A DNA stretch of 64,000 nucleotides, from positions 1 through 64,000 of IMG/VR virus record IMGVR_UViG_3300028734_000023; one strand, 5' to 3'. The position numbers and the translations under genes are program-made. The notes beneath the pieces are model-generated. The model made no database searches. It was not told where the DNA came from and worked only from the letters and a program-made list of their open reading frames with translations. This DNA comes from a virus. Shown here one piece after another: positions 1 to 64,000 of this stretch (the first letter of the stretch is position 1; every line of letters begins with the position of its first letter).

Positions 1-1666
1 TTTTAATAATATCACCTTTTTTTAATGATGTACTTTGTGGATGATCCACAGTTGCTCTTAAATATCGACCGGTTAAATCGTCTTCTGTTGACATAGGTTC
101 TTCAAATTGAGTTTTTGCAAATGCTTCAGCTTCAGATTTAGTAGCAAACCATTTAGCTTCACTAGCTTTAGATAAATTACAATAATCAGTTCCATTATAA
201 GGAAGTGATACTTTAACAGTTACTGGACCATTATCTCTTATTATTTTATCAATAGTTCCTTTAGGATGTCCACCATAATCTTTTAAAAGCACAACATAAG
301 TGCCAACAGACCATTTTTCAGGTTGAGTTTCTTTAACAATTTCTGCCCAAGTATTTTTATCAAAGTCAAATAATGTAACTTTTTTGTCACCATCTGTTAT
401 AACTCTTTTATTTTCTTTAAAAAATGCAGGAGTTTTTAAAACAGTATATTTATCATTTGAAACCACAGGAGACATAACAATAGTACCAATAGGATAACGA
501 CGAATTGCTTCGTCTAAAACTTCTTGAGTATCACGTTCATTCCAATCTTTTTTCGCTAATTCAACTATTTCAGCCCATTTACCACAAAGAAATACATGAC
601 ATTGTCTAGCTTCATCACATACATTATTTCTTGGATCAATTGTTAATTTAGATCCTAATGTATATATTGATCCAGTTGGTTTATTTCTGTATTTAGTTCC
701 AATAGGATACCTTTTATTAGCTTCAGCAAGAAGTTCTTCTTTAGAAACTTTAGTCCAATCCTTTTCTGTATTAGTTGAAGTTTCTTTCAAAACATATTGT
801 TTGAATTGAGTAAAAGTTATTTCTTCATATTCACTAAGCTTATCAGTATTTTTTGACAAACTATTAAACTTACCAGGACTTATACATAACCAATAATTTT
901 GTACATTACTGTTAGTCCACCCTTTTGATTTAAATAATTCATTAGCATAAGGAATAAGAAGTTTACCTTCAGCTTCAGAAGTAGCTATAACACGCCATTT
1001 TAATGGTAATGTGAATTCTTTAGGTTTAAATACCCATTTTTTAAACTGATCCATTGTGAGTTCAGGAACTTCTAAATGATTTATATTATTCCAAGCACCA
1101 TCTTCAAATAAATAACCGGCAGTTCCTCTATATTCATCATCATAACGAGATGTTTTTTTTCGCCATTCACTAATCAATTCAAAATCAGGCATAAGTTTAT
1201 TAACAGCAATACACCATTTTTTAGGTAATGAAGTTAATTCAGAATTCCATAAATCATAAAGAATTTGAGCTCTTTCTTTAGGATTACTTCCTTTTAATTT
1301 TAAATAAACTTCTTCATATGGACAAGTTGCACCTAATGAAATATGATTTTCTAATCCGTATAAAGAAAATGATCTTTCTTTGGTTTCTTTAAGCCACCTT
1401 TCTAATAAATCATCAGAAACAAATGGATCATAACCTAAAAGTTCTTGAATAGTTATTTCTGTTTTATTATTACTATTATGTCTTGAATAAAATTCTTTTT
1501 CTCTAGTATTAACTATATAAGGCCATGTTCCTCCACTAAATTGACGATATAAAGTATCTTTAGGAACAGAAGTATTCCATCCTTGACCTATTAATTTATC
1601 ATATACTTTTTCAAATATTTCAAAAGTAATAGACGGATTATATTTTAAATATTTATTCTTTAACAT
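1..1666 (-). CDS. Large hypothetical phage protein, C-terminus beyond the left edge
   Basis: At least 555 residues are encoded, from an ATG at 1666 to the window edge without a stop, so the C-terminus is missing. I do not recognise the family. The protein is soluble and rich in Trp, Lys and Glu, with no membrane segment. A short motif recurs late in the protein (KRYPIGTKY, then RRYPIGTIV about 60 residues on), which suggests repeated small domains. All of roughly 17 tryptophans are TGG, none TGA. It is the last gene of a minus-strand run and its start overlaps the end of the 81-aa gene upstream by 7 bases, implying translational coupling. Confidence 0.85.
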   Translation of the reverse strand, partial: MLKNKYLKYNPSITFEIFEKVYDKLIGQGWNTSVPKDTLYRQFSGGTWPYIVNTREKEFYSRHNSNNKTEITIQELLGYDPFVSDDLLERWLKETKERSFSLYGLENHISLGATCPYEEVYLKLKGSNPKERAQILYDLWNSELTSLPKKWCIAVNKLMPDFELISEWRKKTSRYDDEYRGTAGYLFEDGAWNNINHLEVPELTMDQFKKWVFKPKEFTLPLKWRVIATSEAEGKLLIPYANELFKSKGWTNSNVQNYWLCISPGKFNSLSKNTDKLSEYEEITFTQFKQYVLKETSTNTEKDWTKVSKEELLAEANKRYPIGTKYRNKPTGSIYTLGSKLTIDPRNNVCDEARQCHVFLCGKWAEIVELAKKDWNERDTQEVLDEAIRRYPIGTIVMSPVVSNDKYTVLKTPAFFKENKRVITDGDKKVTLFDFDKNTWAEIVKETQPEKWSVGTYVVLLKDYGGHPKGTIDKIIRDNGPVTVKVSLPYNGTDYCNLSKASEAKWFATKSEAEAFAKTQFEEPMSTEDDLTGRYLRATVDHPQSTSLKKGDIIK

Positions 1667-1905
1667 GTCTTTTTAGATTTAATTAATAACTCTGGTACAT
1701 AATACCGTTGAATACACGCATGAAATTGATTTCTACTATTAGATACTCGAGCAAGATCAGCTTCATTACAATTAAATTGCAACATAACATAATCAGGCAA
1801 AAGTTCTAAGTTCTGTAACTGACGACACACTATTTGGGATAACGGAGCAACAGCTTCGTCAGTCCAAATAGCATTAGTGTCATTAAATGTTATGAGTTTT
1901 ATCAT
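1660..1905 (-). CDS. Hypothetical protein, 81 aa
   Basis: A small soluble protein of unknown function. It ends TAA with a 7-base overlap into the large gene downstream and starts 2 bases after the stop of the membrane protein gene upstream. Tight packing and shared strand support it as a real member of the minus-strand operon. Three cysteines (one C-terminal) are visible but no motif I recognise. Confidence 0.7.
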   Translation of the reverse strand: MIKLITFNDTNAIWTDEAVAPLSQIVCRQLQNLELLPDYVMLQFNCNEADLARVSNSRNQFHACIQRYYVPELLIKSKKTC

Positions 1906-1907
1906 AT

Positions 1908-2324
1908 TTAAAAATTATCGTACCACCATTTTTTGGTGAACACATGACTACCACAAATTAACCACAATAAAGTTATTCCAAATAAAAGTATAGATGATAT
2001 AATACCACATATATAAGAACATTTAAAAATAATTGGAAGTTCTATCTCTTTGGTTTTATTACCAATATATGAATCTTTAAGTTTTATTTTATTAAATTCT
2101 TTACGAGGAACATCAATAAATTCACCAAAATCATCTTTATATGTAACAAAAATTTGTAAATCATTGTCACCAAGATCCCACATTCCAGTAACAGTACCTT
2201 TTTGATGAATAATCGTACCTTGACAACTTGGATTATAACAAAAATATCCAAATGAAAAACACATAAAAAAGAATATTGCAATAAATATTCCTTGTCTTAC
2301 GTAATCTAATATTTTAATTATCAT
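1908..2324 (-). CDS. Membrane protein with two terminal hydrophobic segments
   Basis: 138 aa. One hydrophobic segment lies near residues 12-30 and another near 100-122, with a polar domain between them (residues 35-95) that contains CYNPSCQG. The topology suggests a small inner-membrane protein with a periplasmic or cytoplasmic loop of about 65 residues. The C-terminus ends KKWWYDNF with both Trp codons TGG. It is packed between a 25-aa hydrophobic gene and the 81-aa gene. I do not recognise the family. Confidence 0.75.
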   Translation of the reverse strand: MIIKILDYVRQGIFIAIFFFMCFSFGYFCYNPSCQGTIIHQKGTVTGMWDLGDNDLQIFVTYKDDFGEFIDVPRKEFNKIKLKDSYIGNKTKEIELPIIFKCSYICGIISSILLFGITLLWLICGSHVFTKKWWYDNF

Positions 2325-2325
2325 A

Positions 2326-2403
2326 CTATCTAGATTTAATGATGTTAGTTATCATCACTGCAGCTATCGCTACAATGATGATGATTCCTAAGGATAATTG
2401 CAT
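2326..2403 (-). CDS. Single-span membrane miniprotein, 25 aa
   Basis: ATG at 2403 to TAG at 2326. The sequence is one hydrophobic helix (LGIIIIVAIAAVMI) followed by a basic tail (KSR). It fits exactly between neighbours, starting 2 bases after the upstream stop and ending 2 bases before the next start. Such placement supports translation, but conservation was not tested. Confidence 0.5.
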   Translation of the reverse strand: MQLSLGIIIIVAIAAVMITNIIKSR

Positions 2404-2404
2404 G

Positions 2405-2725
2405 TTACAATTTATTAATGAATTTGTAATAAGAATCAAAATTAGAATTACCTCGATCAGGAGACATATATTCACATTCCCAACCAGCTTTGTGATAAAG
2501 AGATTCGAAATCTAAATATTTTTTATCATATAAATGTCTTTCAAATGATGAACGATTTTCATATTCAGTTTGATCCGGATGATTAAAAGCTTTAGTAATG
2601 ATTTCTTTCTTTGTAATTGTAAAAGACCCACCATTATATCTTTCTTCAATCAATTGATTCACTGAATCAATGATATAATCAGGTAAAATACGTTTAACCT
2701 GATTTGGTCTAATTGGTTCAATCAT
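2405..2725 (-). CDS. Hypothetical soluble protein, 106 aa
   Basis: Polar protein beginning MIEPIRPNQVKRILPDYI and ending in KFINKL. The N-terminal half (about residues 10-45) looks helical. I do not recognise it. It starts one base after the stop of the 48-aa gene behind hammerhead D and precedes the 25-aa membrane peptide, so it is probably translated from the same ribozyme-processed message. Confidence 0.7.
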   Translation of the reverse strand: MIEPIRPNQVKRILPDYIIDSVNQLIEERYNGGSFTITKKEIITKAFNHPDQTEYENRSSFERHLYDKKYLDFESLYHKAGWECEYMSPDRGNSNFDSYYKFINKL

Positions 2726-2726
2726 T

Positions 2727-2873
2727 TTACTTGTAAGATATTAAAGTATCAGACTTTGCATTCCATGCTTTACGCATAATTTGCTTTTCATTTTGAGATG
2801 AGGTTAATATTTTACCTGCTTTAACCTTTTTGTGTTTAGTAACCACTTCGGATAATACAATAGTTTTTTCCAT
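2727..2873 (-). CDS. Small basic protein, 48 aa, first gene after hammerhead D
   Basis: ATG at 2873, TAA at 2727. It is basic and Lys-rich, starting MEKTIVLSEVVTKHKKV, with no membrane segment. The start lies 21 bases downstream of the predicted hammerhead cleavage site, behind the leader AAACTCAAAACAAATT. The N-termini of the first genes behind hammerheads A, C and D look alike (MSKTK, MNKTV, MEKTI), hinting at a small family. Function unknown. Confidence 0.65.
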   Translation of the reverse strand: MEKTIVLSEVVTKHKKVKAGKILTSSQNEKQIMRKAWNAKSDTLISYK

Positions 2874-2887
2874 TTTTAATTTGTTTT

Positions 2888-2952
2888 GAGTTTATACATA
2901 ATGTGTTTCGTCCAGCCTCTTCAGTAAACTTTTTAGCCTCTTCTGGATGAGG
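2888..2952 (-). ncRNA. Hammerhead ribozyme D (type I)
   Basis: On the minus strand the core reads CTGAAGA, then GGCTGGAC, then GAAA. A short helix III (CACATTATG) is followed by the cleavage triplet GTA (after base 2895) and TAAACT, which pairs with AGTTTA just before the core to form helix I. A 5' hairpin CCTC/GAGG (2949-2952 with 2935-2939 region) carries CCAG in its loop, complementary to CTGG in the helix II loop. Helix III is weak here (2-4 bp), the least certain of the four copies. It sits in the 5' leader of the 48-aa gene. Confidence 0.72.
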
Positions 2953-2954
2953 TG

Positions 2955-2990
2955 AATAAAAACGCAGCGGACGTTATAACCGCTGCGTTT
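2955..2990 (-). terminator. Rho-independent terminator upstream of hammerhead D
   Basis: An 11-bp stem AAACGCAGCGG/CCGCTGCGTTT (2960-2970 with 2980-2990) is followed on the minus strand by TTTTTATT. It would end transcripts from the 162-aa membrane gene. The T run directly abuts the 5' hairpin of hammerhead D. Confidence 0.85.
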
Positions 2991-3078
2991 AAATCAAATA
3001 ATAATACTAATATACTTCACATTTCACAATGTTCTGTATAAATCCAATAAAAATTTACAAATACTAACTATGGCTTAG

Positions 3079-3567
3079 TTATTTTAAGAGAATTTTAGCA
3101 AATGATGTATCATTCTTCATTTTCTCAATGAGTTCTTTAGAAGACATTTTCTTGGCTTCATCAAGTAATTTATTTTGTTGATCGACAACACCTAAGCTTG
3201 TTTTAGCATCCGCAGACATTGCTTTTAATTCGGATATAACAAATGTACTTAGTTCTTTAGGAATTTGTTTACATGTTGAATCAGTTGTAACATAATTCAT
3301 AGCAGTTCCACCACCAATGATTAACAACGTATCTTTTTTACTTGGTATGAATGCATGAGCAAGTAAACAAATTGAGAATATTGGAATTATCCAACGTAAA
3401 GGTTTACTACAACGATCATTTAAATCTTCATCACTTTCGATAAATGAAACCAGCTTCAATATAACATTGAGTGCTAAAAGAATTCCGAAGATAATTAATA
3501 CTCCTAAAAGTACATGTTTGAAACCATCGACTACTGTGAGCCAATAAAAGAGTTTAATATAATCCAT
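3079..3567 (-). CDS. Membrane protein, 162 aa
   Basis: Two hydrophobic segments near residues 18-42 and 59-73, then a hydrophilic C-terminal region of about 85 residues with helical, coiled-coil-like character (SELKAMSADAKTS onwards). Trp codons are TGG. The gene is followed by a strong terminator and preceded by the 102-aa gene at 7 bases. Family not recognised; a small phage inner-membrane protein is the most that can be said. Confidence 0.75.
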   Translation of the reverse strand: MDYIKLFYWLTVVDGFKHVLLGVLIIFGILLALNVILKLVSFIESDEDLNDRCSKPLRWIIPIFSICLLAHAFIPSKKDTLLIIGGGTAMNYVTTDSTCKQIPKELSTFVISELKAMSADAKTSLGVVDQQNKLLDEAKKMSSKELIEKMKNDTSFAKILLK

Positions 3568-3574
3568 TTTGTTT

Positions 3575-3883
3575 TTATTTATTTAATAATTTATTCATAT
3601 ATAAATCAAAATTTTCTTTACATGAAGTGAGAACTCCAACTTGATATGGTAATTCATTAGAAATATGAATATTATAATTTTTATCTTCTATTTTTAATAG
3701 TTCAGAATTTATAAATTCAGCAATACCTTTTGGAAGCCAAGCAGATGCTCTAATATGAGGTTTATCTTTAAATAAAACTTCACCTACAATTTGATCACTT
3801 TCAGGTACATTTGGATTTTGTGATTCATATACTCTAATTAATATATCACATTCATAACTTTTATTTAATGTAATTTTATTCAT
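3575..3883 (-). CDS. Hypothetical soluble protein, 102 aa
   Basis: A polar protein with mixed helix and strand character starting MNKITLNKSYECDILIR. No known motif seen. Its leader (3884-3980) contains a short hairpin AAAGGT/ACCTTT close to the start and follows a terminator, so it probably begins a separate transcript with the 162-aa membrane gene downstream. Confidence 0.7.
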   Translation of the reverse strand: MNKITLNKSYECDILIRVYESQNPNVPESDQIVGEVLFKDKPHIRASAWLPKGIAEFINSELLKIEDKNYNIHISNELPYQVGVLTSCKENFDLYMNKLLNK

Positions 3884-3982
3884 ATTTTAAGTTTTGAAAT
3901 AAGTGTGAAAGGTTGCACCTTTTATAAGAATTACCAACTGTAGCGCGTACACCTAATGTACCTATCTTACACACTAATTAGA

Positions 3983-4024
3983 TTAAAAGAGTTTCCTCCC
4001 CATATTTCTATGGTTTGGAAACTC
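3983..4024 (-). terminator. Rho-independent terminator
   Basis: Stem GAGTTTCC/GGAAACTC (3989-3996 with 4017-4024) with an inner CCATA/TATGG pairing, followed on the minus strand by TTTTAA. It lies just after the 64-aa membrane protein gene. Confidence 0.7.
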
Positions 4025-4032
4025 GAAAGAGT

Positions 4033-4227
4033 TTACTTTAAATAAAGACCGGTTAACATAGCAAATACAAACATTACTTCACAAAAATGAAATAATCCTA
4101 TAAATATTACGAAAATCTCGAATTCTTTAAGTACGACACGATGTAACCAATTAAATAAATGGGTTATTATTGTATGAGCGATAACAATCAACAATACTCC
4201 AAATGCGGGTTCGAATGTGATATGCAT
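4033..4227 (-). CDS. Membrane protein, 64 aa
   Basis: Two hydrophobic helices (about residues 8-24 and 37-62) around a short basic turn. The stop is 8 bases before a terminator. Its ATG overlaps the last base of the stop of the 25-aa gene upstream. Function unknown; its size and topology are holin-like, but so are many genes in this cluster. Confidence 0.6.
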   Translation of the reverse strand: MHITFEPAFGVLLIVIAHTIITHLFNWLHRVVLKEFEIFVIFIGLFHFCEVMFVFAMLTGLYLK

Positions 4228-4304
4228 TATTTAAATAGTGTTAAGATAAATAATCCAACTGACACACACATTATTACAATAGCAATAGCTTTAAATAGTT
4301 TCAT
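4227..4304 (-). CDS. Single-span membrane miniprotein, 25 aa
   Basis: ATG at 4304, TAA ending at 4227. The peptide is one hydrophobic helix with basic ends (MKLFKAIAIVIMCVSVGLF). Its ATG shares one base with the stop of the 58-aa gene upstream, a coupling arrangement typical of real phage genes. Confidence 0.5.
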   Translation of the reverse strand: MKLFKAIAIVIMCVSVGLFILTLFK

Positions 4305-4480
4305 TACTTACAAGTTTTAGTACGATAAATTGCACATGTTTTACCTAACATATCAAAGTTTTCTTCGGATGTAGCAAGCTCTCTTCTTTGATAAGCTGCT
4401 TGTCTTGGAGTTAAACCTGATATTATTTCTACTTTTACATTGTTACCTGTTATGGCGATGATTGATTTAGTTTTTGACAT
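4304..4480 (-). CDS. Hypothetical protein, 58 aa, first gene after hammerhead A
   Basis: Starts MSKTKSIIAITGNNVKVEI at 4480, 22 bases downstream of the predicted ribozyme cleavage point. A longer reading from 4534 would place the start inside the ribozyme and is unlikely. The mid region is helical and charged (TPRQAAYQRRELATSEEN). Two cysteines lie near the C-terminus. Function not recognised. Confidence 0.7.
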   Translation of the reverse strand: MSKTKSIIAITGNNVKVEIISGLTPRQAAYQRRELATSEENFDMLGKTCAIYRTKTCK

Positions 4481-4496
4481 AATCTTATTTGTTTTT

Positions 4497-4565
4497 GAGT
4501 TTGATATGTTTAAACATATTTCGTCCAGTCTCATCAGAAACTATTTTATACTCTACTGGTTGAGT
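4497..4565 (-). ncRNA. Hammerhead ribozyme A (type I)
   Basis: The minus strand has core CTGATGA (4537-4531), G-ACTGGA-C as a minimal helix II, and GAAA (4522-4519). The palindromic helix III (TATGTTTAAACATA) is followed by ATC as the cleavage triplet (cut after 4503). The next bases AAACT pair with AGTTT before the core, closing helix I. A 5' hairpin ACTC/GAGT exposes CCAGT, which is complementary to ACTGG in the helix II loop. All invariant core bases are present. Confidence 0.85.
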
Positions 4566-4569
4566 TAAT

Positions 4570-4618
4570 AAAAAAGAGAGTACACACTATATGTCCAAAT
4601 GCGACGATGTGTACTCCC
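4570..4618 (-). terminator. Rho-independent terminator upstream of hammerhead A
   Basis: Stem GAGTACACA/TGTGTACTC (4578-4586 with 4608-4616) followed on the minus strand by TCTTTTTT. It ends the structured-RNA region and is immediately followed by the ribozyme 5' hairpin, the same order as at 2955-2990. Confidence 0.85.
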
Positions 4619-5121
4619 TTAGTGTTTGTTATCAAAATTAATATGATAACCATTGTTTACTTCGCGGTACATCACCGATAAAATCGGTGAATCTAACCGG
4701 GAAGCATTCTTTCGTAATAAAGAGCTTCACCCTTTTGCTCCCATAGCCAGTTTCAGGACGATATTACGTTGGCTTGTTTTTGACACCAGCAATTAGCACG
4801 GCATCGGTTTTAGTATACCTATCTTTTATTAATTTGTCTTCAAGGATTGACAGAATGGATGCTATTTGTACATATAGCCGTTATACCTTACACTCGGAAG
4901 TTCCACACTTTCATCGGAGGATTGCGCACAGGTTTTCATTATACTTATTTGCAGTTAGTATTATACTGTTTAAAGGCATCAAACCACCATACTGAATCTC
5001 TTCTTGATTAGTTATTCAGATATGCTTCTTATATAAGAGATTATATTATTTATAACGTTATTATATAGAGAATATACATATCCAACCGTTTATCTGATGA
5101 AAGTTGCTTGATGCTAAGAGT
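4619..5121 (-). ncRNA. Candidate large structured non-coding RNA
   Basis: Some 500 bases without a credible gene, visibly richer in G and C than the flanking genes. On the minus strand there is a run of hairpins: GTTATCA/TGATAAC near 4630-4655, TCACCGA/TCGGTGA near 4671-4692, TCTTT/AAAGA inside GGG..GAAGC/GCTTCCC near 4698-4732, and AGCCA/TGGCT near 4743-4775. A terminator follows directly. The TTAGATT loop next to CCGG resembles a T-loop. An ORF on the plus strand (4774-4995) has no support. I cannot assign a known class; large phage ncRNAs such as ROOL or GOLLD are possible comparisons. Confidence 0.5.
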
Positions 5122-5265
5122 TTAAAGTATATTTACAATAATTGCAGCTAATAAAAATCCAGCTGCGGCAGCATATAAATGCGACATAATATGATTTTCT
5201 TTATCAAAACATATTAATCCCATAAATATATCAAATGCTAAACATAGACTGAGTATAATTACCAT
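5122..5265 (-). CDS. Membrane protein, 47 aa
   Basis: ATG at 5265, TAA at 5122. Two hydrophobic segments (IILSLCLAFDIFMGLI and AAAAGFLLAAIIVNIL) flank a charged stretch. The start overlaps the stop of the 59-aa gene upstream. It is the last protein gene before the structured intergenic region. Function unknown. Confidence 0.6.
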   Translation of the reverse strand: MVIILSLCLAFDIFMGLICFDKENHIMSHLYAAAAGFLLAAIIVNIL

Positions 5266-5444
5266 TAGCTTATGTATTTAAACATTAATATTCCACAATC
5301 AATAAGTAAAGAAAGCATTACATATCCCATTCGTGATTCTTCTTGCCATTTGATAATATTGAATTGTAGTCCAATAAATGAACCTAACAAGTAAAAGATA
5401 ATCCATGGTGCAATGTATAATAGAGTTTTTTCAGTTTTAGTCAT
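5265..5444 (-). CDS. Membrane protein, 59 aa
   Basis: ATG at 5444, TAA at 5265. Two hydrophobic helices (residues 8-27 and 42-55). Both Trp codons are TGG. It starts MTKTEKTLLYIAPWIIFYL, similar in pattern to the neighbour that starts MLTKTQAIVICLSPFLIFYL, suggesting local duplication of a small membrane gene. The start overlaps the upstream gene by 8 bases. Confidence 0.6.
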   Translation of the reverse strand: MTKTEKTLLYIAPWIIFYLLGSFIGLQFNIIKWQEESRMGYVMLSLLIDCGILMFKYIS

Positions 5445-5556
5445 GTTTTTTGATTTTACATTCTATTGATATAAACATTGCACACAATTCTACAAATAAA
5501 TAGAAGATTAAGAACGGTGATAAACAAATTACTATTGCTTGAGTTTTAGTTAACAT
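5437..5556 (-). CDS. Membrane protein, 39 aa
   Basis: ATG at 5556, TAA at 5437. A single long hydrophobic helix with a basic tail (CKIKKHD). The N-terminus resembles the 59-aa neighbour downstream (KTxxxxxYxxPxxIFYL pattern), so the pair may be paralogues. The start overlaps the stop of the 97-aa gene by one base. Confidence 0.55.
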   Translation of the reverse strand: MLTKTQAIVICLSPFLIFYLFVELCAMFISIECKIKKHD

Positions 5557-5849
5557 TATAGATCTTCATTTTTAAATTTGGTGATGAAATTATCTAACCA
5601 TTTAAATCGGATATTAAAGCGAACTCTTTTTATGAGTTTATCGCATAACATACAGATAAAAACAATTAATAATAATCCAATCATAAATATCACTATTAAT
5701 GTATTTATTCCAGGAATAAACCACATAAAATCACATTCAGCTTCATATTTACTAAATATATCTAAATACTTCGGAGATGCAATTCTATATAAGACACTAC
5801 ACAGAACAATGGATAATAAATATCCAACAATTAATAAGAATAGTACCAT
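5556..5849 (-). CDS. Membrane protein, 97 aa
   Basis: Two hydrophobic segments (residues 2-22 and 43-70), then a basic C-terminus (LIKRVRFNIRFKWLDNF). The opposite-strand ORF over the same bases has no support. It sits in a continuous operon with one-base or few-base overlaps on both sides. Function unknown. Confidence 0.65.
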   Translation of the reverse strand: MVLFLLIVGYLLSIVLCSVLYRIASPKYLDIFSKYEAECDFMWFIPGINTLIVIFMIGLLLIVFICMLCDKLIKRVRFNIRFKWLDNFITKFKNEDL

Positions 5850-5851
5850 GA

Positions 5852-6019
5852 TTATTGTAATGGAATGTGAAACTTAATACACAACATAAGTACAATCCCA
5901 CACATTATAAATCCACACGCAAAACCTCCAAGTAATACACCTGTAAGATCTTTTTCAATATAATATTTTCTTGTTAGAAATATATCGAAACATAATAAAA
6001 GTAATAATAATATTATCAT
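5852..6019 (-). CDS. Membrane protein, 55 aa
   Basis: ATG at 6019, TAA at 5852. Two hydrophobic helices separated by a short charged turn (TRKYYIEKDLTG). The second contains a glycine-rich, cysteine-containing stretch (LLGGFACGFIMCGIVLML). Packed 2 bases from both neighbours. Function unknown. Confidence 0.55.
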   Translation of the reverse strand: MIILLLLLLCFDIFLTRKYYIEKDLTGVLLGGFACGFIMCGIVLMLCIKFHIPLQ

Positions 6020-6021
6020 GA

Positions 6022-6294
6022 TTATTTGATTTTAAATTTATCAATTGGATACTCGTACGATGTTATATCATCATCATACACATAAACCTTGATTTTATCC
6101 CGAGATTTAATGTGTGTGATGTAATATGTGTAAACCAATTTATGTTTTGGTTTAGTTATTGATTCAACTTGTGTAGCAATTGTGGGTTTTGTAGCTTGAT
6201 GCATATGCCCACTTCTTGCTTCACAAGATGTTAATACTCGTAAAAGAATAATAACCAAAACTATTACAATAATATTAACAATAATTTTAATCAT
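6022..6294 (-). CDS. Predicted lipoprotein, 90 aa
   Basis: An N-terminal hydrophobic signal of about 20 residues ends in the lipobox-like LTSC (Cys 24), followed by a polar mature domain of about 65 residues rich in Lys and Tyr. A small exported or anchored phage protein is likely. Its ATG overlaps the stop of a second predicted lipoprotein gene, so two lipoproteins are encoded in tandem; superinfection exclusion is one role known for small phage lipoproteins, but nothing here proves it. Confidence 0.65.
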   Translation of the reverse strand: MIKIIVNIIVIVLVIILLRVLTSCEARSGHMHQATKPTIATQVESITKPKHKLVYTYYITHIKSRDKIKVYVYDDDITSYEYPIDKFKIK

Positions 6295-6563
6295 TATTCT
6301 TTAGGTCTAATTGAGTTAACACTAATACTATCGAATCCAACAAACGTTTGTTCTTTAAGTATTTGTACAGCTTCAATTGGAGTACGAGCACTAATGAATG
6401 TAGAACGTTTTAGAAACTTACCAGAAAGATATCCTTTGTAAGTTATTGTGTAAGTTTTTGATAATACTGGAGCATGTCTTCTTGATTGAGAATTACATGC
6501 AGTAAAAGAAACAATTAATACTATTGCTACAACAATATTAATAATAAAGATTTTTAATTTCAT
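6294..6563 (-). CDS. Predicted lipoprotein, 89 aa
   Basis: A signal peptide of about 22 residues ends in FTAC (lipobox, Cys 23), followed by NSQSRRHAPV and a mature domain with alternating strand-like segments (TYTITYKGYLSG) and a helix (TPIEAVQILKEQ). The order resembles small DUF-type exported beta-alpha proteins, but I cannot name the family. It is directly coupled to the second lipoprotein gene downstream. Confidence 0.65.
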   Translation of the reverse strand: MKLKIFIINIVVAIVLIVSFTACNSQSRRHAPVLSKTYTITYKGYLSGKFLKRSTFISARTPIEAVQILKEQTFVGFDSISVNSIRPKE

Positions 6564-6564
6564 T

Positions 6565-6747
6565 TTAAACTGATTTTTCTAAATGAATAGCAATGTTAAC
6601 AATTAATAATAGTATTATAATACCATATAATATACATATCTTTGGTAATTTAAAGTATGTAAATACATCAACTATAAGAGCTACTAAAATTGCAACCATT
6701 ACCACTATTAAAATGATAACGATTGTAATTAATATTATGTTTAGCAT
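6565..6747 (-). CDS. Membrane protein, 60 aa
   Basis: I start it at the ATG at 6747 (MLNIILITIVIIL); an upstream ATG at 6786 would overlap a tiny gene and is less natural. Two hydrophobic segments of about 22 and 17 residues are separated by VFTYFKLPK. It stops 2 bases before the lipoprotein gene. Confidence 0.6.
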   Translation of the reverse strand: MLNIILITIVIILIVVMVAILVALIVDVFTYFKLPKICILYGIIILLLIVNIAIHLEKSV

Positions 6748-6751
6748 TTGA

Positions 6752-6802
6752 TTAATTTTTATGAATATTAGATGCAATATGATCAAATAAAAATATTGCC
6801 AT
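6752..6802 (-). CDS. Possible micropeptide, 16 aa
   Basis: ATG at 6802 to TAA at 6752, reading MAIFLFDHIASNIHKN. It fills the gap between the 45-aa gene and the next membrane protein exactly, which is its only support. It may be a translation relay or chance. Confidence 0.25.
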   Translation of the reverse strand: MAIFLFDHIASNIHKN

Positions 6803-6825
6803 TATTATTAAACCTATTGGTCAAA

Positions 6826-6963
6826 TTAATGATGTTGTAAAAATGCTCCGATATTTTGACCGTTATTTAAATACATACTACCAGGAAAATTATATTCTAA
6901 TACAAGTAATAATATTGGACATAATATTAATCCAATAATATAAATAATGATTAATGTTATCAT
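6826..6963 (-). CDS. Membrane protein, 45 aa, first gene after hammerhead B
   Basis: ATG at 6963, TAA at 6826. One hydrophobic helix (residues 2-22) then a polar C-terminus (NFPGSMYLNNGQNIGAF). The start is 22 bases downstream of the predicted hammerhead B cleavage site, behind the leader AAACTCAAAAACTTATTT. Function unknown. Confidence 0.6.
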   Translation of the reverse strand: MITLIIIYIIGLILCPILLLVLEYNFPGSMYLNNGQNIGAFLQHH

Positions 6964-6978
6964 AATAAATAAGTTTTT

Positions 6979-7056
6979 GAGTTTGACGGGAGTGATGAGC
7001 TCCCCGTTTCGTCCTAGTCTCTTCAGAAACTGATGTTATACTCTCCTAGGCTGAGT
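6979..7056 (-). ncRNA. Hammerhead ribozyme B (type I)
   Basis: The clearest of the four copies. The minus strand has CTGAAGA, G-ACTAGGA-C and GAAA. A stable helix III (CGGGGAG with CTCCCG) is followed by the classic GTC cleavage triplet (cut after 6985) and AAACT, which pairs with AGTTT before the core. The 5' hairpin ACTC/GAGT exposes CCTAG, complementary to CTAGG in the helix II loop. Compared with copies A and D, both strands of this loop-loop pairing have changed together. Confidence 0.88.
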
Positions 7057-7151
7057 CATATTGTTCTTACATCACTGTAATACTAAATATAGTTGGGATA
7101 GAAATAATGATAATTAGAAAGAAATACAGACTGATGAGGAATGTATATTGT

Positions 7152-7316
7152 AAAAAAGACTCATGATAGGCTCCGGACTATTATGCACCGTATGCAACAC
7201 CGTCGGACGACGGTTAATCAAATCATAAGTCTTTTATGAAAGTAAACATAATTGAACCCGGGATATCTGTACCGTACTAAAAACCATCAGATCTAATGAT
7301 TTTTTCAATTATGTTT
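7152..7316 (-). ncRNA. Two-domain structured RNA ending in a terminator
   Basis: On the minus strand a 13-bp perfect stem (AAACATAATTGAA with its complement, 7304-7316 and 7244-7256) encloses about 47 bases. A second long stem follows (AAAGACTTATGAT with ATCATGAGTCTTT, one G-U pair, 7222-7234 and 7155-7167), which encloses a CCGTCG/CGACGG hairpin (7200-7213) and ends in TTTTTT. This could be the decorated 3' end of the 75-aa membrane gene's message or an independent small RNA. The long near-perfect stems exceed what a simple terminator needs. Confidence 0.6.
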
Positions 7317-7330
7317 ATGAGAGAGTATTG

Positions 7331-7558
7331 CTACTTTTTATGTTTATCTATAGTATTTATCATTTGATAAAACTTATAATAGATTATACCTATTGATGCA
7401 ACAAATAATACAAATGGCCAAAATAATGACATCATTCCATAACCCAATGCATAATCAGCAGGATCATCACATTCTAAAACATTTGGAAAGAACTTTGTGA
7501 AAAGCATAATAATGAATGGGAATAACGGAATTCCAATGAGATAAATTGTTATTATCAT
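7331..7558 (-). CDS. Membrane protein, 75 aa
   Basis: Two hydrophobic segments (residues 3-22 and 42-62) separated by an acidic loop (ECDDPADYALGYG), with a basic C-terminus (DKHKK). Trp is TGG. It lies between the HTH gene upstream and the structured RNA downstream. A short hairpin TCTCC/GGAGA occupies the 64-base gap before its start. Function unknown. Confidence 0.65.
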   Translation of the reverse strand: MIITIYLIGIPLFPFIIMLFTKFFPNVLECDDPADYALGYGMMSLFWPFVLFVASIGIIYYKFYQMINTIDKHKK

Positions 7559-7622
7559 AATTTAATAAGTTTAATAAATCTCCTAATCACCTTACGGCTT
7601 TCGGAGACTCAAAAGTGTGTGA

Positions 7623-7898
7623 TTAAATACCTAATTCTTTTAGTTTACGATAAACTGTTCGTTCACTTAATCCAAGTTTTTCAGCAATTACTTTATTTGT
7701 ATAATAACCTAGACTCTTAAGAATTATAATATTCTCAGATTCAGTTCTAACACCTGTAATTTCAAGCTTATTTATTGAACTAATTATTGTAAAACTTGAA
7801 AGATCAACAGCATTTGTAATAGCTAATAACTCTTTTACAGTTATATTAGATATAATCTCTAAAGTTTGTGATTTGAAATCAACCTTAATTTTTTCCAT
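7623..7898 (-). CDS. Small helix-turn-helix protein, 91 aa
   Basis: I start it at 7898 (MEKIKVDFKSQTLEI); the longer reading from 7952 overlaps the 32-aa gene. The C-terminal 35 residues contain a clear HTH of the LuxR/Fis type (NKVIAEKLGLSERTVYRKLK), preceded by a small alpha-beta domain. Probably a DNA-binding regulator. It overlaps the upstream gene by 14 bases and belongs to the transcript processed by hammerhead C. Confidence 0.7.
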   Translation of the reverse strand: MEKIKVDFKSQTLEIISNITVKELLAITNAVDLSSFTIISSINKLEITGVRTESENIIILKSLGYYTNKVIAEKLGLSERTVYRKLKELGI

Positions 7899-7983
7899 TA
7901 TTACCTGGTTTATAAGATTTATAAACTTTGTGTAATGTGTGACGTGCATCACTAGATGATGCTAAATATACAGTTTTATTCAT
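7885..7983 (-). CDS. Small protein, 32 aa, first gene after hammerhead C
   Basis: ATG at 7983, TAA at 7885. Starts MNKTVYLASSSDARHTLHKV, resembling the N-termini of the first genes behind hammerheads A and D. The start lies 22 bases downstream of the predicted cleavage site. Its 3' end overlaps the start of the HTH gene. Function unknown. Confidence 0.5.
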   Translation of the reverse strand: MNKTVYLASSSDARHTLHKVYKSYKPGNNGKN

Positions 7984-7998
7984 TGTGATATGTGTTTT

Positions 7999-8088
7999 GA
8001 GTTTTACGAGAGTTTTAGAGTTTCCTCTTATTCTCTCGTTTCGTCTAGATCTCATCGGAAACCAATGTTATACTCTCTCTAGCTGAGT
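7999..8088 (-). ncRNA. Hammerhead ribozyme C (type I)
   Basis: The minus strand has CCGATGA (one core change, U4 to C), G-ATCTAGA-C and GAAA. A long helix III (CGAGAG with CTCTCG around a 20-base loop) is followed by GTA as the cleavage triplet (cut after 8005) and AAACT pairing with GGTTT. The 5' hairpin ACTC/GAGT exposes CTAGA, complementary to TCTAG in the helix II loop. A TAATTTTG promoter-like box on the minus strand (8126-8133) lies about 40 bases upstream. The core change may reduce activity. Confidence 0.75.
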
Positions 8089-8157
8089 TGTATGTTATCA
8101 TTTTACAATGACTAATACCAACGTTCAAAATTACTTAAATGAATAATATATATTGTT

Positions 8158-8451
8158 TTATTTTTTAGAATTATGATTATAAACTTGTTGCATTTTCATA
8201 GCTTTATCAAGTTCTTTTTGAATAATTCCATAATATATTGGTTGAGTTGTAGTAAATATATATTTACCTCGTGATATATTTGTGATTAATTCACAAGATT
8301 TGAGAAGATTAAATATACTTGACGAATAAGGACATTTAGTTTCTTTTAAAATTTTTGTTAATTCAATTTTACTAAAAGAATCAATTTCTTTTGATATGAT
8401 ATTATTAACACATGATATAACTAATTTAGCATTTTCTTCAGATGTTTTCAT
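8158..8451 (-). CDS. Hypothetical protein, 97 aa, probable winged-helix
   Basis: I start it at 8451 (MKTSEENAKLVIS), preceded by the leader CAAACTCAAAAACATCATA shared with the ribozyme-led genes. The middle (IELTKILKETKCPYSSSIF, LLKSCELITNISRGKYIF) has the helix-helix-wing pattern of a winged-helix domain. DNA binding is an inference from this pattern only. Confidence 0.6.
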   Translation of the reverse strand: MKTSEENAKLVISCVNNIISKEIDSFSKIELTKILKETKCPYSSSIFNLLKSCELITNISRGKYIFTTTQPIYYGIIQKELDKAMKMQQVYNHNSKK

Positions 8452-8709
8452 TATGATGTTTTTGAGTTTGAGCATCGCGTAGGACCTAAACTTATACCAA
8501 TTGTATAAATCTATTGTAACTGAATTGTTACAATATGCACTCTGTTAATAATATTACATAATCAATCCAAATATGTTTTGTCATATGTAGGGTTTTCAAT
8601 GTAAAATTTGGTTGGAATGATTATTGGGATTATTTTTGGAGTGGTTGAGAGTCGTTGTCAGTGCTCGTTTACTCTCAATCAACCCAAATATTTTTTTAAA
8701 TAATCATCT
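8452..8709 (-). promoter_or_regulatory. Leader and intergenic region without a firm gene
   Basis: 258 bases. Next to the 97-aa gene the minus strand reads AGTTT..AAACTCAAAAA, as in the ribozyme leaders, but the bases between are only AGGTCCTACGCGATGCTC, without the hammerhead core; this may be a decayed copy. Further up, GAGAGT/ACTCTC with flanking GGTT/AACC can form a hairpin (about 8645-8685). With TGA read as Trp an open frame runs through 8556-8705 but has no start codon, so I do not call it. Confidence 0.35.
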
Positions 8710-8919
8710 CTATCTTAATACCACATTAGTTATGATATCATTTCGTGTTTGGATATAGCATTCTATGGGGAAAAATGGCTCATATTCTTCTAATCTCATC
8801 TTGTATGGATATACTTTATGTTCATGTCCAAAGACATCTTCGAACTTATTGCATGATATCCAAGTGCCTTTCATACATTTCCATGTGCTCACAATTATAC
8901 TCAATATTTGGTAATACAT
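8710..8919 (-). CDS. Hypothetical protein, 69 aa
   Basis: A longer reading exists from 8979, but its first codons come from the terminator hairpin at 8961-8994, so I place the start at 8919 (MYYQILSIIVSTWKC). A start at the later ATG (MKGTWISC) is also possible. It is polar after residue 15, with three Trp/Cys-containing turns, and ends TAG. Function unknown. Confidence 0.5.
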   Translation of the reverse strand: MYYQILSIIVSTWKCMKGTWISCNKFEDVFGHEHKVYPYKMRLEEYEPFFPIECYIQTRNDIITNVVLR

Positions 8920-8960
8920 AATTATACTAAGTTGAATACTATAATATATAATTACGTAGT

Positions 8961-8994
8961 AAAAAAAAGAGAAGTACAAAAATGTACTTCTCTT
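8961..8994 (-). terminator. Rho-independent terminator of the 165-aa gene
   Basis: A 12-bp perfect stem AAGAGAAGTACA/TGTACTTCTCTT with a 4-base loop, followed on the minus strand by eight T. It lies 17 bases after the stop of the 165-aa gene. Confidence 0.9.
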
Positions 8995-9011
8995 ATAACA
9001 TTGTTAAAATG

Positions 9012-9509
9012 TTATTTCTTTTTGGCTGGTTTAGCCGTATCAACTGTAACATCCTCAGTATCAACTGATTCGTTAACAAGTTCAAAGATAGGCATATTTT
9101 TTGCAACCTCTTTGATTTCTTTACCCTCGGCGATTTCGTCAGCAGTACGGAAAGCATTAACAGTTACAGTTTCGTGGTCTACAACTTTGATAGTTTTACC
9201 TAACAAGTCCTTAACACTCAAATTTAAACCGTTGTCAATCACGGCACGTTTTGATTGTTCGCCACTTGTGAAATAAATTCCCATTAACGTATTAGCACCA
9301 ACCACGGCAACTGAACCGTTAACAAGTGCAGAGATACCGAGCCACGGTTTTCCACCCTGTGAAATAGCTTCCATTTCAACAACGGCGTCCAATTCAATTA
9401 CAGTATCTTTCGCATAAGTATCGCCACCAATTGAGGCAAAACGAGCAGGAATTTCTGAGGTTGTTAAAATACGTTTACAACCTGGAATTTGTCTTTTTTC
9501 AATATTCAT
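9012..9509 (-). CDS. Conserved-looking phage protein of unknown function, 165 aa
   Basis: The base composition is clearly richer in G+C than the neighbours (codons such as GCC, GGC, ACC are common), which marks strong expression or different ancestry. The body looks beta-rich (residues 30-130) and the C-terminus is acidic then basic (ESVDTEDVTVDTAKPAKKK), reminiscent of the tails of single-stranded DNA binding proteins, but no OB-fold motif is certain. It is a single-gene transcript with its own terminator, beside the putative origin. An ssDNA-binding role is only a guess. Confidence 0.7.
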   Translation of the reverse strand: MNIEKRQIPGCKRILTTSEIPARFASIGGDTYAKDTVIELDAVVEMEAISQGGKPWLGISALVNGSVAVVGANTLMGIYFTSGEQSKRAVIDNGLNLSVKDLLGKTIKVVDHETVTVNAFRTADEIAEGKEIKEVAKNMPIFELVNESVDTEDVTVDTAKPAKKK

Positions 9510-9579
9510 AATGATAGAGTTTTGTTTGTTAGTAGTTTACTTTCCATTCAAGACCTGCTGGGGGTAGAAGAGATGACTG

Positions 9580-10044
9580 TCCACCCACTCGATTCATAAA
9601 AATAAAAAAATTTTTTCAAAAAAAATTATTCAGAACTTCCTAAAAATTATTTTCAATACTTTTTATATCTTCTACCTTTTAATAAAATTAATTTTACTAC
9701 GCGCGCGTTCGTATATATAGTAAACTTTTGCGTTTGATACAACAAATTTTGCGTATCAATATGTAAAGTTTTACGGACAGCCACATTAAGTATAGAATTA
9801 TTAAGTATATATTAAGTATATGGAAACCTTGTAATTCACTGTGTCACAATAACTTAACCGTTTTCATACAAACTCGAGCGTATCATTTGAAAATTCCGAC
9901 GTATCATTTGAGATTTTTTGCGTATCATTTGGAGTTATCTTATTGACTATTAACCGATTACAAATGATATGCTCGAAGTAATTGTATATCAGTGACTTAA
10001 CATTTTTTAACTATGTGTATAGTATTTTTGTCACACAAATTTCT
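9580..10044. other. Putative replication origin / control region
   Basis: A gene-free stretch between the divergent 165-aa gene and the Rep-like gene. It holds a long A/T run (9599-9632), a CG-alternating patch (GCGCGCG near 9703), three copies of ATTAAGTATA (9785, 9800, 9811), and iterons at 9879-9969. Half-iterons occur at 9732-9740 and 9752-9760. Iterons plus an AT-rich stretch next to an initiator-like gene are the classical plan of theta-replication origins; the function is inferred. Confidence 0.55.
9879..9969. repeat. Iterons CGTATCATTTG with 21-bp period
   Basis: Three direct copies of CGTATCATTTG start at 9879, 9900 and 9921, exactly two helical turns apart, so a protein would bind the same DNA face each time. 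An inverted copy with one mismatch (CAAATGATATG) is at 9961-9971. A further GTATCAAAT overlaps the promoter of the Rep-like gene (10053-10061), suggesting self-repression. Confidence 0.85.
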
Positions 10045-10052
10045 TATCTTTG
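10027..10052 (+). promoter_or_regulatory. Bacteroidota-type promoter of the Rep-like gene
   Basis: TATCTTTG at 10045-10052 matches the TAnnTTTG -7 box, with TTTG about 19 bases upstream as a -33 element. The start codon follows at 10071. A half-iteron lies just downstream. Confidence 0.7.
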
Positions 10053-10070
10053 TGTATCAAATTTAATACG

Positions 10071-10844
10071 ATGAGTGAAGAAAAAGAAAAGAAAACAAAT
10101 AGACACGTCCAAGTGCCAAACTCTGTCGCTAACAATGTAGACAGTGATAAGAAATCTAAATACAAAAAGCACTATACTGATGTCTTAGTTTATGGTTTTC
10201 TTCGAAAAAATATGGACGGAAAAACAATGGTGGCATTTATATCCTTAAAAATTATAGCAGACTCGATTGACATGTCGGTCGGTGGTGTATCAGCTGCAAT
10301 TAAAAGATTAGAAGAAGCAGGAGATGTAACAAAAATTAAAATGGAAGGTGGACGAAATCAAAATGGATATAAATTTAATCCACATTCCGACAAGTTTGAA
10401 ATGTATGATTTAAGTTTCCTCGAAAATAAAGAACTTAATAGTTTACAGAAATCATATTATATGATTATGCAACCTTATTTATATATTGATAAAGAAACTG
10501 GAATAGGTAAAACTACTTATAGTGATATTGAAATTTCAGAAATAACAGGTATATCTAAAACAGTAGCACAAGAACGTAGACGAGAATTAGAATCACTTGG
10601 TTTTATAAACAGAAGAACAACTACAGATATGGAAGGTAACTCTTGTGAAGCACTTGAATTTAATCTTCCTAAGTTTGGACAATTTGTTATGTGTAAAATT
10701 AAAGAACACGATGTTGCAATAACTGATTTAAATATAAAAGTAAATCAATTAGAACAAGAACTAAATCATCTAAGAAAACAAATGAAACTTAAAGGAGAAT
10801 ATACTCCTTACGAAGAAAACACTAATAACGAAATAACATTATAA
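10071..10844 (+). CDS. Rep-like DNA-binding protein with two winged-helix domains
   Basis: 257 aa. The start at ATG 10071 is chosen over the GTG at 10050, which lies inside the promoter. Domain 1 (about residues 30-105) has a helix-turn-helix (IADSIDMSVGGVSAAIKRLE) with a wing. Domain 2 (about 125-205) has another (ISEITGISKTVAQERRRELE). The C-terminus is a coiled coil (KVNQLEQELNHLRKQ). Tandem winged helices next to iterons are the architecture of plasmid Rep initiators of the RepA/RepB type. A repressor of the divergent operon is the main alternative. Confidence 0.7.
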   Translation: MSEEKEKKTNRHVQVPNSVANNVDSDKKSKYKKHYTDVLVYGFLRKNMDGKTMVAFISLKIIADSIDMSVGGVSAAIKRLEEAGDVTKIKMEGGRNQNGYKFNPHSDKFEMYDLSFLENKELNSLQKSYYMIMQPYLYIDKETGIGKTTYSDIEISEITGISKTVAQERRRELESLGFINRRTTTDMEGNSCEALEFNLPKFGQFVMCKIKEHDVAITDLNIKVNQLEQELNHLRKQMKLKGEYTPYEENTNNEITL

Positions 10845-11155
10845 TGTCTGGAAAAGAATTAACAATAGAAATAATAAATAAATTAAATAATATTCAAACT
10901 AAATATAATCCAACTAATTATAAATTTGAATTGAAAGAATATAATGATACAGATAAAAAGCAAATATATGCAAAAATAGTTCATTATAATCACGATGAAG
11001 AAATCATTGTTGTAAATGCATTAATATATTATAAAGAGTATGATGATACTGTACATAAACTTTTATATGAGGAATTAAATTCAAGTTTATTTAATAAATT
11101 ATTATTTACAAATATATTTAAAAATACTATAGCAACTATAGATTTATTAAAATAA
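10844..11155 (+). CDS. Hypothetical protein, 103 aa
   Basis: Start overlaps the stop of the Rep-like gene (TAATG), so translation is coupled. The protein is small, Lys/Asn/Tyr-rich and soluble, with strand-like segments in the middle (YAKIVHYNHDEEIIVVNAL). No Trp. Family not recognised. Confidence 0.7.
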   Translation: MSGKELTIEIINKLNNIQTKYNPTNYKFELKEYNDTDKKQIYAKIVHYNHDEEIIVVNALIYYKEYDDTVHKLLYEELNSSLFNKLLFTNIFKNTIATIDLLK

Positions 11156-11527
11156 ATGGAAGTAATACAACACTTCGTTCGTAATGACGACCATGATGAA
11201 TTATACATTATGGAAATTGAAGGGAAAGCTTATGCTAGGATGTATTGATTCCATGATGATCCAAAATCAGTTTACTTAAACTCTTTAAGTGTTGAGAATA
11301 ACGAAAGAGAACAAGGACTTGGAACTAAAATGCAGGAACTAAGAGAGAAAATAGGAATAGAACTCGGAGCTACACAATCCTTTTTATGAGTTAAACGGGA
11401 TAGTTGAATGTATGAATGATATACCCGAAGAGGTTATAACGATTTCTCAGATTACACAGATGATGATAGTATGATATGAATGATTAAAATGTTAAATGAT
11501 AACAATACTAAATACAAAGAAGACTAA
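11156..11527 (+). CDS. GNAT-like acetyltransferase, visible only with TGA as Trp
   Basis: 123 aa, interrupted by five TGA codons in the standard code and with no TGG at all. With TGA = Trp it reads as a small GNAT fold: strand (ELYIMEIEGKAYARMYW), then LNSLSVENNEREQGLGTKM, which matches the acetyl-CoA binding motif (R/QxxGxG/A), then a helix and WMYEWYTRRGYND, the usual GNAT C-terminal element. Substrate unknown. It directly follows the stop of the upstream gene. Confidence 0.75.
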
Positions 11528-11675
11528 ATCTACAATAACATTATTTCTATCTAATTATCAAGAAATAATAATTACAAGATCAACTCCAGAGAATGATGAA
11601 TATTATATAAATAAATGGACTAATTTTTACAAAGAATATGGACAAACAATTAAAGAGAACTCTCAAGAAGCTTAA
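11496..11675 (+). CDS. Hypothetical protein, 59 aa
   Basis: ATG at 11496, TAA ending 11675, overlapping the GNAT-like gene by 32 bases and the next gene by 38 bases. Soluble, with a strand-like N-terminus and the segment YYINKWTNFYKEYG (Trp TGG). Nested overlaps are common among early phage genes, but conservation is untested. Confidence 0.5.
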   Translation: MITILNTKKTKSTITLFLSNYQEIIITRSTPENDEYYINKWTNFYKEYGQTIKENSQEA

Positions 11676-11793
11676 CAATTATAAGATTAGATTACTTATC
11701 GAATTAGAATGTGATCCAGATCTTAATGTTAACGATGCATTACGTAAACTAAATAAAGTAGACAAACTAATAAATAAATTAAATGGAGAATAA
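11638..11793 (+). CDS. Hypothetical basic protein, 51 aa
   Basis: ATG at 11638, TAA ending 11793. Helical and Lys/Leu-rich (MDKQLKRTLKKLNNYKIRLL), coiled-coil-like. It overlaps both neighbours, as does the next gene. Function unknown. Confidence 0.5.
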   Translation: MDKQLKRTLKKLNNYKIRLLIELECDPDLNVNDALRKLNKVDKLINKLNGE

Positions 11794-12004
11794 CTTAGAC
11801 AAAGCAACAGTACAACACTATAATAAACTAACAGTAGAAGATGTAGAAAAAGTTCTAGCTTCTATGCCAGATAATCCATTCGACTATCCTAAGTATTTGG
11901 GAGAAGGAATCTATGAAATATCCAAAGGATGTTTCACAGGACAAAGAGGAATGGAAGAATTTAATAAATCACTAACAGACCACATAAAACAATGGCACTT
12001 ATAA
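11783..12004 (+). CDS. Hypothetical protein, 73 aa
   Basis: Acidic soluble protein with VEDVEKVLASMPDNPFDYP and GMEEFNKSLTDHIKQWHL. It overlaps the 51-aa gene by 11 bases and the next gene by 13. Not recognised; typical of the early small-gene run. Confidence 0.65.
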   Translation: MENNLDKATVQHYNKLTVEDVEKVLASMPDNPFDYPKYLGEGIYEISKGCFTGQRGMEEFNKSLTDHIKQWHL

Positions 12005-12255
12005 AAGAAGATCTAACAGCAGAGGTTAGACTATATGAACTAACAGATGATATACTAGATAAAATATATAATATTGATTGTATACTTTCTAAAGTTAGAT
12101 CAGAAATGACAAGACTATCAGAAGCAAGTCTTATTGATTTAGACTTATCTACAAAAGATGTAAACAAACTATATAAATTTAAACAAGTAACAGATAGTTT
12201 ATATGCAGCACTCCAAGAACTTCGAGGAGAAATAGAAGAATTTAATAATGAATAA
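11992..12255 (+). CDS. Hypothetical helical protein, 87 aa
   Basis: Almost entirely helical and acidic, with heptad-like Leu/Ile spacing over residues 15-80, so a coiled-coil dimer is plausible. It overlaps both neighbouring genes by 8-13 bases. No family recognised. Confidence 0.7.
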   Translation: MALIKEDLTAEVRLYELTDDILDKIYNIDCILSKVRSEMTRLSEASLIDLDLSTKDVNKLYKFKQVTDSLYAALQELRGEIEEFNNE

Positions 12256-12685
12256 TAAATATTATACACCAAAAGTAGAAGAATTTCATGTAGGATTTGA
12301 ATACGAAGAATTTATAAATTTTGATATGTTACTTATTAGATCAATAGATCATGAAGATGATATTATATGGATTAAAACACATCTTGATGTAAATATGACT
12401 TTTGAATTTATGGAGATTCCATTTAAAATAATGAGAGATTGTATAAGAGTTAAATACTTAGATAAAGAAGATATAGAAGATTTAGGGTTTAAATTTCATG
12501 AACATTTATACGGAGCATCTCAATATTTTTATAAAGATATAAAATTACATGATAGAGGATTTGGATTAAGTATATATTCATCTAAACATATAATAGATGC
12601 ATCACAAGATGAATGTTTATTTAATGGACTAATTAAAAATAAATCGGAACTAAAAGTATTACTTAAACAATTAAATATTTCTTAA
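12248..12685 (+). CDS. Hypothetical protein, 145 aa
   Basis: Acidic alpha-beta protein starting MNNKYYTPKVEEFHVGFEYE, with several aromatic-rich strands. I have the impression that phages encode short proteins of this type with a FHVGFEYE-like N-terminus, but I cannot name a family or function. It overlaps the upstream gene by 8 bases. Trp is TGG. Confidence 0.7.
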   Translation: MNNKYYTPKVEEFHVGFEYEEFINFDMLLIRSIDHEDDIIWIKTHLDVNMTFEFMEIPFKIMRDCIRVKYLDKEDIEDLGFKFHEHLYGASQYFYKDIKLHDRGFGLSIYSSKHIIDASQDECLFNGLIKNKSELKVLLKQLNIS

Positions 12686-12787
12686 ATGCAAAACGATCTT
12701 AAAAACTTTTACGACAACTGGTACTTCTACCAAGAATATAAAGATAAACCGCACTACCCTGGTGCACACACAATTATATATAAATAA
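12686..12787 (+). CDS. Hypothetical miniprotein, 33 aa
   Basis: ATG immediately after the stop of the 145-aa gene, TAA ending 12787, three bases before the next ATG. Polar and aromatic-rich (NFYDNWYFYQEYK), with an in-frame TGG. The exact fit between neighbours is the support. Confidence 0.5.
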   Translation: MQNDLKNFYDNWYFYQEYKDKPHYPGAHTIIYK

Positions 12788-12790
12788 ACT

Positions 12791-13156
12791 ATGGAAATAA
12801 TTTCTTATCAAAACTACACAACAGTTGCACGATTAAATTCGATACTAAAAGAAGTTGGTATTAATGATAGATTCTTACTAGAACCTATTGAAACACTAAA
12901 CGAACTTGGTGTAAAAATTACAATCCCATCATTAATCACAAACAAAGCTCCTTATTCTATTGAGATTAAGTTAGATTATAAACAAAATAGTTTAACCGTT
13001 TCACAAATAATAGGGTCTATAAACAAAGATTTATCCGACTTACTTAGATCTATTAAACCATCACTTACTAGTTTACTAACTCTACAAAAAGCAATAAATG
13101 GTATAGTAACTATAACAGACATTAACATTACAAACGAAAACTTTAATGCAAACTAA
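12791..13156 (+). CDS. Hypothetical protein, 121 aa
   Basis: Soluble alpha-beta protein with KVGI-type helices and several strands, ending NENFNAN and overlapping the next gene by 11 bases. No Trp and no recognised motif. Confidence 0.7.
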   Translation: MEIISYQNYTTVARLNSILKEVGINDRFLLEPIETLNELGVKITIPSLITNKAPYSIEIKLDYKQNSLTVSQIIGSINKDLSDLLRSIKPSLTSLLTLQKAINGIVTITDINITNENFNAN

Positions 13157-13607
13157 ACTTAAACTAATTACATTATACGCAGTACTTAAAGAAGCTTCTA
13201 AAATTGGAGGAGCAAAATTCAGATATGCAGTTCTTAAGAATTTAAAAAGTATTGATAGTGAAATCGAATCACTTAAAACAATTGAGAAAGATATTGAAGA
13301 AATTATTAAAGATTTCAATGAAGCTAAAAATATTATCATTATGGAACACGGAACTCCAGATGAAAAAGGTATACACGTAGTTAAACCAGGTGACGAGAAC
13401 TTTGAACTAGTTAATAAGAAAATTAAAGATCTAGTTAAAACTCATGAAACTTCTCTAGATCTTTATAGACTTAAACGAGAAGAGTATGAAAAACTTTTAA
13501 AAGAAGATGCTGAATTTGATTTTAATTTATTTGAAATCAATATTGATAATATTCCAGATGAGTTAAAAGATCTAGAAATCTTAATGGACTTCGAGATAGT
13601 AAAATAA
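13146..13607 (+). CDS. Coiled-coil protein, 153 aa
   Basis: Charged helical protein with a probable coiled coil across residues 30-65 (ESLKTIEKDIEEIIKDFNEA) and a second helix near 100-125. The C-terminus is acidic. It is the last gene before a palindrome and promoter at 13627-13688, so it likely ends the early operon. Function unknown. Confidence 0.7.
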   Translation: MQTKLKLITLYAVLKEASKIGGAKFRYAVLKNLKSIDSEIESLKTIEKDIEEIIKDFNEAKNIIIMEHGTPDEKGIHVVKPGDENFELVNKKIKDLVKTHETSLDLYRLKREEYEKLLKEDAEFDFNLFEINIDNIPDELKDLEILMDFEIVK

Positions 13608-13626
13608 TAAACATAAAATTACATAT

Positions 13627-13681
13627 ACTGCTAATTTTCAATAATATTTATATTATAGATTTTTATTGAATTTTTAGCAGT
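13627..13681. promoter_or_regulatory. Long palindrome at the end of the early operon
   Basis: Near-perfect inverted repeat: ACTGCTAA (13627-13634) with TTAGCAGT (13674-13681), continuing inward with TTTTCAATAA and TTATTGAA. It could act as a bidirectional terminator or as an operator, since its right arm runs into the -7 box at 13681-13688. Confidence 0.65.
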
Positions 13682-13688
13682 ATCTTTG
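13681..13688 (+). promoter_or_regulatory. Promoter -7 box TATCTTTG
   Basis: An exact TAnnTTTG match, 25 bases before the start of the 142-aa gene that precedes the suppressor tRNA. It would drive that gene and probably the tRNA. Confidence 0.65.
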
Positions 13689-13712
13689 TAGTATAGAAAA
13701 TGAGAATGATAT

Positions 13713-14141
13713 ATGGAAGAAATACTAAAGAAATTTAATTACAAACCCACAGAAGAAAATACTTGGGTTAAAGGTGAATGGACTGTTAGATTTGATGATG
13801 AACTCGTCGAAGTTTTTAACGATCCTAATAAAAGTGCAGGCGAATATTATAGTTCACCAATTGCAACAGTAGATTTAGAATTAATATTAATGGAAGTTGA
13901 TAGGAAAAATCGCTGACCAATCGTTACTATGGTTACTGATATGATTACCGATGTAAATGCAGAATCAGAAAATGCAACTGGAAATACTTATATAATGTTT
14001 ACTCCTCATAGAGTATGGTTAAAAGATTGGTTAAGGTTATGGGGTCAAGAAGAAAATGGAAGTTATTCTATTACAGGTAACAATATCTTTGTTGTTGATT
14101 CAACACTAAGTAAAGTAATAGATATTACAAAACTAATATAA
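13713..14141 (+). CDS. Hypothetical protein, 142 aa, with an in-frame TGA at codon 68
   Basis: With TGA = Trp one frame runs from 13713 to TAA at 14141. In the standard code it would stop after 67 residues, with a second ATG 12 bases on. Both halves carry TGG tryptophans (five in all) besides the single TGA. The N-half resembles small phage proteins with a GEWTVRFDDELVEVF strand pattern. The gene directly precedes the UCA tRNA, so its readthrough could report on suppressor activity (inference). Two separate genes cannot be fully excluded. Confidence 0.6.
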
Positions 14142-14147
14142 AAGTTA

Positions 14148-14165
14148 GAGGTTCTTTAAAACCTC
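14148..14165 (+). other. Short hairpin upstream of the tRNA
   Basis: GAGGTT/AACCTC with a 6-base loop, six bases before the mature tRNA 5' end. There is no T run, so it is more likely a processing landmark than a terminator. Confidence 0.35.
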
Positions 14166-14170
14166 ATCAT

Positions 14171-14243
14171 ACCTTTGTAGTGTAATGGTTAGCACACAAA
14201 TCTTCAAAATTTGTAAGTGTGAGTTCGAGTCTTACCAAGGGTG
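14171..14243 (+). tRNA. tRNA with anticodon UCA (UGA-decoding, Trp-type)
   Basis: A full cloverleaf of 73 nt: acceptor ACCTTTG/CAAGGGT (one G-U), D arm GTG/CAC with a TAATGGTTAG loop, anticodon stem CAAAT/ATTTG with loop CTTCAAA (anticodon TCA at 14204-14206), 5-base variable loop, and T arm GTGAG/CTTAC with loop TTCGAGT. CCA is not encoded. A1-U72 and discriminator G73 match bacterial tRNA-Trp identity, so charging with Trp is likely. It explains the many in-frame TGA codons in this window. Confidence 0.95.
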
Positions 14244-14261
14244 CAAAATGATAGAATAAAT

Positions 14262-14828
14262 ATGAATAGAACAAGTAAAGAAGAATTAGAAAAACTAATA
14301 TTAATAGATAAGTTATCATATGCTGAAATAGCAAGAACATTTGGTGTATCTGATGTTACTATTAGAACCTGGGCAATTAAACTAGGGATAAATATTCCTA
14401 GCCGAAAAAAAATATTGGAAAATAAGATATGTTTAAATTGTAATAATGAATTTAAACCATCTGGAACTACAAATAAATATTGTAGTCAACAATGTTCAAA
14501 TGAACATAAAATAATTTTAAATTATGAAAAATATAAATTAGATAATTCCATACTTTATGGACAATCTAATATGTCAAATTATAAAAAACATTTTTTAAAA
14601 GAACAAGATTATAAATGTACAATTTGTGGAAATCCGAATACTTGGAATGATAAAGAATTGGTATTTGTTTTAGATCACATTGATGGTAATGCTGATAATA
14701 ATGAACGTAGCAATTTAAGGTGTATATGTCCTAATTGCGATAGTCAACTTGATACATTTAAATCTAAAAATAAAAATAGTGCTAGAGCAAAATACAGACA
14801 AACTTTAAAGGTGGAGGAATGTGTATAA
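14262..14828 (+). CDS. HNH homing endonuclease with N-terminal HTH
   Basis: 188 aa. The start at ATG 14262 is preferred over a GTG inside the tRNA 3' end. An N-terminal HTH (LSYAEIARTFGVSDVTIRTW) is followed by a treble-clef-like Cys cluster (ICLNCNNEF, YCSQQCS), then an HNH domain with CTICG, the LDHIDGNADNNERSNLR core and a second CPNC zinc pair. Such proteins are mobile free-standing endonucleases. Both Trp codons are TGG. It lies directly downstream of the suppressor tRNA. Confidence 0.88.
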   Translation: MNRTSKEELEKLILIDKLSYAEIARTFGVSDVTIRTWAIKLGINIPSRKKILENKICLNCNNEFKPSGTTNKYCSQQCSNEHKIILNYEKYKLDNSILYGQSNMSNYKKHFLKEQDYKCTICGNPNTWNDKELVFVLDHIDGNADNNERSNLRCICPNCDSQLDTFKSKNKNSARAKYRQTLKVEECV

Positions 14829-15007
14829 TGACCGAACTAGAACAAAAAATAATAGAATTAAGAAAAGAAGGATTAAGTTATAGAAATATTCAAATAAAAT
14901 TAGGTAATCCTTCTAAAAAATTTATAAGAGAAACACTTTTACAATACACTCCGGATTTAGTTGGAGATATAGTAAAAAATTATAATAAACTAGAACCTAA
15001 ATGGTAA
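14828..15007 (+). CDS. Small HTH protein, 59 aa
   Basis: The start ATG overlaps the HNH stop (TAATG); an ATG at 14819 in the same frame is an alternative adding MCI. The sequence IIELRKEGLSYRNIQIKLG is a helix-turn-helix of the resolvase/homeodomain-like type. Probably a small regulator or a detached HTH of the endonuclease. Confidence 0.6.
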   Translation: MTELEQKIIELRKEGLSYRNIQIKLGNPSKKFIRETLLQYTPDLVGDIVKNYNKLEPKW

Positions 15008-15083
15008 CTAAGAAATAGTGTAAGGTATATGACAACAGGGATTCTATATCCATTAAATGATAATCTCATATCAACCAAGCACC

Positions 15084-15114
15084 AAGCCCATTATCAAAAG
15101 TAGTGGGCTTTTTT
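15084..15114 (+). terminator. Rho-independent terminator
   Basis: Stem AAGCCCA/TGGGCTT followed by a run of six T in total. It separates the tRNA-HNH unit from the reductase gene. Confidence 0.9.
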
Positions 15115-15175
15115 AATAATTAAATAAACAATTAGAGGAAACAAACAGAAACTCTTAATTAAAATTAAACAAAGA

Positions 15176-17440
15176 ATGAACGCAGGAAAGAAATTTTTGA
15201 GTGACTTAAAACTTCACTCTGACTACTTAAAGTGGAGACCAGAAGAAGGTCGATACGAAACATGGAATGAAGCATGTGAGTCTATAATCAATGGTCATAA
15301 AGATCATTATGCAGATGTAGACCTAAGTAAAGAATTAGAATACGCATTGAAATATATGCAATCTAAAACGGTACTAGCTTCACAACGAAATCTACAGTAT
15401 AGAAATGAGCAGATCGAACGTAACAATGCAAGACTTTATAATTGTTCATCTATGTATGCTGCTAGAAATAAAATATTCCAAGAAGTATTTTACTTAGCAT
15501 TAAGTGGTTGTGGTGTAGGATTAGGATTACTTATTCCTTTTGTGAATAACATTTCACAAGTAAATAAAAGAACTAAAGGGACTAAAACATTTATTGTTCC
15601 CGATTCAATTGAAGGATGGTCTGATGCATTTGGTGTATTGATGTCATCATTCTTCATTGATAAACAACCTTTTCCAGAGTATGCAGGATACGAAATTAAA
15701 TTTGACTATTCAGAAGTAAGAGAAAAAGGTGCATTCATTAGTGGAGGATTCAAAGCTCCAGGACCTGATGGTTTAAAACAATCATTTGAAAAGATCGAAG
15801 AGTTCTTAAATAAATGGATTACATCAGAAGGCACTAAACTAAGACCAATCGCTGTATGTGATATTCTATGTCACATCTCAGACGCAGTATTATCAGGTGG
15901 AGTTAGACGTTCTGCTCTTAACATGATTGTTGATCCAAATGATGATGAAATGATTAATGCTAAAGTTGGTAACTGGAGAACTAATAACCCACAACGTGGA
16001 AGAACAAATAATTCGGTGTTACTTCTTAGAAGTTTAACCGGAAAAGAAGAATTTGAAAAGCTTGTTAAAATGAATGATGGATATTCTGACATTGGTTTTG
16101 CATTTGCTAACTCATGGTTTGATATGTTCAATCCTTGTTTCGAAATTCTTAAACACCCAATTCTTCATTCAAAAATTAGTACAAAAATAAATGATGTATC
16201 TTATGATAAGATAGAAGAATTTATTAGAGATAATGAAGACAAACTAGGTGTAGCATTCTGTAATCTTTGTGAGATTAATGCAGAACAATGTGATATAGTT
16301 GAGAATTTTTATTCTGCGTGTATTGCTGGTGCAATCATTGGAACACTACAAGCAGGTTATACATCATTTCCTTATCTTGGAGAAACCACTGAAAAGATTG
16401 TAAGACAAGAAGCTCTATTAGGAGTATCTGTTACAGGATGGATGAATAACCCAATGTTGTTTAACACCGACATTTTAAAACATGGTGCATCTTTAGTTAA
16501 AGAAACAAACAAGACAATAGCTGAAAAGATTGGAATTAATCAAGCTGCTAGAACGACATGTGTTAAACCATCGGGTAATGCATCTGTAGTATTGGGAACT
16601 GCGTCAGGTATTCATCCTGAACATTCTCAAAAGTATTTTAGAATCATGCAACTAAACAAAGAAAACGATACAGCCAAATGGTTGAACAAACATATGTCTT
16701 ATCTTTTAGAAGAAAGTGTTTGGTCAAGTACTGGATCTGATTATGTTGTATTTGTTCCTATTGAGAATCCTATTGAGGGATTATATAAGAAAGACGTAAA
16801 AGGTGTTAAACATCTTGAACTAATAAAACTAGTACAATTAAATTGGGTAAATGAGGGAACTAATCGCGATCTATGTGCATATCCTGATGTGAATCATAAT
16901 ACATCTAATACTGTTATTGTTGATGATCAAAAAGCTGTTATAGATTATATTTGGAATAACAAACATGACTTTACAGCAGTATCCTTTATATCTGATTACG
17001 GAGATAAAGATTTTACACAAGCTCCATTCACATCTGTATCTTCATTAGATCAACTAATGAGTGACTATGGAAAAGGTGCATTATTCGCATCTGGATTAAT
17101 TGTTGATGGACTACATTATTTTAACGACAATCTTTGGATTGCTTGTGATATGATTAAAGATAAATCAGTTCCTATTACTGGAACAAGAGAACAAGTAATG
17201 CTTAAGAAATATTGGTTGGCTAGAGCAAAGAAATTTGCTAACAACTTCTTTGGAGGAGATTTACAAAAGACTGTATATTGTTTAAAAGATGTACATCTAT
17301 TTCATAAATGGGAAGTAATTAATAGACAATTTAAACCAGTTGACTTTGGAGAGATTCTAAACAAGCCAACATATAAAGACATTAGTGACACAGCGGCCCA
17401 AGCTTGTAGCGGAGGTTCATGTGAGATCACTAGATTATAA
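15176..17440 (+). CDS. nrdJ: Adenosylcobalamin-dependent (class II) ribonucleoside-triphosphate reductase
   Basis: 754 aa, about the length of the monomeric Lactobacillus-type RTPR (about 740). It reduces ribonucleoside triphosphates to dNTPs with a vitamin B12 radical. Visible landmarks are NCSSMYAA near residue 90 (first redox Cys), SGCGVGLGL, SGGVRRSAL, FCNLCEINAEQC near 362 (radical and second redox Cys) and the C-terminal CSGGSCEI pair that is re-reduced by thioredoxin-like donors. All 14 Trp codons are TGG, so the enzyme can be made without the suppressor tRNA. It provides DNA precursors for phage replication and precedes phoH. Confidence 0.95.
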   Translation: MNAGKKFLSDLKLHSDYLKWRPEEGRYETWNEACESIINGHKDHYADVDLSKELEYALKYMQSKTVLASQRNLQYRNEQIERNNARLYNCSSMYAARNKIFQEVFYLALSGCGVGLGLLIPFVNNISQVNKRTKGTKTFIVPDSIEGWSDAFGVLMSSFFIDKQPFPEYAGYEIKFDYSEVREKGAFISGGFKAPGPDGLKQSFEKIEEFLNKWITSEGTKLRPIAVCDILCHISDAVLSGGVRRSALNMIVDPNDDEMINAKVGNWRTNNPQRGRTNNSVLLLRSLTGKEEFEKLVKMNDGYSDIGFAFANSWFDMFNPCFEILKHPILHSKISTKINDVSYDKIEEFIRDNEDKLGVAFCNLCEINAEQCDIVENFYSACIAGAIIGTLQAGYTSFPYLGETTEKIVRQEALLGVSVTGWMNNPMLFNTDILKHGASLVKETNKTIAEKIGINQAARTTCVKPSGNASVVLGTASGIHPEHSQKYFRIMQLNKENDTAKWLNKHMSYLLEESVWSSTGSDYVVFVPIENPIEGLYKKDVKGVKHLELIKLVQLNWVNEGTNRDLCAYPDVNHNTSNTVIVDDQKAVIDYIWNNKHDFTAVSFISDYGDKDFTQAPFTSVSSLDQLMSDYGKGALFASGLIVDGLHYFNDNLWIACDMIKDKSVPITGTREQVMLKKYWLARAKKFANNFFGGDLQKTVYCLKDVHLFHKWEVINRQFKPVDFGEILNKPTYKDISDTAAQACSGGSCEITRL

Positions 17441-17456
17441 ACTTAACAAACAATTT

Positions 17457-18167
17457 ATGGGAAAAGGCACACGAGAAAAGCGTACTGAGAAACGCGAGAA
17501 AAACAGATTACCCGAAAAACAATCTAACTTAGTAAATGATTTCAAACCAAAGAATGAGAAACAACAAGAGTTTATTAACCTTATAAATGATAGAGAGATT
17601 ATCATTGCTACAGGTCCTGCTGGAACAGGTAAGACATATGTAACATTAGCAACAGCTTTATCATTATTAGGTTCAATCTATAAAAAGGTTATTCTTGTAA
17701 AGTCAGTAACTACTATTCCCGGAGAAGAAATAGGATTCCTTAAAGGTGGAATGGAACAGAAAATGGAACCATTTATAATGTCTTATATGTGAAATATTGA
17801 TAAGATCTGCGGAGATAAATCTGCACAGAACTTACTTGATAAAAAAATAATTGAAGTATTACCACTAGCTTTTATTAGAGGTTTATCAATTGATAATGCT
17901 ATTGTAATAATCGATGAAGCACAAAACATAGATAATCATACTTTTAAAACAATGATGACTAGAATTGGAGAAAACTCAAAATACATTCTTCTTGGAGATA
18001 GTGAACAAATAGATAGACGTAAGAAAAGCGAATCGTGTTTAGCGAAAGTTATTGAGATATTTACTGATTCAGATATTATTGGATCAATAGAATTTAAAGA
18101 TGAGGATTGTGTGAGAAATCCAATCATTCCTATAATTTTATCTAAACTAAGAGAGAACGGAATCTAA
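17457..18167 (+). CDS. phoH: PhoH-like ATPase
   Basis: 236 aa with one in-frame TGA (17790) read as Trp. Walker A is IIATGPAGTGKTYV (about residue 53), Walker B is AIVIIDEAQNID, followed by a Q-rich sensor region ILLGDSEQIDRR. PhoH ATPases are frequent auxiliary genes in large phages; their helicase or phosphate-related role in phages is not settled. The start at 17457 is preferred to ATG codons inside the reductase gene. A strong terminator follows 5 bases after the stop. Confidence 0.92.
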
Positions 18168-18172
18168 GTTAT

Positions 18173-18200
18173 AAGGGAGCATGTAAATGCTCCCTTTTTT
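18173..18200 (+). terminator. Rho-independent terminator after phoH
   Basis: An 8-bp stem GGGAGCAT/ATGCTCCC with a GTAA tetraloop and six T. Confidence 0.93.
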
Positions 18201-18292
18201 CTGTATATACTAAAATGTGATTTGTGAGATATATCTTACAATTTTATTTTAAATTTATACATGGTTATTATTTTTATGACAAAAATTATTAA

Positions 18293-18300
18293 TACCTTTG
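18293..18300 (+). promoter_or_regulatory. Promoter -7 box TACCTTTG
   Basis: An exact TAnnTTTG match after the phoH terminator, with TTTTTATGAC about 20 bases upstream as possible -33. It would start the long operon that includes the membrane coiled-coil protein, nuclease and chaperonin genes. Tiny open frames (18311-18376, 21 codons; 18319-18372, 17 codons), each with an in-frame TGA, lie between it and the first gene. Confidence 0.65.
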
Positions 18301-18385
18301 TACAAATATAATGGAGATATGAATATGTATAAATGAAAAATTAAAGTTAAAGACAAACAATTTATTACATAAATAAAGATTAAAA

Positions 18386-18844
18386 ATGACAGAATTACTA
18401 GTAGGCGGTGCAGTAACAATTGCAGTATCAGCATTTACTTTCCTTTTAGGAAAGGGTAAAAATCAAGCTGAAACAGAAAAGCTTGAAAAAGAAACAGAGA
18501 AAATAGAAATCGAGACTAAGTTCGATGAGGTTAAATTACTTAAAGAAATTAATCAAAACTTATCAGATCAATACGAAAAAAATGATAAGAGATGGACTGA
18601 ACGTTACGCCGAAATGGAAAAAAAGTGAATGACTATTGTAAGCCAATATGAAGTTTATAAAACTCAAACTGAAAAACGTATTTGTGAACTTGAAGAAATT
18701 GTAAAGAATCAAGATAGAGATAAATGTTTAGGTGATTTATGTCCTACTAAAATAGAATATAATAAGATCCTAGCAAAAAGATTAGAGAGAAAAAGAAACT
18801 CCGCTATGAAAAAATTTAATCAAAGCGGTACAAAACAGGAATAA
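18386..18844 (+). CDS. Membrane-anchored coiled-coil protein, 152 aa
   Basis: Read as one gene across a TGA at codon 81. An N-terminal hydrophobic segment (residues 4-22) is followed by a long charged coiled coil (about residues 25-145) with a short CLGDLCPT insert that could form a disulfide. The shape fits an inner-membrane spanin-like or holin-associated phage protein. Function not established. It is the first gene of the operon that starts at the 18293 promoter. Confidence 0.65.
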
Positions 18845-18848
18845 GAAT

Positions 18849-19775
18849 ATGGATAATGCGAATGTAAAATTTAATGAATTGAAAGTAGATAAGGAAGATA
18901 GCTGCGTAATGTATAATGACGAGCTCCACAAATATTGGACAAAGAAAACCAATCAAGCGTGTATATCAGCAACTACACTAATCCATAAATTTGGAACATT
19001 CGATCCAATCTTCTGGAGTGCTTATAAAACATTAGAATCACTCATAACAGAAGATGAATTTAAAACAATTAAACCAACTCTTTTAGATAGAAAAAATTTT
19101 AAAGATGAACACTACGAATCCTTTGGTATAACTAAGGAAACGTTTGAAGAAAGAAAAGCCGAAATTCTAAAAGAATGGGATAGAAAACGAGATGAGTCTT
19201 GTATAAGAGGTACAGCAATCCATAAGCAAATGGAAGATGGACACTTAGATGGAAAGACTGCTGAGTTACAATATTTAAATTTGGGAGGTTCGTTTAAAAC
19301 AGACATTACTAACAATCTAAAACCTGGAGAACAAGGTGTTTATCCAGAATTACTTTTAAGTAGAGTATCCGATGATGGGGAACTTAGAATTGCAGGTCAA
19401 GCAGATTTAATAATAGTAGACGGATATGATGTCTACATTTTAGATTATAAGACTGGAAAGAAGATGGATACTAAATCTTATTTCGACCGTAAATTAAAGA
19501 GATCATCTAAAATGAAATATCCTTTAAACAACCTTGATGATTGTAACTTCATGCATTATTCTATGCAATTAAGTTTATATGCTTGGATGATTCAAAAAGC
19601 TAATCCTCTTTTTAATATAAAGATGCTCTTACTTATTCACATTGATCACGACGGTAATGTAAAAAACTATGAGTGCGATTATTTAAAAGCAGATGTGGAA
19701 AGAATGCTTGGATATTATAAAACCCAAATTAAAAATGAAGAATTTAAAAAATCCAGAGAAAAAATTGTATTTTAA
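18849..19775 (+). CDS. PD-(D/E)XK nuclease (RecB/AddB-like)
   Basis: 308 aa. The motifs of the RecB nuclease clan are visible: RGTAIHKQMEDG (His of motif I, near residue 121), then LRIAGQADLIIV and VYILDYKTGKK (the D...DxK catalytic core near 182-202), and a Q/Y motif MHYSMQLSLYAWMI. Such nucleases process DNA ends during phage recombination or degrade host DNA. All Trp codons are TGG. It overlaps the next gene by 41 bases. Confidence 0.88.
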   Translation: MDNANVKFNELKVDKEDSCVMYNDELHKYWTKKTNQACISATTLIHKFGTFDPIFWSAYKTLESLITEDEFKTIKPTLLDRKNFKDEHYESFGITKETFEERKAEILKEWDRKRDESCIRGTAIHKQMEDGHLDGKTAELQYLNLGGSFKTDITNNLKPGEQGVYPELLLSRVSDDGELRIAGQADLIIVDGYDVYILDYKTGKKMDTKSYFDRKLKRSSKMKYPLNNLDDCNFMHYSMQLSLYAWMIQKANPLFNIKMLLLIHIDHDGNVKNYECDYLKADVERMLGYYKTQIKNEEFKKSREKIVF

Positions 19776-20106
19776 AATAGCCGTCGGAATTTTTGTATTC
19801 CTATTGGTGTGTATAGCATTCTCAATACAGAACGACAAATACAAAGTCTTAGATAATAATTATAAGATTGAACAATTAAAGGTTGACAGTTGTAATAAGA
19901 AAATAAAAGCATATGAATTATTGAACAGAAAAGCAGATAGCACTATATGAGTACTAGAGAAAAAGAATGATTCTCTTGGAGATATAAAACCAATAATATT
20001 AATGTACTATGATAAGAAAATTAAAAGTATTAACAGTGCTTCTGCTTATGAGCACGCTCGTTGGATGGACTCAATCGTCACCAAAGTGAACAGTATGAAA
20101 AAGTAA
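19735..20106 (+). CDS. Membrane-anchored coiled-coil protein (inner-membrane spanin-like), 123 aa
   Basis: Read across one TGA. The ATG at 19735 gives a basic N-terminus, a single hydrophobic anchor (residues 11-29) and a periplasmic coiled coil with RKADSTIWVLEKKNDSL. Its 3' third overlaps, in another frame, a signal-peptide gene (20009-20461), an arrangement known from nested Rz/Rz1 spanin pairs. The downstream partner is not a typical Rz1, so the lysis role is inferred. Confidence 0.6.
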
Positions 20107-20461
20107 TCCTGATACTATTATTACTTACAATTACACAAAAACTGATTTGACTAACGTTAGATTATATGTTACTGGATTGGAAGAAACTCGAGAGTTATAT
20201 AACATCGAAATACAACAATCTAAAATAAAGGATTCTATAATTATTGAAAAAAATAAAAAATTAGATAACTTTAAAAATATAGTAATAGAAAAAGATTCTA
20301 TTATAGGTTATACTGTTACAGAGTTTAATAAAGCAGACAAATGGGGAAAATCTCAAGAAGTCTTAAAAACTAAATATAAAAAACAAGCTGCAAGAACTCC
20401 ATTATTTATGGGTATTAGTAGTGCAATAGGATTTATATTATGTCTATTATCAATAAAGTAG
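20009..20461 (+). CDS. Exported coiled-coil protein nested out of frame, 150 aa
   Basis: Seen only with TGA = Trp, because two TGA codons (20087, 20096) interrupt the start region. The N-terminus MIRKLKVLTVLLLMSTLVGW looks like a signal peptide; the middle is coiled coil (residues 55-110) and the C-terminus is a hydrophobic helix (PLFMGISSAIGFILCLL). The first 98 bases lie inside the upstream gene. The pair may form an envelope-spanning complex for lysis or DNA entry. A shorter TTG start at 20147 is the standard-code alternative. Confidence 0.6.
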
Positions 20462-20715
20462 CACAAGGGTTCTTCAATGAACTAATGAATAAAGAAGCAG
20501 AAACACACACCAAACGAATGATTCATTGTAAACAATGTAAATTGTTATATAATGATAGTTTGTTTGGAGAAACATGTAATTCTGAATTATATGTAAATCC
20601 GGAAACAAATGAAGTTTCTACAACAGATAAACCAGGATTTAAGAATGGATGCGGATGTATCCTTAGATCCAAGACACGAGTACCAGATGCACACTGCCCT
20701 TTAGGCAAATGATAA
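20440..20715 (+). CDS. Small cysteine-rich putative zinc-binding protein, 91 aa
   Basis: The gene ends ...GKW (TGA) then TAA. Cysteines occur as HCKQCK, ETCNSELY, NGCGCILRSK and AHCPLGK, enough for one or two zinc sites. The pattern C-G-C-x(2)-K near a final CPLGKW is shared by many small Bacteroidota phage proteins as I recall them. It overlaps the previous gene by 22 bases. Function unknown. Confidence 0.7.
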
Positions 20716-20728
20716 CAATGAAAATGTA

Positions 20729-22177
20729 ATGATAATGAAAAATGTTTTATTTAATGGAGATGCAAAAGACATCTTAATTGAAGGAGTGAATTTAATAGGC
20801 GATGCTGTGTCAACAACATTCGGACCTAATGGAAAAAATGTTATAATCAAAGGACTCTCAGGAGTGTATATAACAAAGGATGGAGCAACCGTTGCAAAAT
20901 ATGTAAACGATGATGATCCATTTATTAGTACAGGTATTGAACTTATAAAAGGTATTGCAACTAAAACAGCAACTGATGTTGGAGATGGTACAACCACTGC
21001 AACTATTCTTGCTCAAACTTTAGTTAATACTTTAAAAGATAAGACTGAAAATCCAATTGCTATAAGTAGAGAGTTAGATAAAGAACTCAAACAAGTTATA
21101 GAATATTTGGAAAAGAATAAAAGAACAATCACAAGTGTAGAAGACTTAATTAAAGTTGCCACAGTATCTACAAATAATGATATTGAACTTGGTAAACTTG
21201 TAGCTGAAACTTATTTTAAAGTTACAAAAGATGGAGTAGTAACTATAGAAGATTCACAAGATACACATAATTCAGTTGTGTTTTCACAAGGAGTTAAAAT
21301 TGAATCAGGATATAACTCACCATACTTTGTTAATACAACTAAGAGTACATGTGAACTAGAAAATGTATTAATTGCAGTTTTTAGAATACCTTTAACTGAG
21401 ATTAAAGATATTGACGAAGTATGTAGTAGAGCTATGAGAGAAAAGAAAGCACTTCTTATTATTGCTCCAAAAATGGAATCCACAATACTAAGAACTCTAG
21501 TACATAATAATAATACAGGAAATCTAAAGTCTTGTTTTATTAGTTCACCCGGACATGGTATCTATAGAGAAACTTTACTTGATGATATCGAATGTATTGC
21601 TTCTACTTCAGTTTGTGAAAAAATTATAGTATCAAAAGATACTACATATCTAATAGGATGTGAATCTAACCAATCGGTTATTGATGCTAAAATATTAGAA
21701 GTAAAAAATACACTTAGTTGTAGTACAACTGAGTTTGAAATGACGTTTCAAAGAAAGAGATTAGCTAATTATATTGGTGGTATAGCTACTATATTTGTTG
21801 GTGGATATTCTCAAGTTGAAATACAAGAAAAGAAAGATAGATTAGAAGATGCTATTTGTGCGGTTAGAGCTGCTATGACAGATGGTATATTACCTGGTGG
21901 AGGTTTCTCATTACTTAGAGCTGCTAAACTTTTAGACTTAAAATATTTAAGTAAAGTATTGGTAATGCCTAATTTAATACTATCTGAGAATAAAGCAGAT
22001 GGTATAGATATTTTCAATTTCTGGGAAGGTAAAGACTATAAGACTAGACAAATTGGAGACATGTATGAAATGGGAATCGTAGATCCTTTCCTAGTAACAA
22101 AGATAGCTTTAGAAAATGCAGTATCAGTAGCATCACTGATCTTAACTAATGGATGCACAATATTAAATATAAATTAA
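20729..22177 (+). CDS. groEL: Phage-encoded GroEL-like chaperonin (Cpn60)
   Basis: 482 aa against about 545 in bacteria. Equatorial nucleotide-binding motifs are intact: FGPNGKNVII, KDGATVAK and DVGDGTTTATIL (catalytic Asp), and the later GILPGGGFSLL. The apical domain includes ESGYNSPYFVN. The C-terminal Gly-Met tail is absent and parts of the apical and equatorial domains are shortened, which may alter chamber size or substrate set. GroES-like protein follows 3 bases later, so both halves of the machine are encoded. An ATG at 20735 is an alternative start. Confidence 0.93.
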   Translation: MIMKNVLFNGDAKDILIEGVNLIGDAVSTTFGPNGKNVIIKGLSGVYITKDGATVAKYVNDDDPFISTGIELIKGIATKTATDVGDGTTTATILAQTLVNTLKDKTENPIAISRELDKELKQVIEYLEKNKRTITSVEDLIKVATVSTNNDIELGKLVAETYFKVTKDGVVTIEDSQDTHNSVVFSQGVKIESGYNSPYFVNTTKSTCELENVLIAVFRIPLTEIKDIDEVCSRAMREKKALLIIAPKMESTILRTLVHNNNTGNLKSCFISSPGHGIYRETLLDDIECIASTSVCEKIIVSKDTTYLIGCESNQSVIDAKILEVKNTLSCSTTEFEMTFQRKRLANYIGGIATIFVGGYSQVEIQEKKDRLEDAICAVRAAMTDGILPGGGFSLLRAAKLLDLKYLSKVLVMPNLILSENKADGIDIFNFWEGKDYKTRQIGDMYEMGIVDPFLVTKIALENAVSVASLILTNGCTILNIN

Positions 22178-22180
22178 AAA

Positions 22181-22537
22181 ATGACAATGATTATGGAAAA
22201 AGAAATTATGCCCCTTGGATTAAATATATTTGTACAGCCTTATGCTGTTAATCCTTATTTGCAAGTAGTATCTGCTGGTGGACTACAATTAACTAATGGA
22301 GAGTTTCAAAATCCTGATAGTGGAGAAGTTGAACAACTAACATCACATATTAAATGTGGAATAGTTTTAGAAGTTGGAAAAGATTGTAAACAAGTAAAAG
22401 TTGGAGATGATGTATTTTATAATGCGCATACAACTACACCAATTCCTTTTATGGGAAGGGGTTTTATACTAACACACGAACCTGGTGTTATGTGTATTAT
22501 AAATGAAGGGTTAAAAGAAAGATTTAAAAACAATTAA
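22181..22537 (+). CDS. groES: Phage-encoded GroES-like co-chaperonin (Cpn10)
   Basis: 118 aa, longer than bacterial GroES (about 97). It shows the beta-barrel start LGLNIFVQPYA, a mobile-loop-like VVSAGGLQLTNG, the GIVLEVGKDCKQVKVGD strand pair and the terminal FILTHEPGVMCII. An insert of about 20 residues lies after the mobile loop. Placement directly after the GroEL-like gene supports a dedicated pair, probably for folding capsid or tail proteins, as with T4 gp31. Confidence 0.85.
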   Translation: MTMIMEKEIMPLGLNIFVQPYAVNPYLQVVSAGGLQLTNGEFQNPDSGEVEQLTSHIKCGIVLEVGKDCKQVKVGDDVFYNAHTTTPIPFMGRGFILTHEPGVMCIINEGLKERFKNN

Positions 22538-22562
22538 ACTATACAATTATGTATAATAATGA

Positions 22563-22838
22563 ATGATTACAATTTGTAATAATGCAAAAAGAAACACTAT
22601 GATTAATGAACAACGAAACAACGATAAGCAGTTTTTCCTACCTGGAGATGTAGTAAGTCTTAGACAAGATGTACCAAATAAACCCACTATGATTGTGGTA
22701 AAAAAAGTTACTAAAACTATTAGAACTTCTGATGTAAAGAATGATTTCTTCCAAGGAATTCAATGTATGTGATTCACAACAACTGGGGAGATTGTAAAAG
22801 ATACTTTTAATACTAAAGATCTTTTGAAAATACAATAA
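22563..22838 (+). CDS. Small DUF2158/YodC-like protein, 91 aa
   Basis: Read across one TGA (CMWFTTTGE). The second half has FLPGDVVSLRQDV, PTMIVVKK and QGIQCMWF, matching the GDVVxLKSGxPxMTV...CxWF plan of the DUF2158 (YodC) family. These small beta-barrel proteins are common in phages and of unknown function. Its stop overlaps the start of the GIY-YIG gene by one base. Confidence 0.7.
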
Positions 22839-23434
22839 TGAGATCTGGAATATATTTAATTAGAAATATAAATAACAATAAATGTTATATTGGAAGTTCT
22901 AATAATTTAGAGTATAGAAAATGTATGCATTTTTCTAAATTAAAACATAATAAACATATAAATCAACATCTTCAAAATTCATATAATAAATATGGAAAAG
23001 AATCTTTTATATTTACTATTATTGAAGAATGTGAATGTATGAAAGAAATTCTATTAGATAGAGAACAATATTATATTAATACAATGAATCCTGAATATAA
23101 TATTTTAAAAATTGCAGGAAGTACATTAGGTTTTAATCATTCTATTGAAACTAAACTTAAAATTAGTAATTCTACAATAGGTATTAAAAAATCTAAAGAA
23201 CATTGTGAAAATATAAAAAATTCTCAAAAAGGTAAAACTTTAACAGATGAACATAAACAAAAATTATCAGAATCTGCAAAAAATAGAACTAAACAAGGAC
23301 ATACTACTAAAATAAATATAGATGGAATTAACTATGATTCTTTAAAAGAAGCATCAGAGTTATTAGGAATAAAATATAACACTCTTCAAAGAAGATTAGT
23401 TAATCCTAATTTTCTAAATTACATTAAATTATAA
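22838..23434 (+). CDS. GIY-YIG homing endonuclease (Seg-like), 198 aa
   Basis: An N-terminal GIY-YIG nuclease domain (SGIYLIRNINNNKCYIGSS, the Tyr pair, Arg near residue 27, Glu near 75) is followed by NUMOD3-like repeats (SKEHCENIKNSQKGKTLTDE) and a C-terminal helix that reads like NUMOD1 (YDSLKEASELLGIKYNTLQ). It is a free-standing mobile endonuclease. No Trp codon. It sits between the chaperonin block and the virion genes. Confidence 0.9.
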   Translation: MRSGIYLIRNINNNKCYIGSSNNLEYRKCMHFSKLKHNKHINQHLQNSYNKYGKESFIFTIIEECECMKEILLDREQYYINTMNPEYNILKIAGSTLGFNHSIETKLKISNSTIGIKKSKEHCENIKNSQKGKTLTDEHKQKLSESAKNRTKQGHTTKINIDGINYDSLKEASELLGIKYNTLQRRLVNPNFLNYIKL

Positions 23435-23450
23435 TCACTAAACAATTAAA

Positions 23451-24638
23451 ATGACCGACGAAAAGAAACAAGAATTATTTCCGTATTTCGCTTACACTTA
23501 TTCTAAACAAATAAATCCAGAGAAATACGGAAATTTATCTTCTGATGAATGACAAACTGTAATACAGGATAGTCCAGAAGATATAGATCAGATTAGCCAG
23601 GCTGCTGGACAACTTGCAGATGAAGATTGAGATGCACTCGATCAACAATACTCTCAAGAACAACCTCAAGAAAATCAAGCGCAATATGCTGCAAAAGGAG
23701 CCAAAATTAAAAAACTAAAATCTATGAAATGTGGATGTGGTTGTAATATGGTTACTGTTAAAGAAGAAGGTGGTAAAATGTCATCTAAATGTGCTTGTAA
23801 ATGTGGAGGTAAAATTAAACATCAAAAAGGTGGAAATGTTATACCATTAAAAAATGATGCAACAACTATAGCAAAAAATAAAGAAAGAATTAAATCACGT
23901 CCTGCTATTGCAACTAAAGATAGTACAGATGAATTATCTGAAAATTTAGCACATTTATCAATGGATAGTTATACAAGTTCTGGAGATTTAAAAAATCAAT
24001 ATGATAAAAAATTTGATGCAACTGCTTCTGCTTTAACTCGTCAAAAAAATAAAGGAAAATCTGGCTTTGATGCTAATGGATTTCCTAAAAAACAAAATGG
24101 TGGAATAATAAACAATAAAAAATCAAACAACATGAAAGAAAATTTAGGATCTATTCAAAGTATATTAGATTCATTTAAAAAAGGTGGTAAAATGAAATGC
24201 CAAAATGGTGGAGATCTAAGTCCTAAATCAGCAATAGTTGCTAAGAATGGTTCTAAAGCTCCTAAAAGAATTACAACAGAAAATAAATCTGTTGAAATAG
24301 AAACCGCTAAATGTGGAAAAAAATTAGCTAAGAAACAAGTTGGTGGTAAAGTTAAAGCATCTATTAATACTGCTGCTTCTGCAACTAGTAAATTACCAAA
24401 AATGAATTCTCAAAGTGGAGCTAATTCAAGTACTGTGCCAACAAATCCTGATGGATCTGCAAAAGCTCCAGCAAGAATTAAAAAAGGACAAACTGGAATT
24501 ACAGCACCAGCACCCAAAAAAAATAAATTGCCAATTGTAAATGGTAAAAAAGTTCCTGATGATGGAGCTGACTACTCTGTACAAGGTCCAGCAAATAAAT
24601 CTGAAAAGGTAAAAAAATCTTTTTCTCCTAAAAAATAA
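23451..24638 (+). CDS. Virion-associated Lys/Gly-repeat protein, 395 aa
   Basis: Read across TGA codons near its N-terminus. The N-terminal 75 residues are acidic (ELFPYFAYTYS, SPEDIDQISQAAG), then come Cys clusters (CGCGCNMV, CACKCGGK) and repeats of the type KKGGKMK or KKQNGG spaced along a disordered Lys/Ala/Ser-rich tail. Similar low-complexity KGG proteins stand upstream of the terminase in Crassvirales genomes as far as I recall. Role unknown; DNA packaging or cargo protein is possible. Confidence 0.75.
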
Positions 24639-24643
24639 AAATT

Positions 24644-25219
24644 ATGAAATTTTTTGTATATGATAATGTAAATGGAAATGTATCTCTCGAAGACACAAGT
24701 ATACTTTTAATAAAGGAATTTGAAGCTTTGTTAGAAGATAATAGAAATAAAAGTAGTGCCGACAAAACGGGTAAAAAACGGTTGAGAGCATTTAAAGAAT
24801 TTAAATTTATATATCTGTTCTTTGATTGAGAAAGTCCTTATTTTCAATATACAGAACAAGATAAACATGCAGAGGCTATGAAAGATTCAGGATTGTCAGA
24901 CGAAGAGTTTGACGATCCTAAATTTAGAATGGCGTGTCAAAAATATGATGAAATCCAAAATTCATCATTAGACATAAAATTATTAAAGGCGGCAATGAAT
25001 GCTGTTGATAATCAAATATTTTATTTAAGTAATGTAGATTTACAAGAAAGAGATCCTATTACGGGAAAACCAATCTTTAAAAGTAAAGACTTAATTGCTG
25101 AGATTAAAGGCTGTAAAGATTTAATATCTACTTTACGTGAATTACAAGTTCAAGTTAAGAAAGGATTAGAAATTGAAAGTAACGTAAGAGGTAATACTGA
25201 AATTGGATTATTCGATTAA
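24644..25219 (+). CDS. Hypothetical protein upstream of terminase, 191 aa
   Basis: Read across one TGA (FFDWESPY). Mostly helical. The segment EEFDDPKFRMACQKYDEIQNS and the region ERDPITGKPIFKSKDLIAEI precede a C-terminal helix with LRELQVQVKKGLEIE. Position just before the large terminase would suit a small terminase or a head protein, but no HTH is evident. The following GIY-YIG gene separates it from the terminase. Confidence 0.65.
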
Positions 25220-25221
25220 TT

Positions 25222-26055
25222 ATGAAAGGATTTATATATAAATTAATATCACCAAGTGGTAAATGTTATGTTGGACAAACAGTCAACATGAAAAAAAGAT
25301 TGAGTGAATATAAAACATTTCATAATTGTAAAAATCAGAAAAAACTATTTAATGCTATTAAGAAATATGGTTTTAATAATTTTGAACATAGTATATTAGA
25401 AGTAATAGATTTCGAATTAAAATCAGAATTACAAGATAGATTGAATGAATTAGAAATTGAATATATTTCAAAATATGATTGTGTAAAAACTGGATATAAT
25501 ATATGTAGTGGTGGAAATCAACATAGATTAGGAGTAAAAGAAACTGAAGAACAAATTCAAAAGAAAAAAGATCGTTGAACTGATGATATGAAAAAGAATC
25601 AATCTGAAAAATTTAAAGGAGAATTAAATCCAAGATTTGGAAGTTCTGAAAAAACTTATTCAAAAAAAGTTAATCAATATGATAAAACTGGAAAATATAT
25701 AAAAACTTGAGAAAGTGCTGCAATTATTGAAAGAGAACTAGGTTATAGTGCTAAAAATATAGGTAGTGTTTGTTTAGGAAAGAATTTAACAACATGTGGG
25801 TTTATTTGAAAATTTTATATTGATTCTAAAGATAATATAATTCCAGAAAAAAGCAAAAGAGGAAAACAATCAACTAAAGGAATTCATACTATTTCTATAA
25901 TACAATATTCAAAAGATAATATTTTTATTAAGGAATTTGTTAGTATAACTGATGCAGAAAAAGAATTAAATATAAATCATGCTAATATTTCAGCATGTGC
26001 TAAAGGTAAAAGAAAAACAGCGGGAGGTTTTATATGAAAATACTTGATGGAATAA
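25222..26055 (+). CDS. GIY-YIG homing endonuclease, recoded, overlapping the terminase start
   Basis: 277 aa, read across four TGA codons and with no TGG. The GIY-YIG domain (GFIYKLISPSGKCYVGQTV) is followed by a NUMOD-type tail with three repeats of the form YxKTGKYIKTWESAAxI and FIWKFY. Its last 22 bases overlap the start of the large terminase gene, a typical place for an endonuclease that targets the intact terminase region of related phages. All of its Trp being TGA shows long residence in recoded genomes. Confidence 0.85.
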
Positions 26056-28142
26056 CATGAGATTTTGGTCCAGATGATAAAATTGAATATTTCGATAGTT
26101 ATAAATCTTTCTTTATGACTAAATATCGCCCTATTAATGATGTTGATGCATTAGACTTTAATCCTGATTGATTTAGAGAAGATGCAATTAACAAATTAAA
26201 AACAGGTAGATATAGTCCATCATCTATACCTATGGGTTCTAAAACTCATAGAGATTGATGGAAAGAAAGAATACGTAGATGTAATGAAGGATATGAAGTC
26301 AATGGTTATCGTATAACTGGAGATAATTATTTCTTCATTAATTTTTATAACCTTAAATCTTCTGATTCAGAAACAATTAATCAATCTTATGGATTTCCTG
26401 AGTTTCTTGTTTTTCAATACGAATATTTCCATTACTTGGAAATGTGTGAAAAATTAAAGAAAGATACTTCAGTACTTAAAAGTCGTGGTATCGGATTCTC
26501 GGAAATGGCTTCTAGTTTTATAACTAGACCATATACAACAATTCCTAACTTTCGTTCAGTAGTTTCTACGTTTTCAGAAAAGCATTTGAAACCAACACTT
26601 GATAAGATATGGATTCAAATGGATTGATTAAATGAAAATACAGAAGGAGCTTTCAAAAGGGTTAGAATGGTAGCAAATTCTAAGACTCATAAAAGAGCAT
26701 CTAAGAAAGATAAAGATGGTGGTGAAGCGCCAGACAGTCATAAGTCAGAAGTAGAAGGATTAGTATGTGATGAACCCGATAAGTTAAGGGGTGATAGAAC
26801 ACAAATTCTAATTTACGAAGAAGCAGGAGCAGATCCTGTTTTGATGAAAAAATGAGTTAAAGGTACTGCATTAATAACAGTACTTGGAGGTAAACGCGTT
26901 GGTAGAAAGATTGCATTTGGTACAGGTGGATCATCTAAAGCTAGTTCTATGGAAGGACTTAAAAGAATGACAAATGATCCAACTGCATATAATATTTTAC
27001 CTGTTAAACATAATTATACTAGAGATGGTAGATACATATTAAGTGGATTATTTATTCCAGCTTATAGAGTTGTTTATGATTTAGTTGATAAACGAGGATG
27101 ATGTAATTTAGAAAAAGCTAAAGATTGGTATGAACAAGAAAGAATTAAATTAGTTAATAGTCCAAAGGATTTACTAGAATTTAAGTCAGAGTATTGTTTT
27201 ACTATTGAAGAAGCTCTTATACAACATGCTGATAATTTATTTCCTAGAGAAGAACTTGCAGAACAACTTGCACAAATAGAAATTTACAAATCAACTCCTA
27301 CAATACATTCAGGACATCTTGTATGAAAACGAGATGGAGATGATAGAGCAGATGGGGTTAAATGAAGAGAGGATGCACAAGATGGAAAAATCCAAATTAT
27401 AGAACATCCTTTAATGTCCGAATTAGGGACAGATTATAAAAACTTATACGTAGGTGGAATTGACTCTATTGATATTGGTACTGCTGATTCAGCAAGTGCT
27501 GATGGTAAAGGATCTGAATTTTGTATTGTTATAAAGAAAAGAGTGTTCGGACAATCTGATCCTGTTTATGTAGCAATGTATAAAGACAGACCTAAAGATC
27601 CTAGAGAAGCTTACGATGCAGCAGCAAAACTATTAACTTATTATGGATGTCAAGCTGTATTAGAATCAACAAGAACAGCTATTATTACTTATTTTAGAGA
27701 TAAAAAATATTTACATCTATTAATGAAAAGACCAAGGTCTACAATGCCTGATGTATCTAAAGGTAATAGTCAAATGTATGGAACTCCTGCAACAGTTAAA
27801 GTTATTCTACATTATCGTGAATTAATATATGATTACATTTTGGATTACTCCCGTACAATGGCGTTTAAAGATATGGTTGATCAATTATTAGATTATACGG
27901 ATGAAGGAAAGAAAGACTTTGATATCGTAGCTGCAATGGGAATGTGTGAACTTGGTGATGAAGAAATGTCAGTTAAACGTCCTGAAGCAAAAGAAGTAGA
28001 AGGTAAAGGATTCCAAAACATAGGTTGGTGAACAGATAATAAAGGTTATAAACATCATGGTATAATACCAGCAAAAGACAATAGAGATGGACGAGCTAGA
28101 ATTAGCGCAAGCGATTCGTGATTATATAAAGAGCTGATATAA
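26034..28142 (+). CDS. terL: Terminase large subunit, Crassvirales-like
   Basis: 702 aa, broken into several pieces in the standard code by nine TGA codons. ATPase domain: a deviant Walker A region LKSRGIGFSEMASSF (near residue 147) and Walker B TQILIYEEAG (near 260). Nuclease domain: GGIDSIDIGTADSASADG (first catalytic Asp), and KKDFDIVAAMGMCE near the end. The protein translocates DNA into the prohead and cuts it. It is followed, with overlap, by a 90-aa gene and the portal. The start overlaps the homing endonuclease gene. Confidence 0.9.
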
Positions 28143-28359
28143 AGCTGACTATACAGGATTAATAAGAGTTGATAAACTCAATCCTGGTTATAAGTGTGTT
28201 TTAGGTATTCCAAGTTACATGGTGCAAACCTCATTTGCTATAGACTGTGAAACTGACGAAGAATTCTTAAATTATGTATACACAGAATTAAGAGTTAGAA
28301 ATTATGTTAGACAAGAAGTATATAAAGTATATAGAAACTCTGAAACAAGAGAAGAATAA
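28087..28359 (+). CDS. Hypothetical protein between terminase and portal, 90 aa
   Basis: Starts inside the terminase 3' end in another frame (56-base overlap) and ends 2 bases before the portal gene. It contains one TGA read as Trp (YIKSWYKADYTG). It has an alpha-beta pattern (GYKCVLGIPSYMVQTSFAID). Function unknown; its tight placement argues that it is real. Confidence 0.65.
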
Positions 28360-28361
28360 AA

Positions 28362-30557
28362 ATGGATAAACAAATTGACGATAAAGAAAAAGATATAATG
28401 GATAATATAGATAGAGCTATTAATGAATTGGTTTATGAAAAAACCCAAATCATTAAAGCCTATAACTATTATCATGGTAAAAGAGACCCTGAACAATTCA
28501 GACATTTAGAAGAAAATTATGGGATAGGTACTCCTACATCAATTGAATTTGTACCATTAGTTAGAAAACACGTAGATGTTTTAATTGGTGAATACTTATC
28601 AACGCCAGTTCTTCCTAAAATTTCTTGTAAAGACCATACAACATTATCAAATATTGATAGAGATAAACAATTACACATACATGATAACATTGCTAAAGAA
28701 TTAAATAAGCATTTAAAGAATGCTGTATATAGTTCTACAATAGGATCAGATGCTCCTGATAAACAAATTGAATTAGAACTTCAAGAATTACATGAATCAC
28801 TCGATAGAAATTTTATGTCTAACTATGAAATAGCAGGACAAAATATAGTTGATTGAACAATGCAATCTCGAATAATTGATTTTGAAAATCAAAGAAAAAT
28901 ATTACTAACAGATTTATTAGTTAGTGCGACAGCTTATTATAAAGTATGTCCATCAGTTAGTAAATCAAATGTAAAACTTAGAGTATTAAATCCAATAAAT
29001 ACATTCATTGATAGAAATCCAGAATCACCTTATCTTAAAGATTCGGCACGTTCTGTAATTAGAGATTATTTAACTAAGGATCAAATACTTGCAAAGTATG
29101 GAGATTCATTAAAACCTGATGATTTAGAATCATTAGATACATTACAAGATTTTGCTAATGATGGATCAGCAACAACTTATCTTAGAAGTTATGATTCAGT
29201 TACAGGAAATACAATGTCAGATGGTATACTTGGGGGATTTGAAATAACTCCTCTATTACCTTATGAAAGAAGTACTTCTAAATATTTTAGAACTTTTCCA
29301 GTATATGAAGTTGAATGATTAAAGACTGAAAAAGAAGATGACAAATATATTACTAATCGTTATGAAGGTGTACGTATAGCTACTAATATTTATATTACTA
29401 CAGGTAAATGTGAGGATGTAGTTAGAAGTGTAGATGATAAAACACATTGTACATTAACAGTAAATGGTATGTTCTATTCTGATAGAAATGGCGATCCTTT
29501 CTCTCTAGTATTAAAGACAGCGAATTTGCAAGACAAATATGACTTGATTAATTTTATGAGAGATAACGTAATATCTGAATCAGGTACTGCGGGAGATTTA
29601 ATTGATATAGCTCACTTACCTAAAGTATTAGGTGCAGATTTAGCTGAAAGATTAATGAAATTTAAAGCTTATGGTAAAGCTGGTATGAAATTATACGATT
29701 CTTCACAAGAAGGTCAAATGCTTAATACTGCTATGAATGGATTTGATGATACATTAAAATTTAATACTATACAAGCTTTTGATTTAGCGATTCAAAGAAT
29801 TGAAGATACTTGTTCAATGATTACAGGTGTATTTAAAGAAAAATTAGGTGGAATAGAACAACGAGATGCTGTAACAAATGTTGCAGTAGGTGTAAGAAAT
29901 TCTTCTTATATTACTAAACAATACTATCAAATTATGGACTTAATAACAAGAGAAATCTTAATTGATATTCTTAATCTTGCTAAAATTGTTTATAAGAAAG
30001 GAATGAGTGGGTCACTTATATTAGGTGATAGATTAAATAAAATATTTACAGCATTACCTGAACATTATACAACAACTGATTATGATATTCATATTGGTGA
30101 TAGTTCTGAAATTATGAAAGAACAAGAAACTATCAAACAATTAGGAATGGAATTAGTAAAAGGAGGATTGGTTGATCCAGAAACATTAATTGAAATTATT
30201 ACATCGAAAGGTTTAACTAAAATGAAAGAAGATGTTAAGTTATCATTAGCTAAGAAGAAAAAAGAAAATGATCAACTTGGACAATTACAACAACAATCCG
30301 AACAATTACAACAACAATTAAAACAACTTCAACAAGAAAATTCAAAACTACAAGCTCAGGTTGGTAAAAACAATCAAGAGAAAATGGAGATGGATAGAGA
30401 AAGATTATCATTCGATAAAGAACTTGGATGGTATGAAGCTAAAAATTTATCAGAATATAATGCTGCTAAATTGGAAGACGATAAAACAAGAATCAAACTT
30501 GAAGGAGCACAATTATTAGATGCTAATCATCGTAATGATGAAGTTAGAAACAGCTAA
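28362..30557 (+). CDS. Portal protein, Crassvirales-like
   Basis: 731 aa, read across two TGA codons. Portal-type features: an N-terminal helical clip region (INELVYEKTQIIKAYNYYHGK), IEFVPLVRKHVDVLIGEYL, a central domain with PINTFIDRNPES (typical of portals of podo-like phages) and LKFNTIQAFDLAIQRIEDTCSMITG, then a long C-terminal coiled coil rich in Gln (QLQQQSEQLQQQLKQLQQ) that would form the barrel. It forms the dodecameric channel used for packaging and tail attachment. Position directly after the terminase supports the call. Confidence 0.88.
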
Positions 30558-30567
30558 ACTTATTTAT

Positions 30568-30798
30568 ATGTTTAAAGAACTAAAACAAAGATGGACCACA
30601 GAAAGTCCAGCAATATTTAAAAAAATAACTAATATATCTATTATACTCGGAGGTGCAGCCTTCGGTATATTAGTTATGAATGGAGTTATAGATTTACAAC
30701 AATATGGAGTTGCTCCAATTATTTTTAAGGTTTGTGGATACGTGTTAGTAGCATGTGGTGCAATGGGATTAACTTCTAAAATAACTAAACAAGACTAA
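30568..30798 (+). CDS. Small membrane protein, 76 aa
   Basis: I start it at 30568 (MFKELKQRWTTESPAIF), just after the portal stop; earlier ATGs overlap the portal gene. Two hydrophobic helices (residues 21-37 and 48-68) give a holin-like or class II holin topology. Similar two-helix proteins with an SPAIFKKI-type N-terminus occur in Bacteroidota phages near virion genes. Function inferred only from topology. Confidence 0.65.
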   Translation: MFKELKQRWTTESPAIFKKITNISIILGGAAFGILVMNGVIDLQQYGVAPIIFKVCGYVLVACGAMGLTSKITKQD

Positions 30799-30803
30799 TA
30801 ATC

Positions 30804-31415
30804 ATGATTCAAATAAACTTACTAAGAATTTCACCAGATAGTAAATATCTAGAATTTAGTGTAGAGTGTCCAACAAATTATTTATTTAATAAACTATTTA
30901 TTAAGAAATATGATGCTATACCAATAAATAGTACAGATGATCTTTGAAGAGATGTATCACATCTATTACAAAGAACTTCTACAAAAGAAATTATGAGAAT
31001 ATCTACTGAGGCTTTAAGTGGATTTCAAATTGAACCTGGTGTTGATGGTAATTTGGCAAGTACATTATTTTATGTGCAATTTGGAGTAGAGTGAATTGAA
31101 CCTACACCAGGTAATCCAACATTACCAGTACCACTTATACCAGATGTTATTGGAGTAACATCAGATGTAAATAAAGTATATATTCTTTTAAAAGATTACT
31201 TACTTAATTTAGATGCAAGATGTATTACAACAAATGATTATCAAACATTAATCAGAAATTATATGTTCTTATATGCTCATTTAGAAGCCATGAGACTTGA
31301 ACGATTTGATGATGCTGAAATGTTTTATGATATTATAAAGAAACAATTTATCTCTTGATCACCTTGACTAAGAAGTGATAATTCAAGAGTATTGAATGAT
31401 TGTAATTGTAAATAA
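30804..31415 (+). CDS. Virion structural protein candidate, 203 aa
   Basis: Invisible in the standard code (four TGA, no TGG). Starts MIQINLLRISPDSKYLEFSV and has a beta-rich first half and a helical second half (YDIIKKQFISWSPWLRSDN). In Crassvirales-like genomes a protein of this kind follows the portal and precedes tail fibre genes; a connector or tail-attachment role is an inference from position. Confidence 0.6.
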
Positions 31416-31416
31416 A

Positions 31417-32145
31417 ATGGAAGAAGTTAAACAATCAATAGTATCAACTACAGTTAAATATTTGAGAAATCTTGAATATTTAGCTATAGATGATAAAAAA
31501 TTATCAAATGACATAATGGCTTTAATTGTAGTCGATGAAGTATTTGATTGAGCAAGTTGATCAGGAGAACCTTCAACAGTACAAGTAAAACTAAAGAAAT
31601 TTAGAAAAGATATAATTAGAAACAATCCTAAGATTATAGAAGAAATGCAAAGAACTAATGAATTCTATAAAAATGTAAATACACCACAAACTATTTATAC
31701 ATGACAACGTGTATACGATAATGTAGATGTAATTACAGTTGATGATCCTAGTGGTATTATTCCAGAACCTTATACACCTCCATATTTCTGAGGTAAAGTT
31801 GTAAGTAATACTAAACCAAGTAAAAATCAATCATTGATTAATTCTGGAACTATGGTTTATGGAGATCCAAGTGAAGCATTAAACATTCCTTACAACTCTA
31901 ATAATACAGATTATTTATGGTTTGCAATTCCATCAGATATTCAATCTAAAGCAATATGATATGTTGATAATCAAAATAGTGGAGATATAGGTGGAACAAG
32001 AAATCTATTTGATACTGAAACTATAATGACAATTAGAATTCCAGAAACACTATTAGATAAAAGTTATAAAATATATATGACTAATTATTCAACACAAGTA
32101 GCTTCATTATATGTAGCAGAATCACTTGGACAAATACCTGCATAA
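31417..32145 (+). CDS. Virion structural protein candidate, 242 aa
   Basis: Broken by five TGA codons in the standard code, with one TGG. The N-terminal 85 residues are helical (MEEVKQSIVSTTVKYLRNLE). The rest looks beta-rich, with YLWFAIPSDIQSKAIWYVDN and TRNLFDTETIMTIRIPE. That last part resembles C-terminal domains of phage appendage proteins. It follows the 203-aa gene by one base and is read as part of the head-tail operon. Confidence 0.6.
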
Positions 32146-32146
32146 T

Positions 32147-33604
32147 ATGGCAATAGATTTTAATGATAACTTACAAATACGAGCACCAAAATCTATTGAT
32201 GATAGATACGGTCCTTGAGAAACAATTGAAGAGGGGTTAATTAATGTACCTCGTCCATATAGACATGATAAATTAACTTTAAATATTAACGGAGTTGAAT
32301 ATTGATTTAGAAACGGGTTAGAAGATGTTGATTTAATAGTTAAAGAATATGGTAGTGGTGGAGATACAAGTAAATGAGAACAATCTACAATGTTAGTCCA
32401 AGATGTTAAATATGGAAGACTTTATAATTGATATATTGTAATAGATTCTAGAAGTATAGCACCTAGTGGTTGACATATTCCAACTTTATCTGATTTTCAA
32501 ACATTAAGTAATTTTTTAGGTGGAGATGATGTTTCAGGTGGAAAATTAAAAGAAACAGGAAATACTTATTGAGAAAGTCCAAATGTAGATGCTTCTAATA
32601 GTGTTAATTTTAATGCTAGAGGTTCAGGAGTAAGAGATACAGATGGTTCATTTTATTTAATAAATAGACATTTGGGTTTTTGAGCTTATGATGAATATAG
32701 TAATTCAGAAGGTAAACTAATTGATATTAGTAATGATAATGCATATGTTTTATTAAGTGTTCCAAGTATAAAAGAAACTGGAAGATCAATTAGACTTATT
32801 AAAGATAATTCAATTAATGAAGGTAGTATTGTAATTGATGGAATTACTTATCATTCAGTAACTATTGGTAATCAAGTTTGATTACAACAGAATTTAGCTA
32901 CAACCCATTATCAAAATGGTGATTTAATTGGTTCTGATTTTAGTGGTACAGAAGGGGCTGTAGCTGCGTACAATAATGATGAAAATACTGTTTATAATCT
33001 TATAAATGGAGAAGATCCTATTCATATTAAACCAAAAGATAATAAAAGAATTAATGCAGATATTATAGATGGGTTGCCAATAAAAAATCCTGTAATTATT
33101 AACTTTACTGAAGCTGGTGTTTTTGATGTTTTAAATACTTATGACATAATAATAACAAATGGTACAAATATTAACTTATGATTACCAGTAATAAATGATG
33201 TTGTTGACGGAAAACAATTAATATTTAAGAATGAAAATTCTACAAATGTTAGTAATATACTGGTTTTAGATCTTGATGCGCAAATTGAAAATTTAGGACA
33301 TGGAGTACCTTATCAAATTCCACCTAATAGTTCTATAACATTAATAACTAATAGAATTAGTAATAAATGGGATATTATAAGTGAATATATTCCACCTAAA
33401 AATATAATACAAGAAACTCCAACTGGTGCTACAGATTCTGTTAATACTGAATTCGTTTTATCTAAAGAACCAAAAGATATATTTAACTTACAGGTTTACG
33501 AAGATTCGGGTGTATCATACGTTGTTTCTTATTTTGATGCAAATACAATATATTTAATTGATACCCCAGGGTCACATATAACTTGTAGATATATTCCAAA
33601 ATAA
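32147..33604 (+). CDS. Appendage protein with FISUMP domain, 485 aa
   Basis: Nine TGA and one TGG Trp codons. Residues about 85-210 match the Fibrobacter succinogenes major paralogous domain plan (YGRLYNWYIVIDSRSIAPSGW followed by HIPTLSDFQTLSNFLGG and later GNTYWESPN), a domain common in Bacteroidota surface and phage fibre proteins. A second partial copy (HSVTIGNQVWLQQNLATTHY) follows. The C-terminal 150 residues are beta-rich. Probably part of the tail or head fibre that contacts the host surface. Confidence 0.75.
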
Positions 33605-33626
33605 TTATATATTTTAAAATAAATAA

Positions 33627-36600
33627 ATGATACAAAGCAATATACTATTAACAGATATTGTAATTCCTACAGTAGATAATTTAATAGTAACTGATGTACC
33701 AGATGAAGTAACAGTTAAAGATAGCGATATTATATCAACTACTTTAACTGTTACTTTATTAAATTCTGAATTCATTCAACATGAATCTCAGAATAATCCA
33801 TCATTATTAGATTTGAATACAACAGAATTCAATAATCTTTCAAATGAAATAGTAGTAACACCTACTATACAAAATAATGGGATGTTATTAAATACTGATA
33901 TTCCGGTATACGATAATGCAGTTCCTACAGATTTATCATTGAATACTAATTCACCAAGTAATAATGATGTATTAGGATCATATGAATCTGTAAATGCAAT
34001 CCCAAGTATCACACCAGGATCTGGAAGTTTATTTCCATCCGATCCAACATTACTTCCTCAAATTAATAGTTTGTTTGAATTATTACAATACTTATCAGAA
34101 GTAATGATGAGATTTAATAGTGACCCAAATTATTATATGCAAGATGATTTTGCAATATTAGTTAAAACGATTACTAATGCTTTGATTCATTTATATTTAA
34201 ATGCTCCATTATCTACTGGAGAAGTAGAAGGATTATATGCAGCATTAGGAACTAAAGTTGATAAAATTCTCGGAAAAGGATTAAGTACTAATGATTTAAC
34301 AGATGAATTAAAAGCTGCTTATGATTCCGCGTTCTTAGAAACACATTTACATAGTAATAAAGCAGCATTAGATTTAGTAAGTGGTAAGAATACTGGAGAT
34401 CAAGATTTATCAGTATTACAACCAAAAGAAACTGGAAAAGGATTATCTACTAATGATTTTACTAATACATATAAAAATAAATTAGATGGAATTCAAACTG
34501 GAGCAGAAGCAAATGTAAATGCTGATTGAAATGCAACTAGTGGAGATACTTTAATATTAAATAAACCTAATATTCCAAGTATAACAGGATTAGCAACTGA
34601 AACTTATGTTCAAAATTATGCAGAACCTAAAAAAGGAACTGATGATAATTATGTAACTGATTCAGAAAAGACAAATTTACATGCACCACATAGTGATGAT
34701 CAAGATCTATCTGGATTAGTTGTAAAAATTCCTGGATATTCTTTAGTATTAAATGTAGATATTGCTAAAATACACGTAGCTCATAGTGATGATCAAGATT
34801 TAACACCTTATGAAACTATTGCTAATAACAATATTAAATTAGCTACTAAAGAACCAGCTAATGCTAATATACAAGCTCACATTACTAATACAAATAATCC
34901 TCACTTTACAACTAAAGCACAAATTGGATTAAGTCAAGTAGATAATACTAGAGATATAGACAAACCTATATCAATCTTAACTCAATTAGCTTTAAATACT
35001 AAAGAACCTAATATAACATCAGGATTAATTACTGATTACTGAAGAGGTGATAAAACATTCCAACCTTTAAATAAGGCTGCTGTAGGTTTAGATAATGTAG
35101 ATAATACATCAGATTTATTGAAACCAATATCTACTGCTACACAAAGTGCATTAGATTTAAAATTAGATGTATCATTAAAAGGAGCTAATAATGGATTGGC
35201 AGAACTTGATTCAAATGGCTTTGTAAAAAATTCACAATTACCATCTTATGTAGATGATGTATTAGAATATACTTCTATAAGTTTATTTCCTACAGTTGGA
35301 GAATCTGGTAAGATATACATAGACACAACCACTAATTTAACTTATAGATGAGGTGGAACTACTTATGCTATTATCAGCTCATCTTTAGCTTTAGGAGAAA
35401 CTTCAGCAACAGCATATAGAGGAGATCGTGGAAAAATTGCTTATGATCATTCACAAATAAATAGCGGTAATCCACATGGATTAACTTTATTAGATATTGG
35501 AGCTCAAGCTCAATTAAATGGTACTGGTCTAGTTAGAATGTCTGGAACTTCTATTACTTATGATAATACATCATATGTTTCTGGAACTCCATGAACATCA
35601 GTTGGATATTGATACTCAGGTAGCCATCCTACCACAACTAGTGGATATGGTTTACCAGATTATCCTACAACTTTACCAGCTAGTGATGTTTATTCATGAG
35701 CTAAAGCTTCTACAAAACCAAGCTACGCTTATTCAGAAATAACTTCTAAACCTACATTATTATCTCAATTTACTAATGATTTAGGTAATTATGGTTCATT
35801 TGTTACTGGTACTCCTTGGACTGGATATGGATATCTTACTGGTATAACTGGAACTCAAGTTACTACAGCATTAGGATACACTCCCTATAATTCTACAAAT
35901 CCTAGTGGTTATATTTCTAGTATAACTAAATCCCAAGTTGAAGGAGTTCTTACTGGACTAATAACTACTCATACACATAACTATTTATCTAGTTTTACTG
36001 AAACTGACCCTATATTTATTGCATGGAATAAATCTACTGGCATAAGCATTACTAAGTCGCAGGTTAGTGATTTTCCAACTAATCTCAGTCAATTTAATAA
36101 TAATCTTGGTAACTACGGTGGATGGATAACTGGTATCAACTCAGGAATGGTTACTACTGCTTTAGGTTATACTCCACTACCTACTAGAACATTCGGTTCA
36201 GCAGCCAGTAGTAACACTGGAGACTTTGTATCTTCTAGTGGGACTTTAGGCTCTAGTATAACACTAGGAACAGTATATAATGGAACTGCTAATCAATCCG
36301 TACCTACTAATTTACTAGGAGGTTACTCTAACGGATATGTTTATAATTTTACACAAAATCAAATACAATCTTGGTTAGGTCTAGGTTCATCGGCTTATAC
36401 CAACAATAACGACCACATATTAAACCAAAATAGCTCTGCACAATCTGCAAATATGTGGATTAGTGGGGATGTTACAGCGTATGGAAAAGGCAAATTTGGT
36501 GTAACATATCATAGTGTTGAATTAAGAGCATTGGATTCTGATTATGGTAGTGCTATGTACTTATATGCCGATGGTGGAACTGACCAAAGAGTTTATAGAA

Positions 36601-38366
36601 TTGCCAACAAATACAGTGGAAGTGGTACTGATTTAGTAATTGATTATTCTGATGCTAGAGCATACAATACAGAAGCTATTGCACATACTTATACAGAAAG
36701 ATTTAGGTTAAGTAAAACAGGAGCAGTAACTTTTACTTCTACAGTAAATGCAACTCAACTACAATCAACAGTAGCAACTGGAACAGCACCATTAACTGTA
36801 AATTCTACTACTATGGTGGGGAATTTGAATGCTGAAATGGTAAATGGTTTAAAATACTATGGCGCTGATTTTGCGTCTACGGTAAGTTATGTAATGGTAT
36901 ACGATGCCCCTAATGCTAGAATGAGTCCTGCTACTAGTACTCAAATTAGAAATTTTATTGGCGTAAATAATATTGCTACACAAGATTTATCAAGTTTATC
37001 AACAAACTACATTCCTAAATGGAATGGGAGTAATTTTGTAAATAGTTTGATAAGTGATGATGGGACAAATGCATCAGCTAGAGGTGATTATTTTGCTATT
37101 AATATACCATCTAATAATTATTCAGGTAAATTAAAATTTGGTTCAGGTTCTTCTTTTGACTATTTTATTAGTAGTGGAGATAATTATGGGTCAATGATTT
37201 TTAATTCTGTTGGACAGTGGGGAAACAAAGCCTTTACTTTTAATTATGCAACTACTCCCTTATTGACTATTGAAAGTAATGGAGTAGTAAGTATACCAAA
37301 CACAACTCAATCACTATCACCATCAACAGGAGCATTAGTTCTTAATGGTGGGATGGGAATTAACGGAAGATTATCATTGCCTAGCGGTTCAGGTTGGGTA
37401 GGAATGTTATCATTTGACCATAATGTATCTAATGGTAGTTCTAGGAAATGGTTCATACATACAGATTATCAGTCTTATGGAGATTTTGCAATTACTACTC
37501 AATCAACCCAAAGTGCTAATACAGTACCCGATATTGGGAGGTTTTATATTAGCCCTAATGGTAATACTGGGATTGGATATATTTCTGACCAAGGGTATAA
37601 GTTGGCAGTGAATGGTACTTTAATGGCAACTGGAACTGTTAATACTTATGCAGGTGAGGGAATAAAAATGATTGCTGATGCCGCTTATTTGAGTGGTTAT
37701 AATTCAGCAAATACAGTTAGACAAGGTTACTTACAGTTTACTGGCAATGCAGTATATATTAGTGCTGAAAGTGGAACAGGTGATATTGCTCTAATTAACA
37801 AAAGTGCTGTGCTAATTAGAAATGATGTTGGAGGTGAGGCAAGAATACAATTACAAGGTTCACAAGCAGGAGTTAAGCAATACTATATTAAAAATTCAAT
37901 ACAAGGAATTTCAAACACTGGATTTTCAATTAGAAATGCTTCCGATGGTACAACTCCATTTTATATTGATGGAAGTGATAATTCTCATTTCAATGGTAAT
38001 GTTACTGCTAGTAATTTTATTTCAAATGGAAATGTAATAGCAGCGGGTGAAATAGTAGCTTATAGTGCATCTGATGAACGGTTAAAAGAAAACATTCAAC
38101 CATTAAATAATTCTTTGGACGTAATCAATAAATTAAATCCAGTGCAATATAATTGGAATGAAAAAGCTAAAGAATTAAACCCAAATAAGGATGAAAAAAC
38201 AGATGTTGGTGTTATTGCTCAGCAATTAAAAGAAGTACTTCCAAACCTAGTACATAACATTTATAACGATGAATTTTTATCAGTTGATTATATCAAGTTA
38301 ATACCATATTTAATCGGAGCAATTCAAGAACTAACACAAGAAATAAATACTTTAAAAAATAAATAA
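33627..38366 (+). CDS. Giant tail fibre protein with C-terminal S74 chaperone domain
   Basis: 1579 aa in one frame with TGA = Trp. The N-terminal 300 residues are low complexity. The middle has repeated fibre modules (NVDNTxxLxKPIS, LSQFxNxLGNYG twice, VTTALGYTP twice). The C-terminus from about residue 1475 is a Peptidase_S74 intramolecular chaperone (SASDERLKENIQPLNNSL, then DVGVIAQQLKEVLP), which is cut off after trimer folding. Up to 35.7 kb Trp is TGA (6 of 6); from 35.8 kb it is TGG (about 10 of 10), so the gene looks chimeric. It determines host binding. Confidence 0.85.
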
Positions 38367-38367
38367 T

Positions 38368-39402
38368 ATGGCATTACCATCAACAAATATTACTACTACA
38401 TTAGTAGGGCAAGAACTAGGTTTAAATACTCATAATGTATCAACATTGTGTTTGAGTTCATTAGTTAATGAATATGGTTTTAATAGTCCCGATTATAAAG
38501 AACAATCTGCATACTTTGGAAAAACACCATATCAAAGACAAAATGAAAATCAAACAGTTTTCCCAAAACAAGGTTATCCGCTTGGGGTTTTTAGAAATTA
38601 TGACCACAACTGGATAACGTTCACTGGAAACAATGGGTATAAAACTAGCGATTCAATAAATTATTATTCACCTATATATATGAGATTACCTATAGTATAT
38701 GCAAAAGAAGATATGAGCACAAAAACACCTGTTACAATTGCTCATACTTTTGATGTATATTTTAATAGATATGGTAATGATTTTGTACATACAAACTTTG
38801 TAAAAATGATAAGTGACCAAACAGGATATTACCCATATTTTCAATTTCAAATTAACCCACAAAGCCCACCCGATGGTGGTAGTGCTTTAACTGTTGGTTC
38901 AACAGCTTGGTTTAAAGTTGTACATAAGAGTTCACCCGATAGAAGATGGATAAGTGGTATTGATGCAATCTCTAATAATGGAGATGGTGAATGTTATATT
39001 TTTTCTGTAGTAATACCATCAGACCCTTGGACAAATTCAATGAGATATACAGATTTGACTTTCTTTGCATATAGAAAAACAGGTAATTCGGGTATAATTG
39101 CATCATTAAATATTTTAGGTGATTTGAGGGTTCAAAACAATAATGTAAATATCAAATTTGAAATTGCATCAGATTCTAATTTTACTACTAATGAGTTCCT
39201 AACTAACACATCAGCTACTTGTAATGCTAATACTACAAGTCCAGGAACATCAGTACAAAGTGGCTCAGCATATTTTGATTTATCAAGTGCAATATCAAAA
39301 TTTTCTGTAGGTTCAACAATCTATTATAGAGTGAATTTTAATAATGATGGATGGTCACAAACTTACTCAGCTATCGTTTCAAATCAACCACCATTACAAT
39401 AA
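38368..39402 (+). CDS. Tail-associated protein, 344 aa
   Basis: Starts one base after the fibre stop. The N-terminus (TTLVGQELGLNTHNVSTLC) resembles capping or attachment segments found after fibre genes in Bacteroides phages; the rest is beta-rich with an Ig-like end (ATCNANTTSPGTSVQSG). All five Trp codons are TGG, like the adjacent fibre C-terminus, so the two probably travelled together. A fibre partner or receptor-binding tip is likely; family not recognised. Confidence 0.7.
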   Translation: MALPSTNITTTLVGQELGLNTHNVSTLCLSSLVNEYGFNSPDYKEQSAYFGKTPYQRQNENQTVFPKQGYPLGVFRNYDHNWITFTGNNGYKTSDSINYYSPIYMRLPIVYAKEDMSTKTPVTIAHTFDVYFNRYGNDFVHTNFVKMISDQTGYYPYFQFQINPQSPPDGGSALTVGSTAWFKVVHKSSPDRRWISGIDAISNNGDGECYIFSVVIPSDPWTNSMRYTDLTFFAYRKTGNSGIIASLNILGDLRVQNNNVNIKFEIASDSNFTTNEFLTNTSATCNANTTSPGTSVQSGSAYFDLSSAISKFSVGSTIYYRVNFNNDGWSQTYSAIVSNQPPLQ

Positions 39403-39419
39403 TATCAAATAAATGTAAT

Positions 39420-39805
39420 ATGAAAATAGTATCAAAATGATTCACGTATGAAGAACTAGTTCATACAGATAAAAAGATAGTAAATATTCCTAATGAAACA
39501 CAAGTAGCTAATCTGCAAAGATTAGTACAAATGTGTTAGATCCTTTGAGGGAATTGTATGGTAAACCAATTAAAATTAACAGCGGTTTTAGAAGTCCAGA
39601 TGTAAATAAAGCGGTTGGTGGTGTAAGTACTTCTGGTCATTTATTAGGTACTTGTGCTGATTTAGATTGTGATGATAATGCTTTACTTTATAAGCTAATA
39701 AAAGAACATTTTGAGTTTAGACAGTTGATAGATGAACATAATTTTGCCTGAGTTCACATAGAATATAGAGAAGGTGATAATAAGAAACAACTAATAAAAA
39801 CGTAA
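39420..39805 (+). pseudogene. Peptidase M15-type endolysin gene with a one-base frameshift
   Basis: Frame 1 gives MKIVSKWFTYEELVHTDKKI (Trp by TGA) up to RLVQMC and a TAG at 39537. Another frame continues LDPLRELYGKPIKINSGFRS, SGHLLGTCADLDC and WVHIEYREGDN (His/Asp zinc ligands of the M15_3 peptidase fold). One extra A near 39528-39531 (AAAT to AAAAT) would restore VQNVLDPL. The intact protein would be a D-Ala-D-Ala-type cell wall hydrolase of about 128 aa. It may be a sequencing error in an A run or a true disruption. Confidence 0.75.
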
Positions 39806-40398
39806 TGATAGCAATAAAGAAATATTTAATTATACTGCTGGCTTCAATAGCTTTGATTTGTGGGGTTTTATTGTGGTTTTCATATAACCACACAAAACAA
39901 CTGAATGAGGAGCTAAAAACGGCTACCAATAACTATAAAGCATCAGTTAGAAAGAACGTAGTTTATCAATTTACTTTAGCTGATTTGAAGGATAGTAAAG
40001 ATTCATCTGATTTAAAAGTAAAAACGTTGATAGGTGAATTAAAACTTAAACCTAAAAAGGTAACTGAAACGGTTTTTATAAATTCCCAAACACAAATAAA
40101 AGATACTGTAACATTAAAAGACAGTGTGTTTATTCGTGATTATGAAGCTAAAACTGGTGATGAATGGTACAGCCTAGATTTGAAATTTAAAGCACCAGAT
40201 ACGCTTAATGTAGATTTGAAAGTAAGAAATGAAGTAATAGCAATTACTTATGATAAGCGTGAAACAATAAAACCACCAAAGAAATTCTTTTTGTGAAGGT
40301 TGTTCCAGAAAAAACAAACAATACAGGTTATAGAAGTGAAAGAACTAAATCCTCATTCAGAGGTAAAAGACTTTCGATTTATAAAGGTGTTAAAATAG
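39805..40398 (+). CDS. Inner-membrane spanin-like protein, 197 aa
   Basis: Start overlaps the stop of the M15 gene (TAATG). One N-terminal hydrophobic anchor (residues 6-25), then a charged periplasmic domain with coiled-coil character and many Thr/Lys strands (TETVFINSQTQIKDTVTLKD). One TGA is read as Trp (FFLWRLFQKK), extending the protein by about 33 residues past the standard-code end. Such proteins stand between endolysin and holin in Bacteroidota siphophages. The Rz-like role is inferred. Confidence 0.72.
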
Positions 40399-40419
40399 AA
40401 ACAAATAAAAAAGTAAGTA

Positions 40420-40626
40420 ATGAATTTGAAAGAAACAAAATTGAACGTACAATTAGCAGTAGCTTGTGTATTGGTGTTGGCTGGGATATGCCTTTTATTT
40501 ATGGGTTTTTGAGTAGTACCCATTGGAGTTATACATAACAGTATTTTAGTAGCCTTTGGGGAAATATGCACCTTTGCAGGTGCTTTGTTTGGGGTAGATT
40601 ACCAATATAAAAAGATTGGTAAATAA
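40420..40626 (+). CDS. Holin-like membrane protein, 68 aa
   Basis: Readable only with TGA as Trp (LFMGFWVVPIG). Two hydrophobic helices (residues 10-32 and 42-58) with the loop VPIGVIHNS and the C-terminal VDYQYKK, a pattern I recognise from small proteins at the end of Bacteroides prophage lysis cassettes. It is followed by a strong terminator. Holin function is probable but unproven. Confidence 0.7.
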
Positions 40627-40632
40627 TATTGA

Positions 40633-40668
40633 AGTCTGTAGTCTTTGTTGATTACAGACTTTTTTTTA
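40633..40668 (+). terminator. Rho-independent terminator closing the lysis cassette
   Basis: An 8-bp stem AGTCTGTA/TACAGACT followed by seven T. The next promoter -7 box (40667-40674) overlaps the T run. Confidence 0.92.
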
Positions 40669-40674
40669 CTTTTG
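40667..40674 (+). promoter_or_regulatory. Promoter -7 box TACTTTTG
   Basis: Matches TAnnTTTG and lies 18 bases before the ATG of the 289-aa gene. It overlaps the T run of the preceding terminator, a compact terminator-promoter junction. Confidence 0.6.
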
Positions 40675-40692
40675 TCAAAAAATAACAATATT

Positions 40693-41562
40693 ATGAGTGT
40701 AGTAGATCAGTTTGATATAGACGATTGTATAGAAGAAGAACCATTATTAGAATATGTATGTAATATGGTTTATACGCACCTTCCAGATGCAGATTTTGAT
40801 GCTGAAGGAAATGGTATGTTAATGTGTTCATTGAATGGATTATATACTTTTGTGCAAAATTATAATCAAGGTACAATAAAAACCAATTTTACTTATAATG
40901 ATTATATGAATGGTGATGAAGAAGATAAAAATATACAACTCATATTAAAAGCGTTTAATATAGATTCTAAAAAGTTTTGGTATTTTCTGTTATTTGCATT
41001 TGATTTTGCATATACTAATTGTGTAGGTGGTTTGGTTGCAAAAGAAAGTCCAGCTGGTCAAATGAAAAAATTTGTAAAAGCTATAGATGATAATTCAACA
41101 GGTAAAATTAATGGTAATGATATTGAATTTAAACAGAAAGCTACTATTACGTTGAAAATTGGTAAAAAAAGTATTGTCATAGATAATAATACAGCGATTT
41201 ATTTAATGGCTTCGTTATGTGATGAGGAATTGAACGGTTTAAAAACTGGTAGTGTTTTAAATTCTGCTAAGCTTGAAGAAAGTAATTCTAAAGATGCACC
41301 AAATTATGCACGTATTTGTCTATTCACTAAAATAATGATTGACTTCTTTAAACAATATGTTGTAGATAAACCTGTTAAAAATGGAGATAAAATAGCATCT
41401 TTGAATAAATTTACTTTTATTTCAAAATTAATATATCTTACAGGTATATATAATAATGAAGATTGGTTATATGGCGATGAACATTTAAAGTCCTGTTATA
41501 GAGAGTTTAAAACCAAAACACAAGACTTTAGATTTAATAAATATTCTGCTATGTGGCATTAA
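40693..41562 (+). CDS. Hypothetical protein, 289 aa
   Basis: The start at 40693 is chosen since the promoter lies just before it; an in-frame ATG at 40645 lies in the terminator. An acidic N-terminus (DQFDIDDCIEEEPLLEYV) is followed by a largely helical body. All three Trp codons are TGG. It has its own promoter and is in the TGG-only block that includes the recombinase. Function not recognised; a regulatory or lysogeny-associated role is a guess from context. Confidence 0.7.
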   Translation: MSVVDQFDIDDCIEEEPLLEYVCNMVYTHLPDADFDAEGNGMLMCSLNGLYTFVQNYNQGTIKTNFTYNDYMNGDEEDKNIQLILKAFNIDSKKFWYFLLFAFDFAYTNCVGGLVAKESPAGQMKKFVKAIDDNSTGKINGNDIEFKQKATITLKIGKKSIVIDNNTAIYLMASLCDEELNGLKTGSVLNSAKLEESNSKDAPNYARICLFTKIMIDFFKQYVVDKPVKNGDKIASLNKFTFISKLIYLTGIYNNEDWLYGDEHLKSCYREFKTKTQDFRFNKYSAMWH

Positions 41563-41624
41563 TTAATGCGGGGTAGGTAAATTAGACCATTTTAACCATT
41601 ACTTTTGGGCTTTTCATATTGTCG

Positions 41625-41632
41625 CACCTTTG
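41625..41632 (+). promoter_or_regulatory. Promoter -7 box CACCTTTG
   Basis: One mismatch to TAnnTTTG, with TTTTG at 41603-41607 as -33 element, 43 bases before the 97-aa gene. Confidence 0.6.
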
Positions 41633-41674
41633 TATCGCAATCACAAACAAACTAAAACAGATTGCTTTATTTAA

Positions 41675-41968
41675 ATGAATAAAAATATTCAAAGTGCAGA
41701 TGCTGCACAAGTAAAAAAAGTAGGTCAGAGAAAAGAATCAATAGATTCTTATGGTACTTCATTTGGTAAGTTATTAACATCTGACGAGCTACTAAAAAGG
41801 TGTGATGAACAACTTGAAAAGTGTGAGAAATGGACAGCTAATTTAACAGCATTGAAAGCTGAAAAAGAAGCCGAAATTAAAGCACAAAGAATTGAAGCAT
41901 TAAAGACTTCTGTAAGTACTATGAGTGCAGAAGAGAAGGCAGAAATTATTAACCTTTTAAATGCTTAA
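41675..41968 (+). CDS. Hypothetical coiled-coil protein, 97 aa
   Basis: Charged, Lys/Glu-rich, mostly helical after residue 35 (LKRCDEQLEKCEKWTANL). Trp is TGG. It overlaps the next gene's first possible ATG by 8 bases. Function unknown. Confidence 0.7.
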   Translation: MNKNIQSADAAQVKKVGQRKESIDSYGTSFGKLLTSDELLKRCDEQLEKCEKWTANLTALKAEKEAEIKAQRIEALKTSVSTMSAEEKAEIINLLNA

Positions 41969-41972
41969 TATT

Positions 41973-42584
41973 ATGGGTGAAATTTTTGTAATTGGACAAG
42001 AAGATGTTTTTAAGAAAAACATCAAACAAATGGTTTTTAAAAATTTAGCTGAGGAATCAGATAAAATTAGAATGAGTGCAATGATATCTGGTATGATAAG
42101 TAATACATACTTAACAAGTACTCATACATTTACACCTAAATTAGAAGCGTTATTACAACCTATTTTAGACGAAATAGCAAAGTCAGATGAGTTTATTAGT
42201 GCCTTAAAAGCTATTACTGGTAGAAATATAATGCCACCTGCATTATATAGTTCTTTAGCAGAGGGTGATATTTTCGACATTAATTTAGTATTTGGTAAAG
42301 AAAACGACCAAACAGTACAAACAACAAACAACATTATGGAAGGTAAAACAATTAAAATAGTAGTTAGAGAAGTAGTAAGACGTGAAGCAGAACTGGTTAT
42401 CGGTAAAGATATAACTGAACTTGATGCAAAGAAATTGTTGACAATCAGTCAAGATTGCGAAAGAGGTAGTAAAGAATATGATCTAATTAATAAATATTTA
42501 GTTAGTAATTCTACTGATTGTAATGATATTGATCCAGAAGATTCAGAAGATTATACAAGTATTGATATTGAATTAGAAGACTAA
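41973..42584 (+). CDS. Hypothetical protein, 203 aa
   Basis: Start chosen at 41973 (MGEIFVIGQEDVFKK); an ATG at 41961 overlapping the previous stop would add four residues. The N-terminal two thirds is alpha-beta, and the C-terminus is strongly acidic (DIDPEDSEDYTSIDIELED). No Trp. A terminator follows 22 bases later. Family not recognised. Confidence 0.7.
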   Translation: MGEIFVIGQEDVFKKNIKQMVFKNLAEESDKIRMSAMISGMISNTYLTSTHTFTPKLEALLQPILDEIAKSDEFISALKAITGRNIMPPALYSSLAEGDIFDINLVFGKENDQTVQTTNNIMEGKTIKIVVREVVRREAELVIGKDITELDAKKLLTISQDCERGSKEYDLINKYLVSNSTDCNDIDPEDSEDYTSIDIELED

Positions 42585-42606
42585 TCAATAAATCAATCCA
42601 AATTTA

Positions 42607-42638
42607 AAAGGCTGTTACAATTATGTAGCAGCCTTTTT
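42607..42638 (+). terminator. Rho-independent terminator
   Basis: Stem AAAGGCTG/CAGCCTTT followed by five T, between convergent genes (203-aa gene and the HNH gene). Confidence 0.88.
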
Positions 42639-42662
42639 AGTTTGTATTCAGTTGTGTGTTGA

Positions 42663-43157
42663 TTAGTCTTTATATGTTTTGTAGTTGATAATATTACTTA
42701 CTGATGATAAACAAATATTAAACATATCTGCTATTTCCTTACGAGTATGTGTATTATTACTTATTCATTCTCTTATTTGATTAGCATCAGTATTAGTTAA
42801 CTTTGATCGTCTTGATCTTTCCCCTTTAGGATTGATTGGTGTTAGTCCTGTTCTAAAGGCGTGTTTAATATTATCTATATTACTTAGTCATTCTAAATTT
42901 TCAACTGTGTTATCTTCTTTAATTCCATTTATATGATTAACTGTTAGTGTTGTATCATTGGTTCATATAAACGCTTCTGCTACTAATCTATGTACTCTCA
43001 TAGATCTTTTGTGTCCGTTGCTTGAAAGATTAAGTACTCAGTAGCCGTCTTTATCTGGGTGCAACTTCATTATCTTTTGTGTTCTTAAATTAAATACTAC
43101 ACCTGTGTTACTTATGGTGTAGTTTGGATAGTTTGCAATTGTTTTTACTTCTCACAT
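42663..43157 (-). CDS. HNH homing endonuclease with NUMOD4 domain, fully recoded
   Basis: 164 aa, hidden in the standard code: five TGA Trp codons, no TGG, including codon 2 (MWEVKTIANYPNYTISNTG). The order is NUMOD4 (NYPNYTISNTGVVFNLRT), HNH_3 (KRSMRVHRLVAEAFIW, LTVNHINGIKEDNTVENLEW) and a C-terminal HTH (TRKEIADMFNICLSSVSNII). It is a mobile endonuclease adapted to the UGA code. A minus-strand TAACTTTG promoter lies at 43184-43191. Confidence 0.9.
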
Positions 43158-43183
43158 ATTATTTTGTTATTGGTTAATAACCA

Positions 43184-43191
43184 CAAAGTTA
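43184..43191 (-). promoter_or_regulatory. Promoter -7 box TAACTTTG (minus strand) of the HNH gene
   Basis: Exact TAnnTTTG match, 27 bases upstream of the HNH start. Confidence 0.6.
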
Positions 43192-43451
43192 ACAAAATAA
43201 TTACAACAAAAAACTATCATACACTTAATATTTAGAACATAGTTATTATAGTGTAACTAACATATTATTTTACAATAAATATATGTTAATATGCTGATTG
43301 TTAGATCAAAGCGTTGATTGTTAACGTCACACCCCCATATGGGGTCAAAATGTTATTAACTAATGGAGTAAACCTCACCCCTCCCTCCCTTACACGAGAG
43401 GTATTTTTTCAAAAATCTTAAACCTCATTTACTACATAATTCACGTAAAAA
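43192..43451. other. Gene-free region between HNH gene and AlaX-like gene
   Basis: About 260 bases without a convincing ORF. It contains a CCCCATATGGGG palindrome (43332-43345 region), a C-rich patch (CACCCCTCCCTCCC) and AT-rich flanks. Being near the recombinase, it is one candidate place for a phage attachment site, but no core can be proven from one sequence. Confidence 0.3.
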
Positions 43452-43904
43452 CTAAATTTCAAGCTTAAATCTTATTCTAAATTGATTATCATTATAATCT
43501 GAACTGACTATTTTAAACCTGCCTATTTCGGCTGTATTTTCAACGTGTTCACCAATACAAGCACAAACATCATAAGAACCTATATACACCAACCTTAGTG
43601 TTTCACTAGCATCTTCTGGAAGTTTGCTTAAATCAACGCTAACTGGTACTTCTGAACGTGCTACTAATGCACTAGTAACAGATAGATTTTGATCTATAAT
43701 ATTATTAACTTGTTTTTCAATTTCTATTATTTGTTCTTCTGTTGGTGTTTCATTTAAAAAGTAGTTGCATTTACTCTTTTTGCGCTCTATATGACTATTT
43801 TTAGATCTATCACAACCAAACATTTTAACCATTGTTTGGTTTAAAATATGCTCCACAGTGTGCATTGGTGGATATTCTTTCTTATTATGAGAATTTAATT
43901 CCAT
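43452..43904 (-). CDS. AlaX-like trans-editing (tRNA_SAD) domain protein, 150 aa
   Basis: Resembles the editing domain of alanyl-tRNA synthetase and free-standing AlaX proteins: the zinc motif HTVEHILNQTM (HxxxH) near residue 15 and CIGEHVENTAEIG (CxxxH) near residue 114. Such enzymes hydrolyse mischarged tRNA. No Trp codon occurs. It is divergent from the serine recombinase. It may be a captured host gene; whether it acts with the phage tRNA is unknown. Confidence 0.75.
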   Translation of the reverse strand: MELNSHNKKEYPPMHTVEHILNQTMVKMFGCDRSKNSHIERKKSKCNYFLNETPTEEQIIEIEKQVNNIIDQNLSVTSALVARSEVPVSVDLSKLPEDASETLRLVYIGSYDVCACIGEHVENTAEIGRFKIVSSDYNDNQFRIRFKLEI

Positions 43905-43934
43905 TATAACCTACTGATTTACAATTAATTGATA

Positions 43935-43984
43935 ATACGTACAAAAACAATTGAACGCTTGCGGTCAATTTCTATTGTACGTAT
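43935..43984. promoter_or_regulatory. Inverted repeat between AlaX-like and recombinase genes
   Basis: ATACGTACAA (43935-43944) and TTGTACGTAT (43975-43984) form a perfect 10-bp inverted repeat with a 30-base spacer that itself holds CAATTGA/TCAATT. It lies between divergent start codons, so it could be an operator or part of an attachment site. Confidence 0.6.
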
Positions 43985-43997
43985 CATAAAATAAATA

Positions 43998-44005
43998 TAT
44001 CTTTG
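43998..44005 (+). promoter_or_regulatory. Promoter -7 box TATCTTTG of the recombinase gene
   Basis: Exact TAnnTTTG match, 23 bases before the ATG at 44029, just downstream of the inverted repeat. Confidence 0.7.
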
Positions 44006-44028
44006 TACATATTTAAAGCACAAAGATA

Positions 44029-45750
44029 ATGAAAAAAGCAGCTATTTATTTACGAGTTTCTACTACAGATCAAAATTATGAACGTCAAGAAGTAGAATTA
44101 AGATTGCTTGCAAACGGTTTTGGTTATGAAATAACTAAAGTGTTTGAGGAAAAAGCATCTGGTGTTTTAGATATGGACACCAGAGAGCAATTAACAGAAA
44201 TGCGAAAATTAACTAGTGATGATGTTGATAAAATATTTGTTTGGGATATATCCAGATTAAGTAGAAAAGCATCAGATTTTATTGCATTAGTAAATGAATT
44301 TGCAGAAAAAGGTGTTTGCATTCATTTTAAAGATAAGAATATTATTACTTTAGATGATGATGGTAAAATATCGGGTGTTGCATCTATATATTTATATATG
44401 TTAGGTGTATTTGCTCAAATGGATGCTGAGAATTTAAAATCTAAATTCAAATCTGGTAAAGAAAATGCACTTAGAAAAGGTCATAGTTATACTAATAATG
44501 CACCTTTTGGATATGATATTATTGATAAGTATTTATATGTTAATGAGTTAGAAGCAGAATCTGTAAAATTAGCATTTGATCTATTTCATTCTGGTAAAGA
44601 CACACAATATATAGCAGACATATTTAATTCAAAGAATATACCTTTAAAGAGTGGTAAAACAAATATTATCTGGGTAAAAGGCACAATTTATCAAATGCTC
44701 AAAAATCCTGTATATTATGGCAAAGGTAAACTAGAATCAATAACTAAAAAAGCAACTGCAACTACACCTGCTGAAAAATCAGTAAGATATTTTGATGTTG
44801 ATGCTATTATTGAAAAGAATTTGTTTGATGCAGTTCAAGAACGGTTTACAATTAATATAAATAGTGGTGATAAGAGTAAAGCAGTAGACCCCGCAATATT
44901 AAGAGGTATTTTAAAATGTGGTCAATGTAATAAATACTATGTTTTAGGTAATAATAATGGTGTAAGGGTCTATAAAGATGGTGATATTAGAGCCAATATA
45001 AACAACAAAGTAGGTTGTAAAAATGGTAGTTTCACTATTACAATGGCAGATAATTTAGTTTGGACTGCTATTAAAGGTATTTATGAATATGATTCATTTA
45101 AAAAGAAGTGTGTAGATGATAAAGAACAATCTAAACTTGAATTGATAAAGAATGAAACTACATTAACTGAACTGAATAAAAACATCACTGATTTAGATAA
45201 TCAAATTTCTAAAGTTAATACTGGATATGCTAAAGGGTTCTATAATGATGCTGATGCTTTAGAACAAAAACATAGAATCACAACCGAGAAAGACAGATTT
45301 AATAAAATTATCACAGAAATACAATCTAAAATCATTTTACTAAATGATAGAATTAATTCAGAATTTGAGTTTGATTATTTAAAAACTAGGGAACTAAGTT
45401 TAGAAGAAAAGAAACAGGTTTGTAATAGTTTAATTGAGGTGGTAAATGTATATAGATATACTGATTATATTAAACTGATGCAGGTAAAACTAAAAGTAGG
45501 GTTAACATTCAATATCCTTTTTAATAGTCAATACAAAGTAAATTCATATTGTATTATTGATGATGATGATGTAACATTTAATAATATTTTTAATGCACCA
45601 GAAGAAGTTAGAGAGATTTTAAAGGGTAAAGATTTTACAGTTACTTCTTCAAATAATAAGCTGTTTAATGATGAAGTATTTGGTGAATATAGTTATACTG
45701 ATATTTGGGAAATAATGAAGAAATACAACTATTTAAAGAAAATAGATTAA
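44029..45750 (+). CDS. Large serine recombinase / integrase
   Basis: 573 aa. The N-terminal resolvase domain starts AAIYLRVSTTDQNYERQ (catalytic Ser 11), with FVWDISRLSRKASDF and later the long helix; a Recombinase domain follows (APFGYDII, VKGTIYQMLKNPVYYG). A zinc ribbon begins LKCGQCNKYYV, and the C-terminus has a coiled coil (residues 370-440). All four Trp codons are TGG. It would integrate the phage at attP/attB. Terminator at 45757. It implies a temperate lifestyle for the right-hand phage. Confidence 0.95.
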   Translation: MKKAAIYLRVSTTDQNYERQEVELRLLANGFGYEITKVFEEKASGVLDMDTREQLTEMRKLTSDDVDKIFVWDISRLSRKASDFIALVNEFAEKGVCIHFKDKNIITLDDDGKISGVASIYLYMLGVFAQMDAENLKSKFKSGKENALRKGHSYTNNAPFGYDIIDKYLYVNELEAESVKLAFDLFHSGKDTQYIADIFNSKNIPLKSGKTNIIWVKGTIYQMLKNPVYYGKGKLESITKKATATTPAEKSVRYFDVDAIIEKNLFDAVQERFTININSGDKSKAVDPAILRGILKCGQCNKYYVLGNNNGVRVYKDGDIRANINNKVGCKNGSFTITMADNLVWTAIKGIYEYDSFKKKCVDDKEQSKLELIKNETTLTELNKNITDLDNQISKVNTGYAKGFYNDADALEQKHRITTEKDRFNKIITEIQSKIILLNDRINSEFEFDYLKTRELSLEEKKQVCNSLIEVVNVYRYTDYIKLMQVKLKVGLTFNILFNSQYKVNSYCIIDDDDVTFNNIFNAPEEVREILKGKDFTVTSSNNKLFNDEVFGEYSYTDIWEIMKKYNYLKKID

Positions 45751-45756
45751 ACCAGA

Positions 45757-45786
45757 AAAAGCCTACTAGAAATTAGTAGGCTTTTT
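45757..45786 (+). terminator. Rho-independent terminator after the recombinase
   Basis: Stem AAAAGCCTACTA/TAGTAGGCTTTT with a 5-base loop. Confidence 0.92.
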
Positions 45787-45939
45787 ATTCATTCTAATTA
45801 TACTGTAATTTCTGCTAGAACATCTCTAATTTAAACTATTCATAAAGTAGAATTTAATGTAGTACTAAGTAGATAGATTTGATTACATATTTAACTATAC
45901 ATTTAACTATATATCTGTAAGTAAGTAGATTAGTTTTAT

Positions 45940-45947
45940 TAGATTTG
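45940..45947 (+). promoter_or_regulatory. Promoter -7 box TAGATTTG
   Basis: Exact TAnnTTTG match, 28 bases before the ATG of the 118-aa gene. Confidence 0.55.
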
Positions 45948-45974
45948 CATATAAACATTAAAATATGAAATAAT

Positions 45975-46331
45975 ATGAAACAAAATGAACAAGAATTATT
46001 AATAGAAATAAATCATTTATATAATGGTTTATTAGAAGAAAGTGATGGTTATAATTATAAACGTATCGTTAATACATTATCGGATAAAGTTTTTGAATTA
46101 TATCGTGAATTTAGTCCTGATTATGTATCTTTTGATACTGTTTCTTCACTTTCACATACTTGTGGAAAAGAAGTTAGTTATGTTATATCTAGTTACACAA
46201 ATTCAACCAGAAATAATTCATCTAAAAGAAGTAAGGAAATATTTATTGACTTTAGAGATGAAGTAAATCGGCAAATTCGTATAGATTTAATTCATTTATT
46301 TCAAATAATCAAGGAGATTAAAGAAAACTAA
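45975..46331 (+). CDS. Hypothetical helical protein, 118 aa
   Basis: Helical, charged and without Trp; two predicted helices are separated by a Ser/Asn-rich segment (SSYTNSTRNNSSKRSKE). Single-gene transcript with its own promoter and a bidirectional terminator. Function unknown. Confidence 0.65.
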   Translation: MKQNEQELLIEINHLYNGLLEESDGYNYKRIVNTLSDKVFELYREFSPDYVSFDTVSSLSHTCGKEVSYVISSYTNSTRNNSSKRSKEIFIDFRDEVNRQIRIDLIHLFQIIKEIKEN

Positions 46332-46353
46332 ATGTTTCACCACTACAAACCAA

Positions 46354-46385
46354 AAAAGCTACTTAGAATTAACTAAGTAGCTTTT
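46354..46385. terminator. Bidirectional terminator between convergent genes
   Basis: A 13-bp stem AAAAGCTACTTAG/CTAAGTAGCTTTT with A/T runs on both sides, between the 118-aa gene (+) and the minus-strand operon. Confidence 0.9.
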
Positions 46386-46388
46386 GTT

Positions 46389-46712
46389 TTATCTGGAATA
46401 CCAGTCAAATTTATCATCATATTCAAATTCATAAACAAATCCGTATTCTTTGTATTTATTAATTATACTGGAATCTTTTAAAACCTGTATTCATATTTTT
46501 TTGTAATCCAATTTTGATACAATATTCATAATTTCGCAGAAATAATTATTACCTCTATAATCTTCTTGAACATATACACCAGATAATACTATTTCATCTG
46601 GATTAGTCAATGTATTAAATTCAAAAGAATAAACAACTTTATCTATATCCATTTTTATATAGTGAGTTGATTTGTGATAATCCCACCACTGAACATATTG
46701 TATTAATTCCAT
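46389..46712 (-). CDS. GNAT-like acetyltransferase, short, 107 aa
   Basis: Read across one TGA (KKIWIQVLKDSS). The motif LSGVYVQEDYRGNNYFCEIM matches the GNAT acetyl-CoA site in a short form, followed by LKDSSIINKYKEYGFVYEF, the usual C-terminal element. It resembles the GNAT-like protein of the left phage (11156-11527) in layout. Substrate unknown. Last gene of the minus-strand cluster. Confidence 0.65.
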
Positions 46713-47036
46713 TTATTCAACTATTGTACAATCTTTGTATTTATCCAGTGTCAACAGATAAGTTTCAGCATCAACTTTAGTATTACCATCAGAAAAATGA
46801 TTTGTAAAGTTTAGTACCGGTGTTTCTGTTTGCATTGGAAGTGCATTATCTGAGATATGAAGATATTCTGTTTGCATAGGTTGCAAACCTGCTTCTTTTG
46901 TTGCTTTATCTAGATATGTTTTTACATTGATATTAGCAGTTTTATTATCTCAGTCAATAGTAATATTGCTTACAACTATATAAGCTGATTCTGTTACTAC
47001 TCCGTTTAAAAAGTCGATTCTTTTAGTTAGTGCCAT
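46713..47036 (-). CDS. Hypothetical protein, 107 aa
   Basis: Read across one TGA (ITIDWDNKTANI). Beta-rich, starts MALTKRIDFLNGVVTESAYI, a start shared by small tail or accessory proteins of Bacteroides phages in my memory. It ends one base before the GNAT-like start. Function unknown. Confidence 0.65.
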
Positions 47037-47041
47037 TTTGT

Positions 47042-47230
47042 TTAGTTTTTAGTTGGTTGTTTAATTTTAGCTTCTTCAAATTCTTTTTGAATTTGTTCAT
47101 CTTTTTGTTTTTGATATTGTTCATCTATTGTTTTATATAAATCATTATATTCATTAATAGGTTGTTCACCTAATAATTTTAATAAATTATGTACTTTATG
47201 TCAAGTTAGTTCTAATTTAATATTTTCCAT
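47042..47230 (-). CDS. Hypothetical protein, 62 aa
   Basis: Contains one TGA (LELTWHKVHNLL) and is absent from a standard-code reading. Helical, with a Lys/Gln-rich coiled-coil tail (EQYQKQKDEQIQKEFEEAK). It belongs to the minus-strand operon. Function unknown. Confidence 0.6.
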
Positions 47231-47235
47231 TTTGT

Positions 47236-47409
47236 TTATTCTTTACTTGGTTTTTGTAATGATTCTGGATATAATTGTATGTGTGCTTGTTTTCGCAGGT
47301 CATCAATCAGTTTAACAACTTGATTAAATGGTTGTGTACTTAATGCATTCAATATAATGTTTGCATCTTCAATACTTACTTTAAATTGTAATTCAGTTTG
47401 TTCTTTCAT
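47236..47409 (-). CDS. Hypothetical protein, 57 aa
   Basis: Contains SIEDANIILNALSTQPFNQVVKLIDDLRKQA, a helix-turn pattern that recurs in small phage proteins (NxILxALxxQPFxxVxxLI); function not known to me. It starts 2 bases after the nuclease gene's stop. Confidence 0.6.
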   Translation of the reverse strand: MKEQTELQFKVSIEDANIILNALSTQPFNQVVKLIDDLRKQAHIQLYPESLQKPSKE

Positions 47410-47411
47410 AG

Positions 47412-47918
47412 TTAGTTTAATTTGGTCAATTTGGTAATTAATTCTTTGAAGTCTATAACTTCATATTTGTTATCTTTTAATATATAAGTTATTCCCATTT
47501 CTGGGGTTAATAATAATGAACTTTTATTGTGAAAGTTATTTCTATTAAATTCTGTAGTTGCTGGACAATTTAGATCTTTGTGTACTTTGGTAATATTGTT
47601 TATATCTCAAGTCATAATAATAATTTCACCGTTAACCCTAAATAGGTTAATATATCTGTTGGGTTTACCAACTAAGAAGTTATATTTAGTCATCTCTAAT
47701 TGTCAACCTTCATTACTGAATTTAATAAAATTTTCTAGCTCAACATATTTGTTCATACGTTCTTTTACTTCAAAAAATACATTTTGTTCTTTGTATTTGA
47801 GAAACAAATCATAATGTGCAAATCTATCTTTACTTTCTCATACTTGAATATCTCCAAATTGTTGTTTTATCAAATCAGATACTAATTTAAGTGATTCTTT
47901 TTCTCTATTATTTCTCAT
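47412..47918 (-). CDS. PD-(D/E)XK-type nuclease-like protein, 168 aa
   Basis: Read across three TGA codons. The region AHYDLFLKYKEQNVFFEVKER has the D-x(n)-ExK signature of restriction-endonuclease-like folds, followed by NKYVELENFIKFSNEGW and a beta-rich C-terminus. It may be a phage resolvase or nuclease for recombination. It overlaps the upstream gene by 11 bases. Confidence 0.6.
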
Positions 47919-48153
47919 CTTGTCAAGGTCTTTTAATTGCTTTTGTGCGAGGTTTTACATTTAAAATAGTTTCTAGCTCCGTTAATCGTTTATCAAAATC
48001 GGCAAACGTAGCTTCTATTTCAGCACACTTTGCATCTCATTTGGATTCCATTTCATCCAATTTAATTTCATTGTTTAAATTACTTACAGATAAAAGTAAT
48101 GCTGCATTTTTGATAAATCTATCAAATTCTTGTTCTGTCATAAGTTCGTTCAT
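47908..48153 (-). CDS. Hypothetical helical protein, 81 aa
   Basis: Two TGA Trp codons (ESKWDAKCAE, KRPWQDEK). Helical, acidic, coiled-coil-like. Its C-terminus overlaps the nuclease start. Function unknown. Confidence 0.6.
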
Positions 48154-48159
48154 AGTTGT

Positions 48160-48228
48160 TTAGTTTTTAGTGTTGAGAATTACAAGTTGTAAAAAGATTC
48201 CAAAGAGTAAAATGATAATTGTATTCAT
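48160..48228 (-). CDS. Possible membrane micropeptide, 22 aa
   Basis: ATG at 48228, TAA ending 48160. A single hydrophobic helix (TIIILLFGIFLQLVIL). It is preceded by the same CAACT-ATG leader as the next gene (TAAACAACTATG). Weak support beyond position. Confidence 0.35.
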   Translation of the reverse strand: MNTIIILLFGIFLQLVILNTKN

Positions 48229-48274
48229 AGTTGTTTGATTTTATAGGTTTTTTTTGAAGGTGCAAAGCACCATA

Positions 48275-48305
48275 TAGTAGGTATTATAGTTAGGTATTAT
48301 AGTAT
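48275..48305. repeat. Tandem repeat TAGGTATTATAGT
   Basis: TAGGTATTATAGT occurs twice in tandem (about 48280-48305) in the short gap between the Rep-like gene and the micropeptide, next to a GGTGC/GCACC hairpin. Possibly a regulatory site. Confidence 0.4.
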
Positions 48306-48358
48306 AGGGGTCTAGTGGAAATTCACATAGGTGGAAAATCGAAGATTTTTTAAATTGC

Positions 48359-49111
48359 TTATACAACAATTTCTTCATCATTTTTAATTTCTAATTTGGG
48401 GAAATTTGCAACTCCAGCTTCTATTGCTAAAATATATTGCTTAGGGAACAAAACATTATTTCAGTTAGTATTATCAATAATATTTGAAATGAAATTATTT
48501 GGATATAATTGTTTAAGTTCTTCTGATTTTTGTTTCACAAATTCCAATTCTTCAATTCTAATTTTTTCCTTTTCAGTAATTACATTAATAAAATGCTCAC
48601 CTTGTATTTCATAGCCTTTTTTCAACTTCTTTAGATGTCCTAATACAATTAGTTCTTTTGTATATTTTCCCACCGTAGAAGGAGCGACATTCAATTCTTG
48701 GGCTATTTTTGAATCGGTAAATTCACACCTTCTAGTATTATTAAGACATAATCCAAATAGTTGTATTAAAAAGCCTTTGTGAGCAGGTTTTAAATCCAGA
48801 TCAATTATTTCATTACCTATCATTCTAAAATTTACAGTGTCTTTTTTCATATAGTATTTGTTTCTTTTTATATGTGAAGTTTCAAAGTATGATTCAATTT
48901 CAATAAATCCAGATTTTCTAAGTCTACTTACAAAATCCTTAATAGTATTCTCTGATGTATCTTTGGTTAATCACATTATTTGTTTAAATGTTGAATCCGT
49001 AAATGAGTTATTTTCTTTCGTTGGGGTAAAAGTTAAACAAGTATATCTAAATGTATCCTCAAAGTTTAAGTATTTCCCAATATTATTTGATATTGTAGTG
49101 TAAGTTTTCAT
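48359..49111 (-). CDS. Rep-like replication protein with two winged-helix domains, 250 aa
   Basis: In the standard code it falls apart; with TGA = Trp one frame covers 49111-48359. Domain 1 (residues 15-85): DSTFKQIMWLTKDTSENTIK with wing. Domain 2 (95-160): FTDSKIAQELNVAPSTVGKY, then GHLKKLKKGYEI. Tandem winged helices are the plan of Rep-type initiators and phage replisome organisers. It parallels the Rep-like protein at 10071, with no close similarity visible. An ATG at 48850 could give a shorter product. Confidence 0.7.
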
Positions 49112-49247
49112 AAGTTTGGCAACCTGTATTTTCAATTTTTACTATTTCATTATCTTTTATTTTTGCTCGTAGAACTGAGCCGGACAAACCACATTTTACT
49201 CTAATTTCTTTTTGTGTTTCGTAAATTTCGTTTTTGTATTTTCACAT
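49083..49247 (-). CDS. Hypothetical protein, 54 aa
   Basis: Codon 2 is TGA (MWKYKNEIYETQKEI). It has an HTH-like stretch (IYETQKEIRVKCGLSGSVLR) resembling small phage excisionase or anti-repressor-type proteins. It overlaps the Rep-like gene by 29 bases. Function inferred only weakly. Confidence 0.5.
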
Positions 49248-49295
49248 ATTATTTATTGTTATTTTGTTTTATTTGTTGTCCTGTCGGATTAAAAA

Positions 49296-49323
49296 AATAA
49301 GGCGTGTTTTAAACGCCTTATTT
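49296..49323 (-). terminator. Hairpin with T run in the rep leader (possible attenuator)
   Basis: A 10-bp stem AATAAGGCGT/ACGCCTTATT followed on the minus strand by seven T. It lies between the minus-strand promoter at 49392-49399 and the 54-aa and Rep-like genes, so it may act as attenuator, or simply end transcripts from the HNH genes upstream. Confidence 0.75.
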
Positions 49324-49391
49324 CCGATTATCTATTTCAAACAACTTTTAATACAGTAACTTACGACAATTACTATTTTTAAATTCTGATA

Positions 49392-49399
49392 CAAAGTTA
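49392..49399 (-). promoter_or_regulatory. Promoter -7 box TAACTTTG (minus strand)
   Basis: Exact TAnnTTTG match about 145 bases upstream of the 54-aa gene and the Rep-like gene. Confidence 0.55.
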
Positions 49400-49544
49400 C
49401 CGATATTAACTCACTTAAAATCTATAAAGTATGACCTTTCTTAAACATAGTTGTGAGGTATAACTGTAGCCTAAATTTCGGGATTTTAGAAGGCTAATTT
49501 TGGGATTTTGGGGTTGTGAAGCCTCTGGTGGCATTCCTTACAAA
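49400..49544. other. Intergenic stretch with no feature seen
   Basis: Between the promoter and the HNH gene. A direct TTTTGGGATTTTGGGG run is present near 49497-49513; no ORF or clear hairpin. Confidence 0.3.
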
Positions 49545-50036
49545 TTATTTATAAGTTTCATTATGAATAATTCTACCAATTGTTCTTTCACTTACATTAT
49601 ACCGTTTAGCTAAATTCATTAAACTAATTTTCTCGGATAAATATATATTTCTAATTTTATTTGCTTCAATATTGGTTAATTTAGAGTTGCAACTATTTTC
49701 ACCATTAAAATCCATTAAACCAGTATTAATAGCGTGTTTTATATTCTCTTTTTGAGTAATGTATTCTAAATTTAATCAATTGTTATTCTGTTTATTACCA
49801 TCTATATGATTAATCACTTTATTGATACCATAATCTAAAGGTTTATCTAAAAATGCTTCTGCTACTAGTTGATGAATCATTACACTTTTTCTATTACCGT
49901 TTATAGATAAATTTACTTGTAGATAACCATTTGATCTAATAATAGCTTTTAATTCTTTTTCGGTTTTTATATTAGTAACAATTCCAGTATTAGAAATAGA
50001 ATAGTTATTTCAATTATTAATTATTTGTGTTTCCAT
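49545..50036 (-). CDS. HNH homing endonuclease with NUMOD4 domain, recoded
   Basis: 163 aa with two TGA Trp codons and no TGG. NUMOD4 (NNYSISNTGIVTNIKTEKEL), HNH_3 (RKSVMIHQLVAEAFL, KVINHIDGNKQNNNWLNLEY), a SKLT linker and a C-terminal HTH (SLMNLAKRYNVSERTIGRII). A paralogue of the gene at 42663-43157, sharing domain order and the GENSxxSKLTNxxAxxIR linker type. Mobile endonuclease. Confidence 0.88.
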
Positions 50037-50322
50037 TATGTATTTTTTGATGACAGGTTTTGCATACTGTTTGTAAATTGTTATAATCGTATGCTAAATT
50101 TGATCTTTTATTTGAATCATCTGTAGATAAGAAAGAAATAATATGATGTATATCTTCACCTACTGTAATTATATCTTTAGCTAAACAGACCTCACAAAGT
50201 GGATTGTCCATCATTTTAGATAACCTTAGTTTCTTTCATCTGGTGGTGTTATACACAGCTTGTCTTGCCTTAGTATTGTTTGATTTAATATTCTGTTTCT
50301 GGGGCTTGTTGATTGTCGGCAT
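50017..50322 (-). CDS. HNH endonuclease, phage terminase-associated type, 101 aa
   Basis: With TGA = Trp the start moves to 50322 (MPTINKPQKQNIKSNNTKAR), giving NTTRWKKLRLSKMMDNPLC and the HNH core CEVCLAKDIITVGEDIHHI, then LQTVCKTCHQKIH. This is the compact HNH form (RFYNSxxWRKLR...CEXC) typically encoded beside HK97-type terminases, where it assists DNA cleavage during packaging. It overlaps both neighbours. Confidence 0.85.
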
Positions 50323-50752
50323 CTTCCAAATATATTTGATGTTTGTATAGTTCTTTTTGATCTTGTTTTATCTGGAAATTTACCATTTTAAGCTTATAAT
50401 CTATATATTCTAGTACTTGTTTTTCATCAAGTTCAGACAGTTCTTCCATCACTTTTAAAAGTGTGTTGTGGAATATATCCTCTGATGTTTGACACATTGA
50501 AAGTCTTTCTTTATCCTTCACATATTTATCTCAAAGTTTAGTATAATTCTTTGATATGATATTAGATACTTCAGCATTTATAGTAATTAAATTGGTTTTT
50601 AAGTTTCTATTTTTAGGATTAGAATCTACAACAGGATTCAATATTTTATCTAATTGTTCTTCTGTAATATTTCATTCTTTACAAGTGTTTTCTATTCCAT
50701 AATCAAAGATGTATTGTAATAGTGTTTCTTTAGTCTGTTTTTGTTTTTTCAT
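50285..50752 (-). CDS. Hypothetical helical protein, 155 aa
   Basis: Read across two TGA codons; the standard code shows only the last half. Helical throughout, with KLWDKYVKDKERLSMCQTS then EDIFHNTLLKVMEELSELDE, which faintly recalls region 2 of sigma-like factors (DxxQDTLLxVxE); the similarity is too weak for a firm call. It overlaps the HNH gene by 38 bases and the ribbon-helix-helix gene by 23. Confidence 0.6.
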
Positions 50753-50918
50753 AGTATTGGTTTAATAGTTCTTCTTTATCTTTAAATCAGTCATTTAATA
50801 TCATTCTAACTAGCTTTGATTTTGATGTATTAGTTGATTTACTCATTAATTCTAAATTTTCATAAGTATCAAATTCTAGTCGACAATTGAGAGTTTTTGT
50901 TTTGGTGTTCTTTTTCAT
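50730..50918 (-). CDS. Ribbon-helix-helix DNA-binding protein, 62 aa
   Basis: Starts MKKNTKTKTLNCRLEFDTYE, then NLELMSKSTNTSKSKLVRMI, the ribbon-helix-helix pattern of CopG/Arc repressors (strand KTLNCRL, then two helices). One TGA (ILNDWFKDKEE). First gene of its operon, so autoregulation is plausible. Confidence 0.7.
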
Positions 50919-51178
50919 AATTATTTGATTTTGATTAGACTACAAAATTACAACAATTTCTTAACATAAAAACTATAAATACTATTTATGTGTAAACATA
51001 GTAATGAGGTAGTTATGAAGCTAACTTATATGTTATTTATTTGAGTGATTAATTGATTTTATATGTTTAAGAGTGCTTACAATTAATATTTTAGATGTTG
51101 ATTATTTTTATAAATTTTGTGTTACAGTCTTGAAGTTTATATCTTTATGAGTATAACAACACAAAAACACAAAATAAT
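50919..51178. promoter_or_regulatory. Divergent intergenic region before the packaging module
   Basis: 260 AT-rich bases. On the plus strand TATCTTTA (51139-51146 region) resembles the -7 box and would drive the small terminase. No further structure recognised. Confidence 0.4.
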
Positions 51179-51559
51179 ATGAAATGACAAATACCAAAGG
51201 ATATTGAAAAAGATGCTACTGTTTATATGCAGGATGTATTATCTAAACTAGAATCTAGTGGAATACTAGAAGAAGTTGATAGTGCTGCACTAACTATGTT
51301 AGCTCGTAATTATTCAATGTTTATAAAGGCTTCTAAGCAATTAGAAAAAGATGGTTTAACTGTCGAAAGTGATAGAGGTAATATAGCACAACACCCATTA
51401 ATCAAGGTGGCTAAAGATGCACAAACACAGGCTATGAAAGTTATGTTAGAATTTGGACTAACTGCAAAGGCTAGAACCAAACTAATACAAAAAGATAATG
51501 AAAGCGATGAGGATTCACCATTTGAGCAATTTATAAAACAAGGTAAAGAAACGAGGTAA
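51179..51559 (+). CDS. Terminase small subunit, P27-like
   Basis: 126 aa; the true start has TGA as codon 3 (MKWQIPKDIEKDATVYMQDV), which the standard code misses. Helical, with LTMLARNYSMFIKASKQLEKDG and NIAQHPLIKVAKDAQTQAMKVM, the signature of P27/phage terminase small subunit family 4, ending in an acidic tail. It recognises phage DNA for packaging with the large subunit that follows 2 bases later. Confidence 0.88.
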
Positions 51560-51561
51560 CA

Positions 51562-53175
51562 ATGAAACTATATTATCAATATGTAAATAATGTGCTAGAT
51601 GGTAGTATAGTAACAGGTAAAAATATTCAATTAGCTTGTGAGAGATTTAAAAGTGATTTACTCAGAGATGATTTAGAATTTAGAGAAGATAAAGTTGATC
51701 GAGCTATTGAGTTTATAGCAACTTTAAAACACTTCACTGGAAATCATTCAAGTAAACCATTTATATTAGAACCTTGGCAAACTTTTTTAATTGCAAATAT
51801 TATTGGCTTCTACTGAAAAGAAACTGGAACAAGAAGGTTTTCTAGTTCTTATATAGAAGTAAGTAGAAAACAAGGCAAAACAGCATTAGCAGCAGCGTTA
51901 TGTTTATATTATCTAATTGCAGATAACGAAGAAGGTGCAGAAGTTCTTTTAGCTGCAAACAGTAAAGAACAAGCAAAAATTGCTTTTGATATGTGTTCTG
52001 TTTTTGTAAAAGGAATTGATCCCAAAACAAAATATTTTACTCCATATAGAGCAGAAATAAAATTCAACCTCACAAACAGTAAACTTAAAGTATTAGCCGC
52101 TGATGATTCAAAATTGGACGGCTTTAATGCATCATTTGGTTTACTAGATGAATACCACGCAGCACCCACCAGTAAAGTTAGAGATGTAATAAAGTCTAGT
52201 ATGGGAATGAGAAACAATCCTCATTTGTGTACAATAACCACTGCTGGCTTTAATAAGTCCTTACCCTGCTATCAACTAAGAACAGTAGCAATAGAAGTTC
52301 TAAATGCTGTAAAAACAGATGATTCTATGTTTATAGCTATCTTCTCTTTAGATGTTGATGATGATTGAACTGATAAAAATAATTGAATTAAATGCGCACC
52401 TAATTTAGGTGTAACAGTTCCTTCTAAATATATTAAAGAACAAGTTCAACAGGCTAAAAACAACCCATCAGAAGAAACTGGTATAAAAACTAAAACACTA
52501 AATCTTTGGTGTGATTCTGAGAATGTTTGGCTACCAGATGATTATATTCTAAGCTGTAGTAAAAATATTGATCTAAATGATTTTAAAGGTAAAGCTTGTT
52601 ATGTTGGTGTTGATTTAGGTCAAACATCAGATTTAACTGCTGTTTCTTATTTAGTTGTAAATGATAATAAATACTATTTCAAAACTCATTACTACCTTCC
52701 AGAAGAAGCTTTAAGAACTAAGTCTAACAAAGAATTATATAAAGATTGAAAGCGAAAAGGGCAACTAACTGTAACGCCTGGCAATGTAACCGATTATGAA
52801 TATATAACTAACGATTTGATGAAGTATTCACAGATTGTAAATATACAAGTAATTGGATATGACAGCTATAATTCTACTCAGTGAGCAATTGATGCAACTG
52901 CTAAAGGTTTACCACTTGAAGTTTATTCTCAAACAATTGGAAACTTTAATAGACCAACCAAAGAAATAGAAAGGCTTATATTATCTGACAAAGCAGTTAT
53001 TGATAACAATGAGATCAACAGATTCTGCTTTAAAAATGTAGTTTTAAAATCAGATCAAAATGGTAACACAAAACCAGTAAAATATATAGACAATAATAAA
53101 ATTGATGGTGTAATTTCTATGATACAAGCTTTAGGTATGTATTTACAAGTTCCTCATTATTCAAACACAATTTAA
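51562..53175 (+). CDS. terL: Terminase large subunit, HK97/P27-associated type
   Basis: 537 aa with five TGA and three TGG Trp codons. ATPase: Q-motif region FILEPWQTFLIANI, Walker A VSRKQGKTALAAAL (near residue 98), Walker B NASFGLLDEYHA (near 192). Nuclease: CYVGVDLGQTSDLTAV (near 348) and the late IDGVISMIQALGMY. It is the motor for packaging in the siphovirus. This is the second, unrelated-looking large terminase in the window (see 26034-28142). Confidence 0.95.
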
Positions 53176-53185
53176 CATAATACAA

Positions 53186-54424
53186 ATGGCATTTAATGAC
53201 TGATTTAAAAAGAAATCAACACCTGCACCTATAACAGAAAAAAGAAGCTTTTTTGATTCTTTGATGTATAATTCACAAAGCGGTTATACAACTAACAAAG
53301 CTATGCTTCTACCTGCTGTTTATAGATGTGTAGAAGTGATTAGTGATTCTGTTGCACAATTACCTTTAGAACCTTATTTAATTGACAATAACGGTTATAA
53401 AACAAAGCATAAAACACACCCAACATACAGACTTTTAAATAGTGAACCGAACAATAAAATGAGCAGGTTTACTTTTATGAAAACATTAGTTCAAAGTGTA
53501 CTTTTAAAGGGTAATGCTTATGCTTATATAGAAAGAGATCGAAGCGGTAATGTAATAGCATTGCAATTTATAGATAGTTCGTGAGTAACAGTAGTTACAA
53601 CAGATATACAAAATAATAAATTGATGTATTCAATTACTGGTTTTAATGCTTTAGTAGAGCCTATTAATATGATTCATATACTAAACTTTAGTTATGATGG
53701 TATTCGTGGAATAAGTACACTGGAACACGCAAGGTTAACACTTGGGTTAGCTACAGATTCAGAAGCACACGCAGCAGGATTTTTTAAAGGTGGTGCTAAT
53801 TTAGCAGGTATTTTAAAAGTTGATGGTTCACTACTTCCAGAACAAAAACAAGATTTAAAAGCAGCTTGACAAACTTCATTTAATGCTTCTACTGGAACAC
53901 CTAACGGGATAGCTGTATTAGAAGGTAATATGAATTTTCAACCTATAACAGTTAGTCCTGTAGATGCACAACTTTTAGAAACAAGACAATTTAATGTAAT
54001 TGATGTTTGTAGATTCTTTGGTGTTTCACCAATGAAATGTTTTGATCTTACACAAGCTAATTATGCAACTGTAGAAGCTACACAGTTAGCATTCCTCACA
54101 GATACACTTTCCCCTTTATTAGAAAAGATAGAACTGGAATTTGAACGCAAACTATATAAACCATCTGAACGAGATACTATAGATGTTAGATTTGATACTT
54201 CTGTTTTATTGAGAGCCGATAAAGTATCACAAGCAGAGTATTTTAATAAGCTTTTCCAAATTGGTGTAATGACAGTTAACGAAATTAGAAAGGAATTAGA
54301 TTTACCTGCTATAGATAATGGTGATAATAGTTTTGTACAAGTAAATACTATTACGCTGCAAAATGCAGTAAAAGAAACACAAATTGTAAATACACAAAAA
54401 AATGATGGAATTACGAAACAGTAG
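53186..54424 (+). CDS. Portal protein, HK97 family
   Basis: 412 aa, three TGA Trp codons, no TGG. The start has MAFNDWFKKKS; typical portal landmarks are AMLLPAVYRCVEVISDSVAQ, LVQSVLLKGNAYAYIERDR, FSYDGIRGISTLEHARLTLG, GGANLAGILKVDGSL and SVTRQ-like DVCRFFGVSPMKCFDLTQ. It ends TAG and overlaps the protease gene by about 20 bases. Forms the DNA entry pore of the siphovirus head. Confidence 0.93.
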
Positions 54425-54953
54425 TTGAGAATTAAGAACTACAGAAAACAGCAGAACCGTAGAAGGGTATGCTTTAAAATTTAATAAAGAATCTAGGGAT
54501 TTAGGGGGTTTTGTTGAGGTTATAGAACCAGAAGCATTAGATGGTATTTTAGAACAATCTGATATACTTTGTTTACTAAATCACAGTGAAGATAGAGGTG
54601 TTTTGGCACGCTCAAAATTTGGTGTTGGTTCATTAAAATTAGAAGTTGATAATGTAGGTTTGAAATACAGATTTGAAGCACCTAACACTTCACTAGGTGA
54701 TGAACTTTTAGAAGGTTTAAAACGTGGTGATATTACCACTTCAAGCTTTGCATTTACTATTGATAGTGATGTATGGGAAAAAAGAAGTACTGGTTATCTT
54801 AGAAAGATTACAAAGTTTAAACAAATTTTTGACGTTTCACCAGTTTATAAAGAAGCCTATCCAGACACAACAGTAGCACTTAGAAAAATGAATGATTTGA
54901 ATACAGAAGATTTATCTGGATATTATAAAACCTTAAAAAACAAATTAAACTAA
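54405..54953 (+). CDS. Prohead serine protease, HK97 family (U35)
   Basis: 182 aa; the N-terminus is restored by a TGA (MELRNSSWELRTTENSRTVE). Catalytic landmarks are the His in DILCLLNHSEDRGVLAR and the Ser in RGDITTSSFAF, then SPVYKEAYPDT (typical of caudoviral prohead proteases). It processes scaffold and capsid during maturation. A second ATG three bases upstream is possible. The stop overlaps the capsid start by one base. Confidence 0.92.
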
Positions 54954-56146
54954 TGAAGAACACACTAGAGTTATTAGATGATAAAAATCTATTAAAAGTA
55001 AGAGCAACAGAATTAATTTCTAATGCTGAAAAAGAAACTAGAAAACTTAACGATTTAGAAAGTATTCAATTTGATGAAATTACTAAAGAGTTAGCAACTA
55101 TTGATGCTGAGATCAGAAAGATCGAAGAAGATAATAAAAGAAACCTTAATAAAGTAACAACAAAACAAAAACAAACTATGGAAAATTTTTCATTATTGAA
55201 AGCTATTAATGATGTAGCTAACAACCGTCAACTAGACGAAAGAGCATTAGAAATTACTAACGCAGGGCAAGCTGAATTTCGTAAAGCTGGACAAAACACA
55301 CAAGGTCAAATTGTATTACCAATGGAAACCAGAGCAACAATTTCTGCAACAGTAGCAACTGCTGGACAAGAAGTAGTAGCAGAAGATAAACTTGGAATTT
55401 TAGAACCTCTTAGAGCTAATCTAGTAATGGTTCAAGCTGGTGCAACATATATGACTGGTTTAACTGGTACTGTATCTATCCCTGCTTATTCTGGATCAAA
55501 TGTATTGTGAGCAGGTGAAACTGCTGGTGCATCAGATGGTGCTGGTTCATTCACAGAAGTAACTTTAGAACCAAAAAGAATCACTGCATTTTTAGATATT
55601 TCTAAACAGTTCTTGATTCAAGATTCAATTAGTGCTGAATCAATGCTTAAATCTGATATTGTAAAAGCAATTTCAAACAAATTAGAATCGACTGTATTAG
55701 GTTCTGTAGCTGGTTCTACAACTCAACCTTCTGGACTTTTATATGGTACTCCTGTTGATACAGAAGATGTAAGTTATTTAGAAGTTGTAGCTATGGAAAC
55801 AATATTAGAATCTGCTAATGTAACTGGAAAGAAAACGTTTATCGTTTCACCATCTGCAAAAGGTAAATTTAAATCAACTCTTAAAGCAGCAGGTGTTGCA
55901 GCAGGTTATTTAATGGAAGGAACAGAAATTAACGGCTATAATACTTTGTCAACTTCTGCTGTACCTTCTAAAGGTGTAATCTTTGGATGTTTTGAAGATT
56001 ATGTTATTGGACAATGGGGTGGAATTGACTTGACAGTTGATCCTTACACACAAGCAGCTAATGGTAAAGTTCGTTTAGTAATCAATGCTTATTTTGATGC
56101 TAAACCTCGTAGAAATGAATCTTTTATAACTGCTATTTTAAAATAG
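54953..56146 (+). CDS. Major capsid protein, HK97 family
   Basis: 397 aa with one TGA (SGSNVLWAGETAGASD) and one TGG. The first about 75 residues are a charged coiled-coil delta domain (removed by the protease), then the HK97 fold follows with ITAFLDISKQFLIQDS, STVLGSVAGSTTQPSGLL and PSKGVIFGCFEDYVIGQWGG and RLVINAYFDAKPRRNESF. It builds the siphovirus capsid. No capsid gene of the left phage is seen in the window. Confidence 0.94.
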
Positions 56147-56156
56147 TCTATAATAT

Positions 56157-56465
56157 ATGTATTTAACAATCGAACAAGCTAAAAAACACTTGAATCTGGA
56201 AGCAGAATTTATTGAAGATGATATTTATATCACTTCACTAATTCAAGTGGCAGAAGCAACTGTTGAATTACATATAAATCAAAAATTAGTTGATGTTGCT
56301 GCAATTAATGGTGAGGTTCTACCCTTGCCATTATTGCACGCAATGCTTTTAATGATTGGTAATTTATATGCAAACAGGGAAATGATAAGTTTTGCAAGTA
56401 AAACTACAGAAATACCTTTTAACTATAGATACCTTTTAGATTTTTACAAAAACTATTCAAACTAA
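56157..56465 (+). CDS. Head-tail connector (gp6-like adaptor)
   Basis: 102 aa starting MYLTIEQAKKHLNLEAEFIE, followed by DDIYITSLIQVAEATVELHI, a clear HK97 gp6 / DUF3199-type adaptor, and ALLMIGNLYANREM. It binds the portal to extend the DNA channel. Position right after the capsid gene is standard. Confidence 0.9.
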   Translation: MYLTIEQAKKHLNLEAEFIEDDIYITSLIQVAEATVELHINQKLVDVAAINGEVLPLPLLHAMLLMIGNLYANREMISFASKTTEIPFNYRYLLDFYKNYSN

Positions 56466-56471
56466 ATTTAT

Positions 56472-56792
56472 ATGATACCAGCGGGAACACTGTTATATAG
56501 TTTAATATTTAAAGAAAATCAAACTGTACAATCTGAATCGGGAGCAGTTACAAAACACTTAACTGAACTACTTAAATGCAGAGCAGCTAAAGTTAAACAA
56601 TCTGGTAATTACTCATTAGATTCTAAAGAATTATTTCATAGTAATACAATAGCTTTTAAGATTAGATATAATAAACTATTATCTGAATTATTAATTGTTG
56701 AATATGAAAAGAATGATTATAAAATAAACTCTTTTGATAGAAATCTATTTGATAATTCAATTGATATTATACTAGAAAAAATTAATAAATAA
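56472..56792 (+). CDS. Head closure / head-tail joining protein
   Basis: 106 aa, beta-barrel pattern (IPAGTLLYSLIFKENQTVQ, LKCRAAKVKQSGNYSL, IAFKIRYNK, LLIVEYEKNDYKI) of SPP1 gp16 / HK97 head closure proteins (phage_H_T_join). It follows the adaptor in the conserved order. Confidence 0.82.
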   Translation: MIPAGTLLYSLIFKENQTVQSESGAVTKHLTELLKCRAAKVKQSGNYSLDSKELFHSNTIAFKIRYNKLLSELLIVEYEKNDYKINSFDRNLFDNSIDIILEKINK

Positions 56793-56793
56793 A

Positions 56794-57231
56794 ATGGAAA
56801 TTCAAACTACATTAATTGATTATGATCGAGTTTACAAAGCTATTGATAATCTAAAGGATTTTCAAAAAGATAAAGTTGTAGGTCAAGGTTTAAAAGATGC
56901 AACAGGATTGTTTATTAATGCAGGTAAACAGAATCTAAGAGATAGAATGAAATCCAAAAAAGGTGATTCTGGTAATTTATTGAAGTCTTTTAAAAACAAA
57001 CTAAAACGTTCAAGTTTAGGAGCAATTGCTGGATTCAATCAATTAGGTATGCACGCACATCTTTTAGATATGGGTACACAAGTAAGAACTACTAAAAGTG
57101 GAGCAAACAGGGGGAAAGTAGAAGGTAATAGTTTCTGAAAAGATGCTATTGAATTAAACGAAACCGCTGCAATTGAAAAAGTTTATAGTGGTATTGAAAG
57201 AGCAATTACAAACATAATTAATAAAGGGTAA
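56794..57231 (+). CDS. HK97 gp10-like tail completion protein
   Basis: 145 aa, read across one TGA (EGNSFWKDAIELNE). It has ALKDATGLFINAGKQ-type helices and the HAHLLDMGTQVRTTKSGANRG motif typical of HK97_gp10 proteins (HxxLxExGTxxxxxxG). It joins head and tail during assembly. Confidence 0.85.
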
Positions 57232-57232
57232 G

Positions 57233-57625
57233 ATGATTACAAAAGCATTTACAAAATTTTCAATTACAACAGAATTAAGAAAATTAATTGTTGCAGATAG
57301 TGGTCTAACTAATTGAGTAGGTACTAATGTATTTCCAATAGTTGCACCAGAAGGAACAGAAGGCGATACTATAATTTATTATAGGGAAAAGTACGCTAAA
57401 CAACACACTCAATTTGGAATTTATGAGGAAAAATGTAATGTTACTTTTATAATTGTTTCAGAAGATTATGACAGAAGTATTGCAATAACAGAAGCCTTAA
57501 ATGATTTAATTGAAGGTATTCACCAAAATAAAGACAACTACAATTATGAATGTAGATTAGTAGATTCAATTGAGGATTTAATAGATAAAAAATATATTCA
57601 GACTTTACAGTTTGAAATCAAATAA
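57233..57625 (+). CDS. Tail terminator-like protein (DUF3168 type)
   Basis: 130 aa, absent from a standard-code reading because of one early TGA (DSGLTNWVGTNVF). The strand-helix plan TELRKLIVADSG, VFPIVAPEGTEGDTIIYY, CNVTFIIVSEDYDRSIAITE fits tail terminator/DUF3168 proteins. It is placed between gp10-like and tail tube genes as usual. Confidence 0.75.
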
Positions 57626-57647
57626 CAAACAATAAAACAAAATAAAA

Positions 57648-58091
57648 ATGTCAACATCATATAATTCAAATACCGATTTAGTAAAAGGTAATAACTTAAT
57701 GTTATTTGTAGGCTCAACACCTATTGCATTTGCAAAAACTTGTGATTTATCAATTAGTGCAGCATCAATTGATACAACTAATAAAATGTCAGGAAATTGA
57801 AAAGCTAGTTTAGCTGGACAAATTTCTTATACAATTTCATCAGATTTTTTATATACAACTGTAGCGGGTGATACTTCATTCGATACTCTTTTAGCTAGTC
57901 AAATAGCAGGTAGTTCTGTTAGTTTTACAATTGGACTTGCAGATCCTGCAACTTTTGCATTAACTGGAACAGGTCTTTATACAGGAACAGCACACATTAC
58001 ATCTTTAACTATGAAAGCAGAAGATAATGCAATAGTATCTTGTTCTGTATCTTTAGAAGGTTCTGGTGCTTTGGTTAAAGTGTCAGCGTAA
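57648..58091 (+). CDS. Major tail tube protein
   Basis: 147 aa; one TGA (KMSGNWKASLAGQIS). Beta-rich, starting with LVKGNNLMLFVGSTPIAFAKT, then CDLSISAASIDTTNKM, and ending with SVSLEGSGALVKVSA, the pattern of TP901-1/phage tail tube proteins. High expression is expected; it is followed by a strong terminator. Confidence 0.85.
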
Positions 58092-58106
58092 TAAGATCAA
58101 AAATTT

Positions 58107-58132
58107 AAAAGGCGGTGATTATACCGCCTTTT
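58107..58132 (+). terminator. Rho-independent terminator after the tail tube gene
   Basis: Stem AAAAGGCGGT/ACCGCCTTTT with a 6-base loop. It would raise tail tube over tape measure expression. Confidence 0.9.
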
Positions 58133-58153
58133 GTTTTAAATTCAAATTGATAT

Positions 58154-58792
58154 ATGAATATAAAATTAAACATTAAAAGTATCATCAAATTTGAACAGTT
58201 TACTAATAAATCATTCAATGAAATAGACTATACAAATACAGATGATTTATTGAAATTGATGTACTGTATAGTACTTTCAAACAATCCAGATGTATTTACT
58301 TATGAAGAGTTTTTAGAGCTAATAAAGAGTAAGAAGATAAGCAAAACCATTTCGGATAAATTAAGCACAGAAATTAAATTGATAGATTTATTTGCAAATA
58401 AAGAAGTAAAAGAGGTTACAGAAGAACAACCAGAAAGAGAAGTAATATTTATAAAAGATATAGCTGCAATACTAGTAGTGAATGTTGGATTGGATATAAA
58501 TTTTGTAATGAATGAAATGAGTATAAACGATATTTCTTTATATATGGAAGCCTATAATAAGAGCGTGAAGCAACAAATGGAAAGTAGCAGACTATGAACT
58601 TATTTATCTGTTATACCTCACATAGACACCTCAAAAATAAATAGTCCTTCTAAATTTTATCCTCTACCTTGGGAACTTGAAAAACAATTAGAACAAGATA
58701 AAACAGAGTTCAAAATTATGGCTGAAGAACTTCCAGATATGTTTAAAGCTGGTGCAGATCTAATTGATAAAATAAATAAACAAAAACAATAA
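58154..58792 (+). CDS. Tail assembly chaperone-like protein, 212 aa
   Basis: Read as one frame across one TGA (SSRLWTYLSVIPHID); the standard code stops there, which imitates the G/GT frameshift arrangement of other phages. The first 145 residues are helical and acidic (the G-like part), the second part short (the T-like extension). It sits between the tail tube and tape measure genes, the place of tail assembly chaperones. Confidence 0.75.
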
Positions 58793-58796
58793 TAGT

Positions 58797-61700
58797 ATGG
58801 CAAATAATTTAAGTTTTGGGGTAGCAGTAAATCTACTAACAGAAAATTTTAAAAGAGGTCAAGCACAAATTCAAAACGGTTTTAGAGAAATAAAATCTAC
58901 TGCTTTACAAATGGCTGGTGTACTTGGTGCAGGGCTAGGTTTTGAGCATATTATAAAGGAAATGATAACTGTTGCTAGAGAATCAGCAGCAGTTAACAAG
59001 GCTTTAAAAGTGGCTTCTGGTGGATGAGAAGAATACGGAAAGAATCAAAAATATATAATTGAAACTAGTGAGAAGTTTGGTTTAAGTATAAACGAAATGA
59101 CTGGTGCATTTGCAAAGTTTACAGCATCTGCAAAAACTAGTAATATCCCTTTAAAAGATCAGCAAACATTATTCACCGGATTAAATGCTGCATTGTTAGC
59201 AACAGGTGCAAGCGGTGATAAAAAAGCAGAAGTTTTTGATGCTATGTCAAAGATGATGCAAAAGGGTACAATTCAACTCAAACCCTTAATTGCTGGGCTT
59301 GGTTCTGCTTTACCAGAATCACTTTCAATTATGGCTAAAGCTATGGGTGTATCAGTTGAAAAACTGAGAGATATGGCTAAACACGGTCAATTATTAGCTA
59401 GTGATGTATTTCCTAAATTTGGTGCAGAACTAGAAAAAGCATTTGGTAATGTTGACACCAATACAATAGGTGGTGCTTTAAATAGAATTGGTAACAGTTT
59501 TGAAGAACTAACAGCTAAATTAAATGTGGGTAACATTTATAAAACTATAGTAAATGAAACTTCTGAGGTTTTTAAATGGATAACCGAACACTTTAAATTA
59601 GTTGGTGATACTATTACAAATATAGCAGTAACTATTATTGTAGGTAAAGCTTTTGGAGCTATTAAAAAAGGTTACACATCAATATCAACAGCAGCTACTA
59701 CTAGTTACGTTAAACAGGCTGTAGAAGCAGAAAAAAGTGCAGTTGTACAGGAATTAGCAAATAGTAATTTATCTAAGAAATCTCAAAAAAGATATTTAGA
59801 TGAATCACTTGCAGCAGCAAAATCTTATGCTGAACAAGAAGCAGCAGTAAACAAATTTAGTTTAACCTCTAATTTCGCTTTTAAAACTGTAGGTTTAGCA
59901 ATTAAAACTGCTTTTATGTCATTCTTACCAATGATATTATTTAGTGGTGCAATGGCAATATATCAACACTTTTCAAATCTTGCAGAGAAAGCTAAAGAAC
60001 TAAAAGCAATTTGAACAGATTATAGATCTGGTTTAAAAAATGCAGTTGAAACAAACAGTCAATCAAACGAGATTAAAAACTCTTTGAAGATTGTAAATGA
60101 CACTAATACTTCATTAAAAGAGCGTCAAACTGCACTAAAAACAATAAATTCTATTTTAGGTACTAATTATCAATTTGATAAAAACGGCTTAAAAATCAAC
60201 GGTGATATTAACGTAAAAATCAAAGAGCGTTTAGACCTCTTAGATAAACAAAGCAGGTATCAATATTTACTAAATAAACAGAATCCTAATGATGATAGAA
60301 TTGCCGAAACTCAAAGTAAGATTGATATAATTAATAATCAGTTAGGAAAAGATCTTAATAGTGGCAAAGGTGTAGATAGTGGATTAGTAAAAGAAAGAGC
60401 TGGTTATTTAGATGAACTAACACCTCTATTAAAAGTTAGAGATGATATAGCTAGAGAAAAGAACAAATTAAAATCTGAACTTGGTAAAAATACAGGTGAA
60501 ACAACCGATACTAATTTAAGTGGTTTAGGTGCTGGTTCTGGTGAAGATACTGAAGTACAAAAACATCAAAAAGAAATTGATTCTGTACAAGATGCTTATG
60601 TAAAAGAAACTCAAAAACTAAATAATGAATTAGCTAACGGTGTAATATCACAAAAGAAATACAATGAATTATTTGATAAGCACGTAGAAGATGGTAAAAA
60701 GAATTACGGCGGAATCTTAACGAAAGATGAAGCTAAAACTAATGTTATTTATGGACAAATTCAAGCCTATAAACCATTATCCTCTACTGATGATAAAATT
60801 GAAACAGCTAAAGAAGATTATCTTAAAAAACTAACTGAACAAGACGGATATTTAAAAGATGGTATAATCACACAAGATGAATATACTAATGCTATGTCTG
60901 GTATTGTTGATGAAACATTAAGAACTATTTCAACAATCAAAGGAGTAAATTTTGCGACTAATGATTTAGTGAAAATAGTAAAACAGAAACAAGCAGATTT
61001 AGCTAAAAAAGATTTTGCTTTTGTACTACCTCAGAGTAATCCAATAGATCATACATTTGATTATAAAAAGTCAGATGTTGAAAAACAAGAGGATAAAAAT
61101 CAGCAAAATGACGATTTTATAAAAGCCATTGAAAAAGAATTTAGTGATAAAGGTGTAAAGAATATTGAAAAACAAATAGCTGATGCGGGTGGTGATCTAA
61201 GTAAACTAAAAGCACAGTTTCACGGTCAAGCAGATGATTTAATTGAATCACTAAATAAAGCATTATTAAATGCACCAGACTTGTCCAAAGCATTAAAACT
61301 AATGCAGGTTAAGAAGGATATAAAAGACCTACAGAAACAATTAAATAGTGGTATATACGAGGGTATAAAAAATATTGCTGGTAGTGCTAAAAATATGTAT
61401 GAAGGATTTAAAGCATTAACTGATACACTTAATAATGTAGATGCTTCTGGATTTGAAAAGTTTCTAGCAATATGAGATGCATTAACTAATACGCTGGATG
61501 GTATAATGTCAGTTGTAAAAACTATTAAAGACCTTACAGCAGTAACCACTGCTTTGACAGCAGCAAAACAAACACAAGCAGGAATTGAAGCGGGAACAGC
61601 AGCAGCTAAAATTGCAACCAATGTTGCAGAAACAGCTTCTTATACTGGACTTATGGCAGCAGAAACAGCAGCAGCTTATGCTTTTATTCCCTTTGTAGGT

Positions 61701-62009
61701 GAAGGTTTAGCATTGGCTCAAATTGGAGTAATGCAAGGTGCTATATTAGCTTCAAGTATTCCAAAGTTTGCAAACGGTGGTATTGTACAAGGTGGTTCTA
61801 TTTCTGGTGATAAAATACTAGCTAGAGTAAATGCTGGTGAAATGATATTAAATCAAGGTCAACAAAGTACACTATTTGCTCTTTTAAATGGTCAAGGTGG
61901 TATAAATTGAACTACAACAAATAATAGTGAAGTAAAATTTATTATTGAGGGAAAGAATTTAAAAGGCGTTCTAACTAACTATGATAATATAAAAAGCAAA
62001 GCAAAGTAA
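58797..62009 (+). CDS. Tape measure protein, 1070 aa
   Basis: Four TGA and one TGG Trp codons split it in the standard code. The N-terminus (NFKRGQAQIQNGFREIKSTA, MAGVLGAGLGFEHIIKEM) and ALPESLSIMAKAMGVSVEKL are typical tape measure motifs; a long helical, charged middle and hydrophobic stretches near residues 280-300, 380-395 and 950-980 follow; and near the C-terminus stand FANGGIVQGGSISGDKILARV and NAGEMILNQGQQ. It sets tail length and helps DNA ejection. Confidence 0.92.
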
Positions 62010-62010
62010 T

Positions 62011-64000
62011 ATGATTTACACAGGACAATTTAAAAATATAAGTAACACTTTATATCAAGTGGATATAAATGTGAATGATGGTAATAGTGGAACATCTGAG
62101 ATTATTTTCTCAGATGAACCATTTAAAATCGAATTAAATACAAATAGTACAATTTACGAACCGTTGAAATTATCAAATGCAACTTGTACAATTATATCTG
62201 ATAGTTACAATTTCAACCTTTATTCAGCAACTGCACAAGGTACTAAAATGACTTTGAAAGATGTTGATAATAATCTGATTAAATGAGTTGGTTACTTGAC
62301 ACCAAACATATATACACAAGGCTTTGAACAACATTATGAAAGTATTGAACTTGAAGCAATAGATGGTTTGAGTACATTAGACAATTACAAATTTGAAACG
62401 GTTGATCTGGTAAACAGAAAGATAAAAAGCTTTGAAGATTTATTGATTCATATCATCAAAAAGTGTAATTGCTATTCTAAAATATACGTGAATGAAAACA
62501 ACTATTTACCGGGCTTTGAAGATCAAAAAATCATAGATAAATTACTCGTAGCTGAGCAAAATTTCTTTGATGATAACGAAGCAATAACATACAAAGAAGT
62601 ACTAACACAGCTTCTTCAATTCCTAAACTATACAATTGTAGCAGATGGTGATGAGGTTTATATATTGAACTATGATTATATAAAAGGTGGATTTGTAAAC
62701 TATCATACCTATACTACTGCAAACAATTGGTTGAATTATTCAACTGGCTACACAACATTAAGTAATACAGTAGATGTTACAAATGAAAGTTTTAAATCGA
62801 ATGGTGCTAGTATTGAATTAGCTGAGGTTTATAATCAAGTAAGCATTAAAACCAGTGTAAGCACAAATGATAGTTTGATACCAGAGTTTTTTTCTGATGA
62901 TGATCTAACCAACATTACAAAAGTAACAGGAACAACAAACTGGTTTTCTTCTATTCCTAAAACTTATGGAAGTAAGAACTATGTGTTTAAATATTTCAAA
63001 AATGATAAATACAAAACATATAATAAAACTGGTGGTACTTGGTCTGAATTAACCGAACTTGATTATGATACAATATCAACTAAAGAGGGTGCATCCTTTG
63101 TAAGAATGGCAAACTATGAAAATAATGTAGCATTAAGTTCTTCTGTTAGTTTCTCTGATTATGTTTGTCTTTATAGGTCTGGATATGTTGCACCAACTGG
63201 CGCATTACCTTTACAAACTTGGCTTGACTGTACAAATAATGTTGTACTGAAATATTCATCAAGCAATGAGGGTAGTTATTTTTATGATGATTACTATTTA
63301 ATAATTAGTGGCTCTGCTTATTGGGATTCAGCGGTTAATGTAGCTTATATAGATGAAAGTAAAAAAGCATCTACAGGTGATTATTATTTATCAACTTACG
63401 TATTATTATATGCAAAATTAAAGATCGGAAATAAATACTGGAACGGTTATCAAAAGTATTGAACTAATATTGAAATGACTTTCCCAATTAAGTTTGAATA
63501 CAAAGATGGACATCTTTATAACAACTGGAAAAACATATTAAACGAAGTTGATACAACAGCATTTATAAATGAAGTTGGTAATAAAATAACCATTAAAAAG
63601 GCAGATATGTTATTCGGTGATATTGAGTTTTCATTATATGAACCATCTGAAATATATAAGGGTGGTACTTGTGGTGCTGTATGATTGAAAGATTTTGACA
63701 TCAAGTTAGTTAAACCTACAAGTGAGAAAAAAGCGGAAACAGATACAGAATATAAAAACGTAATCAATACAGCGTTTGTAAATGAATTTTCTGATATGAA
63801 TTTAAAAGTATGTAGTGATACAAATAAAGGATTGAATTATTCATCTGTTATTCAAAAAATAGGTACAGATTATACATACAATCAAAGTATCAAAACAAAG
63901 GCTTTAGGAATTGACCAGAAACAAGAATACAACATTATCCAGTCTTATGTGAATCAGTATTCAACACCAGCCAAAAAACTAAATATAACGCTGGCTAATA
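62011..64000 (+). CDS. Tail tip / baseplate protein, C-terminus beyond the right edge
   Basis: At least 663 residues with three TGA and about seven TGG Trp codons. The N-terminal 250 residues resemble Bacteroides phage distal tail proteins (MIYTGQFKNISNTLYQVDI, LKLSNATCTIISDSYNFNLY, then HYESIELEAIDGLSTLDNY). The rest is beta-rich and Tyr-rich. It directly follows the tape measure gene, as distal tail or tail tip genes do. The gene is cut by the window edge. Confidence 0.8.

Follow-up and report, generated by a model that had tools for sequence, protein, structure and literature searches.

Homology points to UGA as a tryptophan codon in two phages that share a fibre tip, one with a recognisable UCA tRNA and one without

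Gut phages that use code 4 or code 15, with recoding of late genes and with recoded prophages in standard-code hosts, are said to have been described by Borges and colleagues in 2022. For crAss-like phages, opal recoding of late genes has already been published: according to the passages of Yutin et al. (2021; PMC7886860) drawn on here, reassignment falls mostly in late genes and the code shifts over short distances, a mismatch between recoding and suppressor tRNAs has been noted, many group I introns are present, and genomes range from 145 to 192 kb. Zeta crAss-like phages such as Lera show opal suppression and carry a TCA suppressor tRNA, and some opal members have no detectable suppressor tRNA (PMC12386605, in the sections used). 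Introns within phage tRNA genes are described for the Lak megaphages, in tRNAs such as those for Tyr and Thr (PMC6784885, in the portion used). The DNA described below shares late opal recoding with the crAss-like phages; less expected are a recoded temperate phage without a recognisable UCA tRNA of its own and, in two relatives of its larger neighbour, a UCA tRNA that a group I-like insert interrupts.

The window analysed here (64,000 nucleotides, positions 1–64,000 of IMGVR_UViG_3300028734_000023) consists of pieces of two different phages. Phage A (1–38022) is crAss-like, with a genome of ~177 kb, and phage B (36078–64836 of the record) is a ~28.7-kb temperate siphophage whose family infects Bacteroidales; both include segment R (36078–38022, plus strand), a fibre tip that is found in both phage contexts and is the point at which A and B are joined. 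A reading as a single phage was rejected on the relatives of A and B together with contig L163, and so the 'both terminases, both portals' that a preliminary description had assigned to one phage are one set per phage. We give a probability of roughly 0.88 to the account as a whole, namely two phages with UGA read as tryptophan, joined at a 1.95-kb fibre tip, of which A has its own UCA tRNA and B has no recognisable one. The hosts of both phages are most likely Bacteroidales, and opal recoding is supported in two unrelated phages, seemingly with a common host range.

That UGA means tryptophan in both A and B is well supported by homology. The claim that in-frame TGA is frequent holds beyond chance: between 10 and 64 kb, coding cover rose from 0.713 under table 11 (mean ORF 164 aa) to 0.943 when TGA was read as sense (mean ORF 253 aa; ORFs of at least 60 aa in both cases), above the controls in which TAG (0.757, 161 aa) or TAA (0.864, 174 aa) was read instead, so that the comparison of table 4 with table 11 proposed in the preliminary description came out with higher cover and longer ORFs for the TGA reading. 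The placement of TGA at tryptophan positions was likewise borne out. Across 13 head/tail genes of B, cells aligned with B TGA codons held TGG (191) or TGA (200) in most of 529 cases, pieces more than 98% identical having been dropped. Among TGA-free relatives, meaning those whose compared stretches lack TGA and including two amber-using relatives, some at 28–43% identity, TGG occupied 132 of 206 cells, and the other 74 were non-Trp, led by Y (17), F (12) and L (11). For five A genes, relatives had TGA in 84 and TGG in 30 of 145 cells aligned with A TGA codons, no relative being TGA-free. Aligned cells are not independent in these counts, several loci being copies of one record. At two of the ten TGA sites in the A terminase large subunit (TerL), almost every divergent relative has F or Y; the alignments behind this were made without L017 (23 other stops), L047 (9) and some partial loci.

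In phage A, TGA is used for tryptophan mainly in late genes, whereas early genes use TGG and some of them stop at TGA, a pattern like that of the crAss-like phages in PMC7886860. The early arm (1–9867, minus-strand genes), which in the 213-kb record G001 runs on into the early region, is in standard code: its seven closed ORFs with a length of 100 aa or more contain 0 TGA and 9 TGG and all end with TAA (7/7), and an open ORF at 2–1666 contains 0 TGA and 17 TGG. The ratio of TGA to TGG is 26:257 on the early plus strand of G001 (with TGA forced open), 38:7 at 22.6–36 kb of the window and 76:41 in the late block of A in G001 (block J). The earlier statement that no gene stops with TGA stands for the seven closed left-arm ORFs, where it is partly built into table-4 calling, but fails once the rest of A is included, where 11 of 97 early plus-strand ORFs stop at TGA; in three of them the stop overlaps the following start as ATGA. 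Extension from an early TGA stop to the next TAA or TAG would add 0–149 codons.

The middle/late arm (10050–36077, plus strand), which includes a DNA-binding protein gene and has the TerL–portal order of A-relatives, carries on the same strand genes for GNAT (11156–11527; 5 TGA), an RNR-like protein (15176), PhoH (17385), an exonuclease (18849), a GroEL-like protein (20729), TerL (26034–28142; 10 TGA, 4 TGG), portal (28362–30557; PHROG 6547/156) and the N-terminal part of the fibre (33627). Its TerL matches 128 phage records, which we take to be crAss-like, the best named of them being uncultured phage cr115_1 at 29%, and is at best 44% identical to any record of the phage collection searched. 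Of the tRNAs of A, 22 lie with a tmRNA in L074, two in L075 and the UCA tRNA in L068. Phage A is like Lera and the zeta crAss-like phages in size (~177–180 kb), number of tRNAs (~25), TGA read as tryptophan mainly in structural genes and a TCA suppressor tRNA, but differs in having a tmRNA gene, of which the main text of PMC12386605 makes 0 mentions; the zeta likeness is one of such features.

The intact opal suppressor-type tRNA of A, with anticodon UCA, lies at 14171–14243 (end 14243/4, plus strand), just as the preliminary description had it: ARAGORN calls it, it scores 62.9 bits with Rfam RF00005 and 64.9 bits with model R1, and A1–U72 and G73 are read directly from its ends. UCA tRNAs also occur in A-relatives, and in one of them (G005) the UCA tRNA lies near a homologue of the same gene (13713). 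Infection by A would begin under the standard code of the host, with UGG for tryptophan in early genes and some UGA stops; A would then express its UCA tRNA, which, once charged by host TrpRS, would compete with host RF2 for the UGA codons of late genes, structural ones among them. Host charging is plausible: A1–U72 and G73, from which alone the amino acid is judged, are common to this tRNA and Paludibacter tRNA-Trp, and neither a TrpRS domain (PF00579) nor a release-factor domain (PF00472) was found in G001 or in the A-relative G004. Competition with RF2 is to be expected because a Paludibacter metagenome-assembled genome (MAG) with a relative of B at 91% stops at TGA in 19 of 112 sampled ORFs of at least 150 aa.

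Phage B is an HK97-type temperate siphophage, with integrase, TerL, portal, protease, capsid and tape measure all present. Segment S (38022–42665, plus strand) holds the end of the fibre gene, a spanin-like gene at 39805 (plus; weak PHROG match, E=0.0018) and small genes, and is followed by a 90-bp element (43338–43427) that is also found in the B-relatives G011 and G016. A tRNA_SAD protein, similar to alanyl/threonyl-tRNA editing proteins (43452–43904, minus; PF07973, E=1.2e-10), has 0 TGA and stops with TAG, and the large serine integrase (44029–45750, plus) has 0 TGA and 4 TGG. The replication/early lytic operon (46389–50918, minus) is recoded, its 11 ORFs with 50 aa or more holding 15 TGA and 3 TGG, and includes a DnaD/replication-initiator-like gene at 48359 (minus; weak matches) and an HNH gene at 49545 (minus). 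The head/tail module (51095–64000, plus; TerS, TerL, portal, protease, capsid and, at 58797, tape measure) contains 21 TGA and 7 TGG in 12 closed ORFs, with 5 TGA (residues 85, 269, 275, 396 and 441) and 3 TGG in TerL (51562–53175, plus); the open tail gene at 62011 adds 3 TGA and 7 TGG, which brings the TGA:TGG ratio of the virion genes to 24:14. The integrase is thus kept free of UGA, and since UGA lies in replication and virion genes, these would be predicted to stay silent without a tRNA that reads UGA; such a tRNA would have its source in another part of the cell's DNA or have diverged too far for detection.

Relatives of the B TerL are found on contigs of B. neonati, P. gordonii, B. congonensis and Paludibacter, and these temperate siphophages have the TerL–portal–protease–capsid module of B but differ in code, members using opal, amber or standard code, so that one terminase family of temperate phages uses three codes. 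The code tree of this family leaves L059 unlabelled (1 TGA, 1 TAG) and omits B. neonati, in which TerL is interrupted. Relatives of B are thus integrated in bacterial chromosomes: in the Paludibacter MAG, GC content shifts to host level on both flanks of the prophage.

We consider the record most likely to be an assembly chimera. The R copies are 99.95% identical to each other, and contigs end at 36204 or start at 36078, which resembles a branch in an assembly graph. The order A–R–S is present in three records, namely this one, G001 and G009, and G001 contains both S–B–R–J and A–R–S, with ~176.6 kb between its R copies (by subtraction), the size of A. A single crossover at R between circular A and B would yield A–R–S–B–R–J, and these orders could therefore reflect one real molecule, either a ~205-kb cointegrate that exists in part of the population or a phage with two head modules. 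We regard this as distinctly unlikely. The native order A–R–J is found in the exact contig L163, which runs directly from the A fibre to the next genes of A, and in one 76% relative of A, present as three identical loci (L165–L167), and in the A-relatives G003 and G004 the portal has J-type genes downstream of it. No B structural or lysogeny genes were seen in G003, G004 or G005, homologues of S genes follow the head/tail genes in G011 and G016 (40645 in both, 41961 in G011), and G001 joins S to bacterial DNA too, its copy of the 90-bp element being followed by DNA read by eye as hisB. Counting against a clean split into two phages, G004 matches two small pieces of S.

Under the chimera reading, the tRNA at 14171–14243 belongs to A, and the idea that it is a gene of the right-hand phage does not survive; of the proposal that one phage reassigns UGA with one tRNA, the tryptophan meaning stands through the relatives. 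How recoded phages manage when they lack a suppressor tRNA becomes a question for small phage B and for G011, its near sister, which has a UCA tRNA. Rfam gave no tRNA in 35000–64000 at E≤10, ARAGORN allowing introns of up to 3 kb gave none in B, intron model R2 gave only an 11.8-bit match inside a gene, and unfiltered model R1 gave a sole match at 41881–41928 (12.9 bits, 48 bases, E ~0.04), which lacks a T arm, is not UCA by eye and is taken as chance; the record's final 836 bases, past the window, held no UCA tRNA by ARAGORN and R1. Two conserved non-coding stretches of B, 49231–49545 and 48226–48378, were rejected as tRNAs, being by eye a leader with a terminator and an iteron region. Against these searches, the chance that B has its own UCA tRNA, so divergent or unusually split that ARAGORN and Infernal miss it, falls only a little short of even: the UCA tRNA of G011 escaped ARAGORN and scores 45.9 bits with Rfam, two A-relatives hide theirs by an insert, and divergence is given as a general explanation in the part of PMC7886860 used here. 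A loan of the UGA-reading tRNA to B, whether by a second recoded prophage or by co-infecting phage A, seems doubtful to us, even though TGA persists at tryptophan sites with no detectable tRNA both in B and in its relative in G016, a Paludibacter prophage, and the near-identical fibre tips suggest that A and B share hosts; near-identical A and B TerL contigs co-occur only in metagenome 3300031521 among the contigs listed (pattern-limited), and in metagenome 3300028650 A is joined to segment S. A stronger form, in which B and its tRNA-less relatives are 'code-dependent' prophages whose lytic genes are translatable only with a UCA tRNA from another element such as A, is a long shot; were it true, superinfection would switch on a B-type prophage through the genetic code itself. 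The lack of a recognisable tRNA in B would also fit a host that itself reads UGA as tryptophan without suppression, which we hold to be highly improbable: the early genes of A use TGA as a stop, the TGA stops of the Paludibacter MAG rule out host-wide recoding for that host, which is the host of the relative of B, and its tRNA-Trp has anticodon CCA, with no UCA tRNA among the 10 inspected of 13 R1 matches (150 of 1193 candidates scored). The idea, from the passages used of PMC13092985, that UGA is read by a host tRNA-Trp whose anticodon stem has 4 bp was rejected, the Paludibacter stem having the full 5 bp; a loose UCA-tRNA pattern was discarded, with 38 to 75 matches per strand and genome in host genomes vs 13 to 25 in the control.

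Split UCA tRNAs offer a concrete way in which a suppressor escapes a tRNA finder at usual settings. Nine contigs carry the intron signature, and a tRNA was found there only in G003 and G004, the other seven giving none by ARAGORN within the stretch scanned. No Rfam group I intron matched L095 13380–14280 (E≤10) or L083 11000–17000 (E≤1), and we therefore call the insert group I-like. Introns in PMC7886860, in the sections used, lie in protein genes, whereas this insert lies in a suppressor tRNA; Lak megaphages likewise have introns within tRNA genes, but here it is the UCA tRNA that is split, around a group I-like core. The insert follows U34 in tRNA numbering, after base 33 of the gene as placed by ARAGORN, and in both relatives it sits at the same site with a homologous core, the 5' exon ending in U and the insert in G.

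The virus record (64,836 bases in full, of which the window covers 64,000) had been read in a preliminary description as a single phage using UGA for tryptophan across 11156-64000, and our comparisons instead separate two phages within it. The left gene set comprises an RNR-like gene, PhoH, an exonuclease, a GroEL-like gene, TerL (phrog_6681) and portal (phrog_6547), and belongs to a crAss-like phage, A; the right set comprises a serine integrase, replication genes, TerS, a second TerL (phrog_9), portal, protease, capsid and tape measure, and belongs to a temperate siphophage, B. Both TerLs are also present in the 213,486-base record G001, ~178 kb apart. A block of late A genes that is not in our window, J, lies some way downstream of the portal in two relatives of A (G003 and G004); a third (G005) has TerL and portal and no J matches. 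None of these three shows the structural or lysogeny genes of B; in G004, short stretches match the fibre end and one small gene of S, the B segment at 38022-42665. Among relatives of B, a homologue of the gene at 40645 follows the head and tail genes in both G011 (36 kb) and G016 (a prophage in a Paludibacter MAG), and one of the gene at 41961 does so in G011 alone; G016 also has a match to the fibre tip. Finally, contig L163 matches window 30950-38022 at 100% and then continues directly into J, an order (A through the fibre tip into J) repeated at ~76% identity in L165-L167, which are one sequence present three times and hence one relative. From these gene orders we delimit A as window 1-38022 plus sequence beyond the window (~176.6 kb between the fibre-tip copies in G001, by subtraction) and B as a circle from 36078 to ~64735 (~28.7 kb, by subtraction); the two-phage nature of the record is well supported.

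The two phages meet in the fibre-tip segment R, whose copies (window 36078-38022 and G001 182881-184828; 1,948 bases) are 99.95% identical between the A and B contexts, which suggests recent exchange and a common receptor. G001 carries window 36078-42665 at each end and a further internal copy of 36075-38022, and four contigs begin at 36078 or stop at 36204, a 127-base overlap that probably reflects a branch in the assembly graph. The record is thus most likely an assembly chimera joined at R. A real cointegrate molecule of A and B is the less likely alternative, and in these assemblies it would look the same as a chimera. In G001, S is followed by bacterial DNA read by eye as hisB, as expected for integrated B.

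The reassignment itself was borne out in both phages. Coding cover over 10-64 kb was 0.943 with TGA opened and 0.713 without, vs. 0.757 with TAG and 0.864 with TAA opened as controls. Eight of the 10 TGA sites in the TerL of A hold TGA or TGG in six or more of the seven divergent relatives (L008-L014, 60-62% identity), the remaining two being F or Y in 7/7 and 6/7; for the five sites in the TerL of B, the numbers of relatives with TGA or TGG are 23, 26, 28, 26 and 26 out of 28, a set that contains near copies. Across 13 B genes, residues aligned with TGA codons were TGG in 132/206 cells of TGA-free relatives and TGG or TGA in 391/529 cells of all relatives up to 98% identity, and across five A genes TGG or TGA in 114/145, although the cells are not independent, several loci duplicating one record. 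Non-Trp residues were mainly Y, F, I and L. Homology shows that UGA is read as Trp.

Use of TGA differs between gene classes. The early arm of A in the window has 0 TGA and 9 TGG (seven closed ORFs, each 100 aa or longer), and early plus-strand ORFs at 48-128 kb of G001 have 26 TGA and 257 TGG with TGA forced open. No gene accepted in the preliminary description stopped at TGA; for A as a whole this fails, as 11 of the 97 ORFs called in that G001 region under table 11 do so, and three of these stops form ATGA overlaps with the next start, so that at least these three are taken as real. Late A genes favour TGA (38 TGA vs. 7 TGG at 22.6-36 kb; 76 vs. 41 in J), with window 10-22.6 kb mixed (12 vs. 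32). For B, the integrase uses TGG alone (0 TGA vs. 4 TGG); the counts are 15 vs. 3 in the minus-strand operon and 21 vs. 7 in 12 closed virion ORFs (24 vs. 14 once the open tail gene 62011 is added), and R and S together have 4 vs. 18. We infer a code switch, in which first-needed or lysogeny genes would keep the standard code and later genes would be recoded.

The UCA tRNA described earlier (14171-14243; A1-U72, G73) proved intact and belongs to A, not to B. Paludibacter tRNA-Trp shares A1-U72 and G73, so a host TrpRS could plausibly charge the phage tRNA; searches of G001 and G004 gave no TrpRS or release-factor domain. UCA tRNAs also occur in A-relatives L008, L009 (the same record as L099), L012, L208 and L221. 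In G003 the UCA tRNA (L095 14174-13483) is interrupted after U34 by a 620-base insert, seen by ARAGORN with introns, that encodes a PDDEXK_5 endonuclease (E=6.9e-11). G004, a 176.9-kb relative of A (44% mean identity), has a 227-base insert at the same position (L083 14520-14838) in a tRNA with a long variable arm, read by eye; ARAGORN missed it with introns allowed as well, and our tRNA covariance model gave its 5' half just 16.5 bits. Whether G004 itself uses UGA as Trp is less certain, as 5 of its 14 in-frame TGA codons align with Trp. The two inserts match at 76% across 211 bases, each 5' exon ends in U and each insert in G, and their consensus fold has 27 pairs, two with changes on both sides. 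Segments of the inserts resemble the P-Q-R-S core known from group I introns; since the Rfam group I model matched neither insert, we term them group I-like. A literature search, itself no proof of absence, returned no earlier report of a split opal suppressor tRNA; introns in phage tRNAs and crAss-like protein genes are on record in passages of PMC7886860 and PMC6784885.

In B, no credible tRNA emerged from ARAGORN (run without introns and allowing them up to 3 kb), from Rfam with a cut-off of E<=10, from our covariance model used unfiltered or from an intron model. The best covariance match (12.9 bits over 48 bases, E ~0.04) was taken as chance. G011, the closest distinct TerL relative (96%), has a UCA tRNA missed by ARAGORN and scored at 45.9 bits by Rfam, with two anticodon-stem pairs mismatched by eye; it adjoins a 591-aa gene, the counterpart position in B being taken by the 258-aa gene 48359, which has no match in G011. 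The Paludibacter prophage, which uses opal in a host with TGA stops, likewise showed no UCA tRNA; a host-wide search with the covariance model gave 13 matches, none UCA among the 10 examined as loci. Of 15 opal-using B-family records outside the window searched with the same model, several of them short fragments, 12 had no match and three did (G024, G011, G033). In the last, an opal-using Bacteroides neonati prophage, the UCA tRNA (L064 9493-9586) combines a long variable arm with A1-U72 and G73; in L064 and L051, which share this tRNA and TerL arrangement, TerL carries a ~1.6-kb insert after residue 285. PMC11210395 reports a Sup-TCA tRNA in 11/73 predicted code-4 phages, 22/27 cultured ones infecting Mycoplasma or Spiroplasma, and PMC7886860 and PMC12386605 note the mismatch between recoding and suppressor tRNAs without settling it. 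A joins the opal crAss-like phages already published, and B is a temperate phage that is recoded but in which the searches found no suppressor. A tRNA_SAD (tRNA-editing-like) gene at 43452-43904 adjoins the integrase of B.

Codes vary within both families. B-type TerL rows include 12 using TGA, two using TAG (L047, with a CUA tRNA, and L061) and 10 without reassignment, one row of the tree being unlabelled; the tree needs at least four code changes, and its starred branches alone force two for the TGA group. In the two TAG-using rows, TAG aligns with Gln in 14/25 and 11/14 cells. Amber-using relatives with A-type TerL are L204, L212-L220 and L222, and some amber users of the two families carry CUA tRNAs.

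The early arm of A also carries two RAGATH-1 hammerhead ribozymes on the minus strand (4498-4566, 67.6 bits; 6980-7057, 59.4 bits) and an intergenic 155-bp stretch (9777-9931) with three CGTATCATTTGA-like repeats, read by eye, that recurs at 98.7% at L065 1438-1592, at the B-host end in G001. A tmRNA gene of A (L074 160-566, G001 ~68 kb; tag GNKTISFARTAFMAAA) lies ahead of an array of >20 tRNAs.
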